DNA of 64,000 bases, taken from Eucommia ulmoides (taxonomy: Eukaryota > Streptophyta > Magnoliopsida > Garryales > Eucommiaceae). Shown one piece after another: positions 1-64,000 of this stretch. Location: the NCBI GenBank assembly GCA_016647705.1, contig CM028335.1, positions 41,667,026 to 41,731,025 on the forward strand. The letters run 5' to 3'. The notes below the pieces were generated by a model. It was not told the DNA's origin. It worked only from the letters and a program-made list of their open reading frames with translations, and searched no databases. The stretch's first letter is position 1, and every line of letters starts with the position of its first letter. Position numbers and translations under genes: made by a program.

Positions 1-323
1 TATGGGTAAGTCGTTTAGCTAATTGCTACGGCGATGGGCCAAAATCTTAACTCTCTGATGTTTTACCATCACGGCAGTGGGACTTTATGCTGAAAAACCC
101 CTTCTCTGCATTCTTACTGTCACAGCGGTGGGTTGTGTGATCTTGAAACCTTGTTTCTTCATAATTTCTTCACCGTTTTCCCATCGTTTCTCTCGTTTAT
201 CACTCGTTTACGTCCCTACACCTGAATTACATAAAAACTATTGAAAATGAAATTAAATATTAATAATTTACTCGAAAACTATCAAATTTGGTTTAGAAGT
301 AGATATGTATTTTACACCTATCA
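1..323 (-). repeat. E1 3' LTR, partial (window edge)
   Basis: Same sequence as the right part of 3169-4563, from the GC-rich GGCGATGGG-like motifs to the terminal TATCA. Just inside it (324-345) a C-rich run reads on the minus strand as a G-rich polypurine-like tract next to the LTR, as expected for a 3' LTR in minus orientation. Confidence 0.85.
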
Positions 324-966
324 AATACCCGCAAACTTGGAATTTTGTTAGTCCTCGAGCAAAACACCCTAACACAAAATTAAACTAAATACCCTAATTA
401 ACTTACCACTAATCTAAAAATGAATAACTTTAACAAATAAGAAGTATACGCACGAGATTTCCAAATTCAATCAAAGAAACCAAGTTGGTTCTCCCTCAAC
501 AGCCCTCAATCTCATCAAGTTCAGGAAATAATACACACCAAGTGGTGTTCTAGAATTTCAACACTCAATATCAATAAAAACTATTCTAGATCTATTTGAA
601 ATGTGTGTGTGAGAGAGCTCAAATGCATAACTAACTAAACTCCAGATTGGATCATTCAGTAGACAAGTCCATGACCTAAACCTTAAAGGATTCAGGAAAA
701 CCATACGCTTGACTGGGCTCGACTATTCACTAATGTAGGTTCGGATATTCACAGAGATCAATAGGGCTTGGTTAAACTTTGGAGAACGACCAAGGGTATC
801 GCAGGAATAGAAAATAGAAAATCATGAAGATTAAACGATAGCTAAGGTACAAACGCTTATCGCTATCTCTCTCTCGTAACCCCATATAAACACAACCCTG
901 AACAAAAATTTAAGAACACTGTATTCACTTGTCGAAAAAAATGAAAATAAAAACTATATTCACATA

Positions 967-969
<3 letters not shown>

Positions 970-1008
<39 letters not shown>
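970..1008. repeat. Poly(T) tract, 39 nt
   Basis: Uninterrupted T run inside the E1 interior; E2 has only a short T run at the cognate position (about 46256-46264), so it expanded in this copy. Confidence 0.95.
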
Positions 1009-1014
<6 letters not shown>

Positions 1015-2429
1015 GTCACACCCCCAAACTTATTCGCATTTGTACAATTTTAGGGGTGTGCAAAAAGAATAACAAGTGAATACATTAATACTGAAGCAAA
1101 AACAATTCGTCTGAAACCCCAATCGCGCACTTCAAGGCATTATTAGTCTATGCTACTTGATTTCACTCAATTTTGACTTTTAGGCTTAATGACAATAGTT
1201 TGGAAAAAATTAATTGGATAGAGTATTGAAACGTGTTCAGAAATGAAAAGTTTATCGGCTTCGACAGGAGAACGAGGGAATAAATTTTCAGGTTAGCTTC
1301 AAAAGGTTCAAGCGATAAAAGTGAAGGCTTAAATCATGCCTCCGGAATTACCTTACCTAGGATTTTGCCTCAAGTCTACCCCAAATCAAGTTCTAGATTC
1401 CTCTTTTCTGTCATGAACTTATTACTGAATAATTATCGTCAATTCATTCAAATAATTATACACTGAGTCCATGCGATCGTGCGATTTAAGGATCAAAATA
1501 ATTTTTACTTAATCGACATGCTAAGCACACAAAACACAAATGAATGGAATCATCCCCGACCTCGATATACAATTAAGGGATAATTTTCATCATTCAGAAA
1601 TGGCCCTAGACGAATTCAACAACTCCTCAAGCATATACGACTCTATACATAAACATTTCTACATTAAAACTAAACACTAACATACATATACAAACTAAGC
1701 ATTTAACATGCAAAAACAAAAATTGAAATTAAAACTTAACAACCAAAAAAAAAATTCATACAAAAAATATTTCCATCATTCTCATCTTTCTTTAACAACA
1801 CAAAACGTGATGTGCATTCCTCTCAAACTTAAAAAAGATACAGTGTCCTTACTGACTAAGCAGCGAACCCAATAACAGTTTATAGCAATGACAAGTAAAA
1901 TTGGGTGCCGACACATACCTAGTGGATAAGACGTAAAAGTCTAACCCCCTACCGTTCGCTAGGATGAAAGTCATCTCCACTACTATCACATCGGAATGGA
2001 AATTGTGGTTGTTGCAAGAGGTGCGGTGGCACATGCGGCATAGGTAAATAAACACTCATATCAATGCCGAAGCGCGCGCCAAAGAGCTGTTGGATTTGAT
2101 TTTGCGTACACACTAATCGCGATGTTCCAACAAAATATGAACAATGTAGCATGCAATTTTGTTTCACACAATTGAACAATCCATAGAAACTTAGTTTATC
2201 ACCTAAAATCAAACCAAAATCCTGTAGTAATAAAGAAACTCACGAAAATGGGGTTGAAAATTGATTTTTGGTGGATGATTTAGGGTGGAAATCACAAATT
2301 TTGTAAATGGAATGATGAATTTGGGGGTTGGAAACGGTTTGGGAGGATGAAAATAGAGAGATTTTGGAGTTTCAGATGTGGTTGTGGCATTTTTGTATTA
2401 GCGGGATGGCTTTAATCAAATAAGGGCCT

Positions 2430-2602
2430 CACCGCTGTGGTGGTCGAATCATCGCCACGGCAGCGAAGTGTCTTTTTTATAGACTTTACAACTTGAAGTT
2501 TCACCGCTGCTGTGGTAGAGAATTTTTACTGAAAACTTGACATCCTGTATTTTCAATGCCACGGCAGTGCGTTTAGTGCTACAGTGGTGAGCCTGCTGCT
2601 GG
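2430..2602. repeat. GC-rich palindrome-like cluster in E1 interior
   Basis: Several degenerate copies of an ACCGCTG/CGGTGG motif (CACCGCTGTGGTGG, GCCACGGCAGCG, CACCGCTGCTGTGG, GCCACGGCAGTG) stand out in AT-rich DNA. They occupy the same place as the CCGCTTAAGCGG-type cluster in E2 (47776-48012). Confidence 0.7.
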
Positions 2603-3142
2603 ATTTTCAATTTTTCTTCAAGTTTTCACACAAAGGCTCCACACCATGCGTTTCCACTTTACTTTTTCAACGATTTTAAGAGCGAAACACATCTCCGAGT
2701 ATCCTCACTCCGTAATTTACCTCCAAACACGCTCCAAGACCATTCTGGCCTCCAAAAAAATAATTAATATAAAAAATGGGGTAAAATTTGATACCCTCGA
2801 TTTTGGATAAAAAAACGTGAGTTGCTTGATTTAACGTCCCTAATTGGACTTGGTTGAGCATTTTCACCAAAATCCCTCATAGACAAGGAATTTGGGATAG
2901 AATGCTCCATTGGATCTCGATTCATGGTATTGAAGTTGGCTTCTTCTCTCTCTTCTTATCCTTTTCAACGTATACTCGATCTCGGGATCAAGAGTCAAGA
3001 AGTTCAACTTCTTCTATGTTGCATGCACTGCTTGATCACAACAAATGAAACAAAAAAAAAATTAAAATAAAATAAAATAAAAGAATTGTCCAGATTAATA
3101 TTCAACTACTTAGTCACAATATCAATTCTACGCATTCAACAC

Positions 3143-3162
3143 CATCCTCGGCAACGGCACCA
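3143..3162 (-). other. Primer-binding site of E1 (tRNA-Asp type)
   Basis: On the minus strand the 20 nt read TGGTGCCGTTGCCGAGGATG. Plant tRNA-Asp ends in CCCCGGCAACGGCGCCA; the site is complementary apart from two changes. It lies 6 nt from the LTR at 3169 and fixes the minus orientation. Confidence 0.85.
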
Positions 3163-4130
3163 AAAACTTGTACGACGAGATTTTTACACTCGCGTATTGA
3201 CTACTCGCAAGTATACGAGATCCAGTTTTAATGTAGTGCATCTTTAAGATCGGATATTGTTTCATAGGGATGGTGTGAATAATTTAATACCGCATTTTGC
3301 AGTCTTATATTATCCAGACGGTTCAATAAATATTTTAAAATTAAACTAATTAAAACTAAATTAAACTACAATTAGTGGGTTAATCCTAACTAAGTTGATT
3401 ACCTAGGGATTGATTTCATTCACTTAATACATGCTTGATTTCATTTAGTTAACAATAACGGAGTTTAGGTATCTGACAATCTCGGTTCGTAAACTCACTT
3501 GCCACATCTCCCAAATGTAAGACGAGTGAATACGTGACTTCGCGTCAATGAAGAAGTCCCCCTCAACGTCTTCACGAGGCTAGGTCACGTGAGTCTTTCC
3601 TCAACGTCATCGATTGCACACTTACTAACGCCCTCCTGGGTCGTTAAATTGTCGCGTTGTGTTTACCCTAGTTCAAATCCAGGGTTACCTCTTCCGAGTG
3701 TCAAACCATGTATTCTCAAATCCAACCCTAATACCTTAACAAACATACTAAGATTGTCATAAAATGATAGACACAATCAGAATTAAACAAACAACTGTTA
3801 AAGAAATATATATTAAATCAAACTAGTATTTACACAATTACATCAATCTCTAGCTAATATTAATTTAATCTAACATGATCTTGGCCATTAGAACATTAAA
3901 CTAAGAGGGATTCATGATCATTTACAATAAAGCATTAAATTACAAAGAGAGAAACAAAGAGAGAAAGATCAAATCTTAAAGTGGAGTAATCCACTATCGC
4001 CAAAGATTGATCTGCCAATGTTTCCTTTTCTCCGAATGATAAATCTCCTCTTCGAGCTCTTCAAGAATGACGAATGATCAAGTCCTAAGGGTTAGTGACG
4101 TTTAACCTCCAAGAGAAGTGGGAGAATGGA

Positions 4131-4140
4131 TATTTATAGG
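4131..4140 (-). promoter_or_regulatory. TATA-box candidate in E1 5' LTR
   Basis: The minus strand reads CCTATAAATA, a good plant TATA box, in the LTR that would act as promoter for a minus-strand transcript. No start site can be measured here. Confidence 0.5.
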
Positions 4141-4188
4141 TTCAAGGCTTCAAAATATCTGAAAATATCTATTTTGCTGTGCAGAGCT

Positions 4189-4373
4189 GACTGCCGCGGC
4201 GGTGGGATTTACTGTCGCGGAAGTGGGTAAGCCGGTTAGCTCACTACTGCTGCGGTGGGCCAAAATCTTAACTCTCTGATCTTTTACCGCTGTAGCAATG
4301 GGATTTTGTGCTGAAAAACCCCTTCTCTGCATTCTTACCGCCGCGGCGGTGGATTTCTCGCCACGGCGGTGGG
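4189..4373. repeat. Palindrome cluster in E1 5' LTR (CCGCCGCGGCGG type)
   Basis: At least six variants of a GC-rich dyad occur within 185 bp. The best is ACCGCCGCGGCGGT at 4337-4350, a perfect 14-nt palindrome. The E2 LTRs carry CCGCCTAGGCGG-type dyads at the aligned positions (45212-45430, 49896-50130). Confidence 0.8.
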
Positions 4374-4563
4374 TCTTGTGATCTTGAAACCATGTTTTTT
4401 CATCATTTCTTTACCGTTTTCCTACGTTTCACTCATTTGTCACTCATTTACGTCCCTACACCTGAATTACATAAAAACTAACGAAAACGAAATTAAATAT
4501 TACTAATTTACTCGAAAACTACCAAATTTGGTTTAGAAGTATATATGCATTTTACACCTATCA

Positions 4564-5743
4564 ACCAGCTATAGAATTAAGCGAGACTTCAGTAATTGGA
4601 GATAATTCGGTAGTTTCTAACATTGGCCCATCGTATTCTAGCTGCTCCTTTGAGTCCTCTAAATCATTTTTAGTTTCCTGGGTAACCAAAACACTCAATT
4701 CTTTATTTTTGAATTTATGCCCAGGTGACTATTTATCATCACACCGATAACATAGTTTTTTTTCTCGTTTCTTTTGCATTTCAGAATCCGTCAATCTTCG
4801 TACTTCACCATATGGCTTAGTTCCAAAAATATTTCCTAATATGGATGACCAGAATCTCCCTGGTGGAGCAGTGGGTCGGCCCTAGTTGCTAGGCTTGATG
4901 AATTGGATAAGCCGATTTCCTGCTGATGGGTTAACAAAACCCCTTGAAGAGCTAGGTTTGAAAGATTGCGCCAACATCAATTTTTCTTTTATCTTCTGGG
5001 CCAAGTCGATAGCCCGGCCCAAGTTAATGGGCTTCAAAATCCTCAATTTAGCCCAAATCTTAGGCTTCAACCCATTAATGAAATTTCCCAAAGCCATATC
5101 ATTCGATACATCCTCCAATAATACCGATAGTTCAAAGAACCTCTGGCGATACTCGCGAACATCACCGTCTGCTTCAAAGCCAACCACTACTCTTGGAGAG
5201 ACCTCATAATAGTTGAACAAAATTGTTTCAGTAGTATGATCTTCAAATTCTCCCACCACATGATGGATCAGCACTTGTTTTCCCACTGGTACCACAGTAA
5301 AGCATCACCTTCGAAGTCGATGACCGCCGCCTTGATCTTTATTTTGTTCGTGAACCGGTGGAGAGCAAAATAGTGCTCGACCTTAAAGATCCAACCATCG
5401 GGATTGGTGTTGTCAAACAACGGCATCTCCAACTTTTGAAATCAGAAATCAAAGCACAAATTAAGAAGATTGGTAGTCAAATCGGGAAGATGGGTAGTCG
5501 AATTAGAAAAATTAGGATTACCTTCTGTTGCTTTTGAATCTCCCACCAATGGTTTGAGCACCCTAGCTTCCATCACTTTTCCAGACGATAGAGATGAAAC
5601 ATGTCGAGCTGAATCTTCATGGAGCTAGCCTAGTCTCTTGTTTATATTTTGCATCTTCTCCTTCATCAATCCAATTTCCAGTTGAAATTCCTTTTGAGCC
5701 TCTTCCATTGCATCGATCGTTGAGCAATATTTTTGGCTACCAT
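4564..5743 (-). pseudogene. Ty3/gypsy gag (pseudogene), interrupted by E1
   Basis: The minus-strand frames encode a typical plant Ty3/gypsy Gag. A segment at about 5440-5300 contains LEMPLFDNTNPDGWIFKVEHY; 5295-4882 contains VREYRQRFFELS, FINGLKPKIWAKLR and RAIDLAQKIKEK. A degraded zinc knuckle follows near 4770-4720 (CYRCDD, stop, SPGHKFKN; last cysteine lost). The sequence ending EVSLNSIAG at 4564 is normally the Gag-protease linker, so E1 landed in the gag-pol frame and the protease, RT and integrase lie left of the window. Several stops and at least two frameshifts show it is dead. The likely start is the Met at 5743. Lineage (chromovirus-like) is inferred from the knuckle and linker. Confidence 0.85.
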
Positions 5744-5819
5744 CTACCCAAGTATCAGTTATCAATGACGAAGATGATGATGAACAGATCAATGATCACA
5801 CAGCAACACCCAGTTACGT

Positions 5820-5832
5820 GCTCTTGATACCA
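5820..5832 (-). other. Primer-binding site of gypsy-1 (initiator-Met tRNA type)
   Basis: The minus strand reads TGGTATCAAGAGC, i.e. the common TGGTATCAGAGC site with one extra A. It lies 2 nt from the LTR start at 5835 and upstream of gag. Confidence 0.75.
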
Positions 5833-5834
5833 AA

Positions 5835-6103
5835 TGATAAGCTCCAACTAGTAATTGTATAGATATGGGACGGGAATTTTTTTTATTACTGGAATTCGAA
5901 GTGGAATTACGTAAAAGCTCACCAACTATTTGAGAGACTTGAGAAACTCTCCTCAGGAGCAAAGCTCAAAATCACAAAGAAAATCACACATACCTCTATA
6001 TCTCTCCGCTTTTCACTCCCTTAAATCGATCTTTCCCCCCAATTCATTACTAATTATCTAACAGAAAATAAACAGAATCTAACAAACATTCCTACCCCCA
6101 ACA
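5835..6103 (-). repeat. 5' LTR of the gypsy-1 element (about 269 bp)
   Basis: It begins TGATAAGC on the plus strand next to the primer site and is taken to end at ...CCCCCAACA (minus: TGTTGGGGG). The partner LTR is outside the window, so the outer border is a best guess from the TG...CA rule. Confidence 0.55.
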
Positions 6104-7371
6104 AATTGACCGTGGATAATAGATTTTCCCCAGCCCTAACTGCCCGACTTACCCTTGTGCCTAGAATAGGTAAAACGAACCTAAGGCCTATCATCTTTTC
6201 ATAAGGTCATTCAGAGGGCTAGGAAGTGTTTTATGTTTGAACTCTTAGGTTCATGCATGTGTACTTCGTTGCCTGTGCATCTGGTAGCAGGAGGAGTTCT
6301 TATTGACTTCCCAAATAGATGTATGTTTGCACTTGCGCATCAGAAAAGAAATACTAGATAAGGCTGATGGGCAGGATTATTAAACATGTATTGATATCAA
6401 AGTTATGGTTATTATGTGATAACTCTCTCTCTCCCCCCTCTCTCCCTTCCCTTCTCCCTCTGTCTTTCTCTCTCTAAAGTAAATCATGACATCTAAATTG
6501 GTCTATTTTGTGTCCTTCCTATTGAAGCTTTGAAGTCGCTCATGGCCTAGGGCAGGGAAATATGTATAACAATGAGAATAATGCTCATGCTATTGTTTTA
6601 TTCTCACAAAAGTAACATTATCTACTCCTTCATGCTATTCTTCATGATTAACTTGGGCCTTATAACATAGATCACTTTATTCTAAATGTACCTATGTGCT
6701 CTTATATTCTAGTTTTTACATTTAGGAGTTGTGTGTGTGCAACATGCACTTTGCATGTGGGGTCATGTGAGCACCTATAAATGAAGCTATACGCTTTCTT
6801 GCATTTCATCAAGCACATTACATTCATAAATGATTTAGTTTTATTCACATGACATGTAAGTCAAAAAAAAAAATTGAAACATAAATTTAAATCTAGAATG
6901 TTGAATTTTAGCAAATGGAGTAACATATTTTGGATTTGAACAAAAACAGATTGATTAATGTGGGGTCTGCCTCGAAACATCCTATAACGTTAATATCAAA
7001 TACAAAGCTATTGGGATAGGCATTCAATAGTTCAATTCAATCATTTAAGGAACCAAATGTTATTTAATCAACAATTCAAGCCCAAAACAAGTCCACAACT
7101 GAGAATGAGATAGAAAATACCACCATGTCCACCAAAGTCATAATTCTCACTTAAGAAGATTCACTCTCATAATTCCTTTTTAATTAGTGTTTGTTTTTGC
7201 CAAGTTCAATATAAGGTTTTTTTAATTGCTTTTTTTTATTTCAATTATTTTTTTTTAATTAAGATACCATTATCAAAATTTGGCGCCAAAATTTGAAACT
7301 AAAATAATAACATTTAGTGGCAATTAGAATATATTAGCTGTAATTAAATAAATAATCAGTAAAAACATATC
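6104..7371. other. AT-rich intergenic DNA, no gene seen
   Basis: No long open frame and no recognised protein. A pyrimidine-rich CT tract lies at 6421-6477. The right part (7281-7371) probably belongs to the CACTA-like element ending at 7435. Confidence 0.6.
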
Positions 7372-7435
7372 ATTAGTGGTTATTTTTTAACTGCCGCTAA
7401 AATAATTGCCGGTAGAACCCATTTTTGTTGTAGTG
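7372..7435. mobile_element. CACTA-type transposon terminus
   Basis: The sequence ends CATTTTTGTTGTAGTG at 7435; its complement, CACTACAACAAAAATG, is the classic CACTA terminal repeat. Just inside are inverted subterminal motifs (CTGCCGCTAAAAT, TTGCCGGTAG, TTAGTGG), also typical. No matching CACTAC terminus was found to the left, so the element is truncated or its other end has decayed. No transposase is encoded. Confidence 0.6.
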
Positions 7436-8194
7436 ATGGAGAGATGAAGGAAAAAAGAAAAAAAAAACATTATTGACCCTTATATTTTGAATTAGTGTTA
7501 ACATAATTCTTATTAAATTTTTTAGAATGTATAAATGTCATTCAACAATAATTAAGTAATTTTGGTTGTGTTTTAGATAACTGTTAAACTGAAAAGAAAC
7601 CTTCACCGTTGCACTTAATTCTTAAGAATAAGTGGTGTAATTAGCATTTAAAAACAAAAAGAACGCGAATTGCAATTCGGTCTAACCACATGGGTTTATA
7701 AATTTTTTATTTTTTTTTGTAGGTGGGTAAATGTTTATATAATTTTATTTTATTTTTGTGTAGATGTTTATATAATTATATTTTGGATTTTGGATATATG
7801 AAAGTAATTTATTTATTTGGAGAGATGTTGGAAGATAAAAAAAGAGAAAATCTAATCTAATTTTATATACTAAAACGGATGCCTATATTTGTGAATGAAT
7901 GAGTGTTAAAGACATATATCTCTCTTTTGGCGAATTTAGAAAGAAAAAAAAATATTATTGCATAGTGGAAGTAATATATAATTTAATACATTATCTTTTC
8001 AATTATAATGACAATAAAATATACTATTGCATATAGTTGAATTAATAGAATTTAAATAGATATATTTAGACTATAATCTACTTAAATTATACTTTAATAA
8101 AATAAAAAAATTAAACTCTGTAAATAAAGAACTCAATATACTATACGGGTATAAAATAGTGAATTTAAAAAGATAACAGTTATAGAATATATGC
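7436..8194. other. AT-rich DNA, no gene seen
   Basis: Very AT-rich, with many short stop-closed frames and no recognisable motif up to the LINE target-site duplication. Confidence 0.6.
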
Positions 8195-8211
8195 ACATAA
8201 GGAAATGGTCT

Positions 8212-8991
8212 TCAGGATTGGATTGCTAAGCACATAAAGGGAGATCTATCAAACCCCCCTCTTTATATCTCTTCGTAGCCATTATTTGGGAGATTTGGAA
8301 AGATAGAAACAAAGAAGTTATTGAAGGGGACCACCCAAGATTATTTCTGGACCATTTCTAAAATCCTCCGCCTCTCGAGGGAGATGTTGAAAGTTTTCTA
8401 TCCAAACCAAATGCTTAACGGCATTTTTATATATCTTGGACCTAACTGGACTCATCCCCATGTAGGTATGTTTAAATTAAACACAGATGGCAGCGTGCTT
8501 GGTAACCCAGGAAAAGAAGGTATTGGTGGTCTTATCAGACTTATGGACGGATCATGGAAGATTGGTTTTTTTTTTTTGTCATTTTGAGTCCTACACTAGG
8601 TTGGAAGTAGAGATCAAAGGCGTCCATGCCGGTTTGTGCCTGGCGTTCACTAAGGGTTTTACCAGAGTGGTCGTTGAATCTGATTCCCTAGAAGCAGTCA
8701 ACCTTATTAAAGGTGACTGCTCGGACACTCACCTATTGAGGGGTTGGGTGATAGAGTACAAGCACATTATTAAGAATCATGACTTCGAGATTCAAGCCAC
8801 CAGCAGAGCCAACAAATGTTGCGCGAACTTCCTTGCTTGGATGGGGATGAACAGTAGATCTGAAATGCACTATCTGGAGGAACCTCTAAAGAGATTGAGA
8901 GACTTTTGATCACGTACATGAATTCGGAGGGTTTCAGTGATAGTTCTTAGCTTTTGTTTATTTTATTTCCCAACCCAAAAAAAACAAAAAA
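8212..8991 (+). mobile_element. 5'-truncated LINE with RNase H relic and target-site duplication
   Basis: The fragment encodes the C-terminal end of a plant LINE: a zf-RVT-like tail (8290-8340, frame reading IIWEIWKDRNKEV), then an RNase H domain with FKLNTDGSVLGNPGKEGIGG (8468-8530), VESDSLEAVNLIKGDC (8676-8725) and SRANKCCANFLAW near the end. RNase H of this type degrades the RNA strand during reverse transcription. The frame breaks at a T run near 8563-8577, so it is a pseudogene. It ends in an A-rich tail (8977-8992). It is flanked by 17-bp direct repeats, 8195-8211 and 8992-9008, differing at one base, which is the signature of target-primed insertion. Confidence 0.85.
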
Positions 8992-9177
8992 ACATATGGA
9001 AATGGTCTCATCCCTATCTAAACAAGTAAATATTGTATTAAGAGAAAACTGATGTAAGATGATTTTAAAAACATGTTTTGAAAAAATATCTCACCTGACC
9101 GTGACTTGCTAACTTAGCCACGAAGATGTTTATAATTTAGGTGATCGAAGACTCCGACTGCTTCCATAACCACAGCC

Positions 9178-9432
9178 ATGGACCCTAACGAGGTAACATT
9201 TCTTATTCGATTACCATTTCCTCGTTTTATTATTTCATTGATGCTAAAAATCTTTCATTTTCCAAACCATTTTAGTAGTCATTTGTGTTTGTATCATCAA
9301 CATTTGGTGGAAATTCGCATCAAGTTTCTTGTGGAAAAATATTTCCCTCCTGATGATGAGGAGTATTTCAGGATAAGAAACTCACGTGCAATGCACGTGA
9401 ACTTGAGAGCGGGGAGCGGAGAAGTCTTGTAG
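9178..9432 (+). other. Unassigned 84-codon frame, possible gene fragment
   Basis: The Met at 9178 follows a fair plant start context (GCCATGG). The five codons MDPNE are followed by GTAACA, and a TTTTAG lies near 9274, so a short first exon with an intron is imaginable. The C-terminal half contains VEKYFPPDDEEYF, which looks protein-like, but I recognise no family. It could be a captured gene fragment or chance. Confidence 0.15.
9382..9400. promoter_or_regulatory. Perfect 9-bp inverted repeat with two G-boxes
   Basis: TCACGTGCA, A, TGCACGTGA: two CACGTG cores facing each other around one base. CACGTG is the bZIP/bHLH core in plants. Hairpins like this also occur near Helitron ends, but no clear CTRR end fits here. 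Confidence 0.4.
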
Positions 9433-9660
9433 TCAGATCAGAGGATGACGACGGGAAGGAGAGGATAGCGACAACTCCTCCCTTTCTCTCCCTTCATCTT
9501 AGATCTGGGCTAAAACCCTAGCTAGACTCCCACCTCTAAAATTTGTTCATGAATCTCTACCATTTCTTCATCAATTCTTGATTTTTGAAATTTGTTCTGG
9601 ATTTGTTCATGAATTTTGTTCTTGATTTCTGCAATTTGTTAGGCGGTGAGCAGAGGAGGA

Positions 9661-9704
9661 GGGGGGTTGTTCGGGGGTAAGCAAAGTAGGGGTTTGGGGG
9701 GGGG
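9661..9704 (+). other. G-run cluster (possible G-quadruplex)
   Basis: Four G runs of 6, 5, 4 and 9 occur within 44 nt with loops of 6, 11 and 3 nt, in otherwise AT-rich DNA. This fits a quadruplex-forming pattern with one long loop. Confidence 0.5.
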
Positions 9705-9708
9705 TCGA

Positions 9709-11108
9709 CGGTGAATAGGTGAAATAAAGAAATAATGAAGAAACACACAAATAAATAAATAAATAAATAAAGGAAAAGAATAGAGAGAAAAAAAAAATCA
9801 TTAGGGCAATTTTTTCTAATTGTCAAAATGGATGGAAAATTTAATTCCATCCAATTTTTAAGCATATTCCGTCAAATTAAACGAAAAATGTTAATTTCTT
9901 ACTTTGCTGAAAGTAGAAGGGGGTAAAGTGATATTAAGGTAAGGTAGTGTAAAAGGCAATTTACTATTTTCTTTTCGTTGTATTGATTCCGTTCTTGATA
10001 TCCGTTTCTCTCTTCGAAATTTATCTTTTTTTTCATTATTATTAATTTTCATTGTCTTTATAATTTTGAGAAGACGAAGAGAAAGCTCAATAATGATAGA
10101 AAAACTAAGGAGCCCAATTAAGAGCATGGAGCGATGGAGGCCAGAACATTAGAAGCCTAAGGAGGAGGCCCATGAGATGTATCGTCTTCAATTAATTTAA
10201 TTAATTACATGACTTAGTTAAACCTAAAGATTTGGTTCAGTAGCTAGGACCGAATCAAACTACAAGTCCATAATCATCCTGGCCCATTTATATGCGTGTA
10301 TGGGGTAATTATATTATGCTGCTTTATTTTTAGCTCGATTAGCGTATGCATGTATGGGGCATTTTTTTTTAATATGTATATGATGCACGTTAAATAAGAT
10401 AAATAAGTTAAAAAATTAGATGTAAATCAATATCACGCAAAGCAAATATTAAGTTGAAAGCTGGAGAATATTAGATATGTGTCGCCGTGGCCTTCTACTA
10501 GGGGGTTTGTTCAAGTAAGGGTTTAGCTTAAAGTCGGTCATTAGCTTGCAATACGGTATCGTGTCTTGGAAATTGAACTCATGATGAACTTATCTTTATT
10601 ATAACATGCAAAGAGTAGACTGATGTGTTCTTTTAACTGGCAAGGGGGGGCACATTAGGACTAGCTTAGACCATGCCAGGTAGGTGTAACTTAACTAGGG
10701 AGCCATACCTTTAACTGGTGATATGGGGGTATGATCACACTAGAGGCCTAATAATCAATTGAATCTTACTCAAAAGGTAAGTGGCAATAGTTGACTCTCC
10801 TCGAGGGTCAGTAGGTCTTTAAGCGACGATGTGGGGTATGTTGACAAAGTAGGGATTATCTAATTCCTCACTATGGACATTTAGAATGGACCCGTTTCTC
10901 CAGAGGGATATGAGATTCAAAATATTTAGATCGATAAAAGTGAAGGAACTAGATATTAAAATCACTAGATCAACACAATAGAATATAAAAAATTTAAATC
11001 ACATTTAATATATTGTTCCTCTAAGCTAAATTTATCTGTATTAATATTAAAACAATAAAAGCAGAAATAATTAAATAGAATTTAATTAAATGTTATTTCT
11101 TCCGGTGC
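9709..11108. other. No gene seen; unclassified repeat-like DNA
   Basis: Short frames only. 10620-10760 holds imperfectly repeated TTTAACTGG...GGGGG...CACA..TAG phrases, which suggests decayed repetitive DNA, but no termini could be fixed. Confidence 0.4.
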
Positions 11109-11176
11109 TTCAGTCTCAAAGCTGGTAGTTCTCGATGCGTGATTCAGTCTAAAAGCTGGTAGTTTTCGATGCGTGA
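11109..11176. repeat. 34-bp tandem duplication
   Basis: Copies 11109-11142 and 11143-11176 differ at two bases and share GCTGGTAGTT and TCGATGCGTGA. Confidence 0.9.
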
Positions 11177-12091
11177 TTTGAGTAGGCTCTTCCAAGAGAC
11201 ACGATCAATATCTGACAATCGAGAATGATTCTCTTAGAAACAACTCAAGTGCATTGCCTCTAATAGTACCAGCATAGAAAACTTTAGAAAAATAAGTGTT
11301 CTTAGGATTTCTAAGAATTAAATCTAATCTCAAGAAAGTAAAATAACTCTAATTTGAATATAGATGGTAGTAAGATTCAAATTGATAAGTGTAGACACAT
11401 AAAACAAAATCTCACACACAAAGCAAGGCTATGGACAAAGACCAAGGGGGGTGAATTCGATTAGGGTCGGCAGCTAAGTGGTCTTCCCACCTTATAAAAT
11501 CTATCCAGGGTTCAAAGCCCTAGAGCCCTTTTTGTGTATTTTCACTTTGATCCCCAAACTTCTAAAGTTTATTATTAATACCCGTTTCTATTTCAAGGAC
11601 CTTTCTAACTTAAAATTTCCATTGTGTGTGACCAATTAGATTTATACTAAAAGCTGGATGGTGAAAATAAATAATTAATTAATTTACTAATCAATTAATC
11701 AATAAAAATTGGACTAATTTGAATTTTGTCCTTCTAGAAGAAAACACTTTTCCTCTAAAGCATTTTCTCTGACTGTGAGTCACGTCTACCACATATCACA
11801 GCCATATCCAATTGATAGGAATGTCACAAGGTGAACCCCTTTAGGTATGATTTTCGTATTATACGATATCTCTGTCTGTCTTTCCGAAACAAATAGGTTA
11901 TGGAATCCCTAGTCTTATCATACGTATTTTGATTTTTGATTGATAATTTTATTCCTAGTAACACCAATTAGAATCTCATTCCAATCGTCACACTGTTTTG
12001 GCCAGAGCCTTGGGTGAACTATATTCTATCAAATCACATGGGGCACATTTCTCTTTCCTGAGAGTGACAAATTCTTTCTTGCACACTCGTA

Positions 12092-12803
12092 TAGGGATGC
12101 CACTGGTTTAGTTTCGGTCTGGTTTGATATAAAACCAAAACCAAAACCATTAAAAATATATTAAACCAAAACAACCGGGTTTTTTAAACAGTTTTAAAAC
12201 CAAGCCATTTAAATTTATACAAAATCAAAATCAAAACCACGAAACCGCGAAACCATTTAAGATTTTTCAATTTTATGAAAACCAAAAATAAAACCAAAAC
12301 TGCAAAATCGATGAGGACCGTTGTTTTTTTATATATAAATAAAAACATAACTAAAATATAAAATATAATTTCTAAAAAACAAAACTCTCATAAATGAGAC
12401 TAAGATCATAAATGAGGAGAAGAGGAAAGGTATGGAGGAATGGGCCAAACGGCTGTGAAATTAGAAATGAAAATTATGAAATTCTAAGTCCTTTTACACA
12501 TATAAATATAAGAAGACTGATATTAGGGTTAAACTATAAATATACAAAAAAATATAAAGGTACAGATATAATAAAAATATATCTAAAATATCGATTTCGC
12601 GATTTGGTTTCATAGTTCAGTTTTGTGGTTCGGTTTCATGGTTTAGTTTCGCAATTTCTATCCCAAAATCAAAACCAAAATCGCTTTTTTGCTAATTTCA
12701 AAACCAAAACCGCAACCAAACCATTTTAGTCGGTTTTAAACCAAACCATTCGGTTCAGTTTCTCGCGGTTACCCGTCGGTTCAATTTTTTTGTGGCATCC
12801 CTA
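12092..12803. mobile_element. hAT-like non-autonomous element (712 bp)
   Basis: The termini are perfect inverted repeats, TAGGGATGCCAC at 12092-12103 and GTGGCATCCCTA at 12792-12803. The flanks are CACTCGTA (12084-12091) and TACTCGTA (12804-12811), an 8-bp target duplication with one change, the length hAT transposases make. The interior is rich in AACCAAAACC / GGTTTTGGTT phrases on both arms and would fold back extensively. It encodes no transposase, so it must be mobilised in trans. It sits inside a copia-type LTR. Confidence 0.8.
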
Positions 12804-13389
12804 TACTCGTATATTTACATATATGTCTTACTTACTCAATGACTATCTTTGAAGTCTCGTAGTTAGAGAGCAACACTTTGTATTCTCAAAGCATAGCAAT
12901 CTATACATGTAACATACAGTACCTCAAGTCAAAATATCACAAATACAATCACAGCTCAGAATTCTATTTCGACATTGAATAAAACTACCATGTAGATTAT
13001 CAAGGATGATCATGTTAGATTTCTTACTACACTAGTAAGTCCTCTTGTGGTTGTTCTAGTATCTCAAAATAATGGCTTGAGACTCACCACTCTTAAAGAG
13101 AGAACAATTGAACAAGCTATCTTAGATTGTTGAAGAACATTTTTTAACAACCCAGTACCAACTATGAATAATTAAGAATATCAAGCAACCAAATGTCTTT
13201 GGTCTTCGCCTTTTAATTATATTGAAGAGTTAAGACACTTCAACTTAATATCCAATGTCTACAATGATATTGATACAATTAAAGAATAATATAAAAAATA
13301 CTTTTTATTAATATTTGAGATTGAAAAATTTCCAAAATACAAGCCATAAATGTTAGATTGTAAGATTGACTATAGGGTTTACATCTAAC
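12804..13389 (-). repeat. Copia-type LTR, right border at 13389 (3' LTR of a minus element)
   Basis: Read on the minus strand, a stop-closed coding tail and AATGGGTGAT (polypurine-like) are followed directly by TGTTAGATGTAAACCC, the expected start of a 3' LTR. The LTR continues leftward across the hAT insertion; its left end could not be fixed. Confidence 0.5.
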
Positions 13390-13460
13390 AATCACCCATT
13401 AGCACTATAGCCAATCTGTATAGTATCTAAACCCATCTTTTTAAGATGCCGATCTAACTG
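13390..13460 (-). pseudogene. Last codons of a copia pol and polypurine tract
   Basis: The minus strand reads RHLKKMGLDTIQIGYSANG then a stop, resembling the C-terminal end of a copia RNase H, followed by the polypurine-like AATGGGTGAT. The rest of this element is missing; 13460-13740 has no recognised content. Confidence 0.35.
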
Positions 13461-13743
13461 TTATAAAGTCATAGCGGTAGGAGAGGGAACAATCGTACTA
13501 GTAGCCCAGCGGCAGCGCAATGCCTCCATAACCTTTGAGTCTGTGTTTCGGCCCGCCATAATTGTCCCCCAAACACTTTAATACAAAGAGGGACAGGAGA
13601 TTATAACAGGTTAATGGAATGAAAAGTCAAGATTCTATCTTCCCCCTTGGTCCTCTGACCTCTCGGACGAATTCGACGTGTCCGCCTTTGGAGTATACTC
13701 GTTAATCTCCTGGTCAAGCTCGGGCTCAGTCCTAGGGCTTGAG

Positions 13744-14466
13744 CTAGCCTAGCGGCTCTATGAAGTAGAAGCTGAAGGTAGTGTCCTTGAGGAAATTGAA
13801 GTTCTTCTCTGCCTCCGGAATCTGTTCCAAGGTTGTGGCATCGGTTGCCTCGACAATGCTGAGCTGCGGAGGCTGATTGGGATATTTTGCAAAAGATTCG
13901 AAAGAGAGATTAAATGAATTGACCACGAAAACCAACAAAGAGAAGCAACTAATGAAGGGATAGACCAGGCATACTGGACTTACTTGGTTTTCCATCCACC
14001 ATCTAGGAATCGAGAAAAGTCTTTTTTGTCCTACGAGTTTCTCCCAATCCCACTTACCAAGACCCACTTCTTCTTCCACCCCCTACTGTTTTCAGAGATC
14101 TCGACTACAAACTTCGACATCCCGTTGAGTGGGGACAAGTACTAGGAGTTGAACGGTTTTGCATTCCTCCCAACCAAGTAGAAGTAGAAAAATAGGAAAA
14201 ATATGTAGGAGTGATACCATTCCTAAGACAAGGGATAATGAAACCGACCATTAACCTCCATGTGTTAGGAACCAACTGGATAGGTAAGAGATTTACCCTG
14301 TAAAGAATCTCTCGAATAAGCGCATGGAAAGGGAACCGTGCCCCACCAAAGTGAGTGTCGGTGTAGAAAGAGATGAACTCAGGCACATGACGATGCGCCT
14401 GGAACATCGGATCAGGAAGGGACAATTCTACTCCACTAAGAATAGAATAACCACTGCATATGTTCC
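13744..14466 (-). pseudogene. Transposase_28-type ('putative gypsy type transposon') protein, downstream part
   Basis: The minus frame from 14466 reads NICSGYSILSGVELSLP, then GGARFPFHALIREIL, LLPIQLVPNTWRLMVGF and TYFSYFSTSTWL. This is the N-terminal core of the plant Transposase_28 family found in gypsy-like and other transposons; its biochemical role is not established. After about 14120 the frame is lost and continues in other frames (SRGWKKKWVLVSG). The N-terminal part continues across the Copia-1 insertion at 19858 and upward, where KSLITETQLRN precedes the same N codon, now duplicated as the insertion's target site. Stops and shifts make it a pseudogene. Confidence 0.7.
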
Positions 14467-14660
14467 TATTAGAATAATTGAATAACATAATTGAACAATT
14501 GATTATTTGATTGATTGTTTGTATATGGGAAGTTAAATATACAGATTAGGAAAATAGTTAATTGTCATTAGTTAGTTACCTTTTTTAGTTCTCAAGTTTT
14601 CCTATATGTAATCTCATATTGATGATTAAGAAATAATACGATTGATTATTGTATTCAAGT
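14467..14660 (+). repeat. Copia-1 5' LTR (194 bp)
   Basis: Starts TATTAGAATAATTG where the other LTR has TGTTGGAATAATTG, so its TG end has mutated. It ends TTCAAGT immediately before the primer site. Confidence 0.85.
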
Positions 14661-14672
14661 TGGCATCAGAGC
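14661..14672 (+). other. Copia-1 primer-binding site
   Basis: TGGCATCAGAGC, one base off the common initiator-Met tRNA site TGGTATCAGAGC, abutting the LTR. Confidence 0.85.
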
Positions 14673-15257
14673 TAAAACAAAACCTAGCCACTATTCACTT
14701 ACAGCCGTCGTCAGCCCTTTACGAGCCATTGACGACCGCCGCCATTGGCCCTTTACAGCCATCAACGACCGAAAGCTCTCCTACAGCTAACGACGAGCTC
14801 TCTTTACAGCTAACGAATACTCATGGCCCTCTCCAACCGACAACGAAGCCTCGTCGATCCTCCACAAGCCGTCGACAGCACTCGCTGGTCCTCTACAGCC
14901 ACCGACGAACACTCGCGGCCCTCTACAATCGATGACGAAGCATCCTCAGCCTTCATTGCCGAGAAAACTCCTGGGTTTGGCCAACGCTACTGTTGCCGAA
15001 ATTCGTCTATGCCCTAGCCACCGCCACCGCTGCCGAGTTTGCTCGAAGTCGACGAACCAGTAAGGTGCTAACCGTCGTTGCCTCTCTTGTTTGACTTCGA
15101 AGGTTCATTTCTCACCGATTGTTTTTAAGAGCCAACTTAGTAAGCCAGCTCAGTGAGCCGATTCAACTCAGTATCAAGCAACCTGGTTTCACGAGATTTA
15201 CTCGTTGAAGGTTAACCTGACGATTCTTAGCCTCTGATGATATTTTCCCTGCCTTCA
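14673..15257 (+). repeat. Copia-1 leader with degenerate GC-rich repeats
   Basis: Between the primer site and gag lies a GC-rich stretch (14690-15060) built of degenerate 20-30-bp phrases containing CTCTACAGCC, TCGACGA and CCCTCTACA. It differs sharply in composition from the AT-rich element around it. Open frames at 14642-15017 look like by-products of the repeat. Confidence 0.55.
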
Positions 15258-16336
15258 CCATGTCCAACGTTACCTCAGAATCCACTCCAAGGTCCAGCTA
15301 ACTCACCGAACCAAAGAATCTCCTTTCCAAATCCCACTCCATCCAGATCACCTCTGTTCGACTGAATGGAACCAATTTCTTACGTTGGTCTCAATCGGTA
15401 TGAACGTATATCCGTAGAAGAGGACGGATGGGATATCTAACCGGTGATATAAAGGAGTCCGCCATCACAGATTCGCTGTATACAACTTGGGATATTGAAA
15501 ACTCTATGGTTATGATATGGCTCGTGAACTCTATGGATGAAGAAATCAGCTCTACTTACATGTGCTATCCTACGGCGAAGGAACTTTGGGACAATGTAAA
15601 TCAGATGTACTCTGACCAGGGAAACCAATCTCAAAAGTATAAGTTGACTCCAAAACTCCATGATGTTCGTCAAGGCGAAGACGGTGTCACCAAGTATTTT
15701 AATTCACTAAAGAGAATATGGTAGGATCAAGATATGTTCGACGATCAAGAATGGTATTCGACTGAAGATTATAACCACTATAAGAAGTTGGTAGATGATG
15801 ATCGTGTCTTTAAGTTCCTTACAGGGCTGAAACAGGAACTTGACGAAGTGAGGGGACGAATCATTGGTCGTCAACCTCTACCCTCAATCAATGAGGTTTT
15901 CTCGGAGGTCCGAATGGAGGAGACCTGTTGGAATGTTATGCTCAACAAGCCGCAGATTATCGGTCCTTCAGCTGCTCCAATGGATCAGTCTACTTTAGCT
16001 GCTGTTAATACTAACTCCAATAGGTTTCAACGCCAAGCAGAAGAACGCCCTCACATATGGTGCGACTACTGCAACAAGTCCCGTCATACATGAGAAACAT
16101 GCTGGAAAATCCATGGGAAACCAAAAAATTTGAAAAGTAACAAGTCGGGAGAAAACTCTAACCGATCCTATCCTTCCGCGCATGAAGCTGCAACCACTCC
16201 ATTCAACAAAGAGCAGATTAATCAACTTCTGAAACTGTTGGTTGCTAGTCCATCATTCGGTACTCCTAATGCTTCCTTAGCTCAAACAGGTAGCAACTCT
16301 AGAGCTTTTTCTTGTTCCTTAAATTCAGTGCCTTGA
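15258..16336 (+). pseudogene. Copia-1 gag (pseudogene)
   Basis: The likely start is ATG 15258 (MSNVTSES). The nucleocapsid precursor has the plant copia Gag pattern: ITSVRLNGTNFLRWSQSV, YLTGDI, WDIENSMVMIWLVNSMD, TAKELWDNVNQMYSD and FLTGLKQELDEVRGRI, then a zinc knuckle WCDYCNKSRHT-stop-ETCW (CX2CX4HX4C spacing with a stop after the His-Thr). Gag would coat element RNA in cytoplasmic particles. In-frame stops lie near 15297, 15409, 15722 and 16091, so no full protein can be made. Confidence 0.85.
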
Positions 16337-19300
16337 ATTATTGATTCAGGTGTTGCTGATCATATGTCAAGTTTTTATCACCTTTTCAATACATATTCAC
16401 CGTGTTCTGGTAATGAAAGAATTAGGATTGCAAACAAGAGTTTCTCATCCATTGCAGGAAAAGGGCAAATAAAAATCTCAGATAGTATTAATCTAAAAAC
16501 CTTTCTTCACGTTCTTGAACTTACTTATAACATTTTATCTGTAAGTAAACTATTGCGAGATTCTAACTGTCATGTCATGTTCTCTGAATCTCAATTTTTA
16601 TTTCAGGACCAGCGCTCGGGGAAGACGATTGGCAGTACTAGATTGGTGGATGGCCTTTATTACTTCGATGATAACTCCTTAAGGAATAAAACAACTCACG
16701 GCCCCAGTGATATGAGTTCAAAGTCTGTTCGTGATAAAATCATGCTTTGGCACCTTAGACTAGGACATCCAAGTTTTCAATTTCTTAAATTTTTGTTTCT
16801 GACTTTATTTAAGAATGTGGATTGTTCTTCTTTTTATGTGAAAGTTGTTTGTTTGCAAAAAGTCAGCGTACTTCTAATATTTCAAAACCATATCGTGCAT
16901 CCAAACCTTTCTATTTAATTCACAGTGATGTATGGGCCCATCAAAAATCACAACACTATCTGGAAAGAGATGGTTTGTGACATTTATTGATGATCACACA
17001 TGTTTATGTTGGACATATTTGATGTGTGCAAAATCTTATATAGAAGCTTTATTTAAGGATTTTTGCATTATCCTCGAAAATCAATTTCAAATTAAACCTA
17101 GCATTCTTCGCACAGATAATGGAACAGAATATTTCAACGAATATTTAGGCAATTTTTTTTAAAACAAATGGTATTCTACATCAATCCACATGTCGTGACA
17201 TGCCCCAACAAAATAACATCGCTGAACGAAAAAATAAATACTTACTCGAAGTCCCACGTGCACTCATGTTTTCTATGCATATTCGAAAATACTTGTAGAG
17301 CGATGCTCTTTTAACAGTTGCATATTTAATAAATCGCATGCTACACGTATTCTAAACTACACCACACCATTTGATAATTTCAAAATAGATTTTTTAATTT
17401 CTAGGATATCAGCTGACTTGTCTCTTAAAGTATTTAGCTGCACCTCATATGTTCATATTCCCAACCAATTTCGGTCTAAACTTGATCCTAGAGTAGAAAA
17501 ATGTATTTTCATCGGTTATGCACCAAATCAAAAAGGGTATAAGTGTTACAATCCACAAACAAAAAAAAAAATCATGTTAGTATGGATGTCACGTTTTTGG
17601 AATATGTTTCTTTCTTTAACAAAAATCCCTTTCAGGGGGAGAATCTAATGAAAGGGAATTTTTTGGTCACTGATAATCTTCTCCCCCTCTGTCTTAGAAA
17701 TTTTTACTCCAAATCAGTAAAAAACAAGTGATGAAAATATTGAAAAACAAAAGGGGATCCCTACTAGTACACTAGTACCAAACATAATTCCCTCACGAAC
17801 AGATGAAGAAATACCACGATCACGTACTGAGTTGCGAGTTTATACTCGAAGAGATACAAAGAAGAATACAAATCAACCTACTGTTCTACCACGAGGTCAA
17901 TCCGACTCCCCAAGTAATGATTTAGGTAATCTTATCCCTCTGCTATATCCCAATGAACTCTCTCACCCAAGTAATCCTATCTATTTACAACCTCCTAATG
18001 AACCTTCTCATTCGAGTATTACTTCAGATCTCAATATTCCTATAGTCATAAGGAAATGAGTTAGAACCTGCACCAATTACCCTATATCTAGATATGTCTC
18101 CTACACAAAATTTTCAGAACCTTATAGAGTATTTACCTCTAAAGTTATTAATCTGTTTATTCCAAGGAACATTGGGGGAGCAGTAGGTGATCCAGATTGG
18201 AAGCTAGCAGTTTTGGAAGAGATGAATGCTCTTAAAATGAGTGGTACGTGGGAAATAATTGATTCGCCAAAAGATACAAAGATAGTTGGGTGTAAGTGGG
18301 TATTCACAGTCAAGTGTAAGGCAAATGGAAGCATAGAATGGTACAAAGTAAGGCTCGTGGCTAAAGGGTTCACACAGACATATGGGATAGACTACCAAGA
18401 AACGTTTACTCCAGTTGCTAAGATAAATTCGATTCTGATTCTATTATCCCTAGTAGTTAATCTTGATTGGCCATTATACCAATTAGACGTGAAAAATGCC
18501 TTTCTAAATGGAGACTTGGAGGAGAAAGTGTTTATGAGTTTACCACCAGGCTTTGAAAGAAACATAGGATAAGGAAAGGTGTACAAGCTAAAGAAGTCAC
18601 TATACGGCATAAAACAGTCTCCTAGAGCGTGATTTGAACAGTTTGGAACCACTGTAAAAGGTTATGATTATCAACAAAGTCAAGCAGATCATACTATATT
18701 CTATAGACACTCAATTAATGGTAAGATTGCCTTTTTAATTATTTATGTAGATGACATCATCTTAACAGGAAGTAATAGTGATGAGTTGGGAAGACTTAAA
18801 AGAAAACTTGCGGATGACTTTGAGAACAAAGACTTAGGTTCGTTGAAGTATTTTCTTGGAATGAAATTCGCTACATCAAAGGAAGACATATTTGTAAGTC
18901 AAAGGAAGTACGTACTCGACCTACTAAATGAAACAGGGCTACTCAGGTGCAAAGCTACAGAAACTCCAAGCGAACCGAATGAGAAGCTACAACTGGCCAA
19001 ACCTGAAGTGGTGGTAAATTGAGAACAATATCAAAGACTAGTGGGACGGTTAATCTACTTATCATATACTCGTCCTAATATAGCTTTCGCGGTAAGCATG
19101 GTCGGCTAATTTATGCACTGACCAGGACAAGAACACTTCGAAGCTACTTATAGAATCCTGAGGTACTTGAAAGGTACACTTGGAAAAAGAATTTTGTATA
19201 AAAAACGTGGCCACCAACCGGTAGAGGTATATACTGATATAGATTGGGCTGGGAGCATCACGAATAAGAGATCAACATCCAGGTATTACACTTTTGTTGG

Positions 19301-19620
19301 TGGGAACCTAGTCACATGGAGGAACAAAAAACAAAATGTCGTAGCCAGAAGTAGTGCAGAAGCGGAGTACAGATCCGTAGCTCACGGCATCTGTGAAGTA
19401 TTATAGATTAACAGATTACTATACGAGTTAAAGACATCCAATCCAGCACTTATGAAAGTCTATTGTGATAATAAACATGTGGAAGTGGACAAGCATTTCA
19501 TTAAGGAAAAGATTGAGAGTGAACAAATATGTATGTCGTATGTACCGACTACCGAATAGATCGTAGATATTCTAACAAAAGGATTATCAAAAAGAGATTC
19601 GACTACCTAGTTTGCAAGCT
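16337..19620 (+). pseudogene. Copia-1 pol (pseudogene): protease, integrase, RT, RNase H
   Basis: Domains in order: aspartic protease IIDSGVADHM (about 16337); GAG-pre-integrase LWHLRLGHPSF (16747); integrase GKRWFVTFIDDH and ILRTDNGTEYF (16960-17140); linker 17830-18060; reverse transcriptase WEIIDSPKD...[41 protein letters not shown], and the catalytic IYVDDIIL (18740); RNase H VYTDIDWAGS, STSRY and SSAEAEYRSVAHG (19230-19390). The conserved stretch after VYCDNK (19458) is missing about 20 residues, a small deletion. Many stops and frameshifts break it. Its family copies and inserts element cDNA. Confidence 0.9.
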
Positions 19621-19643
19621 GATAATGGAAGATATCTTCATTC

Positions 19644-19658
19644 CAGCTTGAAGATGAG
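19644..19658 (+). other. Copia-1 polypurine tract
   Basis: CAGCTTGAAGATGAG directly before the TGTTGG start of the 3' LTR; where plus-strand DNA synthesis would be primed. Weaker in purines than usual. Confidence 0.6.
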
Positions 19659-19853
19659 TGTTGGAATAATTGAATAACATAATTGAACAATTGATTATTT
19701 GATTGATTGTTTGTATATAGGAAGTCAAATATACAGATTAGGAAAATAGTTAATTGTCATTAGTTAGTTACCTTTTTTAGTTCTCAAGTTTTCCTATATG
19801 TAGTCTCATATTGTATGATTAAGAAATAATGCAATTGATTATTGTACTCAAGT
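19659..19853 (+). repeat. Copia-1 3' LTR (195 bp)
   Basis: Starts TGTTGGAATAATTG and ends CTCAAGT. The AGT is in both LTRs and the target duplication fits only if AGT is included, so this LTR does not end in the usual CA. Confidence 0.85.
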
Positions 19854-20060
19854 GTTACGAAGTTGGGTCTCCGTAATAAGGCTCTTTGAGGATTTGACAG
19901 CCAAGAGCTCAGGCTTCCCAGTAAAATGGTGGTCGGCCACAACAACGAGGGGAATGGGTGGCAGCACCTGAGTGCGCTCAGCAACCTCCTCGAGATCGGG
20001 CCTAACCGAAGGCCCAACCTCTACAAAGTTTATCTTTTGCTCAGCTTGCTCGGTGTCAAA
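19854..20060 (-). pseudogene. Transposase_28-type protein, N-terminal part (upstream of Copia-1 insertion)
   Basis: The minus frame reads LLAVKSSKSLITETQLRN and stops at the Copia-1 border. In Transposase_28-family proteins a similar phrase directly precedes the core domain that continues at 14466. Upstream, residues such as RPDLEEVAERTQV have no clear match and the border with the copia relic at about 20060 is uncertain. Confidence 0.55.
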
Positions 20061-20850
20061 CACCTCTACAAAGTCTATCTTTTGCCCAATGCTGGATTCT
20101 TGGAGAAACAATTCCTCTTAAGAGTTCAGCATTTCTAGCAAGAAATATTATTTGTTCTTCTGCGTGATTGAAGAAATATCTAGCGGTTTCCCTAGGATAT
20201 CCCACAAACTACAAATGTGAGTCCTAGATTTCAAGTTGTCTGCCTCAAGTTTTTTTACATAAGCTCAACATCTCCAAATCCTAACATACTTAAGATTCAG
20301 ATTTCTATTTTTCCCCATCTCGTGCAGTGTAACCGATGCGGACTTAGTTGGAATTTTATTCAGCAAATGAGCTACGGTCATAAAGTCATATCCTCAATAA
20401 AATTGGTAAAAAATCAGTGCAACTCATCATTGATCTAACCCTCTAATAGGGTCTGATTTCTCTTTTCCGATACACCATTTAATTGTGGAGTAGCAGGAGT
20501 CCATTGTGAAGGTATACTATTAAATTTGAGATAATCCATAAACTCTGAGGATAAGTATTCGCCACCTTAATTTGATCGGAGTGCCCTAATACTCTTCTTG
20601 GTTTATTTTTCTACTTCATTTATGAATTATTTGAACATTTAAAATGCATTAGACTTGTGTCTGATAGGATACACAAAACAATACCTATAGTGATTATCGA
20701 TAAAGATGATGAAGTATAAAAAATCCACATTGAGCTGAGGAGCTCATGGGCCCACACACATCAGTATGTACCAGACCCAATATGTTAGCAACCAGTTCCC
20801 AATGTCCAACAAAGGATGACTTGCTCATCCTACCATCTTCTTGTACATAT
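20060..20850 (-). pseudogene. Ty1/copia integrase relic (second copia family)
   Basis: Across shifting minus frames, 20830-20450 reads SFVGHWELVANILGLV, VHTDVCGPMSSS, HKSNAF, KSIRALRSN-stop-GGEYLSSEFMDYL and QWTPATPQLNGVSEKRN, the conserved copia integrase core (RNase H-like fold with the D...GGEY...E pattern). 20430-20220 continues with HLLNKIPTKSASVTLHEM and AYVKKLEADNLKSRTH. 20111-20060 (FLQESSIGQKIDFVEV) resembles the linker that follows integrase. It is full of stops and shifts. No LTR or RT belonging to it is seen. Confidence 0.8.
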
Positions 20851-21188
20851 ATGCTTGCGTGGTAAGAAAGCTTGGATTATGTGAAAATCTTACCCGCCAA
20901 CAATGCCATGCCATGTGGAGTTCATGTAGGTGCTACATTAAGTGTTTTTTCCATGCGTGTTGTATGATGGGACTAATCTGCATGAAAGGAGATCCTTTTC
21001 ATGAATTCTGTAGAGGTTGGATTCCTTTGGGACCTGGCTAAATGCCAAGTCCTCAATATCCCAGAGGTCACACACTCTTTGCTACACAAGCGGCTGATAA
21101 GTTTCCATGTCGCCAACCACCTTGTGGGCCATACAAGTGACACGTGGATGATTAATTTCCATCCACATCAATTATCTAGTACATCTAG

Positions 21189-21426
21189 TATGATAAAGTG
21201 GGCACGGGTGATGAGACCACGCCGCTAAAGAGGTGCAAATCAACCAAATGGTAGATGGCGGAGCAGTCGAGTGATGGGTCAGCCCCTTGGTTGGTGCAGT
21301 CGTCTGGTACAATAAAGTGGGCACGGGCGACTAAACCACGCCTCTAAAAGGGTACAAATCAACTGAATGGTAGATGGCGGAGCAGCAGAGACATAGGTCA
21401 GCCTCTAGTCGGTGCAGCCGTTTGGG
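21189..21426. repeat. 119-bp tandem repeat, two copies
   Basis: Copies 21189-21307 and 21308-21426 share AATAAAGTGGGCACGGG (first copy GATAAAG...), ACCACGCC, AATGGTAGATGGCGGAGCAG and GGTGCAG. GC-rich against its surroundings. No coding role seen. Confidence 0.85.
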
Positions 21427-21479
21427 CCTTGTTAGGTGCAGTAGATTTGGGCAGCAGGTTTGATGGCATTTGGGCAGCA

Positions 21480-21640
21480 GGCAGGTGTGGCGAAGTTGGG
21501 AACTTTCTGGACAGGGGCTAGAATTTTTGCATGGCAGAGCAGGACAGTGGCAGGGGCTAGGGTTCTGGCCCAGCGGAGCGGCATAGTGGCAGGGGCTACG
21601 ATTCCAACAAAGGGGGCTAATATTCCCACCCCCCACCCCC
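21480..21640. repeat. Degenerate GC-rich repeats (GGCAGGGGCTA)
   Basis: Three imperfect units contain AGTGGCAGGGGCTA or ACAGGGGCTAGAAT, spaced about 50-65 bp, ending in a C run and a T run (21618-21654). An open frame on the minus strand (21331-21636) is repeat-derived. Confidence 0.6.
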
Positions 21641-21897
21641 CCTTTTTTTTCTTTTTGGCTATGAATACCAAAAAGAATTTAGGCTTAAAGAAATAATTTA
21701 GTATATTACTTTTGGGGCTATTCTGGCCTTTTTATGTAGTCCAACATTAGGCTAAACAAAAAGTAAATCCCTCGTAATAAAGGAGCTATAATTAATAGAA
21801 TAAGGAAAATCGATGTTACCTAAGTACAAAATATGACCTAAATACTAAATAATATACTAATATAAATAAATATTTCAACAACAGAAGAACACAAACA

Positions 21898-21948
21898 ATT
21901 TTTGTTCCCATATTTATGTTTTTGTTTGAAATTTCTGGGAACAAAAAT
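21898..21948. repeat. 13-bp inverted repeat with 25-nt loop
   Basis: ATTTTTGTTCCCA (21898-21910) faces TGGGAACAAAAAT (21936-21948). Probably the core of an old foldback element; outer ends not clear. Confidence 0.6.
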
Positions 21949-22585
21949 AGAAACACCAAACAACCGTTACTTTCTCAAACTTCATCTAATTTCTAGCAAT
22001 AGGTCGGAAAAACAATGATTATGTCCTTAAACTTCATCTTAGTCTTTAGCTATAGGTTTGAAATCAGTAGGGGTAGTTCTGATCATGTCCTGAATTCCAG
22101 AGGTAACCTCAGACTATTTCCACTCGCTTATCTGCACTATGGAAGCCAGTCAAAGAACATTTTCCTCGAAATTGCATCCAAAATCATATCACAATATTTC
22201 AAGAATAAAATCAAAAACATCTATTGATAGGCCAAGTTGGTGCAAGTTATCAAGCCACAACATAGGTATTTTCTCCACGACCGAGCTTGACTCTCATAAT
22301 TTTCCTAGCCAGTGGTCTTTAGATCAAATAGCTTGTTACCGTACTCTCACCCTTTTAAGAAAAGGTTTTATTGTGCCCTCATATTTTTATGTTTTTGGAC
22401 TTCAATTGTATTTTGCTGTGTAAGGTATTCTTCTTCTGTATTGGTTATAATATTTGGATTCATTGGAAGCATATTTATTCAGATCTTTCCTTGTTCTCTG
22501 GCTATATTTTTTTTCACCTCTTATGTTACCCTTACCTACTAATGTCAAATCACCAAATGTTAAGCTCTATTATTCTGCTTTGCTG

Positions 22586-25500
22586 GTGGCAGGGCAAAGC
22601 CCTACTTACACATTGGATGAAACACTCGTTGTTGTGGGATTTGGCACATTTAAGCTTCTTGTGCTTGGTTACGCTGGACTGGGTTTAATTGCAGAGGCAA
22701 TGGAAGTGATGATTATTTCCTTTGTAGGGTCATCTGTCAAGTCTGAGTGGGGACTTTCCTCTAGCGAAGAGAACCTCATAACAACTATGGTTTTTGCTGG
22801 CATGATCGTAGGAGCCTATTCATGGGGTCTAATATCCGATAACTGTGGAAGAAAGCATGGTTTTCTCTATGCATCTAGTTTTATATGCTCTCTCTCTCTC
22901 TCCCTACCTCCCGTCCCCTCTCTCTAAAAAATTGTTTTACTATTTGGCTGCAAGTAAAATTACAGCTTTCTGTTCATTCACAAACTATTATTTTTGTTCT
23001 TAGTGGTGCACCTATTTAGTACTAACTTATTCAGCGACTGTCATTCTATGAAGCTCATTTTTATTTTTGCGTTATGTTGGGTCTCAGTTGGTATTCACAC
23101 GATACTCATATGACAGTAACTGCTGGGTATGACAGAAAATTAAGGAAACACAGAAACCTCCATATATTGTTCGTAAATGGTTCGTTGAAGAAAATTATTT
23201 TATAATCATAGCTTACACAATGCGAAGAAGACTTCTTTCATTTTTTTATACCATCTTATTCCTGCCACATATTCATTCTTGATTCTTTGTGTTATTGTAT
23301 ATATTGCCCTTGTGATCTTCTTTTCCAGAGTGTTTTTTCGTGCACCAAACCTTTCAAGTTTGCTATTTAAGCACAACTGCAAAGTGCACATGATTGTATC
23401 ACCTTGCTAATCGGCAAAGTGATTCTTTTCCATGTACATTAATTTAATGGTAGGGTGGAAAATTGATGGAAAAAAAAAAAAAAAAAAAACTTATTTGGTA
23501 TGGATGGAAAATGGGAAGAAAAAGAAAATGGAAATAAAAATGCACAATTTTCTGAGCAATTTATTTTCCACACAAATTTGAAAGGAAAGTGAAGGAAAGC
23601 GAGGAAGAATGAGTAAAATTACAATTATACCCTTGATAATAGATTTTTAATTTATTTTTGTAATATATGATAGTAAAATAGTAAATTACATTAAAGTAAA
23701 TTATTTTCCCTCCTTTCATTTTTCTTTCCTAACCGAACAACACTAGGTAAAATGATTTTTCTTTTACAAATGATAAAAAAAATAAAAAAATAAAAAAATA
23801 AATTCTTTTCCTTTTCCTTTCCATTCTTCCAATCAGACAGCCTCAAAAATGCAATTTCTTATATACTGTTTATGCTAATTTAGAGTCAAGCTCTTGCTTT
23901 GCTTACGGATTTTTAGCTTAAAATCACAATAGTTTCCCCCATTTTCATTTGGCATCACCAGGAAGGGTCTTCTAAGTATAGTTGTAGTGACAACAAGAGC
24001 TGGTTTTCTAAGTGTTTTTTCCCTAAATTATATATCATTGATAATTCTCCGTTGTTTTGTGGGCATTGGTTTGGGTGGTAGGCCTGTGTACTCGTCTTGG
24101 TTTCTAGAGTTTGTTCCCATGCCAAACCGAGGCACTTGGATGGTTATATTTTCTACTTTCTGGACAATTGGAACAATCCTTGAGGCTGCACTTGCATAGG
24201 TATATCATCTCAATTTCTCTGTAGTACCTAATTGTGGCTAAGTTTCTTCATTTCTTCAATTATTAACATGAGTTTCTTTAAGAATGCAAGTTAATGCAAT
24301 GCTTTAGCTTTATATTAGTGTTAAAATATTACTTGCTTCTGTAACACTTGAATTCTTGTGGACATTTGTTTTTTATTTAACAAAGGACGTCTTTTTCCGC
24401 ACACTGTGTAATAAAATGTTGATTAATGTTACCACTCAACTATACCTTTATTTTCTTTTTCTTGCCCTATCTATTTGTTCTTGTGTAAAAAAAAAATCAA
24501 TAATAAGAAAAACACAAATGACACGTGTTTCATTAGCTAAGGGATCTGCCTCAAAAGCAAATCATAGTTAACATGCTATACAATTGCCAGTTAAGAAATT
24601 CCATATTTGATGATGTTTCAATTTTAATGACAAAGCTTCTCTGATACAACAAATTTTTCTTCCAGTATCTTTGAAACGATACTATTTAGTTTAGGCTTTG
24701 CCAGATACCCTATAAATTAAGGGGCTTTACATTTGTCAGTGTTTCTCATTAAAAATTATTAAAGCTTACAAGAACTTGAAAGAAAACGGAAGGTTAAATT
24801 TAGAATAGGTCAGAAAATGTAATTCCAATCATTTTCTTGTCCTCTTTCTATTTAAACGATTTTAAATATGCGGTAATTGGTAAACCTTCTAGTGCTTACT
24901 TCTTTACATCTAGTGGCTTGTTTATTTTTCCCCATTGTTTTGTCATTGTAACATGTAATAAGATTCATCCCATACCATTTTTTCTATATGGTCACACTCT
25001 TTGTTGAGAGGTGTGCAGGAGTTCTATTTATTTTAAGAACTGACAATGTGTGTTGCTGTTGGAAACCATAGGAAAGAATTTGCTAATGCTCAAAACTCAA
25101 AATTGACGTATTTGTTTTGTAGATCATGATGCCATATTTGGGTTAGAGGTGGTTACTTGCACTATCTTCAGTACCATCTTTTGCAGCCTTTCTCTTATAC
25201 AGTCTTACATTGGAGTCCTCAAGATATCTTTGTATGAAGGGAAGAATAAATTATGCATATAATGTTCTGAACAAAATATCAGAAGTTAACCGAACAAAAC
25301 TTCCTATTGGAATGCTTGTTTTTTATCAAGATGTTGAGATGGAAGAACTGGCACTATGGGAGGATACGCAATTACTCTCTCCTCAAAGAAACAAAATGAT
25401 GGTTTCTAAAATGGGCTTTTCATTAGTGCATGTGCTTTTTTCATGGAAACTATTAAAACCCACTCTTCTCCTATGGGTATTGTTTTTCGGAAATGCATTT

Positions 25501-25956
25501 TCATACTATGGGATCATACTGCTAACCCCGAAACTAAGCAATAGTGAAAGCAAATGCAGCTCTGATATATTGCATTCGAAAAATCCCCAAGGCGATACCA
25601 GCAGCCACCGAGATGTATTTATCACTAGTTTTGCAGGTAATGATGATGCTTTCACATTTTACCTTTTTCTTTTTCCTTTCGTTTTTTGTGGAAAATTGTG
25701 AAGTATGGTTTGTATATATGTTACTGATAATGTAAAGGTTGTGTACTTTTCAGAACTTCCTAGGCTTACTTAGTCGGCAGTTGTAGTGGACCGAATTGGT
25801 CGAAATTTTTTAATGGCAGTTATGTTTGTGTTTAGTTGTATTTTTCTGATGCCGTTGGTTTCCCATCGGCTAGAGAATTTCACAACAGTTTTATTATTTG
25901 GAGCCCATATACGCATCATTGGAACTTTCACAATTGCTGGCATATATTGTCCTGAG
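22586..25956 (+). pseudogene. Organic cation/nicotinate transporter-like MFS gene (OCT7/NiaP type), broken
   Basis: Four exons of an MFS transporter are visible. Exon 1 (22586 to about 22855): YTLDETLVVVGFG, then GLIAEAMEVMIISFVG, VFAGMIVGAYSWG and SDNCGRKHG (MFS signature loop). Exon 2 (23962-24199): LIILRCFVGIGLGGRPVYSS, FVPMPNRGTWMV. Exon 3 (25123-25636): RWLLALSSVPSFAAFL, ESSRYL, central loop, GNAFSYYGIILL. Exon 4 (25754-25956): VVVDRIGRNF, LLFGAHIRIIGTFT. Order and spacing match plant OCT7-type carriers, which move organic cations or nicotinate across membranes. Stops: TAG 24197 and TAG 25144, both where the family has Trp, and TAG 25771. Exon 1's donor is unrecognisable, the start reads GTG (VAGQSPTYTLDE), and the C-terminal exons are missing: a retroelement begins at 26107. 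Exons 2-4 keep AG/GT borders. Confidence 0.85.
23480..23836. mobile_element. Possible foldback MITE in transporter intron 1
   Basis: The left part (GGATGGAAAATGGGAAG) and right part (CTTTTCCTTTTCCTTTCCATTC) are loosely complementary and the interior is AT-rich, with A runs at both sides. A MITE is likely but no clean target duplication could be fixed. Confidence 0.3.
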
Positions 25957-25970
25957 GTATTATCTTTAAC

Positions 25971-25988
25971 TCTCTCTCTCTTTCTCTA

Positions 25989-26031
<43 letters not shown>
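25971..26031. repeat. (CT)n(TA)n microsatellite
   Basis: CT repeats run into TA repeats directly after the exon 4 splice donor, in the intron that the retroelement later interrupts. Confidence 0.95.
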
Positions 26032-27679
26032 GCACACATAAAGGAACGTTAATTTTGTTCAATTCCTATCCCAGATCAATGACATGAGAGTACCTAAACT
26101 ACTTGTTGGCCCAGTGAGCTACCCAACAAGAGGGGTGAATTGGGTAGTTATAAAAAATTTAAATAATTTCAATTTTTCAACACTTAATTAATCAAATAAT
26201 CAATTTATCTTAAATCAATTATTATATTTATGACGCAACGAATAAGTATTAAATTCTAGGTGCACACCCAAACAAAATATAAAGAAAGTAAATAATGCAG
26301 CACACTAAGATATATCCTGATTTAGCAAGCTAGCTTTACTTAATCAAGTCCCCAGAGCTCCACAGAGATTCGCAACCTCTAAACCCCTAGTTTCATTAAC
26401 AGTAGAAACCAAACCCTTATAATGATTCTTTTTCCAAGCTCAGAATCAACCTTTATAATTTTTCTTTTTCCCAAATTAAGGAAGAACCTTATATTTTTCT
26501 AAGCTAAAGACTAACCTAATTCTATTATAGAAAGAATCACAACCTAATATTTTTAACAGGCTAAAGATCAAACCTCATGACACTCACAAATATCATTTTC
26601 CTAAGTAAGGATTGAACCTTTACGATTCACTCAAAATTAATTCAATTCAGGAAGAATCAAGTCCTAGTTCTTTTCAAGGAAAAAGAATAACCTAACCTTT
26701 TTATACCTTAGGTAAAGATCAAATCTCAATATTTTTCTCAGAAAAGATTAAAACCCTAGCTACCCTGACTAGACACGACCCAATCGTGTTGAATCCGCTC
26801 AAACTCACAAATACAAAAAATTATGAGTTTTTTCCCACTCAGAGCTTCTACTACCTAAAAATAGTTATACTCAATTAATGTTATGAAATTTACTAATTGA
26901 TAGAATTAAAGTGAGACAAATTAATATCTAATTATAAATAAGTGTGGGTAGTACAAAATTAAACACGTAATCAGATAATATCACAAAATCGTTTTAAAAA
27001 GAATTTTTATGCTCTTAAGTTTGAAAACGATTTTTCAATGATCTAAAATCCAAGTAATCAACAATAATATGAAATCAAATTTAAGAATAATAATTTGGAA
27101 AGATCTCACTAGGAAAACACCAAAGTATAAAAAAAGGATTGCAAAACAGCACAAATCGGTGACGCTAATTCAACAAAGCTTTAGCTTAAGAACTTTGATC
27201 ACAAAAATTCTCTCTTGAAATAATCTCAGTAGAATGATAACTCTCGTAAAAGTGTAGGAACTGATAGTTCTTAATATATTTTTTTTACCTAAATTCGCTG
27301 ATCTATTGTAAACATATTTAGAACAAGCCCTCCAACAGTTAGTTTTCAAATGATAGGCCTCTAAAAAACTTCTATAAACCCCATATATCATATCTTTTCA
27401 ATTCTGGTTTATTTCATTTAAAAAGAGCTTTTAAATCTCTTAATTAAGTCCATAAAATATTTCTAAAACATCAATCACAAAAATATGAAGTATTTAGTTG
27501 CTAAAATTGAGAGAATCAATAATTATATGTACCAAATCAATAGAGATATCAAAATTGATATACCATATCTTTCGTGGTTTCAAATCCCTTGAAATACTCA
27601 ATTGGAATCGTTAAAAACAGATAGTAACAGCTAGTTTTGATTAAAACATTAAAATCCTTGAAATCTCAACCAAAATTGC

Positions 27680-27946
27680 CGGTTAACCGAACCCTGCCTA
27701 GTTAATTGGCCGATTGATTCATCATATAAGTCAGGCTAAACCTATACAGGAAGTTAGTTGACTGATCTTCCCACGGTCGGTTGATCGATTGATTCATAAT
27801 GTTTTCCAAGCCAAACCAACGCCATAGTCTGTTGATCGATTGACCTATAATCGGTTGACCGATCGATTCAAATAATTTCATCCTCCATCTGCCTACACCC
27901 ATCGGTTGACCGATTCTCTCCTGGTTGGTTGACCGATCGATGCAAG
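27680..27946. repeat. GGTTGACCGATYGATTC motif cluster in family S LTR
   Basis: At least eight copies of CGGTTGACCGAT / TTGATCGATTGA occur. The same phrase marks the other family S LTRs (42050-42420, 60780-61110, traces at 31165 and 34190). Confidence 0.8.
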
Positions 27947-28019
27947 TTATCTCCAATTTTCTCTAAAACCTCATTGTTTCAATTAGTTGACCCATCCTTC
28001 TCGGATATTTTGATCGATT

Positions 28020-30660
28020 GATGTTGGTTGGTCACTCTCTCACTTATTTCAGCTCCACATTTAATGTCTTTGTCATTCTTTCGATGCATAAAAATTTACT
28101 CTTCATTGCTCAATTATGCACTGATAATCATGTTCATTGTGCTTTTGATGCTCATCACTTCTATATCTTTGATTTCACCTCTAATTTTCTCCTCTATCAT
28201 GGCGTATGTAAAGATGGTCTCAACAAGTTACCTCCCATCGCTCCTAGCGTACGCTTTATCTGTCTCGGTCAACTCGTCCTCGCTTTGGCATAAACGTCTA
28301 AGTTATCCATCTGCTAAAGTCATATCTTACTTGGGTTCTAATGAATTTTCATCTACTCTTTTTAAATTTAAATCCTCTTAAGGCTCGAGGTATGCTTTGG
28401 TTAAATCCACACATCTCCCGTTCTCGGCTCAATTAAAAAAAAAAAAAAAAAATCTTTTACTTTAGTTCACTTTGATGTGTGACAATATTTTGTGCTTTGT
28501 CTCTGGTTATAAATATTATAACTTGTTCACTTACGACTACATTCGTTTTACTTGGTTATACTTCATGAAACAAAAATCTAAAGTTTTCCAAGATTTCGAA
28601 AACATTTTAGCCTATGTCCAAACTTAATTTGTCATACACGTCCAACAATTTCAAAATATTGATAGTGGGGAATATTGTTATGATCCCTTCCAATTTATTT
28701 GTTTGCCAAGAACCGTTGAATGTGTGTTTTTAGGCTACAGCTTGCAGCACAAGGATTATCGTTGTCTGAATCGCACAACTGGTAGAGTTTACATTTCTTG
28801 GCATGTTCATCTCAATAAACAACACTTCTCGTTCGCATCTAACACCAAAAGCACTCCACCAGACCCATCATCATGGGCCTTCATTTCTCTACTATCACTA
28901 GCTCTTGTTCTACTTCTATAATCGGCTCCACAAAATAGTGCTCCACTTCCTATTCATCAAAAGTTTCCATATCATTATTAGTGCCGACAAATTCGACCCT
29001 CACAAACTAATCTTTCTGCTACTGCCACCCCTAAGGCTTGTATTTTTTTAGTTCCTCTACAACATTCAATCGTAACACGTCATCGGGATGATACCCGTCG
29101 CCCTTTTGTTTGAACAGATGGTACAATTTGATATCCTCTCCCACAGGCTCTACTTACTCAGCTCCCATCTCCCACTGATGAGCCTATTCGCTATAGTTAG
29201 GTTGTTTGTGTACCTGAATGGTGTCAAGCTATAACTAGTGAATTTTATGCCTTATTGAAGAACAAAACTTGAGTTATTGTCCCTCTTTCTCCACATGTTG
29301 TTGTAGGTTGTAGGTTGTAAATGGGTCTTCAAAACTCAAGCACAAAATAGACCGTTGCATTGAGCAATACACAGCTCGCCTAGTTGCCAAGGGCTTCCAT
29401 CAACAGACGAATGTTGATTTTAGTGAGACATTTAGTCTTGTAATTAAACCTACTACTGTTTGTACTGTGCTTAGTCTTTTCGTATTCTTTAGGTGGACTG
29501 TGCATCAACTTGATGTGAATAATGTCTTTCTTCATGGAATTTTGGATGGCACTGTCTATATGGCACAACCACTTGGTTTGATACATCCGGTTCGTCGTAT
29601 GATGTTTTTCATCTACAAAATTTATCTATGGTCTCAAACAAATGCCCTAAACTTGGTTCCAACTTATCAGCACTTTCCTCTTATAATATGGTTTTACCTA
29701 GTGTCAAGCTGACCACTCCCTATTTATCGAGCTCTCTAACTCTGCAGTGATGCTTGTTCTTTTATATGTCGATGGCATTATACTCACTAGCAATTAACTG
29801 ACTCTAGTTTAATCGTTCATCACCACTCTTGTGAAGGAGTTTGTGCTTAGTAACCATGGTTCCCTATCTTACTTTCTAGGCCTTGAAGCACCTCTCTCCT
29901 TAGTTGGATTACATCTTTCTCAGCTCAAGTATATTGTAGATCTTCTTGTATGCTTCTCAATGACATATTGCAAACCTTGAAACACCCTTTTATTTGCTCA
30001 AACTCAATTGTCATCTCATAGCGGGGATATCCTCTCAGATTCCACTGAGTGTCGCTAATTGGTTGGCTCCTTACAGTATCTCACTTTCACCAGACCAGAC
30101 ATTGCCTATGCCATTCATTATGTTGCTCAGTTCGTGAGCTAACATCGGAGACACCATCTTATAGCCACCAAAGGACTTCTTCGGTAACTAAAAAGGATTC
30201 TGAAGTTCGACCTTTTCTTTTTCAGCACAGTGCTACCCCATTGACCCTCAAGACTTATTTTGATGTTGATTAAGCAGGTTTCCCTGACCTTCGTCGTTAT
30301 ACCACTAGCTTCTGCGTTTTCTTGGGCTCCAATCTGATCTCTTGGACCGCCAAGAAACAATCTACTATCTCTCAATCAAGTGCCGAAGCTGAGTACTAAT
30401 CCCTTGTTCATTTTTGTGCCCCATACACATGAGTACTTCATCTACTTCAGGAGTTGCAAGTTTCTATGTTGACGCTTATCACCTTACTTTGTGATAATTT
30501 TAGTACTACACATATGGTCTTATTTGGTCTTATTCGAATTTCTCCCAAGATAACACTAATCTCACCGAAAAGTTTCTCTTATCAATTCCTTACTCTATTT
30601 GAAAATGTAGTGTTCTTACGACATTTTATTACTCAATGAATCACTAAGAGTGTTTAATAC
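28020..30660 (+). pseudogene. Copia pol relic (Copia-2) nested in the family S LTR
   Basis: In broken plus frames: CTDNHVHCAFDAHHF and CKDGLNKLP, then LWHKRLSYPSAKV (GAG-pre-integrase, 28020-28340); remnants of integrase near 28500-28760; RT with KWVFKT, QGLPSTDE region, VDCASTCCE region in decay, LLYVDGIILTS at 29760 (catalytic YVDD now YVDG) and GSLSYFLGLE; RNase H with GSLQYLTFTRPDIAYAIHYV (30065) and [19 protein letters not shown] (30340). Gag and protease are missing at the left and no LTR of its own was found. Very many stops and shifts; an old truncated copy. Confidence 0.8.
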
Positions 30661-31902
30661 ACAAAACTAAAACTTTAAGAATATGTATATTGTGTTAATT
30701 TTGAGGATATTGTCTCACGAATAGAGATTTTCTAGACAGTTATTCATAGGCTATTGATTTAAGCAATTGTACATGATTTTTGAATTACTCCGTTGTATTC
30801 ATTGAGTTGAACATTAGGGGCCTTAGATATGATCAATATATATTCATTATAACGTTTCAATTTTTTCAAATTGAGCAAGAATCTGTTGGGAGACAAGTAG
30901 CTACAAAAAAGGCTACAATTTAGAGATTAAAAAATTAGTAACTTTATTTATCCGATTTACCCATTGATCTTATCTCATAATTCAAAATTATTAATTTAAA
31001 AGATAGATAGAAAATTAAATTAGCATTATAAACATTTTCGATTCACTTTGGTGTTCGATTCAAGCTCGAATTTGCATTATGACTAATATATTCAACAAAG
31101 GTTTGACATTCAGTGAACAATTCTTCCTTCAGTCGATCAATATTGATAATTAGCCATTCTTAAATGCATACCTCCAGCGGTTGACTGATCAGTTAACCGA
31201 ACAACAATTATCGACCTACTATTTCCGTTGGTCAATTTCTTCTACTAGTTTTATTTTGGAACAACTTGCTAGAATTGGTTGCTTCGACGTTCATATCGGT
31301 AGACCATATCAAGCTAAGTTGTTTTCTATTTAGGTTATTATCCTAGTCAGTTGACCAAATGAATGGGTCGGTCGATTGGACTCTGTACTTTTTCTAATTT
31401 AAGTTTATTTTCTAAGCAACTCAATTCTTTTTTTGATTGATAATTGACTTAAATTCATTTTCAACAGTATTAAGCATCTTAAACACACATTTATCACAAG
31501 AAAAATATGCCCCATAATATACGCAAGTGTGTGTTAATCCTAGATGAGTTAATTGTATGCTGAAATTACGAGGAAAGAATTTACCTGTGATATACATGAA
31601 GTTTATTTTCTACCATCACAAACCTCTATATTTTTATCATGATGGTCTTCGGCTTGAATCTCTATTTTGTATCATTTGACCTTCGTCTTCTTGATCTTTC
31701 TTTTCTTGATCTTTCTCATATTGATCTTGCTCTTCTTTGTTCCTTCTTCTATGCCATTTGTTTAATCTTTTTCATGGAATTGTGTCTTTATTGCATATTT
31801 TCCAGTACTTATACACTCAACAAATATGTTAAATATAGAACCTTAAATATGTTGTTATCATCAAAATCTCATTCTTAGGGATTAATACTCTCGGTCTCAA
31901 TA

Positions 31903-32559
31903 ATCTCTCATTTTTTTATGATGCCCATATATTTGGTGGTTTTTTTAAATTACATAAATACCAATTCTCCCCCTTGCTATAGAAACAATGTTTTTTTTTT
32001 TTTTTCTAACATTTTAGTTTTAAAATAGAAAATATTAATACGTATAAAAAGATGGTAATATTTATAATGTATAGCAAGATATAAACATATTATGAATATT
32101 TAAGTATGATGAGCAATAAATCATTGTAAGCACAAATACTTAAGTTAAACAAGAAGAATTATAACACTTGTTATTCATGGCCAAACATTAAATCACTATT
32201 CTCTCCTCATTTGTCATCTCAAAAAAAGCCTGTGTGCGTGTGATTGATTTATGTGGGGAAACAAAAAAACTCATTTCAAAAGATATAACATGATTTTTAT
32301 AACATGAGTAAATATATATATATTGACACCCAGTAGACGATCAAGATGGATATGATAATTGTGACAATCAAGTATATAATCCACGCATTATGTATGGAAA
32401 ATGAAATACAATGAATGTATCCAAATTAACTGCAAGTATATGAAATATAGATAATCTAGTAATATCCATATCATCCAAGGATATATCATCCAAAGATAGT
32501 GTTCATACGAGACATAATATTATAGGCCAAGTTTTAAATTTAGATATCAAAATTACAAA
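31903..32559 (-). other. Family S internal region, non-coding, 3' end
   Basis: It starts with the polypurine-tract complement and shares ATTTGTCATCTCAAAAAAA with 61785-61803 of the other family S element. No protein is seen; T runs at 31990-32005. Confidence 0.5.
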
Positions 32560-33730
32560 TTAAATAGAGCAACTAAGGCTTATAGCTTTGGTGGTGTTGG
32601 TTGGTAAAATGACAGGTATGAGTGTAGGCAGCTCGACAAGTCTCCAATGGATGCTTGCATATTATCAAATATTTCATCCATGTGGTGCCTGTGAGATGAG
32701 AACTAAGTCCTCATATCCTTAAAGTCTTGAATGAAAACATCTATTGGTCCCTCGATGCCATCAATGTAGCTATCCATCCCAATCATCCTTGAGTCTATTT
32801 CATGAAATCTCCATTCCATATATGTATAGAGATGTCCTTTATCATTGTCATTGTCTTCATTTCTTTCTTCTTCACCTTCTACCGCTTTCTTCTTTCCTTT
32901 ACTGGATTAAGAAGACAATTATTCTCTTGTTTCGCCTCTCTTGATCTACTCGCTATTGATCAGATGATATCGCATAAGACAAATATAATGGATTTCATCA
33001 AAGGAAGTGACAATCGTGGCTGTGTTTTCTAAAGATATAGGGAATTTGAAGAATCAAAACACAAGGTGAGAGCATTCCCAAATCGGAGGATTCCTCTAGA
33101 AAATCCTAATTGGTGTCCCATAGTTTTGAAGATTAAATAGGAAATATATACTTTTACGTTATTCATGAAGAAATGGAGTAGATATGTATCGAATTGAGTA
33201 AAGACCGCATCACTTCCTCATCTTGGAACTATATTGTGACTAATGATTGTTAAGATGAATTAGTGTTGGATGAAAAAAAAATGCTAACTGAATGAGCCTT
33301 TCTATTATAGAGAGCACTAAGGGTAGCAGTGTAATTATAGTTAGTATGGTGACTGAGTCATTAATTATTTTTATTTTGAATCAATTTCTCCATAGGGGGA
33401 CTTTAAGTGTAAGGGCTAGTCGGTCGCATGTGAGCTAAATCCATTTTCTATGAACATAGGAAATGTAACCGGAGTATGTTCTGTGGGGATTGCATAGAAT
33501 ATTTTGTCATAGTCAGTGTATTGGGTGTCTCTAATTGTGACAAACTTTTCCCATCCAGGGTTTTCTATGGGAGTCAGAATGTTGATAACCTTTGCATTTA
33601 GGGAAGCAAACTTTTTGGCCCGAGAGATCATCAAGGTATTTTTTTTATCCTTCTCGTATGATAAATAAGTTGGATCTTGGTCTATCGATATTTTCTCGGG
33701 GATTAGATTTGGCTCATTTTCTCTTTTCAC
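32560..33730 (-). pseudogene. Plant transposon-type protein relic (unknown family)
   Basis: The first minus frame (33730-33416) reads MISRAKKFASLNAKV, ILTPIENPGWEKFV and IFYAIPTEHTPV. This resembles the RxxxF...GW...F pattern of 'putative plant transposon' proteins carried by large retroelements. A later stretch (32960-32600) is acidic and then coiled-coil-like (EGEEERNEDNDNDKG, EWRFHEIDSRMIGMD), as at the C-terminus of such proteins. The middle (33040-33400) is not readable. I cannot name a function; family assignment is tentative. Confidence 0.4.
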
Positions 33731-34639
33731 CTCCCAGTTTATTAGCTATAAACTTTAGGGTCATGATTTCTACTCGAGAATACTTGGTGAATGATGGTAG
33801 TTTGCTTAAGGTAGGTCTAGGAGAGAATTTTGAAGAATAGAACTAAGAACCTATCTTAGAAAGCTATGGATACAACTAGGATGAGTTCAAATTACCAATT
33901 TTATACAATGAAGGTTTCAGATCTTGAGAAAGATGCGGTCAAATCGGTATAGATCTTAGGGTTAGGCAAATTTTCTATTTGACTACTTTAGCAACCTTTG
34001 ATTTGATTATTTCAAGTAATTAAAGGTATTTGAAAGCTTCTCAACCATAGGAAGATGAATGGAGGTGAGAGAATGTGAAAAGAATAAAAAATGAGTAGTT
34101 GAGATCTTATTTTAGTGTTCGTGGGAGTTTTAATTTACACTAATTTGTCGAATGATTTCTCCAGGGGTTGTAGTCTCCTTAATTCAATCTATATCAGTCG
34201 ATTAATTTAAAACGCTTAGTGGTTGACTGATTGTTTCCTATTTTTTATTTTTCTCCAATTTCCTTAGAATTTCATAGCACATATCAGTTATCTTTTTTTT
34301 TTTCCAATTATTTTTGTTAACTTTAGTAGCGATACATTGACTATGACATTTTAGTTGAAGTTTGAGCTTACGTATATTATAATGATACAATGTTTTCAAT
34401 AACCAAGGCAAAAAGATAAAATACACATAAAAGCAAGCAATCAAACAAGCAAGCAAGCACTTTCTATCTGATATTGTAATTTAATTTGAATCACAAATAA
34501 CATGATTTTTAGACTTATTAAGTTCTTTTTGAATGGTCATTTTAGAACCATTTATTGACTTCCCTACTTAGCAAGTTGAACATCTACCTTTTAAAAAACC
34601 TAATAAATTTGGGTACACGAGGGTTGGACTTACCTGTAT

Positions 34640-35200
34640 CCTGTTAAAGAATGAATTTTCCTCGAGATGTAGATAGGTGTGCATGTTTCACATCGATAGA
34701 CTTTCCTTCGCCGTTGTCACTTTGCTCTTGTGGTTTCCATGCAGCTTTTGGCAAGGCATTGGCTGCCTTTGGACACCAAGTCGATTTGGCTATAGGTTTG
34801 TTCTTTAGCTTTTTTGATTTCCACCTTTCATTTGAGAATGATTCATTTCGTCCATATGTCTTTGAAGCTAGATAACCTGCGACATTATGATATGTTCTAG
34901 ATACCCTTATCTTTTTGCCCCTTCCCTATTGGTACGGATGTTGCTAAGGGGACAAGACCATGGATGATGATCATTTTTAAAACATATATAACATTTAGGT
35001 TCTGAATGACTATTATGTGAGGTGCGAGGCATGGAGATATTTAGATGACTTATTATGATACGAAGTTCTTTAAATTCTGACTTAGTTCTTTCTAGTGATT
35101 ATCTCAATACACCATTATTGGCCTTCGTCTATGGCGGGATTGGATCTTTGTAGTGAGGTGCGGGAATTTGCTCACACATGAAAGTGATGGGAAAAATTAC
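34640..35200 (-). pseudogene. Copia-like gag fragment with intact zinc knuckle
   Basis: The minus frame reads EPKCYICFKNDHHPWSCP at about 35005-34950, a CX2CX4HX4C knuckle with all four ligands. Upstream pieces read SEFKELRIIISHLN; downstream are lysine-rich segments with stops (KGGNQKS, TTAKESLSM). This is the C-terminal part of a retroelement Gag. The N-terminal capsid part and pol are absent; a family S-like CAGTCGATTAAT/GGTTGACTGATT trace lies to its left (34190-34230). Confidence 0.6.
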
Positions 35201-36459
35201 ACTTATGTTCCATGTTAGGGTCCCTCCTTAAATGGATCCTCCACATTTGTTTCTTCAAAATTCTGATTGCATATTAATATAATTCATTCACATTTTTGTT
35301 TTCAGAAAAATTTAATAAAAATTACGAAATTAAGGTTATTTTCATATGCATGACAATATGACATGTCTCTTAACGTTAATATATGAAAATAAAGTAGAGA
35401 TTAAAAAATATTTTTTGATTTTTGATTTTTTGTTTTCTCTATCAAATTCATCTCTTTCTACCAAGAGTAATAGTATGCCCAAGAGAGCTGTCGAGGGATT
35501 GTTTTTTTGCGATTTGCACTTCTCTAGTGATATTTTTTTTTGGTTGGGGTTGAACCATGCCAAATAAAGGTATTTATGCAACAAATTAATTTGGAATCAA
35601 AAAACAAAATCCAGGCATAGTTTTTCTAGCAATTCTTTATTATTTTTTTTCTGTTCATTTTTTTTTCCCTATTTCACCTGTATTGAAAGTACACATTCTC
35701 ATAATACAACAATAATATGTAACAAACACAAATTAATATAAATGAAAAACGAATAATATTACAATTTTAACACAAAATAAAATATTACAATTGTTGAATC
35801 CAAGGTTTTTGTAGACACCACATTTTGTCCCGCTCATTTAGTATTAGATCTAAAGTGCAAGTTCAGATAAACTTTAGACAGAGGTTTAAAAGGAGCGAAT
35901 TTCTACCTTAGATTACATTGGATACTAAAAAAGAAAAAAAAAAAAAAAAAGCATAAAACGGTCAATTTGATTAAATTCAGTATAAGTTTCGAGTCAATCT
36001 CAAAATTCCTAAAGTTAAAGGGGACTAAAATGACATTATTAAGCATTGATTTTCATATAATCACTTTTAATATGAATAAAAATTAGTTACTACCCTTCAA
36101 CTTACAAAAATCTCACCAATTATTATTGTTTTCCGTTTTGACCCCTGAAACTTTTATTATCACCAGTTTCATCTTTTTGACACCAAACATATGTCTTTAA
36201 TTTTGTTTAAAGTACTAATATCAAGAAATCAATCCAAAAGCCTTGATTAAGTCAAAGAATCTACCATGACAATCTAGTTACTCAAAGTGACTAATACTTA
36301 AGACATGGTTCAAAACCAACCAAACCGAATGTCATCATGACAAACATTCAAAGCTCATCACATCAAGATCTAATCAAGCATTAAATGCCTCATTAATGAA
36401 CATTTAATGAGGATATATTTTAAAGATCTTTCTTGCAAAATATCTTGGATTGAAACTTA

Positions 36460-37552
36460 GGCCCCATTTGGTTAGTGTTTCCATTCCAACCTAACCCAAC
36501 TCAACCCAAAAATGTTGGCATTAATTTTTTGGGAACGCATTTGGTAAAACAAAACTCAATCCAATCCAACCCAAAAAATGATAACTGATTCACAAAATTC
36601 TAATAAAATGGGGAACAAAAAAAAGGTATTTTTTTTTTGTGCCCAAAAAACTCATCCCATGCTGAGGACACGTTGGTCATTATCAAAGTTGTTTAGTGAG
36701 TCCACGTTCAAGTTTTGTTAGCCTCGTTTTCATTTTCATTTCTTTATCATTTTTCATCTCTTTTCCTTATCATTTGTCGTTCGCTCCATTGTTCGTCGAT
36801 CTCTTTCGTCGTTGCCGTTCTTTTCCATCTTCGCCATCTACCTCCTCCTCGCCATCGTCTTCGCTGTCCTCACCATTGTCTTCGCAGAACTCATCGTCGT
36901 CTCCTTTCTCGTACTTTCCATCGAACAGATTGAACATATCAAAATCATTTCTCCTCGCCATTGTTTATGATTTTGATTTCGTTACTAAAGTAACTAAATC
37001 GATTTAGTGTTCGATTTTGATTTCATTACTGAAATCGATCACGAAATCGATTTCGATTTTTGATTTTCAATTTCATTGTTCAAATCGATTTAGGGTTCGA
37101 TTTCATTGCTTAATATGAGGTATCATTATCTATTTATATTTTCATTTCGATTTTCAATTTCATCATGAAATTGATTTTCGATTTCGAAATCGAAATCAAT
37201 TTTTGGTTTGGTTCTTGGTTTTGGCTTAGGGTTCGTTCTTAAATTTGGTTTAGGGTTGGTTTTTTATTTGGGGGTTTGGTTGAATTTCATGAAATCAATT
37301 ATAGGGTTGGTACTTGATTTGGAGATTTTGGTTGAATTTGGGGGTCTGGTTGAATCAATTCTAGGATTGGTTCATGAAATCAATTCTAGGATAATATTGT
37401 TGCCAAACATGATTCTATTTCGAGTACAAAAAAAAAAATTGTCGTTACCAAACGCAATTTTGTTTCTACTAGGAAACTGAATTCTTAACTCAACTCAACC
37501 CAACCCATCTCAGTTGGGTTGAGAAAAGTGAGAACACTAACAAAACGCAACC
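36460..37552. mobile_element. Harbinger-type MITE 1 (1093 bp)
   Basis: Left end GGCCCCATTTGGTTAGTGTT, right end complement GGTTGCGTTTTGTTAGTGTT; flanking TTA on both sides, the PIF/Harbinger target. The interior contains a low-complexity block of GAAATCGATTTCGAT phrases (37005-37200) and a Ser-rich pseudo-frame. No transposase. Confidence 0.85.
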
Positions 37553-38968
37553 TTAGTTACTTGAAAGTAACTAACGGTTACAAAATTAACTGAACTAGTT
37601 TTCCATCACATTGTAGACACCGCATTTTGTCTCGCTTACTTAATTTTTCAAAGTATCAAATCTAAAGTGTAAATTTGAATAAACTTTAAATTGAGGTTTA
37701 AAGAGAATGAATTTCTGCCTTAGATTACATTGGATACTACAAAAAAAAAAATGCCAATTTGTTTTAATTTGGTATAAGTAAAAGTTTTGGGTCAATCTCA
37801 AAATTCCTAAAGTTAAGAGGGAATAAAATGATATTATTAGAGGTTTATTTTCATGAAATCACTTTTAGTATGAATAAAAATTAGTTCCTACCCTTTAACT
37901 TAAGAAAATTTCATCAATTACCTTTACTTCCCATTTTGACCCCTGAAACTTTTACTATCACCAGTTTCATCTTTTTGACACAAAAAACACGTCTTTAATT
38001 TTGTTTAAAGTAATAATATCAAGAAATCAAGACAAAATCCTTGATCAAGCCGAAAGCCTTGATTAAGCTAAAGAATCTACCATGACAATCTAGTTATTCA
38101 AAGTGACTAATACTTAAGACATGGTTCAAAACTAACTAAACCGAATGTCATCATGAAAAGCATTCAAAGTGCATCACATCAAGATCTAATCAAGCATTAA
38201 ATGCCTCATTAATGAACATTTAATGAGGATATCTTTTGAAAATCTTTCTAGCAAAATATCTTGGATCGAAACTTAGTTACTTGAATGTAACTAACGGTTA
38301 CAAAACTAACCGAACCAGTTTCCCATCACATTATACACACCGCATTTTGTCCCGCTTACTTAATTTTTTAAAGTATCAGGTCTAACGTGCAAATTCGGAT
38401 AAACTTTAAATTGAGGTTTAAAGAGAATGAATTTCCGCATTAGATTACATTGAATACGACAAAAAAAAAATGTTAATTTGTTTGAATTTGATATAAGTAA
38501 AAGTTTCGGGTCAACCTCGAAATTCCTAAAGTTAAGGGGAAATAAAATGCCATTATTAGAGGTTTATTTTCATGAAATCACTTTTAGTATGAATAAAAAT
38601 TAGTTACTATCCTTTAACTTAACGAAATTTCACCAATTACCTTTACTTCCCATTTTGACCCCTAAAACTTTTATTATCACCAGTTTCATCTTTTTGACAC
38701 CAAAAATACTTTTTAAATTTTTGTTTAAAGTACTAATCTTCAAGAAATCATGCCAAAATCCTTGATTAAACCAAAGAATCTACCATGATAATCTAGTTAC
38801 TCAAAATAACTAATGCTTAAAGACATGGTTCAAAACCAACCAAAACGAATGTCATCATGACAAGCATTCAAGACTCATCATATCAATGTATAATCATGCA
38901 TTAAATGCCTCATTAATGATGAGATCTTTTGAAGATCTTTCTATCAAAATATCTTAGATGGAAACTTA

Positions 38969-39469
38969 GGCCCCGTTTGGTTAGTGTTCCCAACCCAACC
39001 CAACCCAACCCAAAAAATAGGAATTGATTCTCAAAATCCTAAAGAAATTAGAAACAAAAAAAAAAAGTTGTTTCTTTTTGTGCCCAAAAAACTCAACTCA
39101 AAGTTCTCAACTTCCGTCTTCATTTGTCAGCTGACCACCACCACCCGCCGCCGGCCACCGTCCTGCGACTATCGCCGACCGCCACCGCTGTCGGCCAGCG
39201 ACCGTCTGCGCCTCCGGCGGCTGGCTGCCGCCTGCCGGCGACCATCATCGCCAAAACAAAAAAAAAAAAAAAAAAAAAATTCTCAAAAAAAAAATAAATA
39301 GTTTTAGGATAAAATCGTTACCAAACACGATTATGTTCTCAGTACAAAACAAAAATTGTCGTTACCAAACGCAATTTTGTTCTCAAAAAGAAACAAAATT
39401 CTCAATCCAACCTAACCCAACCCATCCCAGTTGGGTTGAGAAAGGTGGGAACACTAACCAAACGCCACC
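38969..39469. mobile_element. Harbinger-type MITE 2 (501 bp) with GC-rich interior
   Basis: Ends GGCCCCGTTTGGTTAGTGTT and complement GGTGGCGTTTGGTTAGTGTT; flanks TTA left and CTA right. It shares the CCAAACGCAATTTTG and AACCCAACCCA blocks with MITE 1 but carries a different interior, GC-rich at 39125-39250 (CCGCCGCCGGCC, GCCTCCGGCGGC), followed by an A run. Confidence 0.85.
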
Positions 39470-40088
39470 CTAGTTACTTGAAAGTAATTAACTGTTACAA
39501 AACTAACGAATCAGTTTCCCATTACATCATTCATTAAATTACCAATCAAATCAAGGTCACATTGAGCATTTAATGATTAAAACAACCATTAAAGAATCCA
39601 TTCAATGGATGCATTTAATGAGGAAGATATTTTCACCAAAATATCTTAAAAGAAACTTAGTTACTTCAAAGTAACTATAGTTACAAGGTTAATCAGATCA
39701 ATTCTCATCCCATGAAGGCATTAAACGCCTATCAAATCATTGTCTTTAATGCATTAATGACATTTAGAGACTACATTAAATGAACTCATTAATAGCATTT
39801 CATGAAGGAAATATATTTTCAAGGGAAGTAACTAGATTACCTTGAGTAACTAGTACTTAGCAAGCAAACCGAACTAGAAAATATTACATCAAGCATTAAA
39901 TGATCATTTAATGATCTATGTGTAAGCCATGATAAGTAATGATTTCTTAGAAAATCTTAGTAAATATTCGTTATGTGGATCTAACCCTAGTAGTGAAAGA
40001 CATCAAAGGGTCCTACCTAGACAAAACACAGCATAAGGAGCAGGCTAGGTATGAATGTGCATTAGGGAATGCACAGGCTACCCAAGCC

Positions 40089-40097
40089 TATAAATAG
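40089..40097 (+). promoter_or_regulatory. TATA-box candidate in the Tat/Ogre-like LTR
   Basis: TATAAATAG in the context AGCCTATAAATAGCA, downstream of the AT-rich U3-like part. The minus-strand LTR at 54900-56874 has CTATAAAA at the cognate place (55634-55641). Confidence 0.5.
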
Positions 40098-40295
40098 CAA
40101 CTTGTTTTTCATTCCAAAGAAGGCTTGAACTCATACCTTCTCTCTCTAGTCTCGAAATTCTCTGTTGGGTCTAGGGATCTTCTAAGCATTTCACTACAAA
40201 AACATTCTCAAATCTTGCCAAAAAAATCTCCAAAAAGGTGTTCTGGAGATTCTTAGAACAATAACTTAAAAAGTTGTTGAGAAACAACTAAGAAG

Positions 40296-40297
<2 letters not shown>

Positions 40298-40344
<47 letters not shown>
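40298..40344. repeat. Poly(A) tract, 47 nt, after a short hairpin
   Basis: A run of 47 A directly follows AGTTGTT-GAGA-AACAACT (40272-40289), a 7-bp stem. It lies in the solo LTR downstream of the TATA box. Confidence 0.9.
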
Positions 40345-40352
<8 letters not shown>

Positions 40353-41689
40353 GAAAAAACACTTTGGGAAAGACTACTCCCCTAAGTTGGCTAAGTTCTC
40401 TTAAACCTTTCTTTGATTTTGTTTTAAATACCGTTACATTTCTATTACATAACATATTTGGTTAGTTCTTAGAAGCATACATCATGTACATCGTGTAGAT
40501 ATCAAGTTCATATCAACAACATGTCAATAACATCAAGAACATCATGATTTATACATAGCATCTTTAATTCTATCAAGAACACATGAAACCAAATTTCAAT
40601 GAACTCAAAACAAACTTCCGACAAAGGATAACTAACTACTGACTACTAACAAACTGACATTTACTTTACTACAACAGCCTAGATCACATATCACAACTTG
40701 ACACATGTCTCAAGCTTGTGGACTGGCACCTTATACACACATACACACTACTCTTTCAAGACCCTTGTGGCTAAAATTCAGAATAAATAGAGGACCTCTA
40801 TTCCTTTAAGGATAAGTGTGCACTTTCCCAAGCAAGTAAATTCGATTAGAGTATTTTTGACAAAATCAAACATGCATATCCACTTACCATTGGTGCTATT
40901 TATATTATTGTCTTGAAAAAAAAATCAAGATGAACTACGTATTGACCTGATTCTCAGCTATCTGAGATACGTAGGCAACCCACACACGGGTTCGATCACT
41001 TATTTAAGAAAAACTCATCTTGAAAGGATGAACTACTTTTCAACCTGATTCCCTATGAAAACTGAGATACTTGGGTAACCTTTATAGGTTTGGTCGGCAT
41101 TAAAAATAAATAAATTATTTTTATTTAATCTATTATATTTGTTGTTGCTGTTAAATAATAATTTTTATTTTATTTTTTTGTTTCCTTACATGAAAATTCA
41201 TAAAAAAGATAAAAAAACATAAAAAATAAAAAATAAAAAAATGGGAATTATTGTGTTAAACAAAACCAAAAGAAAATACTTGGATTTTGTTTAAACGTGA
41301 ATCTATTTAGACTAAGGTACCATCTTCGGACGAGTGTCATAGGGTGCATAACACCTTCTTTGAGCATAACCGATCCTTGAACTTAAAAGAAATCTCTAGT
41401 AAAGACCAACTATTTTCGAGTAAAAAACTTGGGTCATTTTGAAATAAAAATGATTTACAAAAATATCGGTGACCTATCATACCATTTAACTCCGTGCTGG
41501 GTGGCGACTCTATTTTTTTCCATAAATTCCGGCTAGAGAACATTTTCAAAATCGAATACTAGAAAATCCCCTAAAAACTAATTTTCTAAAATGAACGAAT
41601 TTTCAAGGATTTTGGGAGGAAGTCTTTCTCTCTTTCTCCTGACCTCTTTCCAAAATTCGGGGTGCGTTAGTTCTAATGAGAAATTAAAT

Positions 41690-42922
41690 GTTAATGTGTT
41701 TTGTAGAACTAATGGTTTTAATAAGTGTTATAGATTTGAAGTTCTATGTATTTGATTAAGAAGATGAATTGTTGAGGAAAATATACGGGTGCAAGATGAA
41801 AATGATGCAGACGTAAAGAATTTTGAAGACATTGAAGAAAACTAAGTGAAAACAACTTTTTATCTATATACTCTTAATGCAACCCGAATTAGTATCATGG
41901 ACGACACTTAAAATGAATTAATCTCATGTATTTCTTATTAAGAAGTGATAAGTTTAATATTCAAAAATGTGATTTATTATGTGCTCCATATGTGAAATGG
42001 TTTGATAAATGACCTAAGTGAAAATTGTGTTTTAAAACATAAAATGTTAAGTTTTCGAGTCAATTCGGTCAACAAATAAAAGGGGTTGGTCGACTTATCA
42101 AAACAGTATGGTTTGGAAGTAGAAGTAGAGAAATTCTGATCCAATCAGTCAACCGAGAGAAGAAGTCGGTCAATCGATAGAAACAATGACTGAAATGATA
42201 AAATGAGTGAAGTCTCTAATCAATTCGGTTAACCAACAAGATTGGGTCGGTCAACCAAATGAAACAGTAGCCAAAATGAAGAAATTAGAATGGGCTACTG
42301 ATCCTATCGGTCAACCAACCATATGGATCTCTCAACCGATAAGGTTAAGGTCAACGGCTAAATTTAGCCTTTGTCATGGGTTGGTCGACTGAGGGATTAC
42401 AGCGGTCAACTAACTGATGCAGTCAATATTTTGACTGTTTCAGTTTCTTGGTCAAATCATCTTTTTTTTTTTTTTTTTTTTTATGATTCCAATAGAGGCT
42501 TTTAAGGGATTTGGGTGTATTTCAGATATACAAGATATATTTTGTGATCTCTATTAAAATGGTCTATTTAATTGAATATTCTTTTAATTAAAGTGCTTCA
42601 ATACTTCCTATTTGATGGATTTCAAATTGAAAAAGTTTTTAAGGACCAAAATGAGTTTTTCCAAGAGTATTTTTAAATGAAACATATGTATTTTGAGTAT
42701 ATGGGTTATATGGGGTCTTGAGATGACATTTAATGACATATATTTTGAAAACTAGTCGTTGGAAATCTAGTTCTAAGTTTATTTATAAAGACTTGCGGGA
42801 TTGAGTTTAAGGACATCATGAACTATCAGTTTTGAGCTTTTTAAGAGTGAGAATATTGTTGATATTTTTACAAGAGATTACTTTCGAGTTCAATCTCTTG
42901 ACTCCATTAATGATGTTTGTTG

Positions 42923-42926
<4 letters not shown>
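41690..42926 (+). repeat. Family S LTR, left fragment
   Basis: Plus-oriented; shares with the other family S LTRs the GGTCAACCGA/GGTCGACT cluster (42050-42420), AACTAGTCGTTGGAAAT (42752), and GAACTATCAGTTTTGAG near 42820. It lacks the LTR end; the missing part matches what starts at 51721. Confidence 0.6.

Positions 42927-42953
<27 letters not shown>
42924..42953. repeat. (AT)n microsatellite
   Basis: Pure AT dinucleotide repeat at the broken left edge of the gypsy-2 insertion. Confidence 0.95.
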
Positions 42954-42956
<3 letters not shown>

Positions 42957-43014
42957 AGGTATCAGAGTAGGTTTGCGACTGCCCTAGGCAACGGTCATAG
43001 TACCCATTACTCAT

Positions 43015-44035
43015 TGGGCATATCATCTCTTTTTTTTGGTGGTTTGATTTTGGACTTTGACACAGCCCCTTGCTCTTTTCTCCCATTCGGCCTCCATGAA
43101 GTAGAGGAGCTCGGATTTTGAAATGATCGAGTTCATTTCCTTTTAAGTTGTCGTTCCACCTTTATGGCCATGTGAACCATGTCTTCCAACTCCACATAAT
43201 GTCGTAATTCCACCACGTTGGCAATGTCCCGATTTAGTCCATTCAAGAACCTGGCCATGGTAGCTTCTCTATCTTTCTCGACATTAGCCCGGATCATAGC
43301 GATCTCCATTTCCTTGTAGTAATAATCCACGCTCCGATAGCCTTGAGTAAAACTTTGTAACTTCTAGTACAAATCCCTATAGTAGTGACTAGGGACAAAC
43401 CTCCTACTCATTATGGCTTTCATTTCTGCCCACGTATCGATAGGACTCTCATGGTTTCTTCTTATGTTCATTACAAGTTGATCCCACCATATTATAGCAT
43501 AATCAACAAATTCAATTACAGCGAGTTTTACCCTTTTATGCTCGGAGTAGTTGTGGCACTCAAAGATCAATTTCACCTTCTTCTCCCACTCTAAGTACGC
43601 TTCAGGGTCGTTCTTCCCTTGGAACAATGGAATCTTTATCTTGATGCTTCCCAAGTTATTATCGATCTGTTCCCCATACCTATCTCCTATATTCCCATAT
43701 CCATGCCCAAATATGCCCAAACTTGCATTAGAGGCGCAATCTTCTTTCTCAGAGTCATCCCAATCATCAACTTCATATCCATACTGAGGCAGATTCCTCT
43801 CTCGTCATTGTATATTAGGAGCTTTAGGTGGTTTCCCCCTTTGTGAACTAGACTCAACTTTGTCTAGTCGCTCATGCATTTCATCAAATCGTGGGTTCAA
43901 TCGTTCAAACTTTTGCTCCAAGACTTCGTAGAAAACTTTGACGTCCATGACGTCTATCCTTTTTGGTGCTTCATTAGACGAGCCTTTGTTTGTTTCTTGA
44001 GATATGCTTAATAACCTGCAAAATAGAGTTAGCAA
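43015..44035 (-). pseudogene. Ty3/gypsy gag (gypsy-2), truncated pseudogene
   Basis: The minus frames give a typical plant gypsy Gag. Coiled-coil N-terminus FYEVLEQKFERLNPRFDEMH (44035-43805); capsid (Retrotrans_gag) [34 protein letters not shown] and [13 protein letters not shown] (43720-43364); then YKEMEIAMIRANVEKDREAT, FLNGLNRDIANVVELRHYV and VERQLKRK (43330-43133), Lys-rich tail to 43015. The linker between capsid pieces is shifted, with stops at 43800 and 43350. Protease, RT and integrase are missing at the left, where the sequence breaks near 42955-43015. Its LTR and primer site lie on the far side of E2 at 50853-51720. Confidence 0.85.
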
Positions 44036-44118
44036 ACCTCACAAACACTCCCTCACTTGTTTCCCTCAAGATTGATGGCACTCGCGCTCCTGTTTCACTT
44101 AAATTCGGCTTTTACCCT

Positions 44119-45616
44119 TGGTAGGTGCGCGAAATGTGCATGCCTACTTACGCTCACAAGTATACGAGGTCTAAAGTTTTAATATAGTGGATCTTTAAGA
44201 TTAGATATCGTTCCCACAGAGAAGAGTGTGAATAATTAAATTGAATACCGCAATTGACGTAGTCTCATGTTATCCTGAAGACGAAAGACATGAATTGAAA
44301 TTAAACTAAGCTAAACTAAAATTAGTGGGTTAATTCTAACTAATTTGATTAATTAGGGATTGATTTCGTTCACTGAATACACGTTTGATTTCGTTTAGTT
44401 AACAATAACAGAGTTTAGGTATCCGATAATCTTGGTTCGTAAACTCCTCCGCCACTTCCTCCGAGTGTAAGACGAGGGAATATGTGACTTCGTGTCCACG
44501 AAGAGGTCCCCCTCAATGCCTTAACGACTCTAGTCCACGTGATTCTTGACCCAACGTCATCGATTGCACACTAACTAACACCCTCCCGGGTCGTTAGGTC
44601 GTAACAATGTGTTTAACCTAATCCGAATCCAGGGTTACCTATCCCGAGTGTCAAACTCTAGATTCTCAAATACAACCCTAATACCATTACAAGCATATTA
44701 AGATCGTCATCAAATGATAAACACAATCGGACTTAAAAGCAACAACCGTTAAAGAAACGTATATTAAACCAAACGAGTATTTACACAACTACACATTTCC
44801 CTAACTAATCTCTAATTTACACTAACATGTTCTTAGCCAATACAACATTTAATCTAGAGGAGATCATCATTATCAACAATAAACATTTAATACAAAGATG
44901 AAAACAAGGGAAGAAAAGCCAAATCTCAAAGTGGAGCAATCCACTTTCGCCAAAGAACAATCCTCCCGAGCTTCCTCTTCTCCGTTGATGAACATCCTCT
45001 TCTAGCTCTTCAAGGGTTGGCCAAGAACACCTCCTAAACTAATATAATCTAACTAAGGTGGAAGAGAGCTTTCAAGAACAACTAAGCCCTCTCCCACGTC
45101 TAAGGTAAGGGTCTCCACATTTTGAGGTTTGGAGGAGAAAAGGAGTTAAATAGGTAAGGTTTGGAAATATCTTCAAAATATATGAAAATAGATATTTTGG
45201 TGCAAAGTGTCACCACCTAAGCGGTGGTTCACCGCTTAGGTGGTGGCTTTAAGTCGGTTAAGCTTTTGTCGGTAACTTCGCCTAGGCAGTAGTTTTTCCG
45301 CCTAGGTGGTGGCTGCTAGCACAACATTCTGATCTTTTCTCGCCTAGGCGGTGGTTTTCTCTCCTAGGCGGTGGTTCAACCCTTCAGCACTTCCAACATT
45401 CTGCCTCTTTTCCGCCTAGGCGGTGGTCTTCATTCATCGAAACCCTGTTTTGCACATTTTGTTCACCGTTTCTCCACCATTTTCATTTGTTTATCGCCCT
45501 TTAACGTCATTTCCCTGTTCTACACTAAAACACACTAAAACACAATTAAATATAACTAAAACGCTTGAAAACTAACAAATTCGGTTTAGAAATAGATAGG
45601 TTTTTCACACCTATCA
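44119..45616 (-). repeat. E2 3' LTR
   Basis: Plus-strand left LTR. Next to it on the internal side, the minus strand reads AGTTTGGGGGTAT, the polypurine-type tract expected before a 3' LTR. It contains the palindrome cluster 45212-45430. Confidence 0.95.
45212..45244. repeat. 15-bp hairpin in E2 LTR
   Basis: ACCACCTAAGCGGTG, loop GTT, CACCGCTTAGGTGGT: perfect arms. A further five CCGCCTAGGCGG-type dyads follow to 45430, including a perfect CCGCCTAGGCGG at 45412-45423. Confidence 0.95.
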
Positions 45617-47775
45617 ATACCCCCAAACTTAGAATTTTGCGAGTCCTCGAGCAAAACACTAGCACTAAACTAAACTAACTAACAAACTAACCAACTAAAA
45701 ACGAAAAATTAAACTAACACGAAAGAAGTATATGCATATAAATATAAAGTTCAATCGAAATGACCAATTTGTTCCTCCCTCAACAGCCCTAAATCAGATC
45801 AAGTTCGGGAAGTAACCCACACCAAGTGGTGTTCTAGAATTTCAACGATCAATATTAATAAAAACCATTCTAGATCCATTTGAAGTGTGTGTGTGAGAAC
45901 TCAAATGTATAACTAGTCAAATACTGGATTCGATTATTCAATCGTTAAGCTCGTAACTTAAATTGTTAAAGAATTCAGGAAAACCATACTCATGATTGGA
46001 GTCTACTATCCACTAATGTAGGCTCGGATATTCACAGAGATCAATAGGGCTTGGTTTGGCCTTGGAGAACAACCACGGGTATCACTCGGAATAAAAATAG
46101 CAAATCGGTTTAATTGATCGATACCCGAGGTAAAATCGATTGTCGCTATCCTCTCTCATGACCCCACATTTAAAGTACAACTCTAAATAAGAAATGAAAA
46201 TCCATGTATTCACTTGTCGAAAGAGAAGAAAATGAAAACTATATTCATGTTTAATTTTTTTTTTTAATAACATATTCCTAAATTAATTCGAATTATTACA
46301 ATTTTAGGAGAGTGCAAAAAGAAGTTAGAGAAACACACCCCCAAACTTATTCGAATTTATAAAATTTTAGGAATATGTAAAAAGAAATGATAGAAACACA
46401 CCCCCAAACTTATTTCAAGAGCGTGGAAAAAGAAATACAAAAGTGACAAGTGAATACACTAATACCGAATCAATAAAAATTTATCAAAAACCCGACCGCT
46501 CACTTGATTTCACTCAATTTTGAAAATTAGGCTTAGCGACATTGGGTTAGGAAAAATTTAATTGAAAGGAGTATTTGAACGTTTTCAGAATTGATTACGT
46601 TATCAGCTTCGATAGGGGAAATAAGGAATTAACATTTTCAGGTTAGCTACAACAGTTCAAGAGAAAAATTGACGTCCTAAATCACGTCTCCGGAATTACC
46701 TCAACTAGGATTCCGCCTCAAGTTTTCCCCAAATCAAGTTCTAGTTTTCTCATTTTCTATCATGAGCTTAATCTTGAATAATCAACGTCTAATCTTTCAG
46801 ATAATTATACATTGAGTTCAAATGTCGTGCGATTTTTGGATAGAGATATTTTTTACCGAATTGACATGTTAAGCACACAAAACACACAAGGAATGTATTA
46901 CCCCCGACCTCAATATGCAATTAGGGGATAATTCTCATCATCGGGTCTTAACCCAAATGAACTCACATCTAAACATGCAAACACAACTTTATACATACAC
47001 AAATCTAAACTAATTCTAATACTAACATACATAATTTAATCTAACACTAAACATGCAAAAACAAAAATTAAACTACACTAAAATAAAAATTTAAAAACTA
47101 AAATATTTAAAATAATAAAATACATACTCAAAATAATGGTTCATCCTTTTCTACAAAAAAAAAAAAATCAAAATGGATGAACATCCACTAAACTAATCAT
47201 CCACTCCATACCAAAACATGCTTGAACAAAAGAAGTGTTCCTCAGTCAACGAACCCAATAGACATGTAGCATTAATGCATACAAAATGGGTTAAACACAT
47301 ACCTAGGGAATAAGACTTATTCCCTACTGTTCACCTGACGGTAAATTCCTCTCCACCACTATCACGTCGGAATGGAAATTGTGGCGGTTGCAAAAATTAC
47401 GGCGGCAATGCTGAAGTGGTCGCACATGAACCTGTGGATTTGATCTAGCGCGCACACTAATCACAATGTTTCAACAAAAATGAACAATGTAGCATGCAAT
47501 TTTGTTTCACACAATTTAACAATCCATAGAAACTAAGTGATCACCAAAAATCAAACCAAAATCCCAAAGTGATAAAGAAAATTGCGAAAATGGGGTTAAA
47601 AATTGATTTGTGGTGGATGATTCGGGGTGGACATCACAAATTTTAGTAACAGAAGGATGATTTTTGAGTATTGGAACGGTTTGGAAGTGAGGCTTTAGAG
47701 AGAAGGTGGAGGTTTTGGGGGAAGGAACCTTGTAATTTTCATTTTTTAACGAACGGGCTCTTTTAACTGCAGAAG

Positions 47776-48012
47776 GTCCACCGCTTAAGCGGTGGAGCCT
47801 TTTTCTTTAAAATCTAACCTTCTGACGAAATTCTGCCTAGGCAGTGGTTTTTCTGCCTAAGCGAAATTACACCAGTGTGAAAACATTTTATTCTGCTGTT
47901 AATCTGTCTAGGTGGTGATTTTTCTGCCTAAGTGGTGGAGCGTATTTTGAAAATTTGGTGCATCCTGTATTTTTACCGCCTAAGCGGTGGTTCACCGCTT
48001 AGGCGGTGGGCC
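47776..48012. repeat. Palindrome cluster in E2 interior
   Basis: TCCACCGCTTAAGCGGTGGA at 47777-47796 is a perfect 20-nt palindrome. 47975-48007 is a hairpin, ACCGCCTAAGCGGTG, GTT, CACCGCTTAGGCGGT, with perfect 15-bp arms. Three more imperfect CTGCCTAGGCAG-like units lie between. Confidence 0.95.
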
Positions 48013-48576
48013 TGCAGCTCCCACTTTCATATTTTTCTCAAATTTTCAAAATACAGCTCCACCCCGTACGTTTTCACTTCGCTTGTTCAACGTTTTTAAA
48101 CTTAAAATACTTCCCCAAGCGTCCATACTCCTAAATTCACTTCCGAACACATTCTGAAGCCATACCGGCTTCCAAAAAGAATAAATAATCAAATAAATAG
48201 TAACAAAAATCAAGTAATTTGATACCCTGAGTTTTATTTCAAAAAAAAATAGTGCTTGAGTTACTGTCCCCAGCTAGACTATCGTGTCACTAAGTATTTT
48301 TCACCAAAATTCCCCATAGACAAGGAATTTGGGTTCAAATGCTCAGTCGGATCAAAATCATAGCTTGAAGTCGGCTTCTCCTCTTAGTCCTTATCATTTG
48401 CAATAAGTTCAATCTCGGGATTGGGAATTAAGAATTCCAATCTTCTTCATCTGTTCTCACACCGCTTGATCTCATTAACACAATGAAACAAAAATTTAAA
48501 TTAAAAACAAAACAAAAATAAATGTCAGGATTAACACTCGACTACTTAGTCGCAATATCAACTTAAAATTTACACT

Positions 48577-48772
48577 AATCCCACGTCAACAGTGCCAAAA
48601 ACATGGTGTGTTGACGGGACTAGAATACGCTATATTTGGTTCTCCTATTTAAAACTTAAGTTCTGAGTCGTTACCGCGTTTCTTTTGAAATATTCAATTA
48701 AAATTCAAACTAATCCCCGATAACGGCTCCAAAAACTTGGTAGACGTTGACAGGAATGGAATTTGACAACAA
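48577..48772 (-). repeat. Two extra primer-site-like units in E2
   Basis: Besides the real site, units at 48577-48610 (CAACAGTGCCAAAAACATGGTG) are echoed at 48712-48742 (ATAACGGCTCCAAAAACTTGG); each includes the 3' part of the tRNA-Asp match, the A-rich spacer and the LTR start TGGT. They are progressively less like the tRNA with distance from the LTR. Confidence 0.75.
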
Positions 48773-48794
48773 CCAATCCTCGGCAACGGCGCCA
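48773..48794 (-). other. Primer-binding site of E2 (tRNA-Asp type)
   Basis: The minus strand reads TGGCGCCGTTGCCGAGGAT, matching the complement of plant tRNA-Asp 3' end (CCCCGGCAACGGCGCCA) with one change. It is 6 nt from the LTR. Confidence 0.9.
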
Positions 48795-48800
48795 AAAACT

Positions 48801-50308
48801 TGGTAGGTGCGCGAAATATGCACGCCTACTTACGCTCGCAAGTATACGAGATCTAAAGTTTTAATATAGTGGATCTTTAAGATCGAATATTGTTCTCACA
48901 GAGAAGAGTGTGAATAATTGAATTGAATACCGCAATTGACGTAGTCTCATGTTATCCTGACGACGAAAGACATAAATTGAAATTAAACAAAGCTAAACTA
49001 CAATTAGTGGGTTAATTCTAACTAAGTTGATTAATTAGGGATTGATTTCGTTCACTTAATACACGTTTGATTTCGTTTAGTTAACAATAACGGAGTTTAG
49101 GTATCTAACAATCTTGGATCATAAACTCCTCCGCCACCTCTTCCGAGTGTAAGATGAGGGAATACGAGACTTCGTGCCGATGAAGAGGTCCCCCGCGATG
49201 TCTTAACGACTCTAGGCCACGTGAGTCTTCACCCAATGTCATCGATTGCACACTAACTAATGCCCTCCCTAGTCGTTAGGTCGTAACGATGTGTTTACCC
49301 TAGTCCGAATCCTAGGTTACCTCTCCCGAGTGTCAAACCCTAGATTCTCAAATAAAACCCTAATACCATTACAAGCATATTAAGATCATCATCAAATGAT
49401 AAACACAATCGGACTTAAAAGCAACAACCGTTAAAGAAACGTATATTAAAGCAAACAAGTATTTACACAACTACACATTTCCCTAACTAATCTCTAATTT
49501 ACACTAACATGTTCTTAGCCAATACAACATTTAATCTAGAGGAGATCATCATTATCAACAATAAACATTTAATACAAAGATGAAAACAAGGGAAGAAAAG
49601 CCAAATCGCAAAGTGAAGTAGTCCACTTTCGCCAAAGAACAATCCTCCCGAGCTTCCTCTTCTCCGTTGATGAACATCCTCTTCTAGCTCTTCAAGGGTT
49701 AGCCAAGAACACCTCCTAAACTAATCTAATCTAACTAAGGTTAAAGAGAGCTCTCAAGAACAATCAAGCCCTCTCCTACGTCTAAGGTAAGGGTCTCCAC
49801 GTTTTGAGGTTTGGGGGAAAAAAGGGGTTAAATAGGTAAGGTTTGGAAATATCTTCAAAATATATGAAAACAGATATTTTGGTGCAGAGTGTCACTGCCT
49901 AAGCAGTGGTTCACCGCTTAGGCGGTGGCTTTAAGTCGGTTAAGCTTCTGTCAGTAACTTCGCCTAGGCGGTGGTTTTTCTGCCTAGGCAGTGGCTGCTA
50001 GCACAACATTCTGACCTTTTCTAGCCTAGGCGGTGGTTTTCTCTCCTAGGCGGTGGTTCAGCCCTTCAGCACTTCCAACATTCTGCCTCTTTTCCGCTTA
50101 GGCGGTAAAACTTCGGCCTAGGCGGTGGTCTTCATTCACTAAAACCCTATTTTGCACATTTTGTTCACCGTTTCTCCACCGTTTTCGCTTGTTTAACGCC
50201 CTTTAACGTCCCTTCCCTATTCTACACTAAAACACAATTAAATATAACCAAAATGCTTGAAAACTAACAAATTTGGTTTAGAAATAGATAGGTTTTTCAC
50301 ACCTATCA
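48801..50308 (-). repeat. E2 5' LTR
   Basis: Right-hand LTR beside the primer site. A TATA-like CCTATTTAAC on the minus strand (49827-49836) is a promoter candidate. Palindrome cluster at 49896-50130; its first hairpin (ACTGCCTAAGCAGTG / CACCGCTTAGGCGGT) has two arm mismatches. Confidence 0.9.
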
Positions 50309-50852
50309 ACCCTCTTATGAGCTCACACTCTTTTACCTTTTTCCACTCTTTAGTTCACTCTTCTAGTTTTTTATTGACTTAACCAACCTCAATCAAAAAA
50401 TTTGTTGTGGTAATCCAAACTCAACAAATCGATTCACTATAAATGAGATTTTAAGAACGAAAACAACGCGGACAAGAAGAAACAAAGGAAAGTTTGTGGA
50501 CTAGAATAAGAAAAAATAATTCTCAATTTTTTATTGAGGGGGGCTGTTGAAGTTTCATGGTTTTTTTTTTTTTTTTGTTTCTATTTTTTTGGGGTTTTTT
50601 TTTTTTTTTTTTTTTTTTTTGAAAGAATGAAATTCAGCAACTTTTAAAAAAATGAGATTTGACCAGAATAAAGGTACACTGTGTTTTTTATAAAGATCTG
50701 ACCAATTTGAATAGAACGAAAAAAAATGCATTATACTTTAAAGAAAGTCGGACCAGATTTGACGATATAATTTGGTCAAGAAATTTTTTTAGGAATGAAT
50801 AGATATTAATGAATGAAAAAGAAAAGGATAGATAAAACCTGATTTAGACTTT

Positions 50853-50865
50853 ACTCTGATTACCA
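50853..50865 (-). other. Primer-binding site of gypsy-2
   Basis: The minus strand reads TGGTAATCAGAGT, close to the initiator-Met site TGGTATCAGAGC with one inserted A and a changed last base. It lies 2 nt from the LTR at 50868. T-rich low-complexity DNA (50550-50622) lies between it and E2. Confidence 0.7.
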
Positions 50866-50867
50866 AA

Positions 50868-51720
50868 TGACGCGAACCTCACCAAGGATTAGTGAGACCC
50901 GAAACCAACTTAGAGTTTCTTCGCGAGTATCGAACTAAATTAGATTTATAAACGAACAAATAAGAACACGAAAATACAAAATTTAGGATAGATTACCTTG
51001 ACCCAACGTTTATGAATGAAATGCAAACCAATGGTATAGGAACGATCTTGACCCGATGATTATAACGAATCACGAACAAAAAATATAGGGTTTCAACGCC
51101 ACAAAAAATTCTTGATAAGTTCGGGAAAGTTCTTTGAAGAACTTAAGAGAAAACTCTCATAATTGTATTAATCAAAGTAATGTATCTTTCCAATGCGATA
51201 CAAGTCTCTTAACTAGGTGGCCAACAATAAAAGAAAATCCTAGGCTAATGAATAGTACACGTGAACAATGTCGATGAACAATACCATGAATAGTGGCGGC
51301 CATACTAGAAATAAAAGGAATCCTAGAGAAACAAGGAAACCCTACTCCTAATATAAAAAGGAAATGATCAATTCCTAATCTAAAAAGGAAAAAGGTTAAT
51401 TTGGTATTCATGCCTTACAAATCAACAATAAAAATTAAAATATATAAAAATAAAAAATAAAGCCTATAAATAAATAAATTATATTAATTTTGCGGTCTGC
51501 ATGCCTAAGCCCATTCAAGTTCACGCCTAAGCCCATTCGCTTGCCTTGATGAGATGGACTAGGTCTTAATCGTCATTTGGGCTTCATTATTTTAAACTCA
51601 GCCCAAAGCTCTTGAATTAACCCACTAAGCGCTTCTTTGATCTTCTTGGATCTTGCCCTAGTAATAAGCCCAATGGGAACATACGGCAGGTCCTTTGATA
51701 GTGCTTGTTGGTTCTCATCA
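50868..51720 (-). repeat. gypsy-2 5' LTR (853 bp)
   Basis: Plus-strand ends TGACGCGAACC and GGTTCTCATCA are inverted matches at 9 of 11 bases, beginning and ending TG...CA. It lies directly beyond the primer site and upstream of the gypsy-2 gag. No second copy is present. Confidence 0.75.
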
Positions 51721-52411
51721 GAAACTTTGCATTTTTTATATTTGCGAATTTGAGTGGGTTATACACATTTGGGTTATTCTTTTTCCTTGAAAAGAACTAG
51801 ATTTTGATTCATCCTATAATTAAATTAGAGTCCTTGTGGGAAGAAACTTTATAATTTTTTATTTGCAAGTTTGAATGTTTGGGTTGGTGTTTAATCAAGA
51901 TAGTTAGGGTTTCGATATTTTTCTTGTGTAAAGTATTAGGGTTTGATCTTTGTTCTGCAAAAATATTAGGTTATTTTTTTCCCTTGAAAAGAATTAGGTT
52001 TTGATTCATCCTGCAATTAAATTAGAGTTTGATTATAAAGGTTCGTTCTAAACTTGTGAAAAAGATATAGTGATAGGTTGATTCTGAGCCAGTTAAAAGA
52101 ATTGAGAATTGTAAGAGTTCGGTTCCTACCTGGTAAAATAATCAAGGGGTTTAGTGGATTGCGAATCTACGTGGAGCTCGGGGGACTTGACACAGATAAG
52201 AGTGGCACGCCAAACTAGGATAAATTCTTATGTGCTGCATTGATTATTTTCCTATATTGTGTTTGGGTATCCATTTAGAATTAAACACATTTTTATTGCG
52301 TAACTAGATAATAATTTATTTAGGAAATTTGATTATTTGTGTTTAAGGATTTAATTGTTTAAATTTTATAACTACCTAATTCACCCCCCTCTTGGGTAGC
52401 TCTTTGGGCCA
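51721..52411 (+). repeat. Family S LTR, right fragment (5' LTR end)
   Basis: It ends CTCTTGGGTAGCTCTTTGGGCCA, the complement of the family S start TGGCCCAGTGAGCTACCC, then has a primer site. It begins where gypsy-2 ends, and together with 41690-42926 it makes one LTR. Confidence 0.75.
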
Positions 52412-52416
52412 ATAAT

Positions 52417-52428
52417 TGGTACTAGAGC
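52417..52428 (+). other. Primer-binding site of family S element
   Basis: TGGTACTAGAGC, a rearranged TGGTATCAGAGC, 5 nt after the LTR end. Confidence 0.7.
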
Positions 52429-52489
52429 TAGTTTAACTCATTTGGCTTAACATCCTAGCTAAAAAAATCACATAGCGCACCCTGTAGGC

Positions 52490-54287
52490 ACTCTAAGTAA
52501 GGGGCAGTCTATACACCGTCCACCTTTGTTCGCAAGTGATAATCATTCTTTCTGGATGGATAGAATAATCACTTTTCTTTAAACCACTAATTATGATGTA
52601 TGGTTGTCTATTGAAGATGGTTCATTCACTCCCAAGAAGAATTGAGTAATTAAGAAGAGGGAACAACTGACTCCCTCGGATAAACAAAAATTATCTATCA
52701 ATTCTCAAGCTATTAATAATCTGTTTTGTTCTTTAGATACAAATGAATATAGCAGAGTTTCAGTTTGTGGATTGGCAAAAAATATATGGGATACATTGCA
52801 AATCACACATAAAGGGACAAATCAAGTAAAACAGTCCAAAATCAATGCCTTGGTTCGATAATTCAAGCTATTCAGAATGGGTGGTGCAGAATCAATTCTG
52901 GAAATGTACACGAGATTCAATAATATCTGCAATAGTCTTGGTCAACTCGGAAAGTCTTATTCTACAGAGGACAAAGTTTGAAAAATCCTGAGATTATTGA
53001 CAAAGGTTTGGGAGCCAAAAGTGACTGCAATCGAGAAAACTAAGGATCTCACAGTGTATAACATTAATGAACTTATTGGAAACCTAATAACATATGAGAC
53101 GACTATTTGAGGATATGAGGATAAAAAATGAAATATCAAAAATAATTTCTTAGCATTGAAATCTCAAAATAATGAGAAAAGAGATAATAGTGATGATATT
53201 CGTCTTAACAGCGAGCAAGAAAATGATGTGACATTTCTCACAAAAAATTTCAAAAATATGACCTGACGAACATTCTATGGAAAGAAAAACTTCAAAATGA
53301 ATAATGTTGAATGCTTCGATTATCACAAGACTGATCATTTTCAATCTGATTGTCCCAAGCCAAAGAAAGAAAAAAAGAAATGATAAGAAAAAGATGAAAA
53401 AGAGTAAGAAGAAATAAATGAAAATCACTTAAGATGACTCGAAGTTGAGTATCTCGGAAAAATCGAGTAGTGATGATTCATCCATACTTGCTTTGATGGC
53501 TACTGGAGATGAGGTAACGAAATGCTCTAATTCTTGTCCTTTAGATTTTGATGATTTGTTTGATGTTTATCAAGAGCTAACGCATAATTATAAAAATTAG
53601 TGTTCTCAAATTAATGCTCTACAAAGTATAATTAATACACTTAACAAGCAAGTGATGAAGTTCGAATCTGAAAACAATGAATTGAAATCCAATGTTTCGG
53701 ATTTACATTCTATTGTTCTCAAATTCACGGGTGCTAAAAATAATTTGAAAATGATTTTGGAGAATTCAAGAGGGATTTATGTTAAAGTTAGAATTGGTTT
53801 TCAGAAAAATCTTAAACAAAAGATATTTCATAAATTCGTTTCTGAAACCAGGAATCTAGTTAGATGTTTTAAATGTGACATTGTGGGGGCATACCGCTAA
53901 GAAATGTTTTTCAAAAGTATCTAAATATAAACAAGTTTGGGTTTCTAAAGGAACTTAAATTGTCTTGGCAGACAAGATCGGACCCACTTAGATTGGGTAC
54001 CACTTAGGAACTATTTAAGGTGCACCTTACAGGTTATTTTGAAAGTATTTATAGGTAAGGAAAAATGGCTTCTAGATAGTGGTTGTTCTCGACACATGAT
54101 GGGTGACAAATCTAAATTCACGTCTTTGACACCCAATGACGGAGGTTATGTGATGTTTGGAAACAACGCAAAGGGTAAAATTATTGGTATAGGTAATATC
54201 GGTAATGAGTCTACTATTATTGAAAATGTGCTTTTAGTAGACTTAAACATAATTTACTTAACATTTGTCAATTATGTGACAAAAGTT
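52490..54287 (+). pseudogene. Family S gag and protease (pseudogene)
   Basis: In broken plus frames: IHRPPLFASDNHSFWMDRI, TNYDVWLSIEDGSF, AINNLFCSLDTNEYSRVS, NIWDTLQITHKGTNQVK (52500-52830); SILEMYTRFNNICNSLGQLG and VWEPKVTAIEKTKDL (52900-53050). This is the copia UBN2-type Gag. First zinc knuckle CFDYHKTDHFQSDCP (53310), second Cys replaced by Tyr. A coiled-coil stretch (53640-53760) precedes a second knuckle, RCFKCDIVG, which then shifts frame at a G run (53884). Protease core WLLDSGCSRHMMGD at 54066, with the catalytic D-S-G. Integrase and RT are absent; the sequence runs into T-rich DNA. Confidence 0.85.
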
Positions 54288-54294
54288 ATAATGT

Positions 54295-54774
54295 GGTTTT
54301 TTTTTTCTTTTCTTTTTTTTCTTTTTTTTATCATAATAGGTGCACCATTTTTTAATTTTTTTTTTTTTTTTATATTATTATATGTAAGAAGATAAGAAAA
54401 ATTTATTTATGAAAAGCAACAACAGAATAAAATAGATTAAAAATAAAGAACAAATGTCCTCCTTTTAGATTGCCAATCAATTATAGAAGAATCAACAAGT
54501 TTGGGCCTAAGGGGATTTTATTTATTTAGTTAAAGAATTTTTTGACAAAAAACTAGTATTTTATTTTAATATAAAAGAACAAAGTAAAACCAAGTTTAAG
54601 AACACATTTTTATTGGAATGTGGAAAACTATGTTTTAAGTATGAGAACAAGAAGTAAAAAATTATTATAAACAAAGTATACAAAACATTTATTTATGAAA
54701 GTAATTTAGAAAAACAAAGTTTATTTTTTGAGTAAAACACCAAGTAATTTTTAATGTTTGCTTTAGTTAGTCCA

Positions 54775-54832
<58 letters not shown>

Positions 54833-54900
54833 TACAAGTGTCAGTCTTGCTCATAACTAAGAAGAAGAAAATGTTTATGAAGAAGGCACACACTTATCAC
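54295..54900. other. T-rich and microsatellite DNA, no gene
   Basis: Poly(T)-rich 54298-54375 and a TA/GA microsatellite at 54775-54830 (pure TA then pure GA). The junction of the family S relic with the Tat/Ogre-like LTR lies here but could not be fixed. Confidence 0.7.
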
Positions 54901-56874
54901 TGAAGGAATAGATAACCTCTCTTTATTCCATCTTTTAGCCACAAGGGTCTAGACATAGTATTATATAAAGGGTGTCAGTCCATGATCTGAGATGTAGGGT
55001 CAGTCCATGATCTAGGCTTATATATATAAGGGTGTCAGTCCACATCATGAGACGTCGGGTCAGGCCGTGATCTAGGCTAGTGCAGAAAGGCACAGAGCGA
55101 GAAAAGTAAATGTTAATTGTTAGTAGTTAGTAGTCCATAGTCGGTGGTTTATTTTAAGTTTATTGAGTTTGGTTTCATGTGTTCTTGACAAAGGCCAAAA
55201 ATGCTATACATATACCATATGTTCTTGTTGCTCTTGACACAAAACAAAACTATATACACTATATACAAACCTAAGACACTTAAAGACAACCAAAAGAACA
55301 CTATATACAAACAATATTAGGGTACTAAACAAACAAAATTGAAGAGGAGTTTAAGAGAAACCTACCTAACTTAGGGGAGTAGTATTTCCCTATGTGTGTT
55401 TTCCTTCTTCTCCTTCTTTAACCTCTTCTTCTTTTTTGCTAGGTTGTTCTTGAGAAATTTCTTGAAATCTTGTTAAAAGAGTATTAAGATCACCTTTTAG
55501 CAACTTTTTTGGAAGAATTTAAGTATGTTTATGAGGTAGAAAGCTTAAGAGATCAAGAGCCTTGAGAGAGAAATTCGAGCTTGGAGAAAGAAGTGGTCTG
55601 ATTAAACTTGCTTCCTAATGAAAACACGCTACCTTTTATAGGTAAAGGCATGCATGCGCATTGGTGAATGCGCAGGTATAGTTAGCCTATTTTAATTGGT
55701 CTTTTAATGCTCATTTATGGCTATTTATGGCTAGATCGATTTAGGCAATGATCAAGATTTCATATTATCTTGTAGGTAATCATGAAGATCTTGTCATGAT
55801 GATCAAAGCCAAAATCTTCTCCACTTAGTTTTCTATTTAATTCCCAATTTAAAGTTATTTAATTGTTATATAATACTACATTTAATGGCCTTAATGTCCT
55901 TGTCATGATGGAAGCTAATTAGGATAGGTTTTTAGGCACTAATTATCCTAGGATATTTTGTTTCATCATGAGTTTTTTTTCTTTCTTTCTTTTTTTATCA
56001 AAATCTTGCCAAAAGATTTGATATTTAACGCTAGTATTTAATGTTATTTAATTCTCTTAATGATTTAGTCACGATGAACGACACTTAAGCATAGGTTTAG
56101 TCACTTAAATACTTATGGAATGATGATATTTTATCATCAAGGGATGTTCATGAATCAAATCTTCCATAAGATTGCCTATTAAATGCTTCGTTTAATGCTT
56201 TCATTTAATGCCATTTAATGATCATTAATGATGGTATGCTAATTCTACTAGTATAGGCATCATGACATCCATAGCAAATGATCATATTCTTGTGAATGAA
56301 ATCTCTCCATAAGATACTCATTAAATTCTTGAATTTAATGCCAACTTTGCTAAGGGCACATCAATAGAAGAATCCTATACTGTTTCTAAGCTTTTGAAGA
56401 TGTTCTCTTAGTAATATTGGTGTCTTGGGAACTCATTTATCTAATCAAGACTTTAAATAAGAAATTAAACAAATATTTTTTGTTCTCAATTTGATAGACC
56501 CGGCGAAAACGAAATTTTAGGGTTTAAAACGTGAAGTAAATGTAATTGGTGAAATTTCCTTAAATTAAAGGGTATAAATTAATTTAAAATATAAACTTAA
56601 TATTCACAGAAAATTTACTTGTAACATTGTAATTTTAGTCCCCATTAACTTTTACAACTTTCGAAATTGACCCGAAACCTTTGTTTATACCGAATTTCGA
56701 TCGAATTGACGATTTTATGTTTGTTATGTTTTTTTATATTTTTATAGTATCAAATGTAATTTAAGGCATAAATTCATTCCCTCTAAACTTTGGTTTAAAG
56801 TTTATCCGTGTTTGTAAGTTAGACCCGATACTTTCTGAAAACTAAAATGAGCGGGACAAAATGTGGTGTCTACA
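54900..56874 (-). repeat. Tat/Ogre-like LTR, partial
   Basis: The minus strand starts TGTAGACACCACATTTTGTC at 56874, identical to the start of the solo LTR at 35810, and shares the CATTTAATGCC-type middle part, the CTATAAAA box and the leader region. Next to it AGCAT (56875-56879) would be the target copy. The other end was not found. Confidence 0.7.
54961..55080. repeat. 60-bp tandem duplication in the LTR
   Basis: Units 54961-55020 and 55021-55080 share AGGGTGTCAGTCCA, GGGTCAG and TGATCTAGGCT. Each unit has an inner echo of GTCAGTCCA. Confidence 0.9.
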
Positions 56875-56879
56875 AGCAT

Positions 56880-58187
56880 AACAACCAAAAACATTGCGAA
56901 AGTAAATCTTCCCCAATCAAATATCTCTATACTCTCCAAATTGCCTAAGGCTTCCACAAATTGTAATGGAATAGTGTTGCTGTCAGAGCTCATTAACATG
57001 CCACCGACGAAGTAGAGAAGGAGAATATGCCACAATTGGACCCGATGAACTGGGTCCTTGGGTGCCACCTCCTGAAACAAGGTATATAAGGAGAGATGAT
57101 GGTATCTAAGATGATCTCCTGATGCAGCATCGATGGAGATGGGACCAAGTAAATCCACTGCCCGTGCCAAACTGCCCATGCCAAACTACCCATGCCAAAC
57201 TGATCTGATGCATAGGCACAACTCCGCCTTAGAATCGTATCTCAGTGATTATAGCTCGATCCAACGGGGTCGGCACTAGCTCATCACATACTAAGTGGAG
57301 AGTGTTAGTAGATGAGAACCACCTCTTTGTAAATCATTCTTATAGCCATGATCAATTCGCAAAGCGTGGATGCTAAGGAAATCTCTAAAGTCGCAAGCCA
57401 CTAATAAAGATCGATAATTGACATGCATTTTTCCTTTATACAAGATGCTAAAGGATAACCATGAACCCCAAAAGATCTTATGGCACAAAAGGTTAACCTA
57501 CACAAATTTTACATGTAACTGTAAAGAACTAGGAACACAAAATTGTAGGAAGTAAGGGGAAAAAAAGACGATCGAAAACCTGAGTAGAATAAAGGTGAAT
57601 CGAAGGGTGATGACTGAGATCTTCTAAGAGACACAGATCCTCCAGGACTATACACTAAAGATACTTCATATCAAAAGTAAGATCTCGAAATAGTAAGGGG
57701 GTAAGATCCTCCTTCTCAAGATACTCATCAAGAAAGTCCTCTAAAAGATCCTCATCTAGTACCTCATCCTCGGAAGTAGCATAATCAGGATTAGTTGCCT
57801 ACTCCACCTCCTTTTTCGATGTTGTAGGGTCTCGATGCTCCATGTCACTATATGGCCCATCGTCTCGCACCCCATCAAAGAGGACTCCATCGTCGCTCTC
57901 TCTATCACAGGAATCAAAGCCAAAGTCTCCATTGTATCTGTCATCGACGCTTTCTCCATCACAAGTACCAAAGTTGAAGTCTCTATCATATCAACCATCG
58001 ATACTGGTGTTGCTACCTCGACTCGAGCATGGCTAATATTCGCACGGACTATAACACTCACAAGACCGTGAGCACGCTTTGAAGTGCACCCGTAAGTCTC
58101 AGAAGAGTTTGACGATGCCACGCTCTTCCCACGCGAGTAGAAAAGACTAAGATCGCCCCTCCCTGAAGATTTTAATTCAGACATCAT
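56880..58187 (-). pseudogene. DUF1985/plant-mobile-domain-like transposon protein (pseudogene)
   Basis: The minus strand begins at Met 58187 (MSELKSSGRGDLSLFYSRG). A 54-bp in-frame repeat follows, then an acidic segment in another frame (LDEDLLEDFLDEYLEKEDL, about 57755-57700). At 57040-56890 it reads LWHILLLYFVGGMLM, LQFVEALGNLESIEIFDWGRFTF. The hydrophobic LLYF.GG plus DWGR..F pattern is that of DUF1985 and plant mobile domain proteins, which occur in MULE-type and other transposons and in some host genes. Frames shift several times and the Tat/Ogre-like LTR cuts it at 56874. Which of the two families it belongs to is not certain. Confidence 0.5.
57894..58001. repeat. 54-bp (18-codon) tandem repeat in the pseudogene
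   Basis: Units 57894-57947 and 57948-58001 share CGCT.TCTC.ATCACA and CATCGA. The period is a multiple of three, so it formed while the frame was coding or by chance. Confidence 0.8.
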
Positions 58188-58350
58188 AGGAAGTACACAC
58201 CAACAAATTAAGAGATAAAGGATAACAAATTAATATTATATTAAAAGCTAAACAAGGCAATAGTTTATCACTAGGATAAACACGTCACAAGTTTAAAAGA
58301 GAGATGCTATTCAATCTCGTGCATCCCGAAGTGGTTGATGTATAAAATGA

Positions 58351-59779
58351 GGTGGCTTTTGGTTAGTGTTCCCACTTTTCTCAACCCACCTGGGATGGTT
58401 TGGGTTGAGTTAAGTTGAGAATTCCATTTCTTTCTAGGAACAGAATTGCGTTTGGTAACGACAAAATTTTGTTTTATGCTGGAAACATAATTGTGTTTGG
58501 TAATGATATTATCCTAGAATTGATTTCAACAACCTAAATCCCAACCTAGAAAACCAATTATTCCATAAAATTCAGCCAAAAACGAGATGAAACAACCCTC
58601 AAAAATCGAAAATAAATAGCTATACCAGGTCAAGCTCAAAGATAAACAAACTTTGATATCAAAAATTTGTTCTTTGCTAAGAAAACACCAATTTCACAAG
58701 AATCATACTTCAAAATGCAAAACCCAATTGAACATCAAGTGTTTTAGACACCAAAATTGCCAAGAAATCATTGATAAATCAAGAACGATCCCTAAACTAA
58801 AATCAAGAACGAACCCTAAACCAAATTCAAGAATCAAACCCTAAATTGATTTGAGCAATGAAATCAAAATTGAAATCGATTTAGTCATCAATTTCAGTAA
58901 CGAAATTGATATCGAAACCCTAAACCAAAATCAAAAACCAAACCCTAAATTGATTTGAGTAATGAAATCGAAATCGAAACCCTGTTCGGTTTGAGCTTCG
59001 AAACCCTATTCAATCTGTTCTATGGGTTGGGATCGATTTGAGCAATAAAATTGAAATTGAAATCCTATTCAATTTGAGCTTCGAAACGTTATTCAATCTC
59101 ATGAGAGGCAATGAACGATGAGCAATGGCGAGAGGTGATGAAAATGGTGAGGACGATGGAGAATACAAGGAAGATGACCGCAACAGAGATAGGAAAAAAA
59201 TCAATCATTTACCTGCCATAACAACCAATTTCAGATTTCATGATCGAATCGACGATCAAATGACCTTCTTTCTTCTTTGACGACTGAATAAGCTGAACAG
59301 GGCTTCATTTCTCTATCTCTCGACGAATCGACAATCAAACGACCTTCTTCCTTCTTCAACGAAGGCAACGAGTTCGGCAAAGACGATGGCAAGGATGGCA
59401 AAGACGATGGCGAGGAGGGGAGGACGGTGAAGAAAGATTATGAGGGCAAGACTTGAGGAAAAAGATAAGGGGAAAACTTCACATCAAAAAATAAACGATT
59501 TCGCGAGAGTGCGATGAAGTTCAAATAAGGATCTCATTAACATTTAAAAAAATGATGATCGTGTCCCTAAAGTTGGTTGGGTTGGGTTGGGCACAATAAA
59601 AACAGTTTTTTTTTTTGTTTTTTTTTTTTTTTTGTTTCTCATTTTCTTAAGATTGTGAGAATCAATTTTCACTTTTTGGGTTGAGTTGGATTAAGTTTTG
59701 TGTTTGCCAAATGCATTCCCAAACATCAATCCCAAAAATTTTGGCTTGGGTTGGATTGGGAACACTAACCAAATGGGGT
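58351..59779. mobile_element. Harbinger-type MITE 3 (about 1.4 kb), opposite orientation
   Basis: Left end GGTGGCTTTTGGTTAGTGTTC, right end complement ACCCCATTTGGTTAGTGTT; right flank TTA, left flank TGA (decayed). It contains the GAAATCGATTT low-complexity block of MITE 1 in inverse order and the CGTTTGGTAACGACAA block. No transposase. Confidence 0.75.
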
Positions 59780-59799
59780 TTAAAATACTCATTTCCCTA

Positions 59800-61540
59800 T
59801 ATTAATCTACCCAGTCTAAAAACCCAAGAATTTTTTGAATTTTTAAATAAAATTCAAAACTCCCACCCCTATTTTTAAACCCTAGCCAAGTTGTGCCACA
59901 ACATAGAAGTCTCACCAAACAAATGATTTTTTTGTCAAAGAATCCAACTAACAATAAGAAAGAGAGCCAAAGTAATTTAAACAAATGTTTCTAAACAATA
60001 TTTGGCCAACAACGAGGCATGAAAACACAATAGAAGTATTCCAAGCTTAAAATCAAGATTTGGGGGACACCATGAAAGTCTGAAAAAAGGAACAAACATG
60101 CAGAATTTTGGACCCGCGAACTTGGCGCGTTTTGAGTGATCAAGAACATTAAATATCTTACCAAAATCACCTAAAGGCATGTTCCTAACATGTATCAAGC
60201 TTAGAAAATATAAGAAAAATATAATCGCAAAGAAATAGGGCAAAAAACACCACTTCACTATAGGGCATCATAAAAACCATAGCTCAGAATAATTCTCAAG
60301 AAAGATCTCACAAACTCTCAGTATGATAACTCTTAGAAAGCACGAGAGCTAAATAGCTCAGAATTAAATTTAGATTATATTGATATCCGATAATCTTTAG
60401 AAGTGAAAAATGCATGTCTATTTAAAAGGGAATAAAACAAGCCCTCCAACGGCTAGTTCCTATAAACCATGACATTTAATTACACCAATGGACCTTCTAT
60501 ATCATAATGATTCATTCCTGGTATAATTCACTTAAAATATCTCTTAAAATATGCAATTAAGTCCCTCAAACTTTTACTCAATCTCAAGTAGATAAGAATG
60601 AAAGAATTACATGTACCAAATTGAGAAATATCAAAACTACTTGAACCATATCTATATGGATATTTAAATATTCATTAAATATCTCAAAACATATCAGTTC
60701 CCTAAGATATCTCGCATATCTTAATCATAAACGGCTAGTAATGGCTACTGTTTGAATAAAATCTGAAATTCCATAAATCCTGAAACTGATCCATCTGTCG
60801 ATCGGCTAAGACCAGTCAACCGACCGCCCAATTCAGGATGTAGCCAAGCCAAAACTCCTTCACGCATCGGTTGACTGCCTATACTTCATCTGTCGACCGG
60901 ATGATTCAGGATGTTTCCCAGGTCGACTCACCTGTCGACCGGAAGATTTAGAGACTTCCTCTTTTGGCCATAGGTCGACCTACCTGTCGACCGACCGATT
61001 CATAGAGTTCATCCTCTAAGAACAAGTCGACTTACCTATCAACCGAATGATCCAGAGAGTTCATCTTATAACCACAGGTCAACTTATCTATCGACCGACT
61101 ATTTCTGGAACACCTCTCTTTAATTCATTTTCATTTAATTTCTTCAACATTTTCGCCCCTTTAACCGATTTATTTTCTCAATTAGCTCCACTAAATTCAA
61201 TTTTAATCAATTATCTTTATTTATTTTTCAATTACACATAGTAGCAAATAATTTAACTAATTCTGATCCTATAAAAACACACATAATTTTGAAAAACATT
61301 TAATGTCGTGTCTGATCTTAACCGGAATACATTAAGAGTTGAAATTTAACCTGAGTTATTTTCCCTAGCTTCTTCAATTTCTTCAAACTCTTAATCTTTC
61401 ATCATCTTTGTCATCATCTTTAGCATTATCACAATATCTTCATGATCATTTTCATCACTGGAACTGAAACACTCAATAAAATCGTTAGTTTCACAAAAAA
61501 TATCAATATTTAATTGTCTATAAAAATCTTAGAATCAACA
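59800..61540 (-). repeat. Family S 3' LTR, left end missing
   Basis: Shares with 26107-31902 the CAAGCCCTCCAACGGCTAGTT block (60450) and the GTCGACC cluster, and ends AATCAACA at 61540. On its right the polypurine complement CTTCCCCTTTTTT follows. The start TGGCCCAG is absent near MITE 3, so the left end was lost. Confidence 0.65.
60780..61110. repeat. GTCGACC minisatellite in family S LTR
   Basis: Four to five units of about 53 bp contain AGGTCGAC(T/C)(T/C)ACCTGTCGACCG and GATTCAGAGAGTTC. Each unit has two self-complementary GGTCGACC-like sites facing each other. Confidence 0.75.
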
Positions 61541-63600
61541 ATCTTCCCCTTTTTTATGATGACAATTAACTTTTATGTTTTTTTCAAAACAAAAATGTAA
61601 TCACACTCCCCCTAAATCTAAGGACGGGTTCTTTAACTCGTTAAAGCAAAGTAATAAAAATAATCATAAGACTTTCAACAAAGAACAAGTTTCAATATAT
61701 AATAAACTCCCCCTTAAGATATTCAACAAGGTAATTCAAGTTTTCCCTTAAGATATTCATTAAAACATCAACTAATTCTCCCCCTTTGTCATCTCAAAAA
61801 AAATGGGGAAAAGGAACCAAAAACATCAATTCTTAGCATGCAATCTCTCACAATATAAGTGTAACATCTAATTTATTCTAAGGAAAAAAAACTAAGTATG
61901 TAAGATTTTCTGATAAACATGCAATAATTCTAAGACAACAGGAAAATATGTAAACCAAGACAGGTCTTAGAAATTCTTACCAACTCATTTAAACTTACTT
62001 TCTTACTCATGACATGGTCTCCAGAAATCATATGACTTTTATCTTTAGGTGTTAAAGACGTAAAATTTTACTTTATTCCCTGTCACTTGTTGAAAATAGC
62101 CACTTCCTAGGAATAATTTGTCCTTGCAAATAGATGTTTATTTGATAACTTGCAAGAAACACCTCAAAGAGTTCCTAGGTGGTACCCAATCTAAGTGGGT
62201 CCAATCTTGTTAGTCGGGACAATTTTAATTCTCTTGGGAACCCAAACTTGCCTGCAATTAGATATAATTGAAAAACATTTACTAATGGTATGCTCCACAA
62301 TGTTACATTTAAAACATCTAACAAGATTCTTAGTTTCAGAAAATAATTTGTGAAAATATTTTTGTTTAAGATTTTTCTAAAATCTAATACCAGCTTTATC
62401 AAAGATACCTTGTGAATTTCCTAAAATCATTTTCAAAATATTTTCTCTGCTGGTAAATTTGAGAACAATTGAATGTAAATCCGATACTTTGGATTTTAAT
62501 TCAATATTTTCAGATTCATAATCCACCACATGTTTGTTTAATGTATTAATTGTTCTTTGAATAGCATTAATTTTTGAACACTAGTGTCCATTAGGACAAG
62601 CATGGACAATCCATTACTGTCAAATTCTTCCGAGCTGCTCGAATTAGAATCATCCCAAGTAGTTTTCCTCCTAATTTTATTTCTTTTCTTCTCCTTTTCT
62701 TTATCCTTTTTCGATTTAGGACAATCAGTATGAAAGTGACCGATCTTGTGATAATTGTTGAATTCCACATTGTTCATGTTGAAATTTTTTCTCCCACAGA
62801 ATGTACGTCTAGTCATTCTTTGAAAGTTTTTCATGAGTAACGTCACATCTTTCTCTTGCTTATTGCCAAGGCTTGTATTATCACTATCATCCTCATCTTC
62901 AATTTTCTGAGCCCTTAGCACCAAGGATTTCTTTTTACTATTTTCAGTGTCATCCTCATATCCTTTAATCGTCGTTTCATGCGTTATCAAGTTGCCTATG
63001 ATTTCATCAATTTCGTATTTGGCAAGGTCCTTAGCTTCTTCAATTGCAGTTACCTTCGACTCCCATACTTTTGTCAAAGATCTTAGGATCTTTTGAACTC
63101 TATCCTCTATAGAGTATGACTTTCCAAGTTAACTCAAGTGATTACAAATGTTGTTGAAATGAGTATACATCTCTTGAACCGATTCAATTTCTTCCATTCT
63201 AAATAATTCAAATTTTCTTATAAGAGCGTTGATTTTCGATTGCTTCACTTGACTTGTCCCTTCATGAGTAACTTGTAGCTTGTCCTACGTCTCTTTTGTT
63301 GTTTTACAACCCGAAACTCTCGAGTATTCATTAGCATCTAAAGAACAAAATAAAATATTAATAGCTTGAGAGTTCATAGAAAGTTTCTGCTTATCAAAAG
63401 CAATCAGCTGCGATTTCGTTTTCTCGACTCCATTTTCCATTAGAACAAACGAACCATCCTCGATTGTTACCCACACATCGTAATTTGTAGCTTGAAGGAA
63501 GGCTATCATTCTGTTTTTTCAGAACGAATAATTTTCACCTGCAAACAACGGTGGTCGGTGCATATACTGCCCCTCAGCTAGTGTGCCTATTATGTACGCC
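61541..63600 (-). pseudogene. Family S gag (pseudogene) with pol deleted
   Basis: In minus frames from 63600: GQYMHRPPLFAGENYSF, TNYDVWVTIEDGSFVLMENG, AINILFCSLDANEYSRVSG (63500-63290), VTHEGTSQVKQSKINALIRK, then VWESKVTAIEEAKDLAKYEI (63077). UBN2-type copia Gag. The first zinc knuckle has lost both leading cysteines (FNNYHKIGHFHTDCP, 62760); the second, CFKCNIVEHTISKCF (62320), is intact. The protease start is barely seen near 62090. Instead of integrase and RT, about 500 bp of non-coding DNA lead straight to the polypurine tract and LTR. Few stops in the Gag compared with the copy at 52490. Confidence 0.85.
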
Positions 63601-63638
63601 ATGTGATATTTGTTAGCTAAGTGTGTCAAGCTAAACCA

Positions 63639-63650
63639 GCTCTGATACTA
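63639..63650 (-). other. Primer-binding site of family S element
   Basis: The minus strand reads TAGTATCAGAGC, one base off TGGTATCAGAGC, 5 nt from the LTR. Confidence 0.8.
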
Positions 63651-63655
63651 ATTAT

Positions 63656-64000
63656 TGGCCCAGTGAGCTACCCAAGAGGGGGGTGGATTAGGTAGTATTA
63701 AAAAATTATCAAAATATAACACTTCAAAAATCAAACAATTAATTTTATCCTAAAATTATTATTTTTTATAGCAGCGAATATGTGTTATCAACTAGGTGCA
63801 CACTCAAATAAAAAAAATGTAAACAATATAAATAATGTAGCACACAAGATTTTAAATTGGTTCACCAAGTTACTCTTGGCTAATCTAGTCCCCCGAGCTC
63901 CGCGAAGAGTCGCATCCACTAAATTCAAGATTCTTTTACAAGTAGGAATCAAACCCTCATAATTATTCTTTTCGTAGGCTCATAATCAACCTTTACAATT
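63656..64000 (-). repeat. Family S 5' LTR, cut by window end
   Basis: Begins TGGCCCAGTGAGCTACCC beside the primer site and matches 26107 onward (TAGGTGCACAC, GCAGCACAC / GTAGCACAC, GAGCTCC blocks). Confidence 0.8.

Follow-up and report, generated by a model that had tools for sequence, protein, structure and literature searches.

Arrays of one GC-rich box in two non-coding LTR retrotransposons of Eucommia ulmoides most likely act as a repeated protein-binding switch

Large retrotransposon derivatives (LARDs) have long LTRs, a primer-binding site, a target-site duplication and a non-coding interior of several kilobases as a property of the whole family. Sireviruses, which belong to the Copia elements, have an initiator-Met primer site. 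The repeated-motif (RM) boxes of Sireviruses, as described by Bousios et al. (2010, PMC2829016), are palindromes built on CGG-CCG that occur in high copy number before the TATA box, within the U3 half of the LTR. A further cluster, inside the element, accompanies the env gene, the box sequence varies between families, and the authors call the motif Sirevirus-specific. According to Hosaka et al. (2017, PMC5735166), the VANDAL21 targets of the protein VANC, which VANDALs themselves encode, are short repeated non-coding motifs in which one letter differs by subfamily (C-type and T-type), and which evolve together through tandem-repeat turnover. In Calypso and Diaspora, Ty3-gypsy elements of the Athila lineage, the primer site is of the tRNA-Asp type and begins a few bases in from the LTR (PMC1142308). 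A member of the Athila, Calypso and Diaspora lineage is expected to have a site complementary to the 3' end of tRNA-Asp that begins 5 bp from the LTR.

The window, by which we mean the whole stretch of 64,000 nucleotides that was analysed, contains two related non-coding LTR retrotransposons, E1 and E2, both on the minus strand. E2 is flanked by a target-site duplication, ACCCT, the five bases at 44114-44118 being identical to those at 50309-50313. Its left LTR (44119-45616, the 3' LTR in the element sense; ends TGGTAG...CTATCA) is 91.6% identical to its right LTR (48801-50308, the 5' LTR in the element sense), and the two enclose an interior of about 3.2 kb (45617-48800) in which no stop-to-stop ORF of at least 110 aa was found. 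E1 consists of a left LTR truncated by the start of the window (1-323), an interior (324-3168), likewise with no ORF of at least 110 aa, and a right LTR (3169-4563). The interiors of E1 and E2 are 70.5-71.4% identical in two pieces found by BLAST. A non-coding structure is also common to the relatives of E1 and E2. In a scan of 60 LTR loci, the primer site was matched within the expected range in 19, and the E1/E2 leader accompanied 18 of those matches. The word GCGCCGTTGCCGGGGA, which other lineages may use as well, is presumably the tRNA-Asp complement. The E2 primer-binding site, TGGCGCCGTTGCCGAGGA (48777-48794, minus strand), is of the tRNA-Asp type by comparison with PMC5904367 and PMC1142308; it starts 6 nt from the LTR and agrees with the GCGCCGTTGCCGGGGA word given in PMC5904367 at all but one of 16 bases.

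The palindromes of both elements are members of box arrays that repeat a single word, CACCGCC-NN-GGCGGTG(G). Each element has such arrays in U3, its promoter region, and at one site of its interior, which bears out the LTR and internal clusters reported in a preliminary description. All arrays lie on the minus strand. In E1, boxes begin at 23, 66 and 117 in the left LTR (23-128), at 2432, 2452, 2504, 2556 and 2576 in the interior (2432-2587), and at 4191, 4212, 4247, 4287, 4338 and 4358, 12 nt each, in the U3 of the right LTR (4191-4369), where the centres are GC, AC or GT. In E2, where every centre is TA, they begin at 45213, 45232, 45278, 45298, 45340, 45360 and 45412 in the U3 of the left LTR (45213-45423; 193-403 nt from the U3 edge), at 47781, 47833, 47853, 47904, 47924, 47976 and 47995 in the interior (47781-48006), and at 49895, 49914, 49960, 49980, 50022, 50042, 50094 and 50114 in the U3 of the right LTR (49895-50125). 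The stretch 47975-48009, an internal pair of E2 boxes, shares 94% identity with the E2 LTR pair over 35 nt.

The abundance of the box far exceeds chance. The host genome (947 Mb) holds 4473 exact 16-nt boxes, for about 0.1-0.3 expected from base composition, and none of the reversed control pattern. Within the window, CCGCNNNNGCGG occurs seven times for 0.03 expected, a number reached in none of 100 shuffles. The 12-nt palindromes first described, CCGCCGCGGCGG at 4338-4349 in E1 and CCGCCTAGGCGG at 45412-45423 in E2, are present, as is the third version, CCGCTTAAGCGG, at 47781-47792 in the E2 interior. However, the first two, which had been compared as lying at aligned LTR positions, are not cleanly aligned: the E2 left LTR has one box fewer than E1 at this place, and 45412 falls opposite the E1 box at 4358, TCGCCACGGCGG, which is not a palindrome. 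At 50094, the right LTR of E2 has CCGCTTAGGCGG, not a perfect palindrome either. Perfect 12-nt palindromes with at least eight G/C number five in the window (4338, 45412, 47781, 47833 and 49980), all in E1 or E2, and perfect 12-nt palindromes make up only five of the 36 boxes listed in the two elements. Rather than independent palindromes, the boxes are copies of a single word that carries a directional flank, TG(G), 3' of it on the plus strand. The box is directional, since among the 690 boxes that were oriented the asymmetric centre holds one orientation (48 TC against one GA), and the 3' TG is retained in 75-95%, the mirror CA in 14-72%.

It had been proposed that the dyad, rather than the exact bases, is under constraint; if symmetry itself were selected while the bases drift, paired substitutions should be seen. 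We examined this among relatives. For each query, the best 40 of 447-2685 first-look candidates were scored, so that the loci are the closest relatives. Three of the queries contributed 30 loci each, and the E2 interior is represented by 20 of 40 places plus the window copy; the window's own copies (L001, L016, L031 and L061) are included in the counts. Boxes with more than five mismatches in the ten arm positions and sites with fewer than five rows were dropped before counting. Fourteen of the original 704 boxes, 12 of them out of register at one E1 internal site, were excluded for overlapping another box of the same locus, leaving 690 boxes at 28 aligned sites; the modal-letter test and the list of spacings still include these 14.

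No covariation of the arms was found in these 690 boxes. Arm pairs were complementary in 2397 of 3450 cases, for 2399.4 expected after shuffling, and compensatory double changes numbered 67 for 67.6 expected. Only 77 of the 690 boxes were perfect 12-nt palindromes and 613 were broken. Uncorrelated arm substitutions and mostly broken palindromes among relatives are what the preliminary description had named as its refutation. The modal letters of the 28 sites, one of which is partly out of register, gave 119 of 140 complementary pairs (120.8 expected), and the modal arms stay near CCGCC/GGCGG whatever the centre. Doubly changed boxes genome-wide were close to independence in the two arm pairs tested, with odds ratios of 1.15 for pair 3-10 (95% interval 1.02-1.29) and 0.95 for pair 2-11 (0.83-1.08); the latter pair was nominally enriched among the E2 boxes of the window (p 0.04). 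Of the arm changes, 75-93% were C>T or G>A. Because the copies are mostly old insertions, the arm test largely measures decay. Compensatory evolution of the arms was rejected, and selection on symmetry is refuted for the arms in the sample examined.

Some observations nevertheless speak for selection on symmetry. The difference between E1 and E2 is a complementary central pair, and TA and GC centres together make up 3130 of the 4473 exact boxes. Complementary centre changes within sites were in excess (26 for 17.0 expected, p 0.004), an observation that also counts against the boxes being simply sites for a dimeric protein, and the pair just outside the 12-mer was complementary 389 times for 380.1 expected (p 0.004), mainly in the E1 interior and with two double changes for 3.1 expected. 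The 36 boxes of the window, when pooled, have 27 complementary centres for 16.2 expected, but this excess arises because E2 is all TA. On the other hand, 424 of the 4473 exact boxes have a TC/GA centre between otherwise perfect arms. With a small excess at the centre and the outer pair and none in the arms, selection on symmetry as such seems highly improbable.

The difference between E1 and E2 thus lies in the two-base centre, which is TA in nearly all E2 boxes, in the LTR and interior alike. The LTR centres of E1 are GC and the decay products of GC, and its internal centres are GC, TA or the asymmetric TC, each at particular sites. Among the exact boxes of the genome, TA (2106), GC (1024) and TC/GA (424) are the main centres. 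The centre is often not self-complementary, while the arms have nearly fixed letters at the family level. It is rather doubtful that the centre serves as an address. The TA centre of E2 eliminates two of the four CpGs per box and may thereby lower methylation. With their fixed arms and three main centres, the thousands of boxes amount to a natural experiment on what the centre does to binding, methylation and expression, all of which can be measured.

The surroundings of the U3 arrays resemble those of a promoter, most clearly in the E1 family. A TATA box, TATAAATA (4131-4138, minus strand), lies downstream of the E1 array on the element strand, and 22 of 30 E1-type loci (3.7 expected) have TATA[A/T]A no more than 130 bp downstream of the U3 array in the element sense, 16 of the 30 at exactly 58 bp from the first box. 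The E2 U3 has only a variant, CTATTTAA, at 45146-45153 (minus strand) in the left LTR with a counterpart at 49828-49835 in the right LTR; TATA[A/T]A was found in three of 30 E2 loci (2.2 expected), which counts against a promoter role there. Two AAAATATCT words lie between the E1 boxes and the TATA box (4152-4170, minus strand), and E2 has one in each LTR (45190-45198 and 49872-49880). This word, identical to the plant evening element, occurs on either strand within 140 bp on the TATA side of the array in 28 of 30 E1-type and 24 of 30 E2-type loci (1.7 and 1.3 expected). CACCG, for its part, presumably resembles DREB/ERF/ABI4 sites. The E1 internal arrays had a TATA box at the corresponding distance in none of 30 loci (2.5 expected); a TATA-driven promoter adjoining them was therefore rejected, and a promoter role does not account for these arrays.

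The commonest box spacings, 19-21, 42-43 and 51-53 bp, with 71-72 bp in the E2 interior, are near whole helical turns, although the distinct classes are few and could have been set by tandem duplication. Spacings of 44-46 bp, 30 of those in the E2 U3, are off the helical phase and count against a promoter role. In the E1 interior, overlapping boxes that are out of register account in part for the odd spacings of 3, 17, 18 and 49 bp.

We consider it probable, from the sequence features above, that the palindromes are copies of one cis-regulatory box through which a dimeric factor, most likely of the host, drives LTR transcription. Two fixed half-sites face each other across a two-base spacer, and we therefore infer a dimeric DNA-binding protein at each box, most likely a host transcription factor. 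Once bound, the factor would activate transcription that starts from the TATA box further down U3. While the arms are fixed by base, the centre would be a spacer, and tandem duplication together with template switching would have carried its sequence from box to box within a lineage and made it uniform there. Two suggestions of the preliminary description live on here: a dimeric-protein site is still the best candidate mechanism, and exchange among repeats would account for the concerted centres.

Folding of the boxes in RNA has also to be considered. Hairpins formed by single boxes or by neighbours in genomic RNA could serve packaging, dimerisation, export or small-RNA production, and small RNAs are attracted by Sirevirus palindromes according to PMC10760457. 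The box regions indeed fold better than shuffles, with z of -6.8 (E2 U3), -5.8 (E1 U3) and -7.5 (E2 interior), and in 12 of the 30 loci each the mean z was -7.4 (E2 U3), -3.3 (E1 U3) and -2.6 (E1 interior), for 0.1, 0.0 and -1.1 in control stretches. The first pair of E2 boxes is a near-perfect inverted repeat, 45213 and 45232 being reverse complements. Such unusually good folding counts against the reading as a protein-bound box. However, any array of a nearly self-complementary word must fold, and the E1 interior of the window hardly beats shuffles (z -1.66, with 12 of 200 shuffled versions folding equally well). Box-to-box covariation was absent in eight of nine neighbouring site pairs; the ninth reached p 0.02, which is unremarkable for nine tests, and such covariation was rejected. 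The single orientation of the asymmetric centre and the position of the U3 arrays directly before the TATA box in the E1 family also argue against hairpins, which we regard as unlikely.

The boxes might, finally, have no function and be a GC-rich tandem repeat spread by slippage and template switching, with a similarity due to exchange alone. Box number and spacing differ between copies, E2 has one homogenised centre across LTR and interior, and most of the box clusters have no E1-E2 BLAST alignment, though their flanks align. Against this, the same box persists at the U3 and internal places in families 20-30% apart despite decay of its CpGs, the distance from box to TATA box is constant in many E1-type loci, and the arms are retained while the centre varies. 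A repeat without function is quite unlikely, and a box bound by a dimeric factor remains the preferred reading.

As for known systems, E1 and E2 share with LARDs the long LTRs, several kilobases of non-coding interior and many dispersed copies of the same structure, and E2 has all four LARD features, namely LTRs, a primer site, a target-site duplication and a non-coding interior. We know of no LARD with such box arrays. The boxes resemble the VANDAL21 motifs in being short, repeated and non-coding and in differing at one place between subfamilies. In contrast to VANDALs, which encode VANC (PMC5735166), and to Diaspora, which has a gag-pol ORF (PMC1142308), E1 and E2 encode nothing. A literature search for the word CCTAGGCGG gave no retrotransposon paper by title among the matches listed, and one on palindromic motifs of gypsy elements in LTR promoters found none. 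The likeness to Sireviruses is closer. With seven and eight boxes in its LTRs and seven inside, E2 has more than the minimum of eight CGG-CCG-based dyads that characterises an element with RM boxes. As in Sireviruses, the LTR boxes occupy the upper half of the LTR and precede a TATA box, of which E2 has only a variant. An internal cluster is present, but it precedes no env gene in interiors that have no ORF of at least 110 aa, the primer site of E2 matches the tRNA-Asp type instead of initiator-Met, and the box word is another. The box arrays are most likely a repeated switch for protein binding, similar in kind to one already described in a different group of retrotransposons. Palindromic promoter boxes were previously described as special to Sireviruses; the same architecture, with U3 boxes upstream of a TATA box and an internal cluster, now appears in a family that is non-coding and has a primer site of the tRNA-Asp type, suggesting that unrelated plant retrotransposons use it convergently or in common.

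The three GC-rich palindromes pointed out in the preliminary description (4338, 45412 and 47781) are all present. The window holds five perfect GC-rich 12-nt palindromes, every one inside E1 or E2, the two related non-coding LTR retrotransposons on its minus strand. These five are the best preserved of the 36 boxes listed for E1 and E2 (CACCGCC-NN-GGCGGTG(G), with a 12-nt core of two 5-nt arms around a two-base centre), which are arrayed in U3 and at one internal place. The usual spacing from one box to the next is 19-21 bp, while groups of boxes repeat at about 42-53 bp, or at 71-72 bp in the E2 interior. In the first pair of E2, the box at 45213 is the reverse complement of that at 45232.

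E2 has LTRs at 44119-45616 and 48801-50308 (minus strand, 91.6% identical to each other), a 5-bp target-site duplication (ACCCT) on both flanks and a tRNA-Asp-type primer site at 48777-48794 (minus strand); no ORF of at least 110 aa was found in its 3.2-kb interior. E1 (interior 324-3168, right LTR 3169-4563, both minus strand) is a relative of E2 truncated by the window start; identity to E2 in the BLAST pieces is 72-81% for the LTR and 70.5-71.4% for the interior. In the host genome (391 contigs, 947 Mb), a primer-site match lay on the expected side at 19 of 60 scanned LTR loci; 18 of these 19 have an E1/E2-type non-coding leader, and the nineteenth (L015) has another offset. The layout of E1 and E2 is kept among their relatives. 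E2 carries further primer-site-like copies at 48714-48731 and, found by eye, at 48580-48597. Two or three matches occur in L007, L016 (the window's own copy), L017, L018, L020 and L030, whereas a single match was seen in each of the seven primer-site-bearing loci of E1 type.

The window, with a GC content of about 25-44% per kilobase, holds Copia and Ty3-type fragments, so that the genome appears plant-like. A Ty3-type gag fragment (Pfam Retrotrans_gag, 43364-43804, minus strand) adjoins E2, and an ORF beside E1 (4882-5304, minus strand) gave no Pfam match at 0.001. ORFs at 22451-25701 (plus strand) resemble exons of a major facilitator type transporter, with MFS_1 and Sugar_tr matches under the Pfam cut-offs. 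Direct-repeat families (162-268 nt, 81-93% alike) lie at 35944-39507, outside E1 and E2.

It had been proposed that the dyad, rather than the exact bases, is constrained. From the closest relatives (the best 40 of 447-2685 first-look candidates per query, the window's own copies counted), 110 loci were taken from the host genome, namely 30 E2 U3, 30 E1 U3, 30 E1 internal and 20 E2 internal arrays; the window copy of the E2 internal array was added to the last set. Alignment gave 704 boxes at 28 sites, or 690 after removal of 14 overlapping rows, and the null was obtained by redistributing the 3' letters within each site. Complementary arm pairs numbered 2397 of 3450 against 2399.4 expected (p 0.60), and complementary double arm changes 67 against 67.6; with the overlapping rows kept, the outcome was equivalent (2427 of 3520 against 2429.0). 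No excess of arm complementarity appeared in any of the four sets separately (p 0.43-0.74) or in the modal letters of the 28 sites (119 of 140 pairs, 120.8 expected). Only 77 of the 690 boxes are perfect 12-nt palindromes. The proposed constraint on the dyad is therefore not borne out. The share of C>T or G>A among arm changes was 93% in both E2 U3 and the E2 interior, 84% in E1 U3 and 75% in the E1 interior. In whole-genome exact counts, one side was changed in 2581 and both in 352 at pair 2-11 (odds ratio 0.95, 0.83-1.08), and in 2933 and 551, respectively, at pair 3-10 (odds ratio 1.15, 95% interval 1.02-1.29). The slight excess at pair 3-10 is as expected from shared ancestry or uneven methylation, and may include a weak effect. 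In the loci examined, the arms are fixed, the centre is variable and arm covariation is absent.

Signals in favour of symmetry were found elsewhere in the box. The pair just outside the 12-mer was complementary in 389 of 690 boxes (380.1 when shuffled, p 0.004), chiefly in the E1 interior, but double changes were not more frequent there than expected (2, with 3.1 expected). At the centre pair, complementary changes within sites numbered 26 against 17.0 expected (p 0.004). This excess may arise from GC to AT double deamination in the same old copies or from subfamilies sharing a site. The complementary centres described earlier for E1 and E2 do stand when the window boxes of both families are pooled (27 of 36 against 16.2 expected), but they represent one family difference repeated over many boxes. 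The E1 and E2 palindromes resemble a compensated pair because TA and GC both happen to be self-complementary.

The centre is TA in 208 of 210 E2 U3 boxes and in 111 of 134 E2 internal boxes, with TG in 21 of the other 23. E1 U3 has GC together with AC, GT and AT, which are likely deamination products of GC, and the E1 interior centre depends on the site (for example TC 20/28, TA 10/17 and GC 22/30 at three sites). Among the 4473 exact boxes with unchanged arms in the whole genome, the centres were TA in 2106, GC in 1024, TC/GA in 424 and others in 919. Since the two central bases are what varies by family or site, the centre behaves as a spacer. The boxes are directional: centres read TC in 48 cases and GA in 1, and in all four sets retention of the 3' TG exceeds that of the mirror CA. 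In three of the sets the left arm is also less well preserved than the right.

Since BLAST between E1 and E2 aligns the flanks and returns no alignment over most of the U3 array or the internal array, units have apparently been gained and lost within the arrays over time, with the box retained. A forced global alignment, with many gaps, gave identities of 78% for the U3 array, 72% for the internal array and 78-84% for neighbouring blocks. In E2, the internal pair (47975-48009) and the LTR pair share 94% identity across 35 nt, in unrelated surroundings. If sequence were exchanged between the LTR and the interior, for instance through template switching on a single RNA, the boxes within a lineage would come to share one centre.

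Counted over related U3 loci, and hence in non-independent trials, AAAATATCT words lie in the 140 bp after the U3 array on the element strand at 28 of 30 E1-type loci (1.7 expected) and 24 of 30 E2-type loci (1.3 expected), that is, at 52 of 60; those of the window are at 4152-4170 (E1) and at 45190-45198 and 49872-49880 (E2). In equally non-independent counts, TATA[A/T]A follows element-downstream at 22 of 30 E1-type loci (3.7 expected), at exactly 58 bp in 16 of the 30, and E2 has CTATTTAA at that place. No TATA box was found at the corresponding distance from the E1 internal array (0 of 30 loci). The position of the U3 array is that of an upstream activating region. We take AAAATATCT to be an evening-element-like word, with a possible role in circadian or cold control.

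Because the half-sites face each other, at near-helical spacing and in such a position, we infer that a dimeric protein binds each putative box site. RNA folding of the arrays is another explanation, and the folding is strong; it is expected, however, from any array of such boxes, and box-to-box pairing is without covariation in eight of nine site pairs.

The RM boxes of Sireviruses, described by their authors as Sirevirus-specific (PMC2829016), are similar to the boxes of E1 and E2 in position, number and palindromic CGG-CCG design; a second internal cluster and family-specific sequence are also common to both (PMC2829016). Unlike Sireviruses, E1 and E2 have no env or other gene, and their primer site is of the tRNA-Asp type. 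Judged by these two features, gene content and primer site, E1 and E2 are not Sireviruses. For VANDAL21 and its VANC protein, a repeated motif with subfamily-specific one-letter variants, evolving together, has been reported (PMC5735166), and the likeness to the boxes of E1 and E2 lies in these subfamily-specific variants of a repeated motif.
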